Source: Chloroflexota bacterium (GTDB taxonomy: Bacteria; Chloroflexota; Limnocylindria; Limnocylindrales; CSP1-4). From it: DNA of 42,573 nucleotides. Position 1 is the stretch's first letter. The number at the start of each line of letters is the position of its first letter. Under the pieces are notes generated by a model. That model made no database searches, was not told where the DNA came from, and worked only from the letters and a program-made list of their open reading frames with translations. Location of the stretch: NCBI GenBank assembly GCA_003152995.1, contig PMBR01000081.1, positions 1,284-43,856 of the forward strand, in the 5' to 3' direction. Shown here piece after piece: positions 1 to 42,573 of the stretch. Both the position numbers and the translations under genes were made by a program.

Positions 1-650
1 AAGCCGAACCAGCCGAACCACAGGATTCCGGCGCCGATCACCGTCAGGCGAACGTCGTGAGGCTCGAAGCGCTCGGACTCACGCCGGACGCGTGGACCCA
101 GCACGAGCGCCGCCACCAGCGCCGCGACGCCGGAGCTGATGTGGACGACCGTCCCGCCGGCATAGTCGAGGACGCCCATGTTGCGCAGCCAGCCGCCGTC
201 GCCCCAGACCCAGTGACAGATCGGCGAGTAGACGAGGAGGCTCCATAGGAGGGCGAAAAGGACGAAGGCCTTGAACCGCTTGCGCTCGGCGAACGCACCG
301 ATGATCAGGGCAGGCGTGATGATCGCGAACATCATCTGGAAGAGCGCGAAGGCGGTAGCCGGAATGGTGGCGGCGTACGGCCCGGGAGCGACCCCGACCC
401 CCTTGAGGCCGATGTTGTCCAGGTTGCCGATGATGCCCCAGCCGTTGACGTCCTTGCCGAAGGCCAGGGTGTAGCCCACCAGGACCCAGGTGACGCTGAC
501 CAGGGCCAGGATGAACATGCACTGCATCAGGATGCTGAGCACGTTCTTGCGGCGGACCAGGCCGCCGTAGAAGAGGGCGAGGCCGGGCGTCATCAACATG
601 ACGAGCGCCGTGGCGGTGAGTACCCAGGCGGTGTCGCCACCGTTGATCAC
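1..650 (-). CDS. amt: Ammonium transporter (Amt family), 3' end outside window
   Basis: This is the N-terminal half (about 216 residues) of an Amt/MEP/Rh ammonium channel, an inner-membrane protein that brings NH4+/NH3 into the cell. The visible part carries the family features: MTPGLALFYGGLVRRKN near the start, AFGKDVNGWG, FQMMFAIITPALIIGAFAERK, HWVWGDGGWL and GTVVHISSGVAAL, ending at LWFGWFG at the window edge. It closely parallels the complete copy at 928-2166, so the two are tandem paralogues. I chose the GTG at 650 because an AGGAG lies about 8 nt upstream. An in-frame ATG at 689 is the alternative. The C-terminal pore half is not visible, so function is inferred from the family. Confidence 0.93.
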   Translation of the reverse strand, partial: MINGGDTAWVLTATALVMLMTPGLALFYGGLVRRKNVLSILMQCMFILALVSVTWVLVGYTLAFGKDVNGWGIIGNLDNIGLKGVGVAPGPYAATIPATAFALFQMMFAIITPALIIGAFAERKRFKAFVLFALLWSLLVYSPICHWVWGDGGWLRNMGVLDYAGGTVVHISSGVAALVAALVLGPRVRRESERFEPHDVRLTVIGAGILWFGWFG

Positions 651-710
651 GCCGTGACTCCTTCGCTTCCCAATCGCAACCTGTTGCATGCCGTGACGGC
701 GGCACGGGGA

Positions 711-797
711 AGCGTATGGAGCCCGGAAGCGGGAATCAGTAACGACCGAGTAACTCTCGGGTAGCGCTCGGGTTGCGTGAGGGTTGTCGTTCGGGAC
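711..797 (-). promoter_or_regulatory. Upstream control region of first amt, conserved with second amt
   Basis: A block of about 49 bp at 747-795 matches 2262-2309 at roughly four of five positions. It lies about 97 nt upstream of the GTG at 650, and the matching block lies 96 nt upstream of the other amt. The most invariant core, read on the coding strand, is CCCGAGCGCTACC. Closer to the gene both copies have TACGCT (here 716-711), a plausible -10 element, with a TACTG-containing -35-like hexamer 20 nt upstream. The 20-nt spacing is longer than usual, so an activator may be needed. The binding protein is unknown. A nitrogen regulator is a natural guess, but no standard NtrC or sigma-54 site is seen. 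Confidence 0.5.
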
Positions 798-927
798 GTG
801 TTGCAGCGACCGGGCCGTGGGCTCCGGTTGGCCGCTTTTCCGGGGCCCTTTGGACGGGCCTCAGACGCTCAGGTTGCCGATCGGTATCGGACGGCAGTGA
901 CGCCGCTCGGTCCGATCGTATCGATGG

Positions 928-2166
928 TTAGCCCTGCCAGGCCACCTCGCCGTGCTGCGAGGAGTCTAGGCCGGCCTCTTCCTCGGCCGTGTCGACGCGA
1001 AGTCCGACGAAGTGGTCGACGACCTTGAGGATGACGAAGGTCACGACGCCGCTGTAGATCCACGTGGCTGAGACGGCGACGAGCTGGATGCCGATCTGGC
1101 CGGGATTGCCGTCGATCAGGCCCTTGCCGGTGAAGATCGCGGTCGTCGCGAAAACGCCCGTCAGGATCGCTCCAAGCGTTCCGCCCACGCCGTGGACCGC
1201 CCAGACGTCGAGCGCATCGTCGATCTTGAGCCGCTCGCGCAGGAGGATGGCGCTGTAGCAGACCACCCCGGCCGCGAAGCCGATGATGATCGCCGCGCTC
1301 GCGTCGACATAGCCCGAGGCCGGTGTTATCGCCACGAGACCGGCCACGCCGCCAACGACCGCGCCGATGACGCTGGGCGTTCCTTTGTGCAGCCAGCTCA
1401 TCGTCACCCACGTCAGCGCGGCCATGCCGGCGGCCGTGTTGGTGACGACGAAGGCGTTGGCCGCCAGCTCGTTGGCACCGAGCGCGGAGCCGGCGTTGAA
1501 GCCGAACCAGCCGAACCAGAGCAGACCGGCACCGATGACCGTCAGGCGAACGTCGTGAGGTTCGAACCGATCCGACTCGCGTTTGACGCGCGGCCCCAGG
1601 ACCAGCGCCGCGACCAGGGCCGCGACTCCCGAGCTGATGTGGACGACCGTGCCGCCGGCGAAGTCCAGCGCGCCCAGGTTGCGAAGCCAGCCGCCGTCGC
1701 CCCAGACCCAATGGGCGATGGGCGAATAGACCAGGAGCGTCCAGAGGAGCGTGAAGAGGACGAAGGCCTTGAAGCGCTTCCGCTCGGCGAACGCGCCGGT
1801 GATCAGGGCCGGCGTGATCACCGCGAACATCATCTGGAAGGCCATGTACGCGGTCCCCGGAATCGTGGGCGCGTAGTCCAGCGGCTCCTTGCCGATCCCG
1901 TGCAGGCCAAGGTAGTCGAGGCCGCCGATGAGGCCCCAGCCGTTGACGTCCTTGCCGAAAGCCAGGGTGAAGCCGAACAGGACCCACGTCACGCTGACCA
2001 GGGCGAGGATGAAGATGCTGTGCATGATCGTGCTGAGCACGTTCTTGCGGCGAACAAGCCCGCCGTAGAACAGAGCCAGGCCCGGCGTCATGAGCATGAC
2101 GAGCGCGGCCGAGGTCAGGACCCAGGCAGTGTCGCCGGAGTTGATGGCGCTCGAGGCGGGATTCAC
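928..2166 (-). CDS. amt: Ammonium transporter (Amt family)
   Basis: A complete Amt/MEP/Rh ammonium channel of 412 residues, the usual family length, with about eleven membrane helices. Recognisable segments in order are MTPGLALFYGGLVRRKN, AFGKDVNGWG, FQMMFAVITPALITGAFAERKR, HWVWGDGGWL, GTVVHISSGVAALVAAL, LLWFGWFGFNAGSALG, AGMAALTW and DVWAVHGVGGTLGAILTG. The last contains the conserved pore histidine of the twin-His pair. I chose GTG 2166 because AAGGAG lies 8 nt before it. A longer reading frame to 2250 has no such signal and would add a non-membrane leader. The short C-terminal tail is acidic. No glnK/PII gene is visible next to either amt in this window, though one could lie beyond the left edge. 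Confidence 0.96.
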   Translation of the reverse strand: MNPASSAINSGDTAWVLTSAALVMLMTPGLALFYGGLVRRKNVLSTIMHSIFILALVSVTWVLFGFTLAFGKDVNGWGLIGGLDYLGLHGIGKEPLDYAPTIPGTAYMAFQMMFAVITPALITGAFAERKRFKAFVLFTLLWTLLVYSPIAHWVWGDGGWLRNLGALDFAGGTVVHISSGVAALVAALVLGPRVKRESDRFEPHDVRLTVIGAGLLWFGWFGFNAGSALGANELAANAFVVTNTAAGMAALTWVTMSWLHKGTPSVIGAVVGGVAGLVAITPASGYVDASAAIIIGFAAGVVCYSAILLRERLKIDDALDVWAVHGVGGTLGAILTGVFATTAIFTGKGLIDGNPGQIGIQLVAVSATWIYSGVVTFVILKVVDHFVGLRVDTAEEEAGLDSSQHGEVAWQG

Positions 2167-2225
2167 GCGGCTGTCTCCTTCGTTCCATGCCGCAACAAAC
2201 GACCCCTTCGGGTGCGGCCGGGCGA

Positions 2226-2310
2226 AGCGTACGTAGCGCGCGCGACCCATTCAGTATCGGGCGAGTGACGCTGCGGTAGCGCTCGGGTGACGTGACGGTT
2301 GCCGTTCAGA
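2226..2310 (-). promoter_or_regulatory. Upstream control region of second amt
   Basis: This is the partner of the block at 711-797. The conserved stretch is 2262-2309, the -10-like TACGCT is at 2231-2226 and the TACTG hexamer at 2257-2252, again with 20 nt between them. The predicted leader is about 59 nt, against about 60 nt in the other copy. Equal spacing in two diverged copies argues for retained function and not chance similarity. Confidence 0.5.
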
Positions 2311-2409
2311 ACGGGGGCGGCGGCGGGCGAGACACCGAGCGCGAGAGGCCGGTCGGCCGGGTCCGCGGCAGCCGGCGCGAAAGCGCGACGCGATGCGGCG
2401 CGCCGCAGG

Positions 2410-2673
2410 CTACGAGGCGAGCTGCTCCTCGAACACGATGCGATGCGCCTGGTCAACGCATCCGACCCGGCAGCCGCGGGCGTCCGTGTCCCAGGTGTTG
2501 CCGTGGTAGTGGCGCCAGGCGGCGTCGGGGCCGTAGAGCCCGCCGTCGGCGAGCGACTCGCGGGCGATGAGGCGGCAGCCGCAGCCGGCGCAAGTGAGCA
2601 CGGCCGAGTCCTCGCGGTGGACGGCGCGGGGCTTCGATACCTCCCCGGTCGGCTCGTACTCGTGCAGCTTCAC
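2410..2673 (-). CDS. Small cysteine-rich conserved-type hypothetical protein
   Basis: An 87-residue soluble protein with a CAGCGC cluster near residues 28-33 and a second pair, GCRVGC, near residues 67-72. This layout suits a small zinc-binding fold, possibly a four-Cys ribbon. Between them is WRHYHGNTWD, rich in His and Trp. The GTG start at 2673 has a weak purine-rich AGGGA about 5 nt upstream. It lies between amt and argH on the same strand, 140 bp from argH, and nothing in the context points to a role. I do not recognise the family. The composition is not that of an antisense artefact, but support is moderate. Confidence 0.55.
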   Translation of the reverse strand: MKLHEYEPTGEVSKPRAVHREDSAVLTCAGCGCRLIARESLADGGLYGPDAAWRHYHGNTWDTDARGCRVGCVDQAHRIVFEEQLAS

Positions 2674-2813
2674 GGCTTCCCTCTGGACTCTGTTGCCTCA
2701 CAAGGCGCCACTTCAGGCTACGCCATCGCCGGCGCCGTGACGACATCGGCCTCGTGTCGAATTGGTGCTGGATCGGGACGCCGGGCCGGTGCCCGCTCCC
2801 GCGACTGCCGCCG

Positions 2814-4229
2814 CTACGAGCCCAGGCGCGCTTTCGCCGAGGCGAGGGCCGCGGCCACCCGGCGGGGCGCCGTCCCGCCGATGACGTCGCAGCTGGCGAG
2901 CGCGCCATCCAGCCCCGCGGCCGCGCGCAGCTCCCCGGGGAGTGCGGCATCGCCCACGATCGTCATCGCGACGCCATCGTCGGAGGCGGCCACGGCCGCG
3001 GCGATCGTGGCGTCATCCAGCGCCTCGAGGCCGATCCCTGCCCTCTCCGCTTCCGCGACCAGCGTTCCAACGATCTGATGGGCGGCTCGGAAAGCCACTC
3101 CCCGCCGGACGAGAGCGTCGGCAACGGCCGTGGCGGTGACATAGCCCTCCCCCGCCGCGGCCCGCATCCGGTCTCGATCGACCGTCAGGCTCGAGACCAT
3201 GCCGGCCATGACGCCGAGCGAAGCGTCCAGCGTGGCGGCCGCCTCGAACAACGGCGGCTTGTCTTCTTGCAGATCGCGCTGATAGGCCAGTGGCAGGCCC
3301 TTCAGCAAGGCCAGCATCCCCGTCAGCGACCCGATCACACGCGCCGACCGGCCCCGGACCAGCTCCGCAGGGTCGGGGTTCTTCTTGTTCGGCATCATCG
3401 ACGAACCGGTCGAGAACGAATCCGCCGCCCGGACGAAGCCGAACCGCGGGTTCGACCACCACGTGATCTCCTCGGCCAGCCGCGACAGGTGGATCATGCA
3501 CAGCGCGAAGGCGGCCAGCGCCTCCACGACGAAGTCGCGATCGCTCACGGCGTCGAGCGAGTTGGCGGTCACGCCGTCGAAACCCAGTTCCGCGGCCGTC
3601 GCCTCGCGGTCCAGCGGATAACCGGCTCCCGCCAGCGCGCCGGAGCCGAGCGGCGAGACGTTCGCCCGCCGCCGGCAGTCGGCCAGCCGTCCCCGGTCGC
3701 GTTCGAGCATCTCGACGTACGCGAGCAAATGGTGCGCGAACAGCACCGGCTGGGCCGGCTGGATGTGCGTGGTGCCGGGCAGGACCGCCTCACCGTCGCG
3801 AACGGCCAGCCCGACGAGCGCGCGCTCCATTCCCACGATCGACGCGTCCAGGCCGTCGATCGTGCGGCGCAGCCAGAGCCGCAGGTCCGTTGCCACCTGA
3901 TCGTTGCGCGATCGACCGGTGTGCAGGCGCCCGGCCAGGGGCCCGATCCGCTCGCGCAGCGCCGACTCGAGATTCATGTGCACGTCTTCGAGTGCCGGGT
4001 CCCAGACGATCGTTCCGGCCTCCACCTCGCTGCGCAGCCCTTCCAGGCCGGCGACGATCTCGGCGACCTCGTCGTCGGCGAGAAGACCGGCTCGCCCCAA
4101 CCCATGGACGTGCGCTATCGACCCGGCGATGTCGTCGACGGCAAGCGCGCGGTCGAGATCGATCGAGCGGGTGAAGTCGGCTACCCGTTCGTCTGTCGTA
4201 CCCTCGAATCGACCGCCCCAGAGCCGCAT
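2814..4229 (-). CDS. argH: Argininosuccinate lyase
   Basis: The last step of arginine synthesis: argininosuccinate is split to arginine and fumarate in the cytosol. At 471 residues it has the full family length. Sequence signs are the N-terminal MRLWGGRF, HTGRSRND at 103-110, TTHIQPAQP at 153-161 with the conserved His, and the fumarate-lyase signature GSSMMPNKKNPD at 275-286 with the catalytic Ser loop. The ATG at 4229 follows a strong GGAGGA about 5 nt upstream. It sits 69 bp downstream of an MFS gene on the same strand and may be co-transcribed with it. No argG or other arg gene is in the window, so the pathway is split up in this genome. Confidence 0.97.
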   Translation of the reverse strand: MRLWGGRFEGTTDERVADFTRSIDLDRALAVDDIAGSIAHVHGLGRAGLLADDEVAEIVAGLEGLRSEVEAGTIVWDPALEDVHMNLESALRERIGPLAGRLHTGRSRNDQVATDLRLWLRRTIDGLDASIVGMERALVGLAVRDGEAVLPGTTHIQPAQPVLFAHHLLAYVEMLERDRGRLADCRRRANVSPLGSGALAGAGYPLDREATAAELGFDGVTANSLDAVSDRDFVVEALAAFALCMIHLSRLAEEITWWSNPRFGFVRAADSFSTGSSMMPNKKNPDPAELVRGRSARVIGSLTGMLALLKGLPLAYQRDLQEDKPPLFEAAATLDASLGVMAGMVSSLTVDRDRMRAAAGEGYVTATAVADALVRRGVAFRAAHQIVGTLVAEAERAGIGLEALDDATIAAAVAASDDGVAMTIVGDAALPGELRAAAGLDGALASCDVIGGTAPRRVAAALASAKARLGS

Positions 4230-4298
4230 GGATCCTCCTCCGTCGCGCCAATAACCGCATGGTACCGGGTCCGGAGGCGGAAACGCTCGTCGACTCCC

Positions 4299-5522
4299 TC
4301 AGAGGCCGACCGACATCGGTTCCGGGACCGGCGGCATCCGAGCCGTGAGGACACTCGGGAGCACCACGTAGCCCAGCGCCCCGCCGGCCAGGGCGCAAAC
4401 CGCCCCGCCACCGAAGACGCCCAGGGGTCCCGCGACCGAATACAGGATTCCGCCGAGCAAGTTGGCCACCACGGCGGCGACTCCGAAAGCGGCCGCCTGA
4501 AAGAGAGTCTGCCCGGTCGCCTGCAGGCGGCCTGGGAGCAGCTGGGCAATCGACAGCACGAAGGCGACCAGGATCAATCCGAAGAAGACTCCGGACAGCA
4601 GGCGCGCAAAGAGAATCGGGGCCGGATCGACCAAAACGATGAAGCTGGCCACACAAGCCGCATACCCGGCCGCCGCGAGAGCCAGGACCGGACGCAGCCC
4701 GAACCGCGTGACGAACCAGCCGGCCATGATGAGCCCCGGAACTTCGGCGCCCCACGCGATACCGTTGGAGAGACCCACTTCGGCGGCACCTCCGCCCAGG
4801 TCGGCGATACGCACTGAAACATAGGTGGCCGACGCCATCACGCCCACGAAGACGAGCAAGACGGAAGACAGGACCCCCAACAAACGAGGTCGACCGGACA
4901 GCGCGTCCCCTACCGAGCCAAAACGTCCGCGTGCCGCGCTCGAATGCGTCCGGCTTTCGAGCGCGCCTTTGGTCCTTCGGTGGCGCTCGCTGTCGCGGCC
5001 GAGAGACACCATCTGGGCTGAGAGCACCATCAGCGCCATGATGAAGAGGTAGATGATCGGGGCCGCGACATATCCGGTCCGGCTGTAGATCACGCCACAG
5101 ACGATCGCCATGACGGCTGCCCCGAAGCTCGACAGCAGCCTCAGCCGGGAGTACTCGCGCGACGCGTCTTTGAGGATGGGCATGGTCATGGCGTCGGTCA
5201 GGGCAGAGGTTGGGCCGCCGCCCACGCTGATCATTACCTGGCAGACGATCACCGCCACCACGGGGAGTGGCAGGCTCAGCCCCACGGCGAAGACCGCGGC
5301 CGGGATGCAAGCCAGCTGTAGCGCGCGTCGCGGCCCGGTCAAGATGTCACCCATGTGACCCCAGGCGGGCAGGGATAGCGAATAGCCGACCGACCCAAGG
5401 CTTGTCGTCAGGCCGATCAGAGCGGGATCGAAGCCCTTGTCTCGGAGCAGCACCGGGACGAATCCGTACAGCACGCCGACGGCAAAGCCGTTCGACAGAT
5501 AGAGGACCCTCAACCAGCGCAT
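4299..5522 (-). CDS. MFS transporter (MFS_1-like)
   Basis: A 407-residue integral membrane protein with about twelve hydrophobic segments in two halves, separated by a charged loop near residues 180-205 (RDSERHRRTKG). The first half carries GHMGDILTGPRR, which matches the loop 2-3 motif of the major facilitator superfamily (G-x3-D-x2-GRR type). The shape resembles the LacY/nucleoside-symporter-like branch (MFS_1-like) more than drug exporters. The substrate cannot be read from sequence. It is divergent from ppk2 (122 bp apart) and upstream of argH. An export role linked to arginine is possible but unsupported. Confidence 0.85.
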   Translation of the reverse strand: MRWLRVLYLSNGFAVGVLYGFVPVLLRDKGFDPALIGLTTSLGSVGYSLSLPAWGHMGDILTGPRRALQLACIPAAVFAVGLSLPLPVVAVIVCQVMISVGGGPTSALTDAMTMPILKDASREYSRLRLLSSFGAAVMAIVCGVIYSRTGYVAAPIIYLFIMALMVLSAQMVSLGRDSERHRRTKGALESRTHSSAARGRFGSVGDALSGRPRLLGVLSSVLLVFVGVMASATYVSVRIADLGGGAAEVGLSNGIAWGAEVPGLIMAGWFVTRFGLRPVLALAAAGYAACVASFIVLVDPAPILFARLLSGVFFGLILVAFVLSIAQLLPGRLQATGQTLFQAAAFGVAAVVANLLGGILYSVAGPLGVFGGGAVCALAGGALGYVVLPSVLTARMPPVPEPMSVGL

Positions 5523-5644
5523 TGATGTGAGATGTTAGCCGCCGCGCGCGGATCGCCTGTCGGCACGCTGCACCGGCGGGATCGCCGGCCGGCCTTGCCT
5601 CCGGCCTAAGGTATCGGCCCCAACCGCCGACCCCTCCCTCGATC

Positions 5645-6640
5645 ATGAAGAACTTCACTGTGGCCAAACATGAACATCGACGGCACGCGCCGGTCCGGCG
5701 CCGGATGCCCGGCCCGCCCGATCCGGTCGACTTCAACAAGGCCGCGGTGGCTGCGGCGGCGGCCGTCGTGGCGCGGGAGCGCACCCTCACCAGGTCGGCC
5801 GCCAAAGCCCACGCGGCCCGCACGGGCCAGGGTCCGAAGGTCGCTCGCCGCCCGGATCCGGGCAAGAAGCTGGACGTCAGGTTCTACCTGAGCCAGCTCG
5901 CCGAGCTCAACGTGGAGCTGGTGAGACTCCAGGAATGGATCAAGGCTCGAGGGCTCAAGGTCGTCATGCTGTTCGAAGGGCGCGACGCCGCGGGCAAGGG
6001 CGGCGCGATCAAGACGATCTCGGCGCCGCTCAACCCGCGCGTCTGCCGAGTCGTGGCGCTCGGCACGCCGACCGACCGCGAGAAGACGCAGTGGTACTTC
6101 CAGCGCTACGTGGCGCAGCTCCCGGCCGCCGGCGAGATGGTGCTGTTCGACCGCAGCTGGTACAACCGCGCCGGCGTGGAGCATGTCATGGGCTTCTGCA
6201 CGGAGGAGGAGTACGCGGAGTACCTGCGATCCTGCCCCGAGTTCGAGCGGATGCTCCTGCGCTCGGGGATCATCCTGATCAAATACTGGTTCTCGGTCGG
6301 CGACGCGGAGCAGGAGAAGCGCTTCCAGGACCGCCTGGCGGACCCGACCAAGCACTGGAAGCTCTCGCCGATGGACGTCATGTCCCGCTCGAAATGGGTC
6401 GAATACTCGCGCGCCAAGGACGCCATGTTCTCGGCCACGGACATTCCCGAAGCCCCCTGGTGGGTCGTCGCCGCGGACGACAAGAAGCGCGCCCGCCTGA
6501 ACGTTATCCGCCACCTGCTGAGCGTCATTCCGTACGAGAACATCGTCGAGCCCAAGATCGAGCTTCCGCCCCGACAGGCCGAAGACGGCTACGTCCGCCC
6601 GCCCATCTTCAGCCAGCACTTCGTCCCCGACGAGTACTGA
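5645..6640 (+). CDS. ppk2: Polyphosphate kinase 2
   Basis: PPK2 moves phosphate between polyphosphate and nucleotides, usually making GTP or ATP from polyP and NDP. The protein is 331 residues with a P-loop kinase fold. Walker A is EGRDAAGKGG at 111-120, the lid and Arg-rich segment follows, and VLFDRSWYNRAGVEH at about 167-180 carries the conserved Asp-Arg. TPTDREKTQWYFQRY and WVEYSRAKDAMF are further PPK2 hallmarks. The first 75 or so residues are basic and Ala-rich and extend beyond the core domain. ATG 5645 is the first in-frame start, but a later one cannot be excluded. With PPK1 and CYTH-CHAD about 9 kb away it makes up a polyphosphate storage and use set. Confidence 0.95.
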   Translation: MKNFTVAKHEHRRHAPVRRRMPGPPDPVDFNKAAVAAAAAVVARERTLTRSAAKAHAARTGQGPKVARRPDPGKKLDVRFYLSQLAELNVELVRLQEWIKARGLKVVMLFEGRDAAGKGGAIKTISAPLNPRVCRVVALGTPTDREKTQWYFQRYVAQLPAAGEMVLFDRSWYNRAGVEHVMGFCTEEEYAEYLRSCPEFERMLLRSGIILIKYWFSVGDAEQEKRFQDRLADPTKHWKLSPMDVMSRSKWVEYSRAKDAMFSATDIPEAPWWVVAADDKKRARLNVIRHLLSVIPYENIVEPKIELPPRQAEDGYVRPPIFSQHFVPDEY

Positions 6641-6704
6641 GTCGGGCGCACGGCCGGCAATCGGTGCGGTGGCGCCGCGTGGCCGCGGGGCTCGCGCCAG
6701 GGCG

Positions 6705-6710
6705 TACCAT
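6705..6710 (+). promoter_or_regulatory. Candidate -10 element of a leaderless gene
   Basis: TACCAT ends 6 nt before the GTG at 6717, where no ribosome binding site is present. A -10 element (TAnnnT) at this distance would place transcription start at or next to the start codon, that is a leaderless mRNA. No convincing -35 is seen. This is inference from spacing. Confidence 0.35.
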
Positions 6711-6716
6711 CGAGAT

Positions 6717-7445
6717 GTGTCTGACCAGCTGAACCTGGACCTCACCGGCGACGTCGCGCGGCTGCCGCGCAGCCTGCGGCCGATGATGCCCCGCTCGGCC
6801 GAGGCGCCGTTCAACTCCTCAGACCACGTCTTCGAGCCGAGCTGGGGCGGCCGGCGCGCCCTGGCCTTCATCGAACCGGGGCGTGTCGGGCGGCCGAGCC
6901 TCAGGCTGGTCGATGCAGACGGACGCGATCTGGCGCCGCATCTGCCGGAGCTGGCATACATCGCGGAGCTCGTCGGCGAGCAGCCCGCGATCCTCGACGG
7001 CGAGATAGTCGTCCCGGATCGAGCCGGGCGAATGGATCACGATGCGCTGGCGGGCCGGCTGGCCGATGGCCAGACCACGGGGCTCAGCCCGGTCTATCTC
7101 ATCTTCGACCTGCTCTGGGCCGGCGGTCGGCCGCTGATCGCCCAACCGCTGGTCAAGCGCCGCGAACATCTGGCCAAAATCGTCACGCCGAGCCCGGAGC
7201 TCGTCCTGGTACCGGGCGTGGTGAACGACGGCCTGGAACTGCACTTCGCGGTGGCGCAGCAGGGCCTCGCCGGCGTCATGGCGCGCCATCTGCGAAGCCC
7301 GTACCTGCCGGGCCGCCGCAGCGACCTGTGGCGCTGGATCCCGACACAGCCCGGCGAAGTGCCGCTGCACCTGCTGCCCGAACCCGTGGCCGTGCCGGCG
7401 CGGCCCGTCCTGGCCCTGATCCAGCGGCTTCCGTTCGACGATTGA
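6717..7445 (+). CDS. DNA ligase adenylation-domain-like protein, active site lost
   Basis: A 242-residue protein that follows the adenylation domain of ATP-dependent (LigD-type) DNA ligases but lacks the catalytic residues. The motif I position reads E40-P-S-W-G-G45, where active ligases have E-x-K-x-D-G, so the nucleophilic Lys is Ser42 and the Asp is Gly44. Later motifs are recognisable: LDGEIVVPDRAGRMDHDAL (motif III region), YLIFDLLWAGGRPL (IIIa) and GLAGVMARHLRSPYLPGRRSDLW. The last has lost the Glu and Lys of motif IV, and the following WRWIP has lost the Lys pair of motif V. There is no OB-fold domain. GTG 6717 is preferred over the frame's ATG at 6669 because the -10-like TACCAT sits 6 nt before it. 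It is not a functional ligase by known chemistry, and its role is unknown. Confidence 0.75.
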   Translation: MSDQLNLDLTGDVARLPRSLRPMMPRSAEAPFNSSDHVFEPSWGGRRALAFIEPGRVGRPSLRLVDADGRDLAPHLPELAYIAELVGEQPAILDGEIVVPDRAGRMDHDALAGRLADGQTTGLSPVYLIFDLLWAGGRPLIAQPLVKRREHLAKIVTPSPELVLVPGVVNDGLELHFAVAQQGLAGVMARHLRSPYLPGRRSDLWRWIPTQPGEVPLHLLPEPVAVPARPVLALIQRLPFDD

Positions 7446-7452
7446 CCCGAGT

Positions 7453-7518
7453 CGGGCGCCGCTCGGGCGCCGCTCGGGCCTCGCTCCGGCGCCGCTCGAC
7501 CGCCGCTCGGGCGCCGCT
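7453..7518. repeat. Six 11-bp tandem repeats between convergent genes
   Basis: Six contiguous 11-bp units begin at 7453, 7464, 7475, 7486, 7497 and 7508, with consensus CGGGCGCCGCT. Units 1, 2 and 6 are identical and the others differ by one to three bases. The array fills almost the whole 76-bp gap between the convergent ligase-like gene and the ABC permease gene. GGCGCC in each unit is self-complementary, so transcripts from either side could fold and stop here. Confidence 0.8.
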
Positions 7519-7521
7519 TCT

Positions 7522-8838
7522 CTAGCGCGACACGCGGGCAGCCTTCAGAACCTGGCGCAGCCCAACCCGCTGTCCGTACAGAAGCACGCCGGCGCTGTAG
7601 ATCCGCGCCGCCAGGAAGAGCGCGACCGCGATCGCCGCCAGCATGAAGACCACCGCCAGACCGAACTCCCACAACTGAACGTGGCCTCCGGCGACCCTGG
7701 CAAGCATCAGGTACGGGCTGAAGAAAGGCACGTAGGAAAGAACTACGACCCAGGTGTCGGTGACGGACTGGATTGCCACGATCGACATGAAATAGCCGAC
7801 CATGACCAGCATCATCAGCGGCGAGGTGGCGCTCTGCACATCCTCCTGGCGGCTGACCAGAGACCCGAGCGCGGCATAGAGCAGCGAGTACAGCAGGAAT
7901 CCGAGGGCGAAGAGGACCATGAAGGATGCCACCAGCGGCACTGTCAGGCCGCTCACAGCGGGCCCCGAATCAGAGCCGCCAAGGACTGCCCGATGGATCG
8001 GCCCCTGAACCAGGAGCCCGACGAGCACAGCCCCCAAAATGGCCCCGTATTGGGTCAGCCCCGCAGCGCCGTTCCCGATCACCTTGCCGGCCAGCATCTG
8101 CAGCGGTGTCGTGGCGTTGAGCATCAGCTCCATGACCCTGCTGCCCTTCTCCTCGGCCACGCTCATCGCGACCCAGGTGCCGTACGTGATGATCGCCATG
8201 AAGATCAGGACCACCAGGCCCGTCGAGAGCAAGCTGGACGACAGCTCCTGATTGATGTTGTTCGTCGTCGCCGTGCCGGACAGGCTGACCGGCAGGACGG
8301 ACCATTTCGCCGGCGCGAGAACGGCGGCCGTCGATGTGCCCGCCCGAGCCAGCCTGTCTTCGATCGCCAGCGAGTAGACGGCGTTGCCTATGGTCTGGGC
8401 CTGCCGGCCGTCGGCCGGCATGTCGGTCCGAAGAGTGAAGACGAGATCGCTGCTGGCCGGGTCGCGGTCGACGATCAACAGCGCGTCGAACTTGCCGCCC
8501 TGCAGATCCTGCTGGGCGGCCGAGAGCTGACCGCCCGCCAGCCAGCTCAACGCGTAGCCACCAAGCAGGCTCGAGCCGGATGTCGCCGTCCCGTTGAGCG
8601 ACTGGTCCAGGACCGTTGGGGCGTCTGATGGGAGGCCGGATGCCAGGTCTACCACCTCGATCCTGGTCTGGCTGCCGCCGGCCACCTTGTCGATCAGGAC
8701 AGGCGCTTGCGTCGCCGCGAAAGCAAGGATGGCCAGCAGGACCGTGCCGATGACGAAGCTGCGGCTGCTGGCCCGGCTGCGGAACTCGCGGACCGAGATG
8801 TACCAGGCGTTGGGGAAGAGCGTTCGCCAACCGGTCAT
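7522..8838 (-). CDS. ABC-2 type transporter permease
   Basis: A 438-residue membrane subunit of an ABC exporter. It has one N-terminal helix (about 27-45), a long extracytoplasmic region of about 170 residues, then five or six helices from about residue 210 on, which is the ABC-2 membrane 3 (NatB/YhaP) layout. A cytoplasmic segment AEEKGSRVMELMLNATTPLQMLAGK matches the coupling region of this family. Its ATG at 8838 overlaps the stop of the ATPase gene by 4 bp, so they are translationally coupled. The substrate is unknown. NatAB relatives export Na+ or serve stress and antibiotic responses, but nothing here decides between these. Confidence 0.9.
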   Translation of the reverse strand: MTGWRTLFPNAWYISVREFRSRASSRSFVIGTVLLAILAFAATQAPVLIDKVAGGSQTRIEVVDLASGLPSDAPTVLDQSLNGTATSGSSLLGGYALSWLAGGQLSAAQQDLQGGKFDALLIVDRDPASSDLVFTLRTDMPADGRQAQTIGNAVYSLAIEDRLARAGTSTAAVLAPAKWSVLPVSLSGTATTNNINQELSSSLLSTGLVVLIFMAIITYGTWVAMSVAEEKGSRVMELMLNATTPLQMLAGKVIGNGAAGLTQYGAILGAVLVGLLVQGPIHRAVLGGSDSGPAVSGLTVPLVASFMVLFALGFLLYSLLYAALGSLVSRQEDVQSATSPLMMLVMVGYFMSIVAIQSVTDTWVVVLSYVPFFSPYLMLARVAGGHVQLWEFGLAVVFMLAAIAVALFLAARIYSAGVLLYGQRVGLRQVLKAARVSR

Positions 8839-9779
8839 GCGTACACCGCCTTGGGAGCGAGCGTTCGTTCGCTCGTGTCGATCTGACCCACGTGCTCGAT
8901 GAAGATCTCCTCGAGCGATGGATCGGTGATCTCGAAATGCAGGATCCGGCAGCGACGGCCGAGCGCCTCCTGGAGCACCAGCTCCGGGTCATGGCCGGAC
9001 GCCACCTCCGCCTCGGTGTAGTCCTGCCCGCGCCGCGAGACGCGCACGCCATCGATCGTGGCGAGCCAGGCGATCTCGGGATCGCCGTCGACCGCGATCC
9101 TGACCATCTGACGCCCGCTCGATCGGCGCACATCGCGGACCGTGCCGCCGACAACCACGCGGCCACGATCAAGGATCGCGATCGACTGGCACAGTTCCTG
9201 GACGGTCTCCATCTGGTGAGTGGAGAAGATCAGCGTCTTGCCCCGGTCCTTCATCTCCAGGAAAGCCTCTTTGAGCAGCGCCACGTTCACAGGATCCAGG
9301 CCGGTGAACGGCTCGTCCATCAGCAGCACCTGTGGGTCGTGGAGGATGGCCGCGATGAACTGGATCTTCTGCTGGTTGCCTTTGGAGAGTTGCTCGGCGC
9401 GCTTGTCGGCATATTCGGGGATGCGGAAGCGCTCGAGCCAGTCGCGCGTCTCCTGCTCGGCCTTCTTGGGCTTCACGCCGTGCAGCTTGCCGAAGAACGT
9501 GAGCTGGTCGATGACCTTCATCTTGGCGTACAGACCGCGCTCTTCGGGTAGATAGCCCCACGTGTCGCGCGAGACCTCGGTGTTGAGTCGCCCGTTCCAC
9601 GCGACCGTTCCAGAATCGGGTCGCAGAATATCGAGGACGATCCTCATTGCCGTCGTCTTGCCAGCGCCGTTTGCGCCGAGGAAGCCGAAGACCTCACCCG
9701 GCTTGATCTCGAGCGAAACGTCGTAGAGCGCTTGGACCTCGCCGAAGTTCTTCGAAACCGAGTCGATGACCAGGGACAT
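8835..9779 (-). CDS. ABC transporter ATP-binding protein (NatA-like)
   Basis: The nucleotide-binding subunit for the ABC-2 permease downstream. It shows Walker A GANGAGKT near residue 36, the signature LSKGNQQK (a variant usual in the NatA/YhaQ branch in place of LSGGQ), Walker B VLLMDEPFTGLDP, and the switch His in STHQM. A C-terminal domain of about 90 residues follows, as in other exporters of this branch. I chose the ATG at 9779 because GGGAG lies 5 nt before it. An adjacent ATG at 9782 and a TTG at 9791 are alternatives. The pair forms a two-gene operon. Confidence 0.93.
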   Translation of the reverse strand: MSLVIDSVSKNFGEVQALYDVSLEIKPGEVFGFLGANGAGKTTAMRIVLDILRPDSGTVAWNGRLNTEVSRDTWGYLPEERGLYAKMKVIDQLTFFGKLHGVKPKKAEQETRDWLERFRIPEYADKRAEQLSKGNQQKIQFIAAILHDPQVLLMDEPFTGLDPVNVALLKEAFLEMKDRGKTLIFSTHQMETVQELCQSIAILDRGRVVVGGTVRDVRRSSGRQMVRIAVDGDPEIAWLATIDGVRVSRRGQDYTEAEVASGHDPELVLQEALGRRCRILHFEITDPSLEEIFIEHVGQIDTSERTLAPKAVYA

Positions 9780-9938
9780 CATGTCTCCCAATTGACGGCC
9801 GAGACACCTGTTGGACCCGGCTCTCGACCGACTTGTTCGATTATCGGCCCTCCGATCGATCCGCCGACGGGCTGTGGAACAGGAATTGGGACGTTCTGGG
9901 ACGACGAACCCGTGGTCGCATGCCGCGACGGGCCCGGT

Positions 9939-10346
9939 TCACAGGCGTCGCCGGAACCAGACTACGCCGGCCAGGTAGCTGAGGCCAACCACGACGGCCA
10001 TCAGCGCGAACTGCCAGTTATCCCGGCCAATGAACTCGGTGACTAGGTAGCCCCCGACCGCGGCCAGCGCCGCGCAAGTTGCCGCCAACTCCATGGCCCT
10101 GGAGTGGATCAGACCCCAGCGTTCGTCCACCGGATTGCCGGCCAGCGTCCCGATCGTTTCGTTCCGAGTCTGAAATACGAAGAGAAGCCCGACATAGCCC
10201 GCGAGAATCGCGAAGCCCGCGACCGCGCTCCAGACTGGTGCGCCCTGTTTGAGAACCGCGACCATGATCAGGACGCCCGCTGCCAGGCCGGCTATGACCG
10301 TGGACAGGGCGCGGCGCCGCGGGGGCTTAGCTCTTGTCGTCGTCAC
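9939..10346 (-). CDS. Small four-helix membrane protein (DUF2178-like)
   Basis: A 135-residue protein with four predicted membrane helices (about 15-32, 38-57, 87-107 and 113-130) and short basic ends. The layout and the NETIGTLAG/DERWGLIHSRAMELA loop between helices 2 and 3 resemble DUF2178-type membrane proteins, which are often encoded next to a small HTH regulator as here. The GTG at 10346 has a strong GGAGGA upstream and overlaps the end of the regulator gene by 20 bp, so the two are co-translated. No biochemical role is known to me. Confidence 0.8.
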   Translation of the reverse strand: MTTTRAKPPRRRALSTVIAGLAAGVLIMVAVLKQGAPVWSAVAGFAILAGYVGLLFVFQTRNETIGTLAGNPVDERWGLIHSRAMELAATCAALAAVGGYLVTEFIGRDNWQFALMAVVVGLSYLAGVVWFRRRL

Positions 10347-10527
10347 GGAATATCTCCTCCACCCGCCTGTCGAAGAACCTGCCGATGGCGAAGGCCAGCG
10401 GCAGCGACGGCAGGTACTTGCCGGTCTCGATCGCGTTCACGGTCTGGCGAGAGACGCCCAGCTGCTTGGCCAGGTCGCCCTGACTCAGGGCTCTGTCCTC
10501 GCGCAATTTGCGGACGTCGTTCTGCAT
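10327..10527 (-). CDS. Small XRE/Cro-family transcriptional regulator
   Basis: A 66-residue DNA-binding protein that is almost entirely one helix-turn-helix domain: MQNDVRKLREDRALSQGDLA, then QLGVSRQTVNAIETGKY with the recognition helix, and the typical tail LAFAIGRFFDRRVEEIF. It belongs to the short XRE group whose genes pair with small membrane proteins. The ATG at 10527 has no ribosome binding site, but it lies 7 nt after a -10 element, so the mRNA is probably leaderless. A longer frame to 10563 would run through the promoter. The palindromes in its own promoter suggest autoregulation. Confidence 0.92.
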   Translation of the reverse strand: MQNDVRKLREDRALSQGDLAKQLGVSRQTVNAIETGKYLPSLPLAFAIGRFFDRRVEEIFRDDDKS

Positions 10528-10530
10528 AGC

Positions 10531-10576
10531 TGTCAAGTTAGCTTGACAACCACCAGCTGTCAAGTCCCCTTTACAG
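10531..10576 (-). promoter_or_regulatory. Promoter with two operators for the HTH-membrane protein operon
   Basis: On the minus strand TTGACA (10563-10558) and TAACTT (10540-10535) are separated by exactly 17 nt, an almost ideal -35/-10 pair. The ATG at 10527 follows after 7 nt, so the transcript is predicted to start at the codon. Two inverted repeats overlap these boxes. One is TGTCAAG-4 nt-CTTGACA at 10531-10548, with perfect 7-bp arms. The other is CTGTCAAG-4 nt-CTTTACAG at 10557-10576, with one mismatch. Their centres are about 27 bp apart. The adjacent XRE regulator is the obvious ligand (inference). Confidence 0.75.
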
Positions 10577-10628
10577 GCGGTTACCGGCGGGCCGGTGCGG
10601 TCGCGCTACGGGCGGCTGCCCTCGCCCA

Positions 10629-13214
10629 TCAGGCGACCCAGGGCTCGTGACGGATGGCCCGATAGGCGTCGGCGACGAGGGCCGGCGAGAGGGCGATGAT
10701 CGCGACAAGGAGCCAGTCGAATCCATCGAGCTGCGTGGCCTGGAATGCGTCGGACAGGGCCGGTATGAACGGGATGACGACCTGAATTGCGACGCAGAGG
10801 AGTCCCCCGGCCAGCAGAAGCATGTTGGGCCTGCGCAGGAGCACCGGGAACGCGAGACTCCTGTTGGCGTTGGCGCGAACCACCTGGCCCACCACGAGGG
10901 CCGTGTACGCCAGCCACCGAGCGTGCTCGAAGTCCGGACTGTGGCGCTCGATCAGGTACAGCGCCGCGAAGGCGCTGAAGCCGCCGGCGAGGCAGATGCG
11001 GGCCAGGATCGACCAGTCCAAGAGTGGCTTTGTGCGCGGCCGGGGAGGTCGATTCATCGAACCCGGCTCTTCGGCCTCGCCGGCGAAGGAGACCGCGGTC
11101 AGCATGTCGATGAAGACCTCGAGCCAGAGGATCTGGATCGGCAGGAGCGGCTGGCTATAGCCGGCGAGTGTGGCGATGAGGATGAAGCCCAGCATCGCCA
11201 CATGGGTCGAAACCAGGAATATGAGGCCCTTCTGCACGTTGGCCACCAGACGGCGCCCCTCGCGCAGCCCGTACATCAGCGTGACGAACGAGTCGTCGCC
11301 CAGGACCAGGTCCGAGGCCTCGCGGGCCACGGCGGTGCCACTCCCCATCGCGACGGCCACGTCCGCGTGATGAAGCGCCGGGGCGTCGTTGACGCCGTCT
11401 CCGGTCACGGCCACGGTCCGGTTGGATGACCGCGCGACGTCCACGATCCGCAGCTTCTGCTCGGGGATTGCCCGGGCCACGATGTTCAGCGTGGGCAATT
11501 CAGCAGCCAGGCGAGCGTCATCCCACTCGGCCAGCTCCGGACCGGTCACGACCCGCTCGTTCGAAAGGCCAGCGTCGGCGGCGATGGCGGCCGCGGTGGT
11601 CGGGTGATCGCCGGTCACGATGAGGGGCTGGATGCCGGCGGCTTTGGCCAGGATCATCGCCTCCCTGATCCCGGGCCTGATCCGATCGGCGAAGGCGAGC
11701 ACGGCCAGGGGCAGCCAGGCCTCCCCGTCGCGGCGGCGGGCCAGCAGCAACAGGCGTTCGCCGGCCTCTGCTCCGCTCTCCACAAGGTCGTGCCAGGCCT
11801 TCAGCTGCGCTGCGTTCAGCGCGGGGCACATTTCCAGCACTGCCTCCGGCGCGCCCAGCGCCAGCTCTTCCTCGGCCGACTCGCCGTCGGGGGTCTGCGT
11901 TCGAGCGCGGGTCCGCGAGTACGGTCGCTCGTCGCTGACCGGATCCGCGTCGATGAGGTCGGCCGGATCGAGTTCCAGGACCACCGCCTGCTCGGCCAGG
12001 AAACCGAATAGCGACCGGCTGAACGAACCCGGCTTTGAGCCCGTGGCGACGCTCCAGGCGTCCTCCTCGGCTCGAACGGCGAGGATCGCAAGCTCCGTCA
12101 ATCGGTCGCGGCCCGCGACGGCTCCATCCGGCGTTCGAATCGCGGCCAGGGCCAGCCGGTTCTCTGTCAGAGTGCCGGTCTTGTCCGTGACGATCAGGTC
12201 CACGGAACCGAGCGTCTCCTGGGCCGAGAGGCGCCGGACGAGGACTTTCATCTTCAGCAGCCGGTATGCGCCCAGCCCCAGGATCACCGCCACAAGCGCG
12301 GGCGGCTCCTCGGGGATCGCCGCGATCGCGGCAGATACGCCAGCCAGCACGTTCTTGCCGGCTTCGTTGCCGCGCAAGAAGCCGAGCCCGACCACGATGG
12401 CGATGAGCCCGATGGCGACGACCAGCAGGATGCGGACCAGCCGGTCCATCTCGCGCTGCAGCGGCGAGCGGCGGCGCTCGCGGCCGGCCAGGGCCGCAGA
12501 GATGCGGCCGAACTCGGTCGATAGGCCGGTCGCAACGACCACGCCCTCACCGCGCCCGCTTACGACCGCGGTTCCGGCGTATGCGAGGGAGTGGCAATCG
12601 GCCAGGGCCGCACCGTCCGGATCGGGCTCGGTCGACGCCGGCTCAGGCAGCGACTCGCCGGTCAGGACGCTCCGATCCACGGACAGCGCCTCGGCCCGCA
12701 CCAGCCGCAGATCAGCCGGCACAACGTCGCCGACGCGGAGCAGGACGAGATCGCCCGGGACGAGATCGCGCGTCGGCACGTCCTCGACCCGCCCGCCGCG
12801 CCGAACGCGGGCAGACGGAGCCGCCGCCTCGCGCAAGGCCTCGAGAGCCTTCTCGCCGCGGTATTCGGTGACCACACTGGAACCGACGATCGGCGCCAGG
12901 ATCACCAGGACCAGCAGTCCGTCGCGAACCTCGCCCAGCGCGATCGCCAGACAACCTGCGATGAACAGGAGAACGATGAACGGCTCGCGGGCGCCGTCCC
13001 AGATGAGCCGCAGCAAGGACGTCTTGCGCGCAACTTCGAGCTCATTTGGACCGAACCTGACAAGGCGCGCCGAGGTCTGTTCTGGTGTAAGGCCCGTTGC
13101 CGCGTCCGTGTCGAGCTGCGTCAGGACGGCGCCCGAAGCCATCTGGGCAGCGGAAACGGGCAACTCAAAGGGAATGCCGGGGGCCGGCGCCCCGGTCCGG
13201 GCGGAGAGGTTCAT
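10629..13214 (-). CDS. Cation-transporting P-type ATPase
   Basis: An 861-residue P-type pump with the full domain order. A cation-ATPase N-terminal domain (about 20-90) is followed by two helices, an actuator domain with TGES at 185-188, and helices 3-4 with PEEPP at 301-305. The phosphorylation site DKTGTLT has Asp344, the hinge is TGDGVND, and six C-terminal helices follow. The helix-4 motif is PEEPP where Ca2+ pumps have PEGLP, and helix 6 reads LWLEVFIDMLTA where Ca2+ pumps have LWxNLVTDGxPA, so the ion cannot be assigned. No metal-binding N-terminal Cys motif is present, which argues against a Cu/Zn-type P1B pump. It stands alone, and a weak AGG lies before its ATG. Confidence 0.92.
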   Translation of the reverse strand: MNLSARTGAPAPGIPFELPVSAAQMASGAVLTQLDTDAATGLTPEQTSARLVRFGPNELEVARKTSLLRLIWDGAREPFIVLLFIAGCLAIALGEVRDGLLVLVILAPIVGSSVVTEYRGEKALEALREAAAPSARVRRGGRVEDVPTRDLVPGDLVLLRVGDVVPADLRLVRAEALSVDRSVLTGESLPEPASTEPDPDGAALADCHSLAYAGTAVVSGRGEGVVVATGLSTEFGRISAALAGRERRRSPLQREMDRLVRILLVVAIGLIAIVVGLGFLRGNEAGKNVLAGVSAAIAAIPEEPPALVAVILGLGAYRLLKMKVLVRRLSAQETLGSVDLIVTDKTGTLTENRLALAAIRTPDGAVAGRDRLTELAILAVRAEEDAWSVATGSKPGSFSRSLFGFLAEQAVVLELDPADLIDADPVSDERPYSRTRARTQTPDGESAEEELALGAPEAVLEMCPALNAAQLKAWHDLVESGAEAGERLLLLARRRDGEAWLPLAVLAFADRIRPGIREAMILAKAAGIQPLIVTGDHPTTAAAIAADAGLSNERVVTGPELAEWDDARLAAELPTLNIVARAIPEQKLRIVDVARSSNRTVAVTGDGVNDAPALHHADVAVAMGSGTAVAREASDLVLGDDSFVTLMYGLREGRRLVANVQKGLIFLVSTHVAMLGFILIATLAGYSQPLLPIQILWLEVFIDMLTAVSFAGEAEEPGSMNRPPRPRTKPLLDWSILARICLAGGFSAFAALYLIERHSPDFEHARWLAYTALVVGQVVRANANRSLAFPVLLRRPNMLLLAGGLLCVAIQVVIPFIPALSDAFQATQLDGFDWLLVAIIALSPALVADAYRAIRHEPWVA

Positions 13215-13288
13215 GGCAACCTACTCGACTCGAGCCGGGTCCGCTGCTCGGTTGTCACGCTCCTGGACGTCCGCCCCGACGCCGCACT

Positions 13289-13294
13289 TAGAAT
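13289..13294 (+). promoter_or_regulatory. Candidate -10 element, leaderless DUF971 gene
   Basis: TAGAAT ends 5 nt before the ATG at 13300. There is no room for a leader beyond a few bases, so the mRNA would be leaderless or nearly so. The GAGG between them is too close to the ATG to act as a normal ribosome binding site. Confidence 0.4.
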
Positions 13295-13299
13295 GAGGC

Positions 13300-13650
13300 A
13301 TGAGTCAGAGTCCCGCAAACAAGCCATTGAACATAAACGCCGATCGAACGGCCGGCCGGCTCACGATCGAATGGGCCGACGGGCACCGCAGCCAGTTCGA
13401 CGCCGTGACCCTGCGCCTGCTCTGCCCCTGCGCTTTCTGCCAGGGCGAGGCGGGGCGGCCCGGCTGGCTCGACACCAACCCGACGCTCAGCTCGATCCAG
13501 ACGCAGCTCGTAGGCGCGAGGCTCGTCGGCTCCTACGCCGTAGCACCGACGTGGGCAGACGGCCACGACACGGGCTACTACGAATTCGAATCGCTGCGGT
13601 TCCACTGCCCCTGCACGGAATGCACGGCAGCGCGCCGCGAACCGTCCTAG
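13300..13650 (+). CDS. DUF971 (GBBH-like N-terminal domain) protein
   Basis: A 116-residue protein matching the DUF971 fold, which is also the N-terminal domain of gamma-butyrobetaine hydroxylase. LTIEWADGHRSQFD leads into LRLLCPCAFCQGE, and YYEFESLRFHCPC closes the domain. The first Cys cluster is the usual zinc-binding element. A second cluster, CPCTEC, near residue 105 is an addition I do not recall from the typical domain. Stand-alone DUF971 proteins are sometimes linked to Fe-S proteins, but nothing here tests that. It is divergent from the P-type ATPase (85 bp between starts). Confidence 0.85.
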   Translation: MSQSPANKPLNINADRTAGRLTIEWADGHRSQFDAVTLRLLCPCAFCQGEAGRPGWLDTNPTLSSIQTQLVGARLVGSYAVAPTWADGHDTGYYEFESLRFHCPCTECTAARREPS

Positions 13651-13702
13651 GCTGGCAGCCAGAACAGCCGTACAGGTAAACGTCAATTCCGAAGGAGAGC
13701 GA

Positions 13703-14047
13703 ATGATCGTCACCACGACCCCCTATCTCGCGGGTTACCGGGTCACAGAGACAAAAGGCCAGGTCTTCGGCCTCGTCGTGCGAAGCCGCGGCTTCGCCGG
13801 CAACTTCGCGGCCGGCCTCCGCTCGCTCGTGGGCGGCGAGATCCACGAGTACACCCAGCTGCTCGAGGACACCCGGCGCCAGGCGCTCGACCGAATGGTG
13901 CAGAACGCGACCCTGATGGGCGCCAACGCGGTCCTGTCGATGCGCTTCGACTCGTCGGAGATCGGGTCGACGATGTCCGAGATCGTGTCGTACGGCACCG
14001 CCGTCGTCGTGGTCCCGGACTCGAGCGCAACCACGTCCGCCGAATAG
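13703..14047 (+). CDS. YbjQ/UPF0145 family protein
   Basis: A 114-residue protein of the YbjQ (DUF74) family: MIVTTTPYLAGYRVTETKG at the N-terminus, then GEIHEYTQLLEDTRRQALDRM and GANAVLSMRFDSSEIG. These proteins form a homopentameric beta-rich fold and their function is unknown. A strong GAAGGAGAG lies 6 nt before the ATG. It is 52 bp downstream of the DUF971 gene and may share its transcript. Confidence 0.9.
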   Translation: MIVTTTPYLAGYRVTETKGQVFGLVVRSRGFAGNFAAGLRSLVGGEIHEYTQLLEDTRRQALDRMVQNATLMGANAVLSMRFDSSEIGSTMSEIVSYGTAVVVVPDSSATTSAE

Positions 14048-14126
14048 AAGACGACGCCGGATCGTCGGGCAGCTGCCGGCGCCGCTCCCCTTCAAGTGAG
14101 CGAGCGGCGCCGTCGGAGCCAATCGG

Positions 14127-14429
14127 ATGCCGGATCTCTATGTTTGGATCGCCTGGGCGATCGCCGCCCTCGCGTTCCTTCTGGGTACGCAAGTCCTTGG
14201 CGTGGCCGGCCTCCTGGCCGCCCTCATCGTCGCTCTGTGCGTGCTGACGTTGACCGCTGCGGCGCTGGGGCGGCGCGCTCGCGGCCGCCAGACCCGGCCT
14301 GATCCGCGCTTCGAAGCTACCGACGAGATCTTCCGGGACCCGAGCAGCGGGGTTCCAACGCGGGTCTATGTCGATCGGCGGACCGGTGAGAGGCGCTACT
14401 GGAAAGCCCGTGATCGCGCCGGGCGTTGA
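14127..14429 (+). CDS. Small membrane protein, paralogue of the next gene
   Basis: A 100-residue protein with two hydrophobic segments (about 5-22 and 25-46) and a basic linker RRARGRQTRPDPRF. Its C-terminal motif of about 35 residues includes DEIFRDPSSG, RVYVDRRTGERRYW. The downstream gene at 14449 encodes the same plan and motif. I do not recognise the family. A weak purine stretch precedes the ATG. Confidence 0.7.
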   Translation: MPDLYVWIAWAIAALAFLLGTQVLGVAGLLAALIVALCVLTLTAAALGRRARGRQTRPDPRFEATDEIFRDPSSGVPTRVYVDRRTGERRYWKARDRAGR

Positions 14430-14448
14430 TTCGGAACTGGAGGGACAA

Positions 14449-14790
14449 ATGCTGCCCACGTGGATACGGTGGCTCGCCTTCGGGGTCGGGGCGTTCCTGA
14501 TCCTGGGCGGGTTCGTCGCTGCCACGGCCGGCGAGGCGTTCGCCGGTGCCGAGGCGATCGTCTTCGGTGCGGTAGCGATGATCGCCTCAATCCTGCAGCG
14601 GCCCCGCTACCGCTCCAACGCGGCCGAGCTCGGGCACGAGGATGCGGGACCCGGCGGCGGCGAGGACGGCCCCCTCGAGCCGCGCTTCCTGCCGACCAAT
14701 GAGGTCTTCATCGACCCGACGAGCCGCCGGCTGATGCGGGTCTTCGTGGATCCCAGATCCGGGGAGCGCAGGTACCGGGCCGAAGGCTGA
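14449..14790 (+). CDS. Small membrane protein, paralogue of the preceding gene
   Basis: A 113-residue protein. Two hydrophobic segments (about 5-25 and 31-45) are followed by an acidic/Gly-rich linker, then NEVFIDPTSR, RVFVDPRSGERRYR at the C-terminus. The end matches the preceding protein residue for residue at the DP(S/T), RV(Y/F)VD and GERRY positions. ATG 14449 has GGAGGG 5 nt upstream, which decides it against a longer frame from 14368 that would overlap the previous gene. A tandem duplication with diverged linkers is the simplest reading. Confidence 0.75.
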   Translation: MLPTWIRWLAFGVGAFLILGGFVAATAGEAFAGAEAIVFGAVAMIASILQRPRYRSNAAELGHEDAGPGGGEDGPLEPRFLPTNEVFIDPTSRRLMRVFVDPRSGERRYRAEG

Positions 14791-14873
14791 CTAGGACGGA
14801 TCGGGCCGAAGGCGCGGCCGCGAGGCTCACACCGGGCGCCCCCCCTATTGCGCCCAGCGCCCGCCCGGAGAGA

Positions 14874-17117
14874 ATGGGCCGATACACGCGGCGTGGCGGT
14901 CTGACAAGCGGCCCCATACTGACGCGAAGCCGCCACAAGCACCGGGGAGAAGCTACGGCAATCGTTCGCAGGAACTCGGCATCGACGGGCTCGGTCTCAC
15001 AGGAGGCGAGCTCCGAGTTCCTGTACATAAATCGCGAGCTCAGTTCGCTCGAGTTCCACCGGCGGGTCCTGTTCGAAGCCAACGACGACCGCAACCCGCT
15101 CCTGGAAAGAGTGAAGTTCCTGGCGATCTTCGCCGCCAACATCGACGAGTTCTTCCAGATCCGGGTTTCCGGTCTCATGGAGCAAGCGGAGGCGAAAGCC
15201 ACGCCCTCCAACCCCGGCGACAAGCCTGCGGCGGAGCAACTGGCCGCAATCCGAACTCGGGTCCGCGAGATGCTGCTGGAGCAGGGCGAAGCCTTCGAGC
15301 GAGTCTGCGCCGCTCTGGGCGAGTCAGGCATCTCGATCGTGGGCTACGACGAGGTGCCCGAGCACCACGAAGCCCTGCGGCAGCGCTTCACCGAGGAGAT
15401 CTACCCCGTGCTGACGCCGCTGGCCGTGGACCCCGGGCATCCGTTCCCCTACATCAGCACCCTCAGCCTGTCGCTCGCGATCCGGATCGAGGACCCCGAC
15501 GACGGTGAGGAGCGCTTCGCGCGCGTCAAAGTGCCGTCGCTGCTGTCGCGCCTCATTCAGATCGAGCCGAGCAAGTTCGTCCTGGTCGAGGAGGTCATCG
15601 CCGCGAACCTGGACATGCTCTTCTCGGGCATGACGATTCGAGAGACGCACCTCTTCCGTGTCACCAGAAACGCCGATTTCGAGCTCGAGGAGGACGAGGC
15701 GGACGACCTTCTTCTGGCGATCCAGGAGGAGCTCCGGCGACGCCGCTTCGGCGATGCCGTGCGGCTGGAAGTAGACAGCGGCATGCCCCCATCCATGCGC
15801 CAGATCCTGGAGCGCGGCGTCGGGGTGAGCCCCGAGGACTGCTACGAAGTGGGCGGCATGCTGGACCACACCAGCCTGATGCAGCTCGCCGGTCTGGATA
15901 GACCGGACCTCAAGCTCCCGCCGTACACGCCCGTCGTGCCGTCCCGCCTGGCTCCGCCGGACGAGGACGAACCGGCCGATGTCTTTGCCGCAATCCGGGC
16001 CGGCGACATTCTGGTCCACCATCCCTACGAAAGCTTCGCCGCATCCACACAGATGTTCATCGCGCAGGCGGCGACGGACCCGGAAGTCCTGTCGATCAAG
16101 ATGACGCTGTACCGGACAAGCGGCGACTCGCCGATCGTGCGCGACCTGATCTCGGCAGCAGAACGCGGCAAGCAAGTCGTGGTCCTGGTCGAGATCAAGG
16201 CCCGCTTCGACGAGCAGGCCAACATAGATTGGGCCCGCAAGCTCGAGCAGGCCGGGGCGCACGTCGTGTACGGGCTCGTAGGTCTAAAGACACATTCCAA
16301 AACGAGCCTGGTGGTCCGCCGCGAGGGCACAGCGCTGCGCCGCTATGTGCACATCGGGACCGGCAACTACAACCCGGGCACCGCCCGCCTCTACACCGAC
16401 CTGGGACTGTTGTCGTGCCGGCCGGAGCTGGGCGCGGACGTGAGCGACCTATTCAACGTCCTGACCGGCCTGTCGCGGCAGCGCGATTTCCGGCGCCTGA
16501 TAGTGGCGCCGATGAACCTGCGCGACTGGATCCTGTCGATGATCGAGCGCGAGTCGAGCTACGCCCGCGCCGGCAGACCTGCGCACATCATCCTCAAGCT
16601 CAACTCGCTGGTCGATCCCGCCTGCATAGCCGCCCTCTACGCCGCGTCCCAGGCCGGCGTCGAGATAGACCTCCTCATCCGCGGCATATGTTCTCTCTGG
16701 CCCGGCGTACCGGGCGTGAGCGAGGGAATCCGCGTCCGCTCGATCGTCGGCCAGTATCTGGAGCACTCGCGCATCTTCAGCTTCGCCAACGACGGCCGGC
16801 CCGAGTGGTACATCGGCTCGGCCGACCTGATGGAGCGGAACCTGGACCGGCGCGTGGAGGCCATCGTTCCAGTCGAAGACCTCGAGGCCCAGGAGAAGAT
16901 CCGCTTCCTGATCGAGGTCATGCTCTCGGACGACCGCCGCTCCTGGCAGCTCGGCGCCGACGGGGCCTACCATCGGACCGAGGAACTGACCGGCGTTCCG
17001 GGTACGATCGACACGTTCGAAACTCTTCAGGCGCGAGCCAGGGTCACCGACGCGGTCGAGTCCGTCGCGCCCCGCCGGCCTCACGCTGGAGCGGGCTCTC
17101 TCGATCCAAGGGCATAG
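14874..17117 (+). CDS. ppk1: Polyphosphate kinase 1
   Basis: PPK1 makes long-chain polyphosphate from ATP at the membrane face of the cytosol. The protein is 747 residues, with a non-conserved leader of about 45 residues. Domain order is the N-domain (FLYINRELSSLEFHRRV, FLAIFAANIDEFFQIR), the head domain (PYISTLSLSLAI), and the two C-domains. Catalytic segments are LKTHSKTSLVVRR with the autophosphorylated His, VHIGTGNYNPGTARLYTDLG, and YLEHSRIFSFAND with the second essential His. It is followed 24 bp later by the CYTH-CHAD gene on the same strand. CHAD domains bind polyphosphate, so the pair makes a coherent operon. The ATG at 14874 has a close GGAGAGA. Confidence 0.97.
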   Translation: MGRYTRRGGLTSGPILTRSRHKHRGEATAIVRRNSASTGSVSQEASSEFLYINRELSSLEFHRRVLFEANDDRNPLLERVKFLAIFAANIDEFFQIRVSGLMEQAEAKATPSNPGDKPAAEQLAAIRTRVREMLLEQGEAFERVCAALGESGISIVGYDEVPEHHEALRQRFTEEIYPVLTPLAVDPGHPFPYISTLSLSLAIRIEDPDDGEERFARVKVPSLLSRLIQIEPSKFVLVEEVIAANLDMLFSGMTIRETHLFRVTRNADFELEEDEADDLLLAIQEELRRRRFGDAVRLEVDSGMPPSMRQILERGVGVSPEDCYEVGGMLDHTSLMQLAGLDRPDLKLPPYTPVVPSRLAPPDEDEPADVFAAIRAGDILVHHPYESFAASTQMFIAQAATDPEVLSIKMTLYRTSGDSPIVRDLISAAERGKQVVVLVEIKARFDEQANIDWARKLEQAGAHVVYGLVGLKTHSKTSLVVRREGTALRRYVHIGTGNYNPGTARLYTDLGLLSCRPELGADVSDLFNVLTGLSRQRDFRRLIVAPMNLRDWILSMIERESSYARAGRPAHIILKLNSLVDPACIAALYAASQAGVEIDLLIRGICSLWPGVPGVSEGIRVRSIVGQYLEHSRIFSFANDGRPEWYIGSADLMERNLDRRVEAIVPVEDLEAQEKIRFLIEVMLSDDRRSWQLGADGAYHRTEELTGVPGTIDTFETLQARARVTDAVESVAPRRPHAGAGSLDPRA

Positions 17118-17141
17118 CCGAAATCCGAGGGGAATGGCCGA

Positions 17142-18947
17142 ATGATCACCGGGCGGAAGATCGAGGTCGAGATGAAGTACCAGCTCAGGGCGCCGGACAG
17201 CGCCGACCGCTATCTGGTCGCGCCCGAGCTGGCCAAGTTCAAGCCGGTCGGTCAGGTCCGCGTCGTGCAGATCGAGGACCGCTATGTGGACTCGGCTGAC
17301 TGGGCTCTGTCGCGTGCCGGCTTCGCAACACGACTGCGTCGGGTTTCGCGCGAGACCGTGATCGGGCTCAAACGCCAGGGCAAGCCGCAAGGCCGGCTCC
17401 ACCGTCGTGAGGAACTCGAGGGGCCCGCGGACCCGGCCACGTCGCCCGCTGACTGGCCTGCCTCGCCGGCACGCTCGGTCATCATGGAGTTGTGCGGCGA
17501 GGCCCCACTCATCGATCTCTTCACGATTCGCCAGGTCAGGCGGGTCCGCCGGCTCGAATGCGGCGCCACGACGGCCGACCTCAGCGTGGATCGGGTCGAA
17601 GTCTTCGTCGACGGCCGGATGCTGACCAGGTTCGACGAGCTGGAGGTGGAGCTCGACGGAGGATCCGAGGAGCCTCTCCAGGCCCTGGGCCAGATTCTCG
17701 ACGGCGACGACGGCCTGCGCCGGTCCTCCCGATCCAAGCTGGACAGGGCGGTCAAGGCCATCGGCAAGACCCTCACGACGATGCCCGAGGAGACCCAGCG
17801 GCGCTGGCGTGAGGCGCCGACCGAGATGTTCGGCCTTCTTCGCCCACGGCCTACGCCTGCCGACCCGGCCACTACAGCCACGGATGCGGCCACAGAGGCG
17901 ACCACGGATGCGGGCGGACCGACATCCGCCCCCGACCCGGGCGTGGACGGCGCTCCGCCCGACGTTTCGACTCACCCGCAGCTCGAAGGGGCTTCGGTTG
18001 CCGCCAGGCCGGGCCCTCGGACCCTGGGAGTCCTGCCCGACGACAGCCTGCCAGAAGCGGCCCGCAAGGTCATCAAGTTCCATTTCGGCAAGATGCGGGC
18101 CAGGGAGAAAGGGACTCGCGACGGGTCCGACCTCGAAGATCTCCACGACATGCGGGTTTCCACCCGCCGGATGCGCGCCGCCTGGCGCATCTTCGACGAC
18201 GCCTTCAAGCCGGGCCGAACCAGGAAGCTGCGCCGCCGGCTGCGGGTGATTGCCGATCGACTGGGCGCGGTCCGCGACCTGGATGTGCTGATCGAAGGCC
18301 TGGAATCGTACCGGCTCGGGCTCGATCCGGATCAGCGACCCGGGCTCGAACCCTTGCTGGCGGTGTGGCGACGCCAGCGCACTTCGGCCAGGGATCTTCT
18401 GATTTCCGAGCTGGACTCCCGTCGCTACGCCTCTTTCGTCGAGGACATGAAGGAGTTCCTCGACGCGGGCGCCAACGAGGCCGCGACGGTGGCCTCCCCC
18501 ACCCTGCCGCACCGCGTGCGCGACCGCGTGCCGTCGCAGATCTGGGCCGCCTACGAGGCCGTGCGAGCCTACGAACAGGTCCTGCCGTGGGCGGACGTGG
18601 AGACGATCCATCAGCTCCGGATCGCGACCAAGTGGCTCCGCTACGACCTGGAATTCTTCGGCGAGACCCTTGGCCCGGATTCGGCGCATCTGCTGGCCAG
18701 GGTTGTCGCCCTCCAGGATTACCTCGGCTGCCTGAACGACGCCGACGTTGCGGCGAAGCTGTCCCGCGACATCCTCGTGGCCCGCGCCGGCGAGCTTTCA
18801 CGCACCGAGACGGAAGCGATCGGCGCGTACCTTCACTCCCGAGAACGGGAGCTGGCGCGCCGGAGGAAGGCCCTGGGCCCGGTCTGGCGAGCAGTCACCG
18901 GAGCGCCGTTCCGGCGCGCCCTGGGACGCGCGGTGGCAGCCCTTTGA
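17142..18947 (+). CDS. CYTH-CHAD domain protein (polyphosphate-associated)
   Basis: A 601-residue two-domain protein. Residues about 5-215 are a CYTH (triphosphate tunnel) domain with the diagnostic E-x-E-x-K as EVEMK at 8-12, followed by RYVDSADW, TRLRR, IGLKRQ, REELEG and ELEVELDGG. Many such domains hydrolyse tripolyphosphate. A Pro/Thr/Ala-rich linker (about 235-300) leads to a CHAD domain (about 305-600). This is helical, with paired basic and His-rich repeats DLEDLHDMRVSTRRMRAAWR and VETIHQLRIATKWLRYDLEFF, known to bind polyphosphate. ATG 17142 lies 24 bp after ppk1, so the two are probably co-transcribed. Confidence 0.95.
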   Translation: MITGRKIEVEMKYQLRAPDSADRYLVAPELAKFKPVGQVRVVQIEDRYVDSADWALSRAGFATRLRRVSRETVIGLKRQGKPQGRLHRREELEGPADPATSPADWPASPARSVIMELCGEAPLIDLFTIRQVRRVRRLECGATTADLSVDRVEVFVDGRMLTRFDELEVELDGGSEEPLQALGQILDGDDGLRRSSRSKLDRAVKAIGKTLTTMPEETQRRWREAPTEMFGLLRPRPTPADPATTATDAATEATTDAGGPTSAPDPGVDGAPPDVSTHPQLEGASVAARPGPRTLGVLPDDSLPEAARKVIKFHFGKMRAREKGTRDGSDLEDLHDMRVSTRRMRAAWRIFDDAFKPGRTRKLRRRLRVIADRLGAVRDLDVLIEGLESYRLGLDPDQRPGLEPLLAVWRRQRTSARDLLISELDSRRYASFVEDMKEFLDAGANEAATVASPTLPHRVRDRVPSQIWAAYEAVRAYEQVLPWADVETIHQLRIATKWLRYDLEFFGETLGPDSAHLLARVVALQDYLGCLNDADVAAKLSRDILVARAGELSRTETEAIGAYLHSRERELARRRKALGPVWRAVTGAPFRRALGRAVAAL

Positions 18948-18957
18948 ACCAGCCGTC

Positions 18958-19155
18958 GGCGCCAAGTCTCACCTTCTCACGACACGAATCCTGCGTCTGT
19001 CCGAGGATCTGCCGGTCTTGATCGAGATCGTGGACGAGGAAACCAGGCTTCGAGCCGTCCTGCCCGAGCTCGACGGCATGGTCGGTGACGGCCTGATCAC
19101 CCGCGAGAAGGTCGAGGTCTTCGCCTATCGCGGCACCGCTCCGGCCGCGGAGTAG
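18958..19155 (+). pseudogene. C-terminal remnant of a DUF190 (UPF0166) gene
   Basis: The frame reads GAKSHLLTTRILRLSEDLP followed by LIEIVDEETRLRAVLPELDG and MVGDGLITREKVEVFAYRG. This matches the second half of DUF190 proteins (consensus H-T-x-x-I-L-R-LSEDLP, V-I-E-IVD, GL-V-T-x-E-K-V). The first half, about 45-50 residues, is missing. The similarity begins 10 nt after the CYTH-CHAD stop, in a different frame and without a usable start codon. It is best read as a gene whose 5' part was deleted. Intact DUF190 genes often accompany crcB, which is not seen here. The match is from memory of the family, not from a search. Confidence 0.6.
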
Positions 19156-19228
19156 CCGGGCCGGACGTTCGCCGGGTCCCGAAACAGTCCGACTCCAGCT
19201 CATTCGTCTCGGCTGGATTCGGACGCAC

Positions 19229-19250
19229 GTTAACCGTGGGTTCACCGGCT
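19229..19250 (+). promoter_or_regulatory. PHO box (11-bp direct repeats)
   Basis: GTTAACCGTGG at 19229-19239 is followed immediately by GTTCACCGGCT at 19240-19250. This is the 11-bp direct-repeat layout of PhoP/PhoB binding sites (GTTCACC-type in high-GC Gram-positives). It lies 157 bp upstream of the small genes at 19407 and 19674, which precede phoU. The region 19156-19406 otherwise shows no convincing gene. Confidence 0.65.
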
Positions 19251-19406
19251 GATGACCGTGGCGACGCAGAGTGGCTTCATGGAGCTTCTGCCGCGCGATT
19301 GCCGAACCATCGCCACGTTCTGCATGCCGCCGGCAGCCATCCAAGCCGACTGCCCGCCCGGGGCGCCTGCCGGGCTCCGTCACCGATCAGAGGAGATCTA
19401 TCGACG

Positions 19407-19661
19407 ATGCCCGCGATCGAAACGCAGACCCCGACTCAGCCGACCCTGGCCGATCGGATCGCCCTGGTCCGCGCCCAGCTGGCCCCGATTCGCACCCGCC
19501 GGGCCCTCCTCGACTCGTATCGCCGCGAGTCGCTCTGCCGCCTCGCCTCGCCCGTCCCAAACGGAGGATCGGCCGTCGAAGTCCTCGATATCGCCTACGC
19601 CCTGTGCTGGGCGGAACTGGCGCCGGAGGAGGGACCGACGGATCCGAACGAATACCCATAG
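19407..19661 (+). CDS. Small hypothetical protein in the phoU group
   Basis: An 84-residue soluble protein. The middle is basic and helical (RIALVRAQLAP, RRALLDSYRRESLCRLA) and the tail is acidic (DIAYALCWAELAPEEG). No family is recognised. The ATG at 19407 has AGGAG about 11 nt upstream. The next small gene starts 12 bp after its stop, and both lie downstream of the PHO box at 19229, so a phosphate-linked role is possible but only by position. Longer upstream extensions of the frame have no start signal. Confidence 0.6.
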   Translation: MPAIETQTPTQPTLADRIALVRAQLAPIRTRRALLDSYRRESLCRLASPVPNGGSAVEVLDIAYALCWAELAPEEGPTDPNEYP

Positions 19662-19673
19662 TGGGAGTGCCGT

Positions 19674-19895
19674 ATGAATAGCCCGGCCCAGACGCTCCAG
19701 CCCTCACCCGACTATTACGTTCGGGCACTCGCGCTCTGGCCACGCCTGGAGCCGCCGCGGCTGGAACACGTTCGCCACGATCCGAATCTCATGGCTGTTC
19801 GAATCTCACGCCGGACGACGCTTTCCATGGAGGCCATCCTGGCCCTGCTGGTCGACTGCCACCACGAAACAGTATCCCCGGCCGACGGCCGGTAG
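19674..19895 (+). CDS. Small hypothetical protein in the phoU group
   Basis: A 73-residue protein with an aromatic segment (PDYYVRALALWPRLEPPRL) and a hydrophobic C-terminal helix (TLSMEAILALLVDCHHE). It starts 12 bp after the preceding small gene, with GGGAG 6 nt before the ATG, so the two are probably one operon. The family is not recognised. phoU follows 125 bp downstream. Confidence 0.6.
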   Translation: MNSPAQTLQPSPDYYVRALALWPRLEPPRLEHVRHDPNLMAVRISRRTTLSMEAILALLVDCHHETVSPADGR

Positions 19896-20020
19896 CGGAA
19901 CCTCGCGGCGTGGCAGGATGGATCGAGGGCGGCGACGGTATCCTTGCGGGGCGGAAGGGCGACTTTGCGCCGTCGCCATTCCTGAACCCAGTGCTCGCCC
20001 GCGCCGTTTGGGGTTCCAGG

Positions 20021-20704
20021 GTGCAAGACCAGGATCATTCCGCCGCTCGCGGTCACCGCGACGTGTTCGACCGCGAGCTTCGTGAGGTCAAGGAAGCCAT
20101 CGTCCGAATGGGCGAGCGCGTTGCTGCTGCCATCGACGCCTCGGTCGCGGCATTGACGGCCTCGGACGTCGCCGCCGCCCGGGCTGTGATCGCCGCCGAC
20201 GGCGCCATCAACGACGCCCAGGCGGATTTGAACTCGCTGATCATCACGACTATTGCCACCCAATCGCCCGTGGCCCGAGATCTGCGCTTCCTGATCGCCC
20301 TGGCTCACGTTTCCTACGAGTTGGAGCGGATCGGCGATCACGCCGCCGGATTAGCCAAACGTGTGACGCGCCTGGGCCCCGGAACGACCGTTGGCGTCGA
20401 CAGCCTGGCCAGGATGGGCGAGCTGGCGAGCGATCTGCTGCACGGAGTCCTGCGCGCCCTGGTCGACCTCGATCAGGAGGAAGCGCGCCGAGTAGCCTGC
20501 GGGGACGACGAGATCGACCGGCTCTACCACGCTTACTTTGATCGCGCCCTGGCGCGGATGCGCGCCGACCCGAGCTGGGTCGACAAGGGCGCCCACCTGC
20601 TGTTCGCCGCGAAAGACCTGGAACGAATTGGCGATCGCGTGACGAACATCGCCGAGGAGGTCGTCTTCCTGGCGACCGGCGAGGTCGAGGATCTCAATCC
20701 GTAG
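20021..20704 (+). CDS. phoU: Phosphate signalling protein PhoU (copy 1)
   Basis: PhoU is a cytosolic all-helical protein that links the Pst transporter to PhoR and keeps the Pho response off when phosphate is plentiful. This copy has about 227 residues with the two repeated three-helix units, each with the metal-binding signature: [24 protein letters not shown] and [20 protein letters not shown]. The end is [16 protein letters not shown], identical in style to the second copy at 29072. I chose GTG 20021 because PhoU proteins start just before FDRELREVKEAI. A longer frame from 19910 is possible, and no ribosome binding site is clear for either. It is not adjacent to pst genes, unlike copy 2. 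Confidence 0.9.
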   Translation: MQDQDHSAARGHRDVFDRELREVKEAIVRMGERVAAAIDASVAALTASDVAAARAVIAADGAINDAQADLNSLIITTIATQSPVARDLRFLIALAHVSYELERIGDHAAGLAKRVTRLGPGTTVGVDSLARMGELASDLLHGVLRALVDLDQEEARRVACGDDEIDRLYHAYFDRALARMRADPSWVDKGAHLLFAAKDLERIGDRVTNIAEEVVFLATGEVEDLNP

Positions 20705-20745
20705 CGGCGCTCGCACGGAGGCGCGACGAGTGCGATGATCGCTCC

Positions 20746-21246
20746 GTGAATTCCCAGTCCGAGGTCCAGCTCCATCTTCTGCGCCACGCCCACGCCGGCG
20801 ATCCGATGAAGTGGTCCGGACCTGACGCGATCCGGCCGCTGTCCGAGAGAGGCCGTCTCCAGGCCGAGCGACTCGGCATGTTCCTCTTGCAGGCAGGCTT
20901 CCAGCCGGACGCGATTGTCAGCTCACCCAGGGTTCGCGCCGTGGAAACGGCCCGGCTTGTGGCGGCAGCCCTCGGGCTCCCGGTCCGCGTCGACGATGCG
21001 CTCGTCGGACCACTCGACATCGACGCTCTGGAGGCGTTGTTGGGCGCGTCGGGCGATCCGCAACGGCCCCTGCTGGTGGGCCACGATCCCGATTTCAGCG
21101 AGCTCGCCGCAGCCCTGACAGGCGCCCCCGAGCTTCCGGTTCGCAAGGGAGCGCTGGTGCGGATCGACATTGCGCGCCCGATCGAGGCCGGGGCGGGGCT
21201 ACTTCGCTGGCTCCTGCCGCCCGACCTTCTGTCGGTCCGCGACTGA
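20746..21246 (+). CDS. sixA: SixA-like phosphohistidine phosphatase
   Basis: A 166-residue histidine-phosphatase-superfamily protein. The catalytic RHG-type motif is LHLLRHAHAG near residues 9-18. A conserved Arg lies in VSSPRVRAVETARL and the second catalytic His in LLVGHDPDFSEL. The short form with RHA is the SixA branch, which removes phosphate from phosphohistidine on signalling or phosphotransfer proteins. Such genes are frequently found close to ppk and CHAD genes, as here. The GTG start at 20746 is 41 bp after phoU. Confidence 0.88.
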   Translation: MNSQSEVQLHLLRHAHAGDPMKWSGPDAIRPLSERGRLQAERLGMFLLQAGFQPDAIVSSPRVRAVETARLVAAALGLPVRVDDALVGPLDIDALEALLGASGDPQRPLLVGHDPDFSELAAALTGAPELPVRKGALVRIDIARPIEAGAGLLRWLLPPDLLSVRD

Positions 21247-21378
21247 CCGCCGGGGCGCGACGCCAGGCGCCACCATATTGACGGCCGACCAGGCGGCGGT
21301 ATGCTCGCCATCGTCGCAGGTGCACCGGGGTCGGGAGTGCGCGCCGCCGCCGCGACAGTGAAAGCAAAGAGGTTCTCG

Positions 21379-22083
21379 ATGGCCAAGGGTCGCAAGGGCA
21401 AGTCCGATGGATCGGAGCCGAAGGCTCCCAGCGCCGCGCCAAAGAAGAGCGCCGCGCCCGAGAAGGCCACGACCAAGGCGGGGCGGGAACTACGCAAGCT
21501 TCTGCAGCGGCTCGAGGTAAAGCTCGCCGACGCGGCCAAGGCCGAAGCCAAGCGGGTGCGGAGGCTGGAGGAAGCCCGCTGGCGCCGGCAACGTCTCGAG
21601 TTCTCGGTGGACGAAGCCCGGACCGCTGCCGCGGTTGAGCCGGGCGCGGCGGCCGCGAAGCCGGCGAAGACTAAAGCGCCTCGCAAGACGAAACCGGCGC
21701 CCGAAAAGAAGACCAGGGCGAAAGCCAAGGCGGCGCCCGAACCGAAGAAGAAGGCGGCGGAGCCGAAGACCAAGGCAGCTCGCAAGCCCAAGACGAAGGC
21801 AGACGCTCCGCCGGCCGCGGCCGCCGATGTCGCTCCGAGCGCTCCGGCCGGCGAGGTCGCCCCGGGCGTCGAAGCCGCTCCAGCCGGGCCGGCCGCCGAT
21901 GTCGCTCCCGCCGCCCCCGACGGCGCAGCGGTCATCGAGGCCTACTGCCTGCGCGAGAAGCGACGCGTCCAGATGCTCGACCCCAAACCTGTTGTCACGG
22001 CCAACGGTGGTTCCGCACTCTCCGGCACGTGCCCGAGCTGCGGTGCCTCCCTGTACAAGCTGGTCGGCCGAACCGCTCACTGA
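21379..22083 (+). CDS. Lys/Ala/Pro-rich protein with C-terminal DUF5679-like zinc ribbon
   Basis: A 234-residue protein with three parts. The first is a basic N-terminus and a helical, possibly coiled-coil segment (about 35-80, RELRKLLQRLEVKLADAAK). The second is a long histone-H1-like stretch of Lys, Ala and Pro (about 85-190). The last 45 residues form a domain, EAYCLREKRRVQM then LSGTCPSCGASLYKLVG, that matches DUF5679, a small zinc ribbon. The first CxxC of that ribbon is reduced to a single Cys here. Nucleic acid or polyphosphate binding is plausible from the charge but unproven. ATG 21379 is preferred, and the frame could begin at 21301. Confidence 0.75.
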   Translation: MAKGRKGKSDGSEPKAPSAAPKKSAAPEKATTKAGRELRKLLQRLEVKLADAAKAEAKRVRRLEEARWRRQRLEFSVDEARTAAAVEPGAAAAKPAKTKAPRKTKPAPEKKTRAKAKAAPEPKKKAAEPKTKAARKPKTKADAPPAAAADVAPSAPAGEVAPGVEAAPAGPAADVAPAAPDGAAVIEAYCLREKRRVQMLDPKPVVTANGGSALSGTCPSCGASLYKLVGRTAH

Positions 22084-22122
22084 CTCGCCGAAACCAGCTC
22101 CGGCAGGCGGCTGGCTCGCGCC

Positions 22123-22208
22123 GTTCGCGTCTATGCTCCCGGCCGCGCCTCGGGTGTCGCGCCGTTCGTTCGCGTCTATGCTCCCGGCCGCGCCTCGGGT
22201 GTCGCGCC
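22123..22208. repeat. 41-bp direct repeat at the 3' end of phoR
   Basis: Two identical 41-bp copies lie at 22123-22163 and 22168-22208, separated by 4 bp. The second copy contains the stop and last codons of the PhoR-like kinase gene (minus strand). The first lies just beyond the stop and so duplicates that 3' end. This is a recent tandem duplication, since there are no mismatches. Confidence 0.85.
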
Positions 22209-23471
22209 ACCGACGGCGGCCGGGGAAGTCGTGGCCGGGGAAGTCGTGGCCGGGGAAGTCGTGGCCGGCGCCAGTGGGATCGTGAACGTGAACGTGGAAC
22301 CCTCGCCCTCCTCGGATTCCACCCAGATGCGCCCGCCGTGCGATTCGACTACGTGGCGAGCGATGGAGAGGCCCAGACCGGTGCCGCCGCGGCCACGGAC
22401 TCGGGCCCTGTCCACCTTGTAGAAACGTTCGAAGATGCGGACCCGGTCGGTCGCCGGCACGCCGATGCCTGGGTCGCGGACCCAGACCAAAACCTCGCCT
22501 TCTCCCTCCCGGACACCCACGACGACCTCGCCGCCTTCGGGGCTGAACTTGACGGCGTTGTGGAGCAGGTTGATCAAGACCTGGCCGAGTCTGTCCTCGT
22601 CGCCGCGCACCGGCGGGACTCGGTCCGGCAGGTCCAGGACGACCTTGAGCCCCTGCCGCTCGGCAAAGAGTTTGAGCCGCTCCGAGTTGGACCGGGCCAC
22701 GCGGATCAGATCGACATCGTCCAGAAGCAGCTGCACAGTTCCGCTCTCGATGCGGGACAGATCGAGCAGCTCGTTGACCATCTGCGTGAGATGACCCGTC
22801 TCGATCTCGATCTTGGAGATTCGATCACGCAGGCGGGGCGAGGCGGATTCAGCCTCCCTCGCGGCGGTCTCGGCGAGCAGGCTGATAGTGGTCAGAGGCG
22901 TTCTCAACTCGTGTGACAGGTTGTCGATGAATTCCGCGCGTATTCGCTGCAAGCGCCGCAACTCGGAAACGTCTTCCAGGACGAGCCACACTCCCGAGAC
23001 CGGCGAGCGGCGAGCGCGTACGGTGACCGTCGGGGCGCCGCTGGAGCGGACGATGAGTTCGCCGTTGGCCGAGCCGAACTCCATGGCCGTCCGCGCTATC
23101 CCCTCGATTCGGGCATCGACAAATGCCTCCAGCGCCGAGCGGCCCGTCATCGTGCCGGGGCGGCGTTCGAGGATGACGTAGGCCGCCCCGTTGGCGAACT
23201 CGACGGTCAGGTCGTCCCGCAGACGCACCACCCCCGCCTTCAGGAGTTCGGTCAGGTGAATGGTGTCCTGGCCGGCCTGCTCCGCCTGCCAGCGAGCGTC
23301 GGAGGCCGCCTCCAGGGCGTCCCTGACTCGCCGTTCGATGTCTTCCGTCTCGGTGGCGCCGGTGGCGTCGCGCAAGCGCTCCAGCGTTCTACCTCGAGAT
23401 ATCGCGACGGCCAGGGCCCAGCCCAGCAGCATGGCCAGCGCAACGATGAACAGGATCTCGGGGGCATACAT
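22176..23471 (-). CDS. phoR: PhoR/SenX3-like sensor histidine kinase
   Basis: A 431-residue membrane kinase. One N-terminal helix (about 5-24) is followed by a coil, a PAS-like domain (about 75-180), a HisKA domain with the H-box FIDNLSHELRTPLTT, and a HATPase domain with N-box INLLHNAVKFS, DPGIGVP, and GTGLGLSIARHVVESHGG. A single helix and no periplasmic domain is the SenX3-type plan that senses phosphate through PhoU/Pst. The C-terminus ends in a repeated ATTSP tail made by 15-bp DNA repeats. ATG 23471 is preferred, as the membrane helix follows directly. A frame from 23510 is longer. The cognate regulator is probably the one at 41207, since the nearer one lacks the Asp. Confidence 0.92.
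   Translation of the reverse strand: MYAPEILFIVALAMLLGWALAVAISRGRTLERLRDATGATETEDIERRVRDALEAASDARWQAEQAGQDTIHLTELLKAGVVRLRDDLTVEFANGAAYVILERRPGTMTGRSALEAFVDARIEGIARTAMEFGSANGELIVRSSGAPTVTVRARRSPVSGVWLVLEDVSELRRLQRIRAEFIDNLSHELRTPLTTISLLAETAAREAESASPRLRDRISKIEIETGHLTQMVNELLDLSRIESGTVQLLLDDVDLIRVARSNSERLKLFAERQGLKVVLDLPDRVPPVRGDEDRLGQVLINLLHNAVKFSPEGGEVVVGVREGEGEVLVWVRDPGIGVPATDRVRIFERFYKVDRARVRGRGGTGLGLSIARHVVESHGGRIWVESEEGEGSTFTFTIPLAPATTSPATTSPATTSPAAVGGATPEARPGA
22219..22263. repeat. 15-bp tandem repeat inside phoR 3' end
   Basis: Three exact 15-bp units (GCCGGGGAAGTCGTG on the plus strand) encode the repeated five-residue ATTSP tail of the sensor kinase. They follow the ATP-binding domain, so the expansion probably does not disturb catalysis. 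Confidence 0.85.
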
Positions 23472-23639
23472 GCTTCGAGCATGGCACACCCCGGCCGGTT
23501 CGGCACTCACAATTCGAACGGCCAGCAGCCGGGCCCGGCTACCGCTACGCTAGGGCCATCAACAAAGGCGCGTCTGCCCCGAGGCCGAAGCTCGCTGAGC
23601 CGGACTCGAGGATGCACCTTGACGCTCCCGGAGGTACAG

Positions 23640-24260
23640 GTGCCGTCTTTTCGACTGATCCCGCGCGAGGAGCGCTTCTTCGACCTGTTCGTTCAGGACG
23701 CCGCCAACGTCCTCGACGGCGCCCGCCAGCTCGAAGCGATGTTGCGCTCGTACGAAAGTTCCGAGAAGGCTGCCAAGAAGATCCGTGAGACGGAACACCG
23801 CGGCGACGAGATCAGCCACGACATCGGCCGGCGCCTGGAATCGACCTTCGTCACGCCGTTCGATCGCGAGGAGATCCATGCCCTCATCGCCGGCCTCGAC
23901 GATATCCTCGACCTGATCGAGGAAGTGGCCGACACTTTCATCCTGTACCGAATCCAGGCGCCCACCAAGACCGCAGTGAAGCAAGCCTCGTTGATCGTCC
24001 AGGCGTGCGAAACGATCCACCAGGCGTTGAGCAACTTGCGCGGCTTCAAGGGACTCGATCCGTACATCGTCGAGATCCACCGCCTGGAGAACGAGGGCGA
24101 CCGCCTGAGCCGGTCGGCGATCGCCGGGCTCTTCGACGACGGCACCAAGACGATCGACGTCCTCAAGTGGAAGGACGTCTATGCCCTCCTCGAGGACACG
24201 ATCGACAAGTGTGAGGATGTCGCGGACATGATCGAGCGGATCGTCGTCAAGCACGCCTGA
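23640..24260 (+). CDS. DUF47/PhoU-like phosphate transport accessory protein
   Basis: A 206-residue helical protein of the DUF47 family (also called Pit accessory protein), related to PhoU: FRLIPREERFFDLFVQDAANVLDGA, RETEHRGDEISHDIGRRL, TPFDREEIHALIAGLDDILDLIEEVAD, and CEDVADMIERIVVKHA at the end. The acidic E/D-x-x-x-D motifs are the metal-binding positions of the PhoU fold. The GTG at 23640 is decided by GGAGG 6 nt upstream, and a longer frame from 23256 would run into phoR on the other strand. These genes usually sit beside pit. Here pit is 16 kb away and the neighbours are phoR and the pst regulator. Confidence 0.9.
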   Translation: MPSFRLIPREERFFDLFVQDAANVLDGARQLEAMLRSYESSEKAAKKIRETEHRGDEISHDIGRRLESTFVTPFDREEIHALIAGLDDILDLIEEVADTFILYRIQAPTKTAVKQASLIVQACETIHQALSNLRGFKGLDPYIVEIHRLENEGDRLSRSAIAGLFDDGTKTIDVLKWKDVYALLEDTIDKCEDVADMIERIVVKHA

Positions 24261-24340
24261 GCCTGCTCCCAGACCCGCGAGGGAAGTGCAGTTCCAGACT
24301 GAACACGGATCCGGTTCTACGGACCGCCGCTGAGTCCAAC

Positions 24341-24373
24341 GTTCACGACACTGGAACACTCCGTTAACAGAGC
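24341..24373 (+). promoter_or_regulatory. PHO box before the atypical regulator
   Basis: Three 11-bp units in phase: GTTCACGACAC (24341), TGGAACACTCC (24352) and GTTAACAGAGC (24363). The outer units carry the GTTCAC/GTTAAC core and the middle one is degenerate. It ends 17 bp before the ATG at 24391. Confidence 0.7.
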
Positions 24374-24390
24374 GCGGGCAGATTCGGGGA

Positions 24391-25194
24391 ATGACGCAGG
24401 CCCACAGCGACGTCCCCCCTGGCGCCGAGGCCGAACTCCGGAGCGGCAGCGTTGCCTACTCGCCGATGGCCGAGCCATATGGCGGCTGGCTCGCCCTGGC
24501 GGACCCGGATGGCCCGATGGACCTGGCTCGCCTGTTCCCTGAGGCAGAGGTACGGGTCGAGTCCACATCGGTCTCATTCGCGGATGCCCTGTCGGCCGTC
24601 GAACCCAACCTCATCGTTCTCATAGCTCCGCCGGCCGGGCCCGGAGACCTCCAGCGTGTCGCCGGCTGGCTGGCCACGCACCGCCGCTCCTCCGCCGTCC
24701 TGCTGAGCCCTCATCAGGCCGTCGCGGCCCGGCTTCACGCTCTCGAACTGGGTTTCGACGACGCCGTCGATCTGTCGTCGGACCCGATGGAGGTCGTGGG
24801 CCGCCTCTCGATTGCCGGTCGCCGGGAGCCCGGCGCCGGTCTCGCGCCCGGGAATCGGATCTCGGTCGGGGCAGGCGTGGAACTCGATCTGCGAGCCAGG
24901 GCGATCCGCCGCGACGGCCATCTGATGTCGCTCCGGCCCAAGGAACTGGCCCTTCTGGAGTTCCTGGCGCTGCATCCCGGTCGGGCTTTCTCCCGCGAAG
25001 AGTTGCTCCACAACGTCTGGCGTGGCGTCACCGGCAACGAGCGAATGGTCGATGTCTATGTCTTCTGGCTCCGCACGAAGATCGAGCGGGACCCGGCCAA
25101 TCCCGTCCATCTGGTCACCGTTCGCGGATCCGGCTACCTGTTCGATCCGCCCTCAGCAGACGAAAGCGTTAACGAGCCGCCAACACGGCGTTAA
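24391..25194 (+). CDS. OmpR/PhoB-type regulator with degenerate receiver domain
   Basis: A 267-residue protein. Residues about 165-252 are a good OmpR/PhoB winged helix (LRPKELALLEFLALHPGRAFSREELL, VDVYVFWLRTKIE, VTVRGSGYLF). Residues about 30-145 keep the receiver outline but not its chemistry. The phosphoacceptor position in EPNLIVLIAP is Ile78 where Asp is expected. The conserved Thr is Ser106, and the conserved Lys in LELGFDDAVDLSSD is Leu128. Phosphorylation by a kinase is therefore unlikely. PHO boxes lie both just before it and over its 3' end before pstS. It may be a phosphorylation-independent regulator of pst, itself under Pho control. RegX3/PhoP-like DNA binding is inferred. Confidence 0.88.
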   Translation: MTQAHSDVPPGAEAELRSGSVAYSPMAEPYGGWLALADPDGPMDLARLFPEAEVRVESTSVSFADALSAVEPNLIVLIAPPAGPGDLQRVAGWLATHRRSSAVLLSPHQAVAARLHALELGFDDAVDLSSDPMEVVGRLSIAGRREPGAGLAPGNRISVGAGVELDLRARAIRRDGHLMSLRPKELALLEFLALHPGRAFSREELLHNVWRGVTGNERMVDVYVFWLRTKIERDPANPVHLVTVRGSGYLFDPPSADESVNEPPTRR

Positions 25195-25211
25195 GCCGCG
25201 GTTCGGACCAT
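25168..25211 (+). promoter_or_regulatory. PHO box before pstS
   Basis: Four 11-bp units in phase: GTTAACGAGCC (25168), GCCAACACGGC (25179), GTTAAGCCGCG (25190) and GTTCGGACCAT (25201). The array overlaps the last codons of the regulator gene and lies 66 bp before the pstS start. It is the longest PHO box in the window, as expected for the main Pho target. Confidence 0.75.
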
Positions 25212-25276
25212 TCGGTCGGAACCTGCAAGCAGACCCGGAAAACCATCGATTGCCCAGCATATGAGGAGAGACTGAG

Positions 25277-26173
25277 TTGCTCTACGGAATGCGTCGCTTC
25301 AGCGCACTGGCCATAGCGGCCACCGTCGTGCTGTCCGCGTGCTCGTCAAGCGCGACCCCGAGCCCGGCAGCGACCCCGGCATCGACCACAGGCAATTGCG
25401 TGACCGGTAGCATCACCGCTGCCGGCTCGACCGCGCTCCAGCCGCTTGTCCAGGCGGCCGCGACCAACTACGGCAAGGCCTGCCCCGGCGCGACCGTGAC
25501 CGTCAACGGCGGCGGCTCGGGCACCGGCCTCAGCCAGGTCGCTCAGGGCGCCATCCAGATTGGCGACTCCGACGTGACCGCCCAGTCCAAGCTCGCCACG
25601 CCTTTGCCGGCCGACAGCCTGGTCGACCACATCGTCGCCCGCCAGGGCTGGATCGTCGTCACCAACAAGGACGTGACCGGCGTAACCAACCTGACCACCC
25701 AGCAGAACGTCGACATCTGGACTGGCAAGGACACGAACTGGAACCAGGTCGGCGGCCCGGATCTACCGATCGTGCTCATCTTCCGCCCGGCCTCTTCCGG
25801 CACCCGCTCCACCTTCAAGAAGCTGGTCCTCAACAACGCCGTTGAGGCTACCGGCGGCCAGACCCTCACCGAAGACTCCAACGGCGCAGTGACAACCGCG
25901 GTCACGACGACCGACGGCGCAGTCAGCGTCATCGGCTTCGCCTACTACAACGACCCGGCCAACAAGCCTCTCCTCAACGGCCTCCAGCTCGACGGTGTGG
26001 ATGCCACCGTGGCCAACATGGCCAGCAGCACCTACAAGCTCGCGGCAGACGGCCATATGTATACCAACGGCCAGCCCTCCGGACTGACCGCCGCGTTCCT
26101 CGCCTATATGCTCGGCCCCGACGTTCAGGGAACGCTCATCCCGAGCCTGTTCTACGCCCCCGTCGTCCACTAG
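25277..26173 (+). CDS. pstS: Phosphate ABC transporter substrate-binding lipoprotein PstS
   Basis: The high-affinity phosphate-binding lipoprotein on the outer face of the membrane. It has 298 residues, with a signal peptide and lipobox LSAC (Cys22). A Ser/Thr/Pro linker leads to the PBP-like domain with the phosphate-binding loops AAGSTALQPL, NGGGSGTGLSQVAQG, IGDSD and FRPASSGTRSTF. The TTG at 25277 is preferred since AGGAG lies 8 nt upstream. The ATG at 25289 would also leave a short signal peptide. pstC follows after a strong hairpin, so pstS is probably made in excess. Confidence 0.96.
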   Translation: MLYGMRRFSALAIAATVVLSACSSSATPSPAATPASTTGNCVTGSITAAGSTALQPLVQAAATNYGKACPGATVTVNGGGSGTGLSQVAQGAIQIGDSDVTAQSKLATPLPADSLVDHIVARQGWIVVTNKDVTGVTNLTTQQNVDIWTGKDTNWNQVGGPDLPIVLIFRPASSGTRSTFKKLVLNNAVEATGGQTLTEDSNGAVTTAVTTTDGAVSVIGFAYYNDPANKPLLNGLQLDGVDATVANMASSTYKLAADGHMYTNGQPSGLTAAFLAYMLGPDVQGTLIPSLFYAPVVH

Positions 26174-26185
26174 ATCCCCTTCCTG

Positions 26186-26219
26186 CTCCGGGCCCCGAGG
26201 TGACGTGCGGGGCCCGGAG
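26186..26219 (+). terminator. Intercistronic hairpin between pstS and pstC
   Basis: A perfect 12-bp inverted repeat, CTCCGGGCCCCG at 26186-26197 and its complement at 26208-26219, with a 10-nt loop, starts 12 bp after the pstS stop. There is no clear T-run after it (AATTCCTG follows). It is therefore more likely a partial terminator or a 3' stabilising hairpin that raises pstS over pstCAB. Confidence 0.65.
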
Positions 26220-26260
26220 AATTCCTGTTCCCGGCCACTGAACGTGTCGAGGCAGCGCCG

Positions 26261-27244
26261 ATGGCTCAACTGACAAATACGTATCGGGCGACGGGGTTGA
26301 GGGCCGCGCCCAGCCTGCGCCAACGGATCGACCTCCCGCGACGCGTCGTCTTTGGGGCGGCGGCGTCCATGATCTTCATCGTTGTGCTGCTGCTGGCCTT
26401 CATCACCTGGCAGGGGCTGCAGCTCTTCATCAAAGACGGCGTCTCGATCGGGCAGATCCTTTCGCCGACATGGCAGCCCGACTCGACGAGCCCGAACCTG
26501 AGCTTCGGCCTCCTGCCGTTCATCGCCGGCACGGTCTACGTGACAGCGTTGGCCCTGTTGATCTCGACGCCGGTCTCGGTCGGACTGGCGCTGTTTCTTT
26601 CTGAGGTCGCGCCCGGTTGGGCCCGGGCGATCGTCCAGCCCGCCCTCGAGATCTTCGTCGGCATCCCGAGCGTCGTGTGGGGCTGGCTCGGCATCACGAT
26701 CCTGGTTCCGTTCCTGAGCCACACCTTCCACGGCGGCATGGTGTTGTCCCTGCCCATCGCCGGGGATGTCTTCCGCGTCCCGGGGTTCCTGACCGGGTTC
26801 TCCTGGTTGGCGGGATCGCTGGTTCTTTCGATCATGATCGTGCCCACCATCACCAGCGTCTCCTACGACGCATTCCGCGCGGTCCCGCAGGAACTGCGCA
26901 CCGGCTCGCTCGCTCTGGGCACGACCCGCTGGCAGACGATCCGCCACCTGCTGATCCCGTCCGCCCTGACGGGCGTGCTGACGGCCATTGTCCTGGGCAT
27001 GACTCGTGCCGCCGGTGAGGCTCTCGCGGTTCAGATGGTCATCGGCAACTCGCCTTCGATGCCGGCCGCGATAACCCAGCCGGTTACGACGCTGACGTCA
27101 CAGATCACGCTCGACATGGGCAACACGGTCTTCGGTGAACCGTGGCAGGACGCCCTGTGGACCATGAGCCTCGTCCTGCTGGTCATCTCGATCTCCTCGG
27201 TCGTGCTCGTGCGAGTCATCAACAAGCGGAGGATGGGCGCGTGA
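26261..27244 (+). CDS. pstC: Phosphate ABC transporter permease PstC
   Basis: A 327-residue inner-membrane permease with six helices after a basic N-terminus. The region GIPSVVWGWLGI and the EAA-type cytoplasmic loop FRAVPQELRTGSLALGTTRWQTIRHLLIPSALTG identify the PstC branch. It ends in an overlapping GTGA that serves as the start of pstA. GAGG lies about 9 nt before its ATG. It works with PstA as the channel pair. Confidence 0.95.
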   Translation: MAQLTNTYRATGLRAAPSLRQRIDLPRRVVFGAAASMIFIVVLLLAFITWQGLQLFIKDGVSIGQILSPTWQPDSTSPNLSFGLLPFIAGTVYVTALALLISTPVSVGLALFLSEVAPGWARAIVQPALEIFVGIPSVVWGWLGITILVPFLSHTFHGGMVLSLPIAGDVFRVPGFLTGFSWLAGSLVLSIMIVPTITSVSYDAFRAVPQELRTGSLALGTTRWQTIRHLLIPSALTGVLTAIVLGMTRAAGEALAVQMVIGNSPSMPAAITQPVTTLTSQITLDMGNTVFGEPWQDALWTMSLVLLVISISSVVLVRVINKRRMGA

Positions 27245-28197
27245 CCGCGACTCCAAGCCAGACCATCGGCCGCCCGAACGGGCCCAAGCCGAGCCTCAAA
27301 GGCAAGTCATCTCGAGGGATCATCCTGGCCGACCGCGCCGCGACCGTGGTCCTGTGGGGAACCGGAGTTCTTGTCCTGACGATCCTCGGGGCCATCATCG
27401 TCCACTTCGCGCTGGCGGCCTGGGGCGTCGTCACGCTGAACTTCGTCGTGAGCGACCCGAGCGAGACGGCCCTCGGTGGCGTGATGCCCATCCTGTGGAA
27501 CTCGATCTATATGCTCGCCCTGACAATGCTGATCGCCGTCCCGGTAGGGATCCTGGGCGGCATCTACATGTCCGAGTATGCCGGCGAGAACAGGCTGACC
27601 AACGCCATTCGGTTCGCCGAGGAGGCAATCAGCTCGGTGCCGTCGATCGTCGTCGGCCTGTTCGGCCTGATCCTCTTCGTGGACGACCTGCATCTTGGCT
27701 TCACCGCACTGGGCGGCGCGCTGGCGTTGACCTTCTTCAACCTGCCGCTCATGACTCGCCTGTCTGAACAGGCGCTCCGAGCGGTTCCCCAGGACGAACG
27801 CAGTGCCAGCCTGGCCCTCGGCGCGACCAAATGGCAGACCATCCGCCACGTCGTCGTCCCGCTCGCCATTCCCGGCCTGATCACGGGCGTGATCCTGACC
27901 GCCGGCCGGGTCTTCGGCGAAGCTGCCGTGCTGCTCTTCACTTCAGGCATCGGGACGCCGCCGCATTACGACTTCACCAATCTCGACCTGACCAACCCCG
28001 CCTCGCCCTGGAGCCCGTTCCGACCCGCGACGACCCTTTCGGTCTACATCTGGAAGCTCAACTCCGAGGGCCTCGGCGTGTTCAAGAACCAGATCGTCGA
28101 CGGCTCCGCCGCGATCCTCATCTCGATGGTATTGATCTTCAACCTCGGGGCGCGCTTCATCGGCCGCGTCCTCTCCCGACGGCTGACCGCCGCATGA
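27241..28197 (+). CDS. pstA: Phosphate ABC transporter permease PstA
   Basis: The second channel subunit, 318 residues with six helices. [50 protein letters not shown] and the EAA loop [34 protein letters not shown] are diagnostic. The GTG start overlaps the pstC stop by 4 bp, and the ATGA at its end starts pstB, so translation is coupled along the operon. Confidence 0.95.
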
Positions 28198-29075
28198 GCA
28201 CCGGAGACGAGATGCCCACGACCGCCACATACACAGAGCCTGTGCTCCGGCGCATCGACGTGACCGCGCCGCTCGTAGCCGACGGATCGGCCGCCGGGTC
28301 GGACCAGATCAAGATCGCGACCGAGCACGTCTCGATCAAGTACGGCGAGAAAGTCGCCGTCAAAGACGTCACCCTGACGGTTCAGGCGCGATCGATACTG
28401 GCCCTGATCGGCCCGTCCGGTAGTGGCAAGTCGACGTTCCTGCGCTGCTTCAATCGCATGAACGACCTGATCCCGGGTGCGAAGGTGCAGGGCCAGGTCT
28501 GTCTGGACGGCGAGAACGTCACCGACCAGGACGTGAGCGTCGTGGAGCTACGGCGTCGGGTCGGCATGGTTTTCCAGCGGCCCAACCCGTTCCCGATGTC
28601 GATCTACGAGAACGTCGCCTACGGACCTCGCCGGCGCGGCATGAACGGCCGCCGCCAACTCGACGAGCTCGTCGAGACGAGTTTGAAACGGGCCGCACTC
28701 TGGGACGAAGTCAAGGACGACCTGCGCCGCAAGTCGGGGCTGGCTCTCTCCGGTGGACAGCAGCAGCGGCTCTGCATTGCACGGGTCCTGGCGACCGAGC
28801 CCGAGGTGATCTTGATGGACGAACCCGCCTCGGCCCTGGACCCGGTCTCCACCCTCCGCATCGAGGAGCTGATGCGCGAGCTTCGCGAGGCCTACACGAT
28901 CGTCATCGTCACGCACAACATGCAACAGGCCGCCCGAGTGTCCGACGTCACGGCCTTCTTCACGATGGCCGACGATCGCGCCGGCTACCTGGTCGAGGTC
29001 GGACCCACCGGCCGCATCTTCACTCGGCCGACGGAACGCCTGACCGAGGACTACATCTCCGGACGGTTTGGATGA
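28194..29075 (+). CDS. pstB: Phosphate ABC transporter ATP-binding protein PstB
   Basis: The ATPase of the Pst transporter, 293 residues with an N-terminal extension of about 35. Walker A is GPSGSGKST, the Q-loop region is [21 protein letters not shown] (typical of PstB), the signature is LSGGQQQR, Walker B is [16 protein letters not shown], and the H-loop is [13 protein letters not shown]. The ATG at 28194 overlaps the pstA stop. A second ATG at 28212 has GGAGAC just upstream and is a credible alternative. It overlaps phoU copy 2 by 4 bp. Confidence 0.96.
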
Positions 29076-29962
29076 GCGCCCCCGACAGCGAGGATCTGGC
29101 CATGAAATCCCTTGAGGACGCCGCAGGCTCGCCCACCGATCGGGCCGAGCGCGCCGACCGGGCAGACGACCTGGCGGACGATCGAGCTGCCGACCGGGCG
29201 GATCGGGCGGACGATCGAGCTGCCGACCGGGCGGATCGGGCGGACGATCGAGCTGCCGACCGGGCGGATCGGGCGGACGACGGCAGCGCCAACCGCCGCG
29301 CCACCCACATTCGGGAGAGCCTCGACATCGAGATGGGCGACGTGAAGGACGGCGTCCTGCGCATGGGCAGCCTGGTCGAGGAGCAGATCCTGGCGGCCCA
29401 CGACGCCCTGCTGAACCGCGACGCGGCGCTCGCCCAGAAGGTCATCACTTCCGACGGGCGGATCAATGAAGTGCAGCGCGGCGTTACGGCACTGGTCGCC
29501 ATGACGATCGCGACGCAGGCGCCGGTGGCCAGCGACCTGCGCTTCCTGATCGCCCTCGACCGGGTCACGTGGGAACTCGAGCGGATCGGCGACCATGCCG
29601 GCTCTGTAGCCAAACAGGCCCGCAAGCTCGCCGGCGTCGTCAGCATGGTCACCTACGACGAACTCACGCCGATGGCGACGCTGGCGGCGCGCCAGGTTCG
29701 AGACGTGGTAATGGCTCTCGTCGACGTCGACGAGGCGAGGGCGCGGCTCGTGGCCGAGCGAGACGACGAGATCGACCGCCTCTATCACCAGGTCTTCGAC
29801 GACGTCCTGGCCGAGATGAGGACCGATCCCGCCAAAGTTGACCCCGGAACGCGAATTCTCTTCGCCGCCCACTACCTGGAGCGCATCGGCGACCGAGTCA
29901 CGAACATCGCCGAAGACGTGGTCTTCCTGGCGACCGGCGAGGTCGAAGACCTGAACCCCTGA
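29072..29962 (+). CDS. phoU: PhoU (copy 2) with repeated charged N-terminal extension
   Basis: A 296-residue PhoU. Residues about 80-296 are the two three-helix PhoU units with signatures [23 protein letters not shown] and [20 protein letters not shown]. The end, [14 protein letters not shown], matches copy 1. The first 75 residues are unusual: an Asp/Arg/Ala-rich stretch with three 11-residue repeats ([11 protein letters not shown]) coded by exact 33-bp DNA repeats. The extension is highly charged and probably helical or disordered, and it is not part of the PhoU family. ATG 29072 overlaps pstB by 4 bp. An ATG at 29101 would remove only 9 residues. Confidence 0.94.
29177..29275 (+). repeat. 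33-bp tandem repeat, three copies, inside phoU copy 2
   Basis: Units at 29177-29209, 29210-29242 and 29243-29275 are identical. Degenerate partial units precede and follow. The length is a multiple of three, so the repeat keeps the frame and adds 11 residues per unit. Copy number could vary between strains. Confidence 0.9.
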
Positions 29963-30056
29963 GGGCCGGAGCGGCCGCGCCCCAGCCCGCGGCCCAGTTT
30001 GCCTCGATGCTGCGCCGGTAGCCGCGGCAGGTTCGCAGGCCCGCGGTAGCCACCGC

Positions 30057-31175
30057 TCAGCCGCTGCAGGTCGCCTCACAGCCTTCGAGCATGTTCAGCC
30101 CCTCCGCCAGAGGGAGGTCGATGCCGAGCAGGCATGCGATCGTCGGCGCCCAATCCTGCAGCCTGGGCGACCGCTCCTCGATGGCTCGGCCTATGTTCGA
30201 CACTGCGGGATGGCCGCCCCCGACGACGGCCAGAGTCCGAGCGGTGCCGGCCGACCCGTGAATGCCCGCCAGTGGAATCGACGGGCTCGCGAAGACCCGC
30301 CCCGGGGCCGCCAGCAACAGCAGAGTGGCGGGCTCGCGCCAGCGCCAGCCCTCGACCCCTTCGAGCGCCGAGAGCCTGTTGATGGCCAGGTGGGGATCGA
30401 CTCCACGCGCCAGTCGGACCCAGGCCGCGCACCCATCTGCGATCCAATCGTCGACGAGCCCGGCAACGTCGAAGCCCTGCGTTGGATCGATCGACGGCAG
30501 CGGGAGTCGCCGCGCCATGTCGTGGTCGGACGTGACAATCACGACTGTCCGGTCCCAATCCGGCTCGATTGCCTGAACGATCTCTCCCACGATGGCGTCC
30601 GCGGCTCGAACGCATGCTTCCGTGGCCGGAGCGCTCGGGCCCGAATCGTGACCGACCGTGTCCGTCTCGTTGAATTGGACGAACAGCAGGTCCAGGCTGG
30701 CGTCGGCGGCGGCTTCAAGCGCATGACCGCGGACGGCCGCGTTCGTCGGGTATCCGTGGGCGTCGAGCTCGGTCCCGGCCGGCACAATCGCCCGGGGCGG
30801 CCAGGCGCGCTCGAGTTCGTCGAGCGCAAGGACCTTCTGGAGTTCGTGGTCGCCCGTCACGACCGCGGCTCGCAGCCCAGCGGCGCCGGCCAGATGAACG
30901 ATGGTCGGAGTGGTCGTCCGATCAGTCCCCGCCCACCCCGGGACGGCCCCAGGTCGCCGGGCAGTTGTGCGCACGCCCGTCGCTCCCGAGCTCAGGCCGG
31001 TCAGCAACGACGCAAAGCCGGGATAGGTAGTCGACGGCAGGCCGCTGCGGCCGCCCTCGGGACAGTACCCGCCGGCCTGGCCCAGGCGCCAGAGGTTCGG
31101 AGTGATGGCCGGGCGGAAGGATCGAAGCGGAAAGCCGTCCAAGGCGATGAGCACGACTCTGGGTGTATCCGCCAT
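30057..31175 (-). CDS. Alkaline phosphatase superfamily phosphodiesterase/phosphonate hydrolase-like
   Basis: A 372-residue enzyme of the nucleotide pyrophosphatase/phosphodiesterase branch of the alkaline phosphatase superfamily. Metal and active-site positions are visible: D13 in LIALDGFPL, the Thr nucleophile in PSTTYPGFASLLTG (about T50), ETDTVGHDSG, TSDHDM, and a late His in GIHGSAG. Phosphonoacetate hydrolase PhnA belongs to the same group. It is transcribed divergently from phnW with a PHO box between them, so it probably releases phosphate from a phosphodiester or phosphonate. The substrate is not decided. The ATG at 31175 has GAGG 6 nt upstream, preferred over 31187. No signal peptide is seen, so the enzyme is cytosolic. 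Confidence 0.85.
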   Translation of the reverse strand: MADTPRVVLIALDGFPLRSFRPAITPNLWRLGQAGGYCPEGGRSGLPSTTYPGFASLLTGLSSGATGVRTTARRPGAVPGWAGTDRTTTPTIVHLAGAAGLRAAVVTGDHELQKVLALDELERAWPPRAIVPAGTELDAHGYPTNAAVRGHALEAAADASLDLLFVQFNETDTVGHDSGPSAPATEACVRAADAIVGEIVQAIEPDWDRTVVIVTSDHDMARRLPLPSIDPTQGFDVAGLVDDWIADGCAAWVRLARGVDPHLAINRLSALEGVEGWRWREPATLLLLAAPGRVFASPSIPLAGIHGSAGTARTLAVVGGGHPAVSNIGRAIEERSPRLQDWAPTIACLLGIDLPLAEGLNMLEGCEATCSG

Positions 31176-31227
31176 TGAAAGCCTCATTGGTGTCGTCGAC
31201 GCAACCCGCAGAAGGTGGCGGACGGCA

Positions 31228-31260
31228 ATTAACGAGGCGTTCGCGGCGCGTTAATGCTGC
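31228..31260. promoter_or_regulatory. PHO box between the phosphodiesterase gene and phnW
   Basis: Three 11-bp units in phase on the plus strand: ATTAACGAGGC (31228), GTTCGCGGCGC (31239) and GTTAATGCTGC (31250). Because the TTAA cores are palindromic the array also reads in phase on the minus strand. It lies 53 bp from the phosphodiesterase start and 71 bp from the phnW start, well placed to serve both. Confidence 0.65.
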
Positions 31261-31330
31261 CCCGGCAGCCTTCGCCACGAGGCGGCCACGACTGCGGGCG
31301 CGCCGCAACCGTAGAGAAGTTCCACTCGCC

Positions 31331-33013
31331 ATGCCATACGCCGACACGGCGGCGACCGTTCGATCCTGGGCGGAAGACCGCGCCATCGCGGTGTGGACCC
31401 TGTTCGCTGGCGACCTGCCGCCGGTTGCCACAGCTACGCTCGCATGCGAATTGGAGCGGGTCCGGAAGGACGGCGCGACGGTGGTCGTCGTCATCCCGGA
31501 CGAGGTGGGGCCGACCACGGTGGAGCGCCGCCTGGCGGACATCGTGGTGCGTGGGCCGCTGGCGCCCTCTCCCTTCGGGCTCCTGGTGGCGCTGGCGGCA
31601 GCCGACATCCCCGACGTCCGCCGCCTGGGCTTGATAGGCGGTTCTCGCCACACTCTGGAAGCCGGCTTGCGGGCCGGCGCCGGAGCCGTCATCGGGATCG
31701 CGTCTCATGGCCACGCGAGCCGCGCCGAGTTGCTCCGCGGTCAACCGGACCGGATCGTCGAGGCGTCCGAATTCGCGGCTCTCGACGCATCGCTATACGG
31801 TTGCGGCAGGTCCCACCGCGAGCGCGTGCTGCTCAATCCCGGACCCGCTGTGGTCACCGATCGGATCCATCGCGCCGTCGCCGGACCGGACCTCTGCCAC
31901 CGCGAACCCGAGTACTCGGAGATCTTCGCCCGCGTGAGGGATAAGCTCTTCACCGTGGCCGGCGTCGGGGGGGATTGGAATCTGGCTCTGCTCGCCGGAT
32001 CCGGGACCGCGGCGATGGAGGCGATGGTCGGGGCTTCGGTCCGCGAGGGCCGCCGCCTGCTGGTGTGTCGCAACGGCGTCTACGGCGACCGCCTGGCCAC
32101 GATCGCGGAGCGATTGGGAATCCAGGTCACGGCCGTTCGAGCGCCCGAGACCGAACCGATCGATCCGGACGAAGTGGCCGCCGCGCTGGACGCCGATCCG
32201 ACAATCGACGCCGTCGCGGTCGTCCATCACGAAACGACGACCGGCCTGCTAAACCCCGTGCACGAGATCGCCGCACTGGCCGGAGCCCGCAACGTGCGTG
32301 TGGCCGTGGATGCCATCAGCTCGCTCGGCGCAGAGGAACTGCGGCTGGCCGGGACCGGGATCGACTTCGTTGCGTGCACCTCCAACAAGTGCCTCCACGG
32401 CCTGCCCGGTACCGCTTTCGTACTGCTTTCTCCGGCCGGCTCGGTGCGTGCATACGAGGCGCCGCGGCGGTCGCTGTATCTCGACATACCCGGCTATCTG
32501 GAAGCCCAGCGCAAGTCGAGCGTTCCGTTCACTCCCGCGGTGCCGGCTGTCTACGGCCTCGAAGCCGCCCTCGAGGAGCTTCTCGACCAGGGCATAGTGG
32601 AGCGACGCGCGGCCTACCGAGACCGCGTCGCCTTCCTCGATCGGGCGTTCGAGAAGATGGGCCTGGAACCGACGGTCTCCGCTCCCAACCGGTCGTCCTC
32701 GGTGCGCAGCTTGCGACTCCCCGACGGCGTCGACTACGGCCTTCTCCACGATGCCGTCAAGCGCGACGGCTATGTCATCTACTCCGGCCTTGGCCAGGCG
32801 GCCGCCACGACCTTCCGAGTGTGCACTCTAGGCGCGCTCGAGCTCGAGGTCCTGGGCGACTTCGTCGATTCGCTCGGACGGGCGCTGGCCGAGGCGAGAC
32901 TCTCGGGTGTGGCGGCTAGATTGACCAAGCCACCCCACGAGAGCACCGACCCTTCCGCCGCGGAGTTGGCGCCTACGGGGACCGGGAGCCGGCACCATAG
33001 GGCATCTCGATGA
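31331..33013 (+). CDS. phnW: 2-aminoethylphosphonate-pyruvate transaminase with degenerate HAD N-terminal domain
   Basis: PhnW converts 2-aminoethylphosphonate and pyruvate to phosphonoacetaldehyde and alanine. The 560-residue product is about 190 longer than usual. Residues about 166-535 are the class V aminotransferase domain: LLNPGPAVVTDRI, LLAGSGTAAMEAM, VHHETTTGLLNPV, AVDAISSLGAEEL, and the PLP lysine K353 in CTSNKCLHGLPG. Residues 1-160 resemble the second half of a HAD hydrolase (LERVRKDGATVVVVIPD, PLAPSPFGLLVAL, GGSRHTLEAGLRAGAGAVIGI). The nucleophile motif is absent and the Lys and Asp of motifs III and IV are replaced. ATG 31331 is chosen because upstream extension would cross the PHO box. 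It overlaps phnX by 4 bp. Confidence 0.93.
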   Translation: MPYADTAATVRSWAEDRAIAVWTLFAGDLPPVATATLACELERVRKDGATVVVVIPDEVGPTTVERRLADIVVRGPLAPSPFGLLVALAAADIPDVRRLGLIGGSRHTLEAGLRAGAGAVIGIASHGHASRAELLRGQPDRIVEASEFAALDASLYGCGRSHRERVLLNPGPAVVTDRIHRAVAGPDLCHREPEYSEIFARVRDKLFTVAGVGGDWNLALLAGSGTAAMEAMVGASVREGRRLLVCRNGVYGDRLATIAERLGIQVTAVRAPETEPIDPDEVAAALDADPTIDAVAVVHHETTTGLLNPVHEIAALAGARNVRVAVDAISSLGAEELRLAGTGIDFVACTSNKCLHGLPGTAFVLLSPAGSVRAYEAPRRSLYLDIPGYLEAQRKSSVPFTPAVPAVYGLEAALEELLDQGIVERRAAYRDRVAFLDRAFEKMGLEPTVSAPNRSSSVRSLRLPDGVDYGLLHDAVKRDGYVIYSGLGQAAATTFRVCTLGALELEVLGDFVDSLGRALAEARLSGVAARLTKPPHESTDPSAAELAPTGTGSRHHRASR

Positions 33014-33840
33014 CCGCGACCGAACCGCGCGCTTCTTGCCGGCGACTGCGCGCCGTCATCCTCGACTGGGCGGGCACGACCCAGGACCACGGCTCCCTGG
33101 CGCCGGTGGGAGCTTTCGTCCGGGCCTTCGGGGAGTTCGGGGTCTCGATCACGATGGCCCAGGCGCGAGGGCCTATGGGCATCTACAAGCTCGATCACAT
33201 CCGCGCGATTGCGGCCGAACCCGCGGTGGCAGATGAATGGCGGCGCGTGCACGGGGCGCCGTGTGAGGAAGCCGACGTCCAGGCGATCTACCGGGCCCTT
33301 GTCCCGATCCAGGAGGCCGTCCTCCCTCAGTTCTGCGATCTGATTTCGGGCACCGTCGAGGCTGTCTCAGAGGTACGAGCCCGCGGCTACCGCATCGGAT
33401 CGACGACCGGTTATCCCAGGAGCGTCGGCGAGATTGCCGCCCGGGAGGCCGCCAGACGCGGGTACGAGCCCGACACGATGGTCTGCGCGGACGAGGTGCC
33501 GGCCGGACGGCCCGAGCCGTGGATGCTGCTGCGAGCCATGGAGACGCTGCGGGCCTTCCCGCCCTGCGCAGTGGTCAAGGTCGGCGACACCCGGGCTGAC
33601 ATCGACGAAGGCATCAACGCCGGCACCTGGACGGTGGGCGTGACACGGACCGGGACCTATGTCGGACTCGCAGCGGACGAGCTGGCGACCCTCACCGCCG
33701 CAGACAGGGCCGGGCGAATCCGCGAGGCGGCGGAGATCCTGCGAGGCCAGGGGGCCCACTACCTGGTCGAGTCGATAGCCGAGTTGCCGCCGGTGCTCGA
33801 CGACATCGAGATCCGGCTGGCCCTGGGCGACCGGCCGTAG
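33010..33840 (+). CDS. phnX: Phosphonoacetaldehyde hydrolase
   Basis: PhnX cleaves the C-P bond of phosphonoacetaldehyde to acetaldehyde and phosphate, finishing the pathway begun by PhnW. It has 276 residues of HAD fold. The nucleophile is D19 in ILDWAGTTQD, the Schiff-base lysine is K60 in GPMGIYKLDHIR, motif II is GSTTGYPRS, motif III lies in AGRPEPWMLLRAME, and motif IV is VKVGDTRADIDEGINAG. ATG 33010 overlaps the phnW stop (ATGA), so the two are made together. Confidence 0.96.
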   Translation: MTATEPRASCRRLRAVILDWAGTTQDHGSLAPVGAFVRAFGEFGVSITMAQARGPMGIYKLDHIRAIAAEPAVADEWRRVHGAPCEEADVQAIYRALVPIQEAVLPQFCDLISGTVEAVSEVRARGYRIGSTTGYPRSVGEIAAREAARRGYEPDTMVCADEVPAGRPEPWMLLRAMETLRAFPPCAVVKVGDTRADIDEGINAGTWTVGVTRTGTYVGLAADELATLTAADRAGRIREAAEILRGQGAHYLVESIAELPPVLDDIEIRLALGDRP

Positions 33841-33931
33841 GAAGCTCGGGCCCGAGCGTGTGTTCGATGCGCCACTCACGCCTGGACCCGCGCATGGCCG
33901 TGGACCCGAGCCGGGACGGCAGGCGAATGGA

Positions 33932-34141
33932 TCAGCCGAACCAGTGGTCGAGCTCGGTCGCCGGCGGCCTGCCGAGCGCCGATACTGACTCCTGCGCCAG
34001 CTCCCGGTAGATTGCGGCGAACCAGTCGTCGCCCTCGGGATCTATCCAATCGCTGACCACACCGATCCCCGCGAAGCCGCGCTCTGTGGGACCCGGTTCC
34101 TGTGGGAGAGAGGCAGCCGGCTCGAGAACCGCAACGTTCAT
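33932..34141 (-). CDS. 69-residue hypothetical protein at the end of the phosphonate transport operon
   Basis: A small acidic protein, MNVAVLEPAASL at the start, then GIGVVSDWIDPEGDDWFAAIYREL and a tail ending ELDHWFG. It has no signal peptide, membrane helix or Cys. The start is strongly supported by AAAGGAGG about 7 nt before the ATG, the best ribosome binding site in this part of the window. It lies 85 bp downstream of the PHP gene on the same strand and is probably the last gene of the six-gene operon starting at 39496. I do not recognise the family. Confidence 0.65.
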   Translation of the reverse strand: MNVAVLEPAASLPQEPGPTERGFAGIGVVSDWIDPEGDDWFAAIYRELAQESVSALGRPPATELDHWFG

Positions 34142-34226
34142 CTCGCGACCTCCTTTGTTCGTGCTCGTCAGACCGGGGATTCCTCGATGAGACCCGGGTC
34201 GACGCACCGGACCTCTCCGAGCAAAC

Positions 34227-35162
34227 TCAGCCCAACCAGATCGGGTTTGTCCAGGCCCGCTTCCCCAGTGCGTCCACGATCGTGATTCGAAGGTAGGAGC
34301 CAACGAGCGGATCCACCTCGAAGCTCCCATTGCGGAATACGGCCAGCGGCACCCGGGTCCGGGTGAGATCGATGCCGTAGCGGCACTCATACCGTTCGCC
34401 GCCGCCCGAGACGATGACCTTCATCACCGGCGAGCTCGACACGACCACTTCGTCCCCGTCGATCGCCACGTCGAGCAGCTTGGGACCTTCGGTGGCGTAG
34501 AAATGTCCCGCCCGGAGAGCCTCCACCAGCGCCCGCGGATCGTTCTCTTCGGCCCGCACTTCCACCCATCCGAGACCATGATCCGGATACTCCGGATACT
34601 CGAAATGGGCGTCATCGGTCGCGCACGAGTCGATGCGCCGGCCACGCGAAATGAGCACGTCCAGGATGTGGCCGCTGTCTCCCATTTCGTACGCCAGCGC
34701 GGATGCCCCGTTGTAAATCTCGAGAGCGTGGGCCGCGTCGACGCTCTCGACGTCTTCTACCGTCAGGCCGTAATAGGCAGGGTGGGCCACGATCACGAAT
34801 GCGCCGCTCGCCGCCGCTCGCGCCGCCATCTGCGGCCCGGTCTCCCCCGGCTCGGACGGGGCAAAGTCGAGCGGGAGGCCGGCCGCGACGATGTGCCACA
34901 GGTTTCCGACCTGAGTGCGAGGGGCGTGCAGTTCGGCTCCTATCAGGGTTGTGAAGCCGCCGCTTCGAAACGATACGGTGTCCGTGATCGGATGGCCGTA
35001 CCGCGGCACGAAATGGTCGGTCAGGGCGACGAAGTCGTACCCGTTGTCGCGGTACCAGGCGACCGTCTCGGCCGGGTCGACGTGGCCATCGGAACGCGTC
35101 GAATGGGTGTGGAGGTTGCCGCGCCAGAATCGGCCGGGTTTCGCGAAGGGCAGTCGGTTCAC
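34227..35162 (-). CDS. PHP-domain metal-dependent phosphoesterase
   Basis: A 311-residue protein with the PHP (polymerase and histidinol phosphatase) domain. Metal ligands are visible in order: NLHTHSTRSDG, VALTDH, GAELHAP, IVAHPAYYG and ATDDAHF. The last 90 residues form a beta-rich tail (VEVRAEENDPRALVEALRAGHFYATEGP and on), common in CehA/McbA-like PHP proteins. The GTG at 35162 has GAGGAG upstream. It follows the phosphonate ABC transporter genes closely (38 bp), so its substrate may be an imported or derived phosphoester. PHP enzymes such as PhnPP act on phosphonate-pathway intermediates elsewhere, but the identity here is open. Confidence 0.88.
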   Translation of the reverse strand: MNRLPFAKPGRFWRGNLHTHSTRSDGHVDPAETVAWYRDNGYDFVALTDHFVPRYGHPITDTVSFRSGGFTTLIGAELHAPRTQVGNLWHIVAAGLPLDFAPSEPGETGPQMAARAAASGAFVIVAHPAYYGLTVEDVESVDAAHALEIYNGASALAYEMGDSGHILDVLISRGRRIDSCATDDAHFEYPEYPDHGLGWVEVRAEENDPRALVEALRAGHFYATEGPKLLDVAIDGDEVVVSSSPVMKVIVSGGGERYECRYGIDLTRTRVPLAVFRNGSFEVDPLVGSYLRITIVDALGKRAWTNPIWLG

Positions 35163-35200
35163 GGGGCTCCTCTCGTGAGTTCGATCGTCGCGGGCACAGA

Positions 35201-36373
35201 TCAGACCCCTGGCGGCGTGGTTGGCGTCGCCGGCGTGGTTGGCGTCTGACGCGCCGCCTCGGCAGCGGATCGACCGGCGATCACGCGGCTCGCTTCGACC
35301 GGGACCCTGACCGCAAGCTCGCTCCCGGCCGGCCAGCGTCCGGCACTCGCGCTGGGAACGTCCACCGCAATCCGCCGGGTCGGCGGCAGCGCGGGTCCCT
35401 CCCCGGCGCCGGCCGGGAACTCGCGGATGAGGAGCCTCGTCGTGGCCCCGAGAAACGTCTGCACCTCCACCTGCCCGGTCAGGGTCAGGTCGCCGTTCAG
35501 CGACCCGTTCGTCGCCGACAGCGGTTCGAGCGACTCCGGTCGGACCAGCAGGAGCGCAAGCTCCCCGTCCGCGAGCCCGGCGGCCCCCGGAGCCGTTACG
35601 CGGTGTCCCCGCCGTTCGACGAGCCCCTGCGCCCCCGACACGATTCGCACAGGGATCTCGTTCATCGCGCCGATGAAGCCGGCCGTGAACGCGGATCGCG
35701 GTTCGGCGTAGACCTGCGCAGGCGTGCCGACCTCCTCAATCGCTCCGCGGTTCATGACCACCACACGGTCGCTGATCGACAGCGCCTCGGATTGGTCGTG
35801 CGTGACCAGGATCGTCGTGATGCCCAGTTGAGTCACCATCCGGCGGATCTCGGTGCGCAGCTCCTCACGAACCTTGGCGTCCACGGCGCTGAGCGGCTCA
35901 TCGAGCAGCAGCACTCCCGGCTGGATCGCGACGGCCCGCGCCAGAGCGACCCGCTGCTGCTGGCCACCAGACATCTGGTGTGGGTAGCTCCCGGCCACGT
36001 GGGCCAGCCCGAAGAGCTCGAGCAGCTCGGCGACCCTGGCTCGCCTGTCGGCGAGAGGGCGCTTGCGAACAGCGAGGCCGAACTCGACGTTTTCGGTGGC
36101 CGTCATGTTCGGGAAGAGGGCGTATCCCTGGAAGACCATTCCCATCCCGCGTTTGTTGGTGGGGATCTCGGTCATGTCGACGCCGTCAACCACGACAGAG
36201 CCGCTATCGGGCGCCTCGAAGCCCGCTGTCATGCGGAGCGTCGTCGTCTTGCCGCACCCCGACGGGCCGAGGAACGAGACGAGTTCGCCGTCATCGACGG
36301 TGAGGTTGAAGTCGCTGACCGCAACCTGATCGCCGAAGCGTTTGGTGACGTTGACCAGTTCGAGACGAGACAT
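35201..36373 (-). CDS. phnT: 2-aminoethylphosphonate-type ABC transporter ATP-binding protein
   Basis: A 390-residue ATPase of the PotA/FbpC/PhnT class. Walker A is GPSGCGKTT, the Q-loop region is GMVFQGYALFPNMTATENV, the signature is MSGGQQQR, Walker B is VLLLDEPLSAVDAK, and the H-loop is VTHDQSEA. A C-terminal TOBE-like regulatory domain of about 130 residues follows. The last residues are a Thr/Pro repeat (TPTTPATPTTPP). The context with phnW and phnX supports a phosphonate substrate, although spermidine, iron and thiosulfate importers share the same ATPase type. ATG 36373 lies 22 bp after the permease stop. Confidence 0.9.
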   Translation of the reverse strand: MSRLELVNVTKRFGDQVAVSDFNLTVDDGELVSFLGPSGCGKTTTLRMTAGFEAPDSGSVVVDGVDMTEIPTNKRGMGMVFQGYALFPNMTATENVEFGLAVRKRPLADRRARVAELLELFGLAHVAGSYPHQMSGGQQQRVALARAVAIQPGVLLLDEPLSAVDAKVREELRTEIRRMVTQLGITTILVTHDQSEALSISDRVVVMNRGAIEEVGTPAQVYAEPRSAFTAGFIGAMNEIPVRIVSGAQGLVERRGHRVTAPGAAGLADGELALLLVRPESLEPLSATNGSLNGDLTLTGQVEVQTFLGATTRLLIREFPAGAGEGPALPPTRRIAVDVPSASAGRWPAGSELAVRVPVEASRVIAGRSAAEAARQTPTTPATPTTPPGV

Positions 36374-36394
36374 GCCGATCGTGACCTCACCGTG

Positions 36395-37288
36395 CTACAT
36401 GGGGCCGCCGCGGACGATCTGAGTGCCGGGGGCTCTGCGGGCGACGACGGCCAGGGCGATCACGCCGGCCCACGTGATCACAAAGCTGACGATGACAAGC
36501 GCTTCCCCCTCGCGTGGCTGGTAGCCGTTGATGTTGAGGAGGTACACGGGGAAGGTTGGGTACCCGAGCAGAGCGGCGAGCGTGAACTCGCCCATCGCCG
36601 TAGTAAATGCCAGCAGCGCTCCCGAGACCAGGCCGAGCGAGATGGACGGCACGATGACCCGCAGGAATGTGCGCATCTGACCGGCGCCGAGGCTTGCCGA
36701 CGCCTCGGTCAGGGTTCGAACGTCCACCGCACGCAGAGCGTTGTCGACGGCGCGAAAGACGAACGGCAGCGTGAGGACGAAGTAGCCACCCATGAGCAGG
36801 ACCGGCGCCCATGACGAGGCGATCAGGTTCACGGGTGAGTTGATGCCGTACGTCGATTCGAGCCCGACCGCCAGGATGATCGGCGGGATGACGAACGGCA
36901 GGATCGTCAGGAATTCGATCGTGGAGCGCAGGCGCTGGAACCGCAGTTCCACCAGATACGCCGTCGGAGCGACCACTATCAAGGCAAGGAGCGTCGTCGC
37001 GATCGAGTACATCAGACTGAGCTGAAGCGAGGTCTGGAAGCCGTCATCGGCAAGGCCGTCCCACAACGGCTGCAGAGTGAAGTGCTTCCCTGTCGAGAAG
37101 CCAAAGACAGCGGTCGCATAGAGCGGCAGGAGGAAGTAGACCACCGCCACCATCAACACAACCGCCGCCCAGGCCGGGGTCCGGCGAGCGCGTCCCGTTC
37201 GCCGCGAAGCTCTCTCCCTGGCGCGGGCTCCGGGGAGGATGGCGATTGCCTCTTCGGTCGCTTCGCCGGTGATCGACGGGTTGCTCAT
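36395..37288 (-). CDS. phnV: ABC transporter permease, phosphonate-type (PhnV-like)
   Basis: A 297-residue permease with six helices after a basic N-terminus of about 40. The EAA loop reads VDVRTLTEASASLGAGQMRTFLRVIVPSISLG. The end is short and basic. ATG 37288 has GAGGAGG at the right spacing, and this site contains the stop of the preceding permease gene, so translation is coupled. It pairs with the permease at 37299-38195. Confidence 0.9.
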   Translation of the reverse strand: MSNPSITGEATEEAIAILPGARARERASRRTGRARRTPAWAAVVLMVAVVYFLLPLYATAVFGFSTGKHFTLQPLWDGLADDGFQTSLQLSLMYSIATTLLALIVVAPTAYLVELRFQRLRSTIEFLTILPFVIPPIILAVGLESTYGINSPVNLIASSWAPVLLMGGYFVLTLPFVFRAVDNALRAVDVRTLTEASASLGAGQMRTFLRVIVPSISLGLVSGALLAFTTAMGEFTLAALLGYPTFPVYLLNINGYQPREGEALVIVSFVITWAGVIALAVVARRAPGTQIVRGGPM

Positions 37289-37298
37289 GCCGTCCTCC

Positions 37299-38195
37299 TC
37301 ACCGTGCCAGCCAACGCGTAGATCGGCGCTCCAGGATGGCCCGGCTGCCGATGCAGATGGCCATGATCACGGCCAGCCCGATTGCCAGCGCATCCGCGAC
37401 GCCCAGGTTGTGACTGACGTCCCCGTTGGTGAGATTCGAAATCTCGATCGGCACGAGGGACACGAACCCGGTTGTCAATCCGTAGGCGGTCGCGTAGGCG
37501 CCGAAGGCGTTCGCGTAAAGGAGCAGCAGCGACGAGATGAACGGCGTCATAAGGATCGGGATGGCGACCGAGCGCAAGTATTGCCAGCGGCTCGCGCCCA
37601 GGATCTCTGCGGCCTCGCGCCAGGACGGCTTCATCGCCTGAAGCGGCGGAAGCATCACCAGCACCATCAGCGGGATCTCCCAGTAGGCGTAGACGACTAT
37701 CAGGCCCATTAGCGAGCGGAGCCTGAAGCCGCCTTCATTGATGTCAATCCCGTTGTTCTTCAGGGCCACGGTGATCAGGCCGTTGAGGCCGAGGGTCGCT
37801 CCGAACGCGAAGGCCAGCGGTACACCGGCGAAGTTGGCCGCGACGCTGCTGAAGGTGGTGGCGATCTCCTGGACGATGGGGCGGCGCGAAGACACGATGG
37901 CCTGGGCGATCAGCAACCCGACGACGCTCCCCAAAATCGTCGCGGCCAGCGACAACTCCAGCGAGTTGCGGAAGGGCACGAGGTCCAGCGGGTCGCCCAG
38001 GTACGAGTAGTTGGACAGGGTGAACGCGCCCGTGTTGCTGTCATGGAAGCTGCCCCAGACCAGCGCAACGGTAGGCACGAGCAGGAAGGCCCCGACGAGG
38101 ATGGCGAACGGGATCAAGGCAAAGGCGGCGCGCCCACCACGTCGTCTAGTCGCGATGGGCGCGCCAGCGAGAGGACCGTCGGTCGGAGAACGCAT
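37299..38195 (-). CDS. phnU: ABC transporter permease, phosphonate-type (PhnU-like)
   Basis: A 298-residue permease with six helices. FALIPFAILVGAFLLVPTVALVWGSF is the first, and the EAA loop is MKPSWREAAEILGASRWQYLRSVAIPILMTP. The ATG at 38195 has GGAG 7 nt upstream. The open frame extends to 38837 but that part is antisense-type translation of the binding-protein gene. It is 29 bp after that gene's stop. Confidence 0.9.
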   Translation of the reverse strand: MRSPTDGPLAGAPIATRRRGGRAAFALIPFAILVGAFLLVPTVALVWGSFHDSNTGAFTLSNYSYLGDPLDLVPFRNSLELSLAATILGSVVGLLIAQAIVSSRRPIVQEIATTFSSVAANFAGVPLAFAFGATLGLNGLITVALKNNGIDINEGGFRLRSLMGLIVVYAYWEIPLMVLVMLPPLQAMKPSWREAAEILGASRWQYLRSVAIPILMTPFISSLLLLYANAFGAYATAYGLTTGFVSLVPIEISNLTNGDVSHNLGVADALAIGLAVIMAICIGSRAILERRSTRWLAR

Positions 38196-38224
38196 CGTCG
38201 CGCTCCGAGTCGTGCTCTTCGCCG

Positions 38225-39496
38225 CTAGGAGTTGACGACGATCTTCCAGCCGGTTCCAAGAATGGTCTTGGCGGCCGTGATCTTCGCGATGTCGGTGACG
38301 ATCGTGACCTTCTTGTAGAGGTCGGCCGACGGGAGCTTGGCTGCCAGGTCCGCGGGGATCTTGCCGGCAGCGGTGAGGGCGTCGAACCGGATCGGGTGCG
38401 CGTACCCCTTGAGGAAGAGGAGCTGCGCGGCGTCGCTGTAGATGAGTTCCTGCCAGAGCTTCGCGGCGTTCGGATGAGGCGCCTTGGCGGCGATGATGTC
38501 CGCATACGGGCTCGCGAGCGACCCGGAGGACGGGATCGTGACCGTGATGTTGGGAGCCCCGGCAGCCTTGTCGCGGACGGCCAGACCGAGGTAATCCCAC
38601 TTGATCGCGATCTTGACTTCGCCGCTGAGGATGTTCGCGTCGCTCGCACGAGCAGCGGTCAGGTTGCCCGACTGCTGAAGCTGGTTGAAGAAGTCGATAC
38701 CGGGCTGGATGTTGTCGATACCGCCGCCATTGGCGATGGCCGCCGACCACACGGCGAAGAAGGAGTCGTTTGCCTTGGTGGGGTCGCCGTCGATGCCGAC
38801 CGCGTTCTTCAGGGACGGATCGAGCAGATCCTTCCAATCGTTGATCGGGATCTTGACCGCGTCGGTATTGACGGCGAAGGCCTGGGCGCCCCAGTAGTTG
38901 CAGGCCCAGTACCCGTCGGCGTCCTTCGCGGTGTCGGGGATGTCCGCCCAGTAAGAGTTCTTATAGGGCGCGGACAACCCGTCCGTCTTCGCCTGCACGG
39001 CAAAGGAAATACCCACGTCGCCGACGTCCGGCTTGCCCGTGTTCTTGATCGAGTCCAGTTCCTGGCCCGAGCTGTATTCGCCTTCGGTCGAGGTGCCGTT
39101 GATCGTGATCCCGTAGTTCTGCTTCCAGAGGTCGAAGATCGCCTGGTAGTTGACCCATTCGGGCGGAATGCCCGTCTGGTAGAGGCTGCCCTCACCCTTG
39201 GCGGCCGCAATGAGAGCCGTCGGGTCGAAGGTCGCGGCTGCCAGGGTGGCAGCTGCCGACGCGGTGGCCGGGACGGCGGTGGCCGGAGCCAGAGTGGCCG
39301 GCGCCATGGTGGCCGGCGCCAGGGTGGCCGGCGACGGAGTGGCAGCACTGCTGCAGGCGGCGACAATCACGCCGATCGCCGGCAGGCTGAGCCCCAGACC
39401 AATCAGTCCCTTGAGGAATCGGCGGCGGTCGATCTGACCCGCAGTGAAGGCACCGCTGAGCTCGTCGATCCGCGAAAGCAATGGGTCGTTCGCCAC
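38225..39496 (-). CDS. phnS: ABC transporter substrate-binding lipoprotein, Tat signal (PhnS-like)
   Basis: A 423-residue extracellular binding protein. It carries a twin-arginine signal (RRRFLKG at 24-30) and a lipobox ending in Cys48 (VAAC), so it is folded before export and then anchored as a lipoprotein. Residues about 50-85 are a Pro/Ala/Thr linker with PAT(L/M)A repeats. The rest is a type II solute-binding fold (iron/AEP/spermidine class) with SPYADIIAAKAPHPNAAKLWQ. The GTG at 39496 follows TAGGAGG at good spacing. It is first in the operon and lies behind a PHO box. The substrate 2-aminoethylphosphonate is inferred from phnW-phnX. Confidence 0.9.
   Translation of the reverse strand: MANDPLLSRIDELSGAFTAGQIDRRRFLKGLIGLGLSLPAIGVIVAACSSAATPSPATLAPATMAPATLAPATAVPATASAAATLAAATFDPTALIAAAKGEGSLYQTGIPPEWVNYQAIFDLWKQNYGITINGTSTEGEYSSGQELDSIKNTGKPDVGDVGISFAVQAKTDGLSAPYKNSYWADIPDTAKDADGYWACNYWGAQAFAVNTDAVKIPINDWKDLLDPSLKNAVGIDGDPTKANDSFFAVWSAAIANGGGIDNIQPGIDFFNQLQQSGNLTAARASDANILSGEVKIAIKWDYLGLAVRDKAAGAPNITVTIPSSGSLASPYADIIAAKAPHPNAAKLWQELIYSDAAQLLFLKGYAHPIRFDALTAAGKIPADLAAKLPSADLYKKVTIVTDIAKITAAKTILGTGWKIVVNS
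39264..39338. repeat. 15-bp tandem repeat in the binding-protein linker
   Basis: Five 15-bp units begin at 39264, 39279, 39294, 39309 and 39324. The type unit is GTGGCCGGCGCCATG on the plus strand, with one to five changes between units. They encode the PAT(L/M)A linker between the lipid anchor and the binding domain. Confidence 0.75.
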
Positions 39497-39981
39497 GGGG
39501 ATCCTCCTAGTTTCGGTTCGAGCCGACGCATCGACGCGTTCCGGCTCCCTCGCTCCAGTTCAGTCAGCGGGCGGTAGACAATCGCTTGACGGCGGCTGAC
39601 CAGCGATAGACTCGCCGCGCTTCGTTAGGCCGGCGTTAACGGCTGGTGAACGTCTGCGGAGATCGCGGCCGACTCCTCGGACGCCCGACCCCGTGAGGTC
39701 GGCGACGACGGCCTTGCGCGGCCGCCGCTCGAGGTGCTGCGTCGGCGGTCAGCCCTTCCCCGGTGACTCGCCGACATGGAGCGCCTGCCCGAGCCGGGAG
39801 CCGGGTGTCAGCGGCTGAGGCACGGATCGCACTCGGTGCGCGACCCGGCGGGTCGCCGTGGCAGGGATTGCCAACGGCCGGTCGGACAAAGGACTGGGAA
39901 CAGGGGCGCGCGCGACCTGATAGCCTCTCCAGTGCGGCGGCCCCTGTCGCGGTTTCTCCGTCAACGTAAGGGCGTGCAGGT
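39497..39981. other. 485-bp intergenic region between phnS and pit
   Basis: The left third holds the leader of the phosphonate operon and the PHO box at 39619-39656. From 39657 to 39981 I find no gene. The short open frames here have skewed composition and no ribosome binding site. A TAGCCT near 39922 could be a -10 for pit, but this is weak. Confidence 0.6.
39619..39656 (-). promoter_or_regulatory. PHO box before the phosphonate transporter operon
   Basis: On the minus strand GTTCACCAGCC (39651-39641), GTTAACGCCGG (39640-39630) and CCTAACGAAGC (39629-39619) follow each other at 11 bp. The first two carry the GTTCAC/GTTAAC core. The site is about 120 bp upstream of phnS. Because the core is palindromic, an in-phase reading on the plus strand (39624-39656) is also possible, so pit, 326 bp away, might be affected. 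Confidence 0.7.
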
Positions 39982-41127
39982 TTGTCCGAGAGCACCTTCC
40001 TGGGGTTGGTCGCCATCTTCGCGCTGGCGGTCACGTTCGACTACATCAACGGCTTCCACGACACCGCGAACGCGATCGCCACTTCGGTCTCGACGCGGGC
40101 GCTCAAGCCCGAGTACGCGATCCTGCTGTCGGCGACCGCCAACTTCGTCGGCGCCCTGGTGTTCGGAACAGCCGTCGCGAGCACCATCGGATCGGGGATC
40201 GTCCAGGACAACATGATCCTCAGCAACGGGGCGATGGTTCTCGCGGCCGCGTTGCTGGGTGCGATCTGCTGGAATCTGATCACGTGGGCGCTGGCCATCC
40301 CGAGCTCGAGCAGTCATGCGCTCATCGGCGGCCTGATCGGCGCGGCCTGGGCCGCCTCCGGAGCGAGCGCGGTCCAGTGGGGCAACTTCGCCGCCAAAGT
40401 GCTGATCCCGCTGGTTTCGTCGCCGCTCCTCGGGCTCATGCTCGGGTTTGCCTTCATGGTGCTGCTGTTGAACGGCATCGTGCGGGCAAGTCCGCTCCGC
40501 ATCCGGGGCTATCTGCGGCGCTTTCGCCGCGGAGGCCGCGAGGAGCCGGCCGAAGACGAATCGGCCGGCGTGAGCCCGCGCCGCATCAGCGAGCGTTTCC
40601 GCAAGCTCCAGATCCTGTCCGCGACCTACATGGCCCTGAGCCACGGGTCCAACGACGCCCAAAAGACGATGGGCATCATGACCCTCGCCCTCGTCAGCGC
40701 CGGGGCGATCCAGAAGGCAGCGAACGGGACCACGCCCGTGCCCGTCTGGGTGATCCTCATGGCGGCGACGGCGATGTCTCTGGGTACCGCCGCGGGAGGC
40801 TGGCGGATCATGAAGACGATGGGCCAGAAGGTGGTGCGGCTCGACCCGGTGCACGGCTTCGCGGCCGAAACGACGGCTGCGTCGATCATCCTTGGCGCGT
40901 CGCACTTCGGGATGCCCGTCTCGACCACCCATGTGATCTCGACCGCGATCATGGGCGTCGGATCAAGCGATCGGCCCAACGCCGTTCACTGGGGCGTTGT
41001 GCGCGGCATGATGACGGCCTGGGTTCTCACGATCCCTGCGACCGCTCTCATCGCGGCCTGCGCGTTCCTGGTTCTGCAGCTCCTGTCTGGACCTATCGCC
41101 GCGATTCTCCGCCTCTTCGGGGTCTAG
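39982..41127 (+). CDS. pit: Inorganic phosphate transporter, PiT family
   Basis: A 381-residue low-affinity phosphate transporter. It has two homologous halves, each with a PiT signature: FDYINGFHDTANAIATSVSTRAL in the first and LSHGSNDAQKTMGIM in the second. The central hydrophilic loop (about 175-205) is charged. The half repeats IPSSSSHALIGGLIG and MPVSTTHVISTAIMG are also typical. The start is taken as TTG 39982, since no in-frame ATG precedes the conserved region. The ribosome binding site is weak. The DUF47 accessory gene usually next to pit is at 23640. Confidence 0.94.
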   Translation: MSESTFLGLVAIFALAVTFDYINGFHDTANAIATSVSTRALKPEYAILLSATANFVGALVFGTAVASTIGSGIVQDNMILSNGAMVLAAALLGAICWNLITWALAIPSSSSHALIGGLIGAAWAASGASAVQWGNFAAKVLIPLVSSPLLGLMLGFAFMVLLLNGIVRASPLRIRGYLRRFRRGGREEPAEDESAGVSPRRISERFRKLQILSATYMALSHGSNDAQKTMGIMTLALVSAGAIQKAANGTTPVPVWVILMAATAMSLGTAAGGWRIMKTMGQKVVRLDPVHGFAAETTAASIILGASHFGMPVSTTHVISTAIMGVGSSDRPNAVHWGVVRGMMTAWVLTIPATALIAACAFLVLQLLSGPIAAILRLFGV

Positions 41128-41206
41128 GGGCCGAGCGTCAGCGCCAACCAACGGCCTGCGGCCCCGGCCTCGGCTCGGCCGGCCCGGCGTGCAGCTCGGC
41201 CTCGCT

Positions 41207-41905
41207 TCAGCCGGCCTCGGGTCGCCGCAGGACGTAGCCCACGCCCCGCACCGTCTCGAGGTAGACGGGATTGGCCGGGTCGGCCTCGATCTGAGCTCGC
41301 AGCCAATGGACGTGCACGTCGACCGTGCGCGTCTCGCCGGCATAGTCGTAGCCCCAGACCCGCTCGAGAAGCTGGTCGCGAGTGAATACGTGGCCGGCGT
41401 TCCGGATCAGGAAGAGCAGCAGCTCGAAGGCCTTGGGCTTTACGGGCAGGACCTCGCCGCCTCGCAGCAACCTGCGCCCGGCCGTGTCAACACGAACCTG
41501 CCCGAGATCTACGGTCTCCTGTTCGGTCGCCCCCGCTTGCGCCTCGGATCGGCGCAGCAAGGCCCGTATTCGCGCCAGCAGCTCGCGGAAGCTGAACGGC
41601 TTGGTGACGTAGTCGTCCGCCCCGAGCTCGAGCCCGACGACCTTGTCCACCTCCGCGCTCTTGGCGGTCAGCATCAGGATCGGCACGCCCGATTCGGCGC
41701 GAACGATCCGGCACACCTCGGTGCCACTCAACTCGGGCAGCATGAGGTCCAGCAGAATGAGGTCAGGCCTGTGGCGCCGGAACGCCTCGACGGCCTCCCG
41801 CCCGTCGGCCGCCTGGACCACGACGAATCCTTCCGTCTCCAGACTCTCGGCCAGGGTTTCGCGCAGCGTTCGTTCGTCGTCTACGACCAGGATCGTTCGA
41901 GCCAT
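41207..41905 (-). CDS. OmpR/PhoB-family response regulator (canonical)
   Basis: A 232-residue two-domain regulator. The receiver has all functional residues: the acidic pair in VVDDE, the phosphoacceptor Asp in DLILLDLMLPEL, Thr in MLTAKS, and Lys in DYVTKPFSFREL. The winged helix (about 135-228) includes VKPKAFELLLFLIRNAGHVFTRDQLL, VDVHVHWLRAQIEADPANP and VRGVGYVL. ATG 41905 has GGAGG 10 nt upstream. It resembles RegX3/PhoP/PhoB. With the PhoR-like kinase lacking another complete partner in the window it is a good candidate to bind the PHO boxes, but it is 18 kb away. It lies 14 bp after gltX and may be co-transcribed. Confidence 0.94.
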   Translation of the reverse strand: MARTILVVDDERTLRETLAESLETEGFVVVQAADGREAVEAFRRHRPDLILLDLMLPELSGTEVCRIVRAESGVPILMLTAKSAEVDKVVGLELGADDYVTKPFSFRELLARIRALLRRSEAQAGATEQETVDLGQVRVDTAGRRLLRGGEVLPVKPKAFELLLFLIRNAGHVFTRDQLLERVWGYDYAGETRTVDVHVHWLRAQIEADPANPVYLETVRGVGYVLRRPEAG

Positions 41906-41919
41906 CCCAGGGTTCCCTC

Positions 41920-42573
41920 CTACGGGGTGGTCGCCTGAGCTTCGAGCCTGTCGATCGCCCGGTCCAGCCGGGTCAGCGTGCGCTCGTAGCCGAGGGCCAC
42001 CATCGTATCGAAGAGTGGTGGAGTAGCAGTCCGGCCGGTGACGGCGACGCGGATGGCCATGAACAGATCGCCGGCCTTCCAGCCGCGATCTTCGACAAGA
42101 CGCCGCAACGGCGGCTCGATCTCCTCCGCCTCCCAGCTCACCTCGCCGACCTCGGCGATCGTCTTGCGGGCGGCGTTGAGGCCGGCAACGGTGGTCGCCA
42201 CATCCCAACGCTTGGGAACGATGAGCGCCACGTCCGGCTCCAGGTCTTCCACGAAGAGGAAGTCGACGAGGTCGCCGACGGCAGACAGAGTCGGCAGGCG
42301 CTCCTGCACAACCGGCAGCAGGGCGCGCATCTGGTCATCGGTCGGGAGCCAGTCGATGCGGCCGGCCGCCAGCTCCGCCTCCAGGAACGGCCGCAGCCTG
42401 TCGATAAGGTCCTCGCCCGACAGCCGCCGAATCCACTGGCCGTTCAGCCATTCGAGCCGTTCGCGGTCGAAGACGGCGCCGGCCTTGTTGACGGTCGAGA
42501 GCTCGAACCGCTCGACCAGCTCGGCCAGCGAGAGGACTTCCTCCTCGGTGCCGGTCGACCAGCCGAGGAGCGC
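41920..42573 (-). CDS. gltX: Glutamate-tRNA ligase, C-terminal part
   Basis: The last 217 residues of glutamyl-tRNA synthetase, running into the window from the right edge. ALLGWSTGTEEEVLSLAEL then STVNKAGAVFDRERLEWLNG mark the end of the catalytic part and the stem-contact region. The anticodon-binding domain ends in FMAIRVAVTGRTATPPLFDTM. The KMSKR loop and HIGH motif lie outside the window. The frame is intact from 42573 to the stop at 41920. Confidence 0.93.
   Translation of the reverse strand, partial: ALLGWSTGTEEEVLSLAELVERFELSTVNKAGAVFDRERLEWLNGQWIRRLSGEDLIDRLRPFLEAELAAGRIDWLPTDDQMRALLPVVQERLPTLSAVGDLVDFLFVEDLEPDVALIVPKRWDVATTVAGLNAARKTIAEVGEVSWEAEEIEPPLRRLVEDRGWKAGDLFMAIRVAVTGRTATPPLFDTMVALGYERTLTRLDRAIDRLEAQATTP

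Follow-up and report, generated by a model that had tools for sequence, protein, structure and literature searches.

A probable Pho regulon with PHO-box promoters and a pseudo-receiver regulator in a Chloroflexota genome

The window analysed here, a 42,573-nt stretch of Chloroflexota DNA, carries genes for phosphate and phosphonate functions together with candidate regulatory genes. On the forward strand, a small ORF for an 84-aa product without a Pfam match (orf19407, 19407-19661), the first gene after box 1, precedes phoU2 (20021-20704), which encodes a second PhoU-domain protein (PF01895, E 5.8e-40), a gene for a DUF47/PhoU_div accessory protein (23640-24260; PF01865, E 9.1e-30), a gene for a PhoB/OmpR-like winged-helix regulator whose pseudo-receiver has neither the phospho-Asp nor the conserved Lys (24391-25194), and the pstS-pstC-pstA-pstB-phoU operon (25277-29962). 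Further downstream are a reverse-strand gene for a type I phosphodiesterase/alkaline-phosphatase-superfamily protein (30057-31187; PF01663, E 5.6e-24) and two forward-strand genes, one for a PhnW-like 2-aminoethylphosphonate transaminase with an extra N-terminal region (31331-33013; TIGR03301, 301.4 bits, below the cut-off of 360.8) and one for the phosphonoacetaldehyde hydrolase PhnX (33010-33840; TIGR01422, 310.9 bits, cut-off 220). The reverse-strand operon at 35201-39496 encodes an ABC importer composed of a binding protein, two permeases and an ATPase; the best matches of the ATPase and the binding protein are of the 2-aminoethylphosphonate type and fall below their cut-offs. The reverse-strand frame orf39961 has no Pfam match, and its composition resembles the shadow of a forward-strand frame.

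Two reverse-strand genes encode a canonical OmpR-type response regulator, the candidate Pho regulator (41207-41902), and a PnpS/PhoR-like histidine kinase (22176-23471), which most likely form a two-component pair. The regulator is 87-96% identical in the corresponding locus of relatives where it was seen. Both proteins score below the equivalog cut-offs: the regulator reached 234.9 bits against the NCBIfam PhoB model (cut-off 296.2), its best NCBIfam match being MtrA (264 bits, also below cut-off), and the kinase reached 272.5 of 400 bits for PnpS and 236.9 of 334.2 bits for PhoR. The matrix scan detected no PHO box upstream of either gene.

The sequence-only reading had placed five PHO boxes with 11-bp phasing in the window, and a scan of the window for three cores with at most three mismatches recovered all of them at the positions claimed. 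In refined form, each box consists of three 6-bp cores in steps of 11 bp (core GTTMAC, then five free bases), that is, of at least two direct-repeat 11-bp units with a conserved core. Box 1 (19229-19256, forward strand; GTTAAC/GTTCAC/GATGAC), the putative promoter of orf19407-phoU2, is kept before orf19407 in the genus; its units and position were borne out, and the third, degenerate unit GATGAC had to be added. Box 2 (24341-24368, forward strand; GTTCAC/TGGAAC/GTTAAC) starts exactly 50 bp from the ATG of the pseudo-receiver regulator gene, and box 3 (25168-25195, forward strand; GTTAAC/GCCAAC/GTTAAG) overlaps the 3' end of the same gene. Box 4 (31228-31255; ATTAAC/GTTCGC/GTTAAT) can be read on both strands. 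The proposed 22-bp spacing with a degenerate middle unit holds for boxes 2, 3 and 4, which start at 24341, 25168 and 31228. Box 5 (39624-39651; GTTCAC/GTTAAC/CCTAAC) lies where it was first placed, and its direction is corrected to the reverse strand, towards the binding-protein/ABC operon, of which it is the putative promoter. Since GTTAAC is its own reverse complement, the cores alone cannot give direction, which was therefore taken from the -10 hexamer. A forward-strand reading of site 5 was rejected, as its -10 is on the reverse strand and the matrix score is 32.9 bits there versus 9.2 bits on the forward strand. The reverse-strand ORF 23559-24359 was likewise discarded as a gene that box 2 might drive divergently; it lacks a Pfam match and overlies the DUF47 gene, which is encoded on the opposite strand.

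All 53 genus instances, which amount to six groups because orthologous sites share descent, and all 20 family instances have a NANNNT hexamer exactly 10 nt past the last core; it starts with C or G in 52/53 and 19/20 of them, respectively. On the wrong strand, NANNNT also occurs at offset 10 in 7 of the 53, six of these being phn boxes. The hexamers in the window are CAGAGT for box 1 (19267-19272, forward), CAGATT for box 2 (24379-24384, forward), GACCAT for box 3 (25206-25211, forward), CACCTT and CAGCCT for box 4 (31212-31217, reverse, facing the phosphodiesterase gene, and 31266-31271, forward, facing phnW), and GAGTCT for box 5 (39608-39613, reverse). The constant distance between NANNNT and the PHO box is a new observation of this work. 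With NANNNT at a fixed +10, the sites look like promoters in which a PHO box adjoins the predicted -10 and takes the position of the -35 element, and the hexamer presumably serves as the working -10. The box 2 hexamer begins at -12 from the regulator ATG, a leaderless geometry, and the 50-bp distance from box to ATG is fixed in 13/13 genus sequences; the transcript of the pseudo-receiver regulator gene is probably leaderless. The phn box appears to be bidirectional: a phosphodiesterase-side -10 is present in 6 of the 7 phn boxes tested, and the stretch with the remaining one (L071) yielded no phosphodiesterase gene.

The 53 sites comprise those of the scan with at most three mismatches plus L062, the regulator boxes of L073 and L081 being added by position. 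The count leaves out the pst boxes of L075 (G055) and L101 (G052), both boxes of L100 (G103), the phn boxes of L079 and L080, other-genus boxes read by eye, and the later-found regulator and pst boxes of G102, second pstS of G098 and importer box of G052. The left-out boxes that were read, by eye or by pattern, obey the +10 rule, except for the remnant regulator box of G103, which has GACAGG there. No extra sites were counted for reverse readings of counted boxes, one-unit register shifts (L070, L078, L081) or the matches with at most three mismatches close to the L087 regulator.

The phasing was evaluated against several controls. The search for three GTTMAC-like cores with at most three mismatches returned 9 rows at spacing 11, all at the five named places, and none at the 18 other spacings (7-10 and 12-25) in the window, a control that is partly circular since the core was derived from the sites of the sequence-only reading; the matrix tests are less so. 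When the window was dinucleotide-shuffled 300 times, spacing 11 gave 0.017 places on average and never more than 1. Across the genome (3.05 Mb, 73% complete), the three-core scan gave 11 rows, which fall into 6 places: the five window sites and a weak one at G000:C71:9833. The reversed-pattern control gave 1 row. The sixth place carries TATGGT at +10, and the ORF that it faces is hypothetical and not a known Pho gene. The genome has two copies of exact GTTMAC-N5-GTTMAC, both of which lie in the window (control 0). With a matrix built without the window sites, the five sites, one of them on both strands, took the top six scores (28.0-32.9 bits), followed by the reverse side of box 3 (13.5 bits) and a best score outside the boxes of 12.8 bits. 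When each site's own orthologue group was left out, every site still ranked sixth or better among 85,060 positions, with no non-site above. The 11-bp phasing thus proved to be a genuine signal. That the repeats reflect chance or a coding artefact has a negligible probability: box 3 does overlap the 3' end of a gene, and the palindromic GTTAAC inflates counts on two strands, but the shuffle, spacing and reversed-pattern controls contradict such an origin, the spacing scan and the dinucleotide shuffles excluding chance, and each counted site has its hexamer at exactly +10.

Searches among relatives connected the boxes with specific genes. Across 21 genus genomes, exact GTTMAC-N5-GTTMAC gave 17 matches (5 in the reversed control), of which 13 precede orf19407, 2 are upstream of the binding-protein operon, and 2, weak at 12.6-14.5 bits, fall at an arsR/arsC junction (identified by Pfam in L103 and by eye in L104). 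Next to orf19407 is phoU2 in 12 of the 13 cases and sixA in L063, where no phoU2 was seen beside orf19407. The exact genus search for two cores plus the -10 produced 39 matches (reversed control 0), most of them re-found since the pattern was drawn from genus sites, so that the near-absence of other targets is what counts. By homology, these matches comprise 13 at the pseudo-receiver regulator gene, 19 at pstS, 4 at the phn box (two per direction), and one each upstream of orf19407-phoU2, a binding-protein gene and a second pstS. An exact four-unit pattern, drawn from boxes in G044, G050, G063, G095, G096 and others, had 21 matches in 17 of 107 family genomes (reversed control 0), all of them before a pstS-type gene or a regulator preceding pstS; 8 lie in the pattern-source genomes and 13, in 12 genomes, elsewhere, and the window's own genus had no match. 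phoU2 was seen without a box in G032 (L074) and G103 (L100), where orf19407 is absent as well, and so was a diverged importer in G073 (L079). The pattern matches in these relatives were concentrated at Pho genes and not at random ones, and the proposed siting upstream of pst, phn, phoU-group and regulator genes is supported by conservation in genus and family.

The spacing and shuffle controls, genomic rarity, matrix ranks, +10 hexamer, genus and family matches and fixed box-to-ATG distance together indicate that the five sites are very probably PHO-box promoters of a Chloroflexota Pho regulon, presumably bound by a PhoB/PhoP-type regulator. The geometry of the units and the -10 is directly visible in these sites, from which we infer binding and activation. 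A winged-helix response regulator of this type would bind the 11-bp units head to tail on one helix face and, from the -35 position, recruit RNA polymerase to the NANNNT (mostly [C/G]ANNNT) element 10 nt downstream. Its predicted targets are orf19407-phoU2, the pseudo-receiver regulator gene, pstSCAB-phoU, the phosphonate-type importer operon and, in both directions from box 4, phnW-phnX and the divergent phosphodiesterase gene. The predicted assignment of neighbouring genes to phosphate starvation holds for the first gene or operon after each -10 and not beyond.

The identity of the binding protein allows two other readings. Another OmpR-family direct-repeat regulator (MtrA-, GlnR- or WalR-like), with phosphate genes as only some of its targets, could be suggested by the higher score of the canonical regulator against MtrA than PhoB (264 versus 235 bits, both below cut-off) and by the 18 Trans_reg_C matches in the genome; this is improbable, as the exact genus and family matches (controls 0) hit phosphate and phosphonate genes, with no nitrogen or cell-wall genes among those 60. 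Somewhat less remote, though still unlikely, is that the boxes are mainly bound by the pseudo-receiver regulator and not the canonical one. Its gene sits between boxes 2 and 3 and adjoins pst in three genera, but it is absent from the contiguous pst locus of G039, G059, G076 and G052, where the pst box is kept, and G103 retains the pst box with only a decayed remnant of the gene. Moreover, genera g6, g10, g18, g19 and g20 carry four-unit boxes before pstS-type genes, and in their sampled genomes the pseudo-receiver matches are weak (E 1e-18 or weaker than 1e-28).

The predicted PHO-box promoters can be compared with two known systems. The PHO box of S. coelicolor consists of 11-nt direct-repeat units with the core GTTCACC, and E. 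coli PhoB binds head to tail to two 11-nt units per box (PMC4415409); the E. coli box lies near the -10 and substitutes for the -35 (PMC4971064). Like the actinobacterial PhoP boxes, the Chloroflexota sites are 11-nt direct repeats before Pho genes with units variable in sequence and number, whereas their core is GTTMAC, often GTTAAC, and every counted site has NANNNT at precisely +10. They share with E. coli promoters the unit length and the box adjoining the -10 in place of the -35, and differ from them (core CTGTCAT) in having three or four units and, in one case, an apparently bidirectional arrangement. A limited literature search found no report of Chloroflexota PHO boxes or a pho regulon by title, which is not proof of absence. 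The resulting promoter rule (11-bp units, 10 nt, NANNNT) for phosphate control is precise and testable and can be used for gene assignment in a family known here from metagenome-type assemblies only, and it ties both the breakdown and the import of phosphonates to that one phosphate switch.

The protein encoded at 24391-25194 gave no match to the Pfam receiver domain even at E 10. Its structural model has the alternating strands and helices of a receiver fold at residues 31-140 (pLDDT about 78-90), and its best full-length fold matches are OmpR/PhoB regulators (E 4e-13), with a pTM of just 0.51 and TM-scores of 0.3-0.4. With the canonical regulator as the visual reference for the positions, none of the 18 aligned members retains the phospho-Asp or the Lys. 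GlnR (8hih), RitR (5vfa/5u8k) and 2hqr, an atypical orphan regulator taken to be HP1043, are among the fold matches. The protein is most likely a phosphorylation-independent co-regulator, and phosphate starvation would control its amount via the PHO box in front of its gene. Tentatively, and with rather less than even confidence, we propose that the two-component system activates the leaderless PHO-box gene and that its non-phosphorylatable PhoB-like product works at the same boxes, either by itself or in heterodimers with the canonical regulator, prolonging, damping or locking the starvation state after the kinase signal fades. If so, a pseudo-receiver under phosphate-dose control would be built into the Pho regulon.

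Among the matches listed in a limited literature search on such proteins with PhoB and the pst operon, the term pseudo-receiver was absent. GlnR, ChxR, HP1043 and RitR likewise combine a receiver fold lacking active-site residues with a winged helix, and the Asp of GlnR has a role in dimer formation (PMC12632262). Unlike them, the present protein belongs to a pst locus, its gene has a PHO box of its own, and both the phospho-Asp and the Lys have been lost. It resembles CmrT, a pseudo-receiver protein encoded with its presumed partner, the ordinary two-component system CmrRS (PMC12632262), except that here a common promoter motif provides the link and phosphate uptake is the process concerned. 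The abstract of PMC12632262 terms the control of pseudo-receiver regulators a mystery; the regulator described here provides a clean case, with the direct prediction that a Pho promoter controls its abundance.

PHO boxes have been described as pairs of 11-nt direct-repeat units, whose core in Streptomyces coelicolor is GTTCACC and in E. coli CTGTCAT (excerpt of PMC4415409), and a PHO box near the -10 element as standing in for the -35 (excerpt of PMC4971064). The boxes in the window, built of 11-bp units with a GTTMAC core and five free bases, belong to this known type; for their lineage, we found no description of them in the literature. The unusual parts are a pseudo-receiver regulator within the regulon and an apparently bidirectional phn box.

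The window's genome (3.05 Mb, 73% complete) has as its closest named relatives five Chloroflexi metagenome-assembled genomes labelled "fen". The window carries pstSCAB-phoU, a phosphodiesterase, phnW, phnX and an ABC importer, together with a histidine kinase, a winged-helix regulator and a canonical response regulator. Clustered beside pst at 14874-24260 are ppk1, a second phoU, and genes for a CYTH/CHAD protein, a sixA-like histidine phosphatase and a DUF47 protein; for ppk1, no PHO box was seen in front among the top matrix matches of the window scan.

All five sites proposed by the sequence-only reading are present: 19229-19256 (+), 24341-24368 (+), 25168-25195 (+), 31228-31255, and 39624-39651 (-). 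Three GTTMAC cores with at most three mismatches matched exactly these places at spacing 11 and nowhere in the window at 18 other spacings (7-10, 12-25), while 300 dinucleotide shuffles gave a mean of 0.017 places per window (maximum 1); genome-wide, this search returned six distinct places, five of them in the window, against one control match, and the exact pattern GTTMAC-N5-GTTMAC occurs twice, both times inside the window, these counts being partly circular because the core was derived from the window's own sites. A less circular scoring matrix was built from the relatives' sites alone, window sites excluded. It gave 28.0-32.9 bits to the five sites, one of which scored on both strands, followed by 13.5 bits for the reverse side of the third box and 12.8 bits for the best window place outside the boxes; over 61.7 kb of other loci, selected partly for containing weak matches, the best score was 19.2 bits, at a sixth genomic site. 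Withholding a site's own orthologous group left it at rank six among 85,060 positions in every case, with no non-site higher, and with a cores-only matrix the ranks were sixth to eighth.

The predicted concentration of matches at pst, pho and phn genes was borne out by the exact genus and family searches. In 21 genus genomes, GTTMAC-N5-GTTMAC gave 17 matches versus five for the reversed pattern: 13 upstream of orf19407, an 84-aa ORF (window 19407-19661, +), 12 of these with the second phoU gene phoU2 (20021-20704, +) next, two upstream of the binding-protein operon, and two at an arsR/arsC junction. Two exact cores plus a putative -10 hexamer (NANNNT) gave 39 matches in 20 of the 21 genomes (control, 0), located at the regulator (13), pstS (19), phn (four, two in each direction), orf19407-phoU2 (one), a binding-protein gene 31% identical to that of the window (one), and a second pstS (one); nine rows lacked a locus, of which eight fell inside already annotated stretches and one was fetched separately. 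An exact four-unit pattern matched 21 times in 17 of 107 family genomes (control, 0), eight times in genomes that supplied the pattern and 13 times elsewhere, upstream of the regulator (four) or a pstS-type gene (17, four diverged cases being assigned via Pfam PBP_like_2); it was absent from the other 90, including the entire window genus.

Read towards the gene, all 53 genus instances, including all five window sites, have a hexamer whose second base is A and sixth base T beginning exactly 10 nt past the last core (14 instances at the regulator, 16 at pst, 10 at phoU2, 7 at phn, 2 at the importer and 4 at CBS-GGDEF), with C or G first in 52; other offsets from 2 to 25 had the hexamer in 0 to 8 instances. 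In other genera, it occurs at offset 10 in 20/20 distinct four-unit boxes, with C or G first in 19. Since instances share descent, the independent weight is that of six groups. The fifth box is on the minus strand, fronting the binding-protein operon. The box at 31228-31255 has a -10 hexamer on each side, and the second, phosphodiesterase-side hexamer is found in six of seven phn boxes; the exception, L071, is from a stretch where no phosphodiesterase gene was found beside the box. Read by eye, the phn boxes of L079 and L080, where the gene is present, have the hexamer as well. This pattern provides a small natural control for a putative bidirectional phn promoter. The adjacent PhnW-like transaminase (31331-33013) is extended at its N terminus by about 160 residues, and a stretch within this extension gives a weak match to a PhnX-like hydrolase profile.

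The regulator at 24391-25194 (267 aa, winged helix) matched no Pfam receiver even at E 10. The model of the protein (pTM 0.51) shows alternating strands and helices in the N-terminal half. In Foldseek, the protein matched OmpR/PhoB regulators over its length, but the TM-scores were low (0.3-0.4), perhaps reflecting a different domain arrangement. The phospho-Asp and conserved Lys are absent in 18/18 aligned members; a pseudo-receiver is missing at least one of five active-site residues, and phospho-Asp is absent in 2.0% of Pfam receivers (excerpt of PMC12632262). In all regulator rows (13 genomes), the start codon follows 7 nt after the hexamer. In the window, the hexamer starts 12 nt upstream of the ATG, a position matching the leaderless signal around -12 (consensus TANNNT; excerpt of PMC3160421), and the distance from the last core to the start codon is 22 nt, a value shared by five of seven cases from other genera (by eye; 23 nt in a sixth). 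The regulator was found in 15 of 21 genus genomes, and homologues (39-45% identity) in two further genera precede pstS wherever the stretch covers both genes. It is missing from the contiguous pst locus in G039, G059, G076 and G052, and is a decayed remnant in G103 (L100:5700-6050), with both boxes still readable; the remaining genome, G085, is one in which pstB was not found. Each of the five genomes that lack an intact copy keeps the pst box, which thus does not depend on this regulator.

The canonical regulator (41207-41902) is a locus member at 87-96% identity in relatives where seen, and the kinase is PnpS/PhoR-like; as neither reaches the NCBIfam equivalog cut-offs, the pair was not filed as PhoBR/PhoPR orthologues. 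The system would work like PhoBR/PhoPR, with the canonical regulator as a candidate for the protein that binds the boxes. Short direct repeats were noted by eye around the 3' end of the kinase gene (22120-22265).

Further boxes were observed outside the window. In four relatives, the interval from phoU to the phosphodiesterase gene holds a CBS-GGDEF gene that has a PHO box and -10 of its own (L078:16444-17864, L079:6588-7988, L081:14405-15829, L102:15306-16718; domains by Pfam in three, by eye in L081, whose translation has an unknown residue), a possible link between phosphate starvation and cyclic-di-GMP; the window has no space for it there (29962-30057). The sixth genomic box (L089:8834-8861, -, on contig C71 of G000, the window's genome; TATGGT at exactly +10) faces a hypothetical ORF (L089:8295-8822, -), with a phosphoesterase-family gene nearby on the opposite strand and a GH99 gene adjoining. 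Two relatives have GTTCAC/GTTAAC pairs, weak by matrix, where arsR and arsC adjoin (L103:3907-3923, L104:4851-4867), a possible phosphate-arsenate link. In G098, a second pstS (L158:2210-3224, -) with an exact PHO box and -10 was found via the promoter pattern alone.
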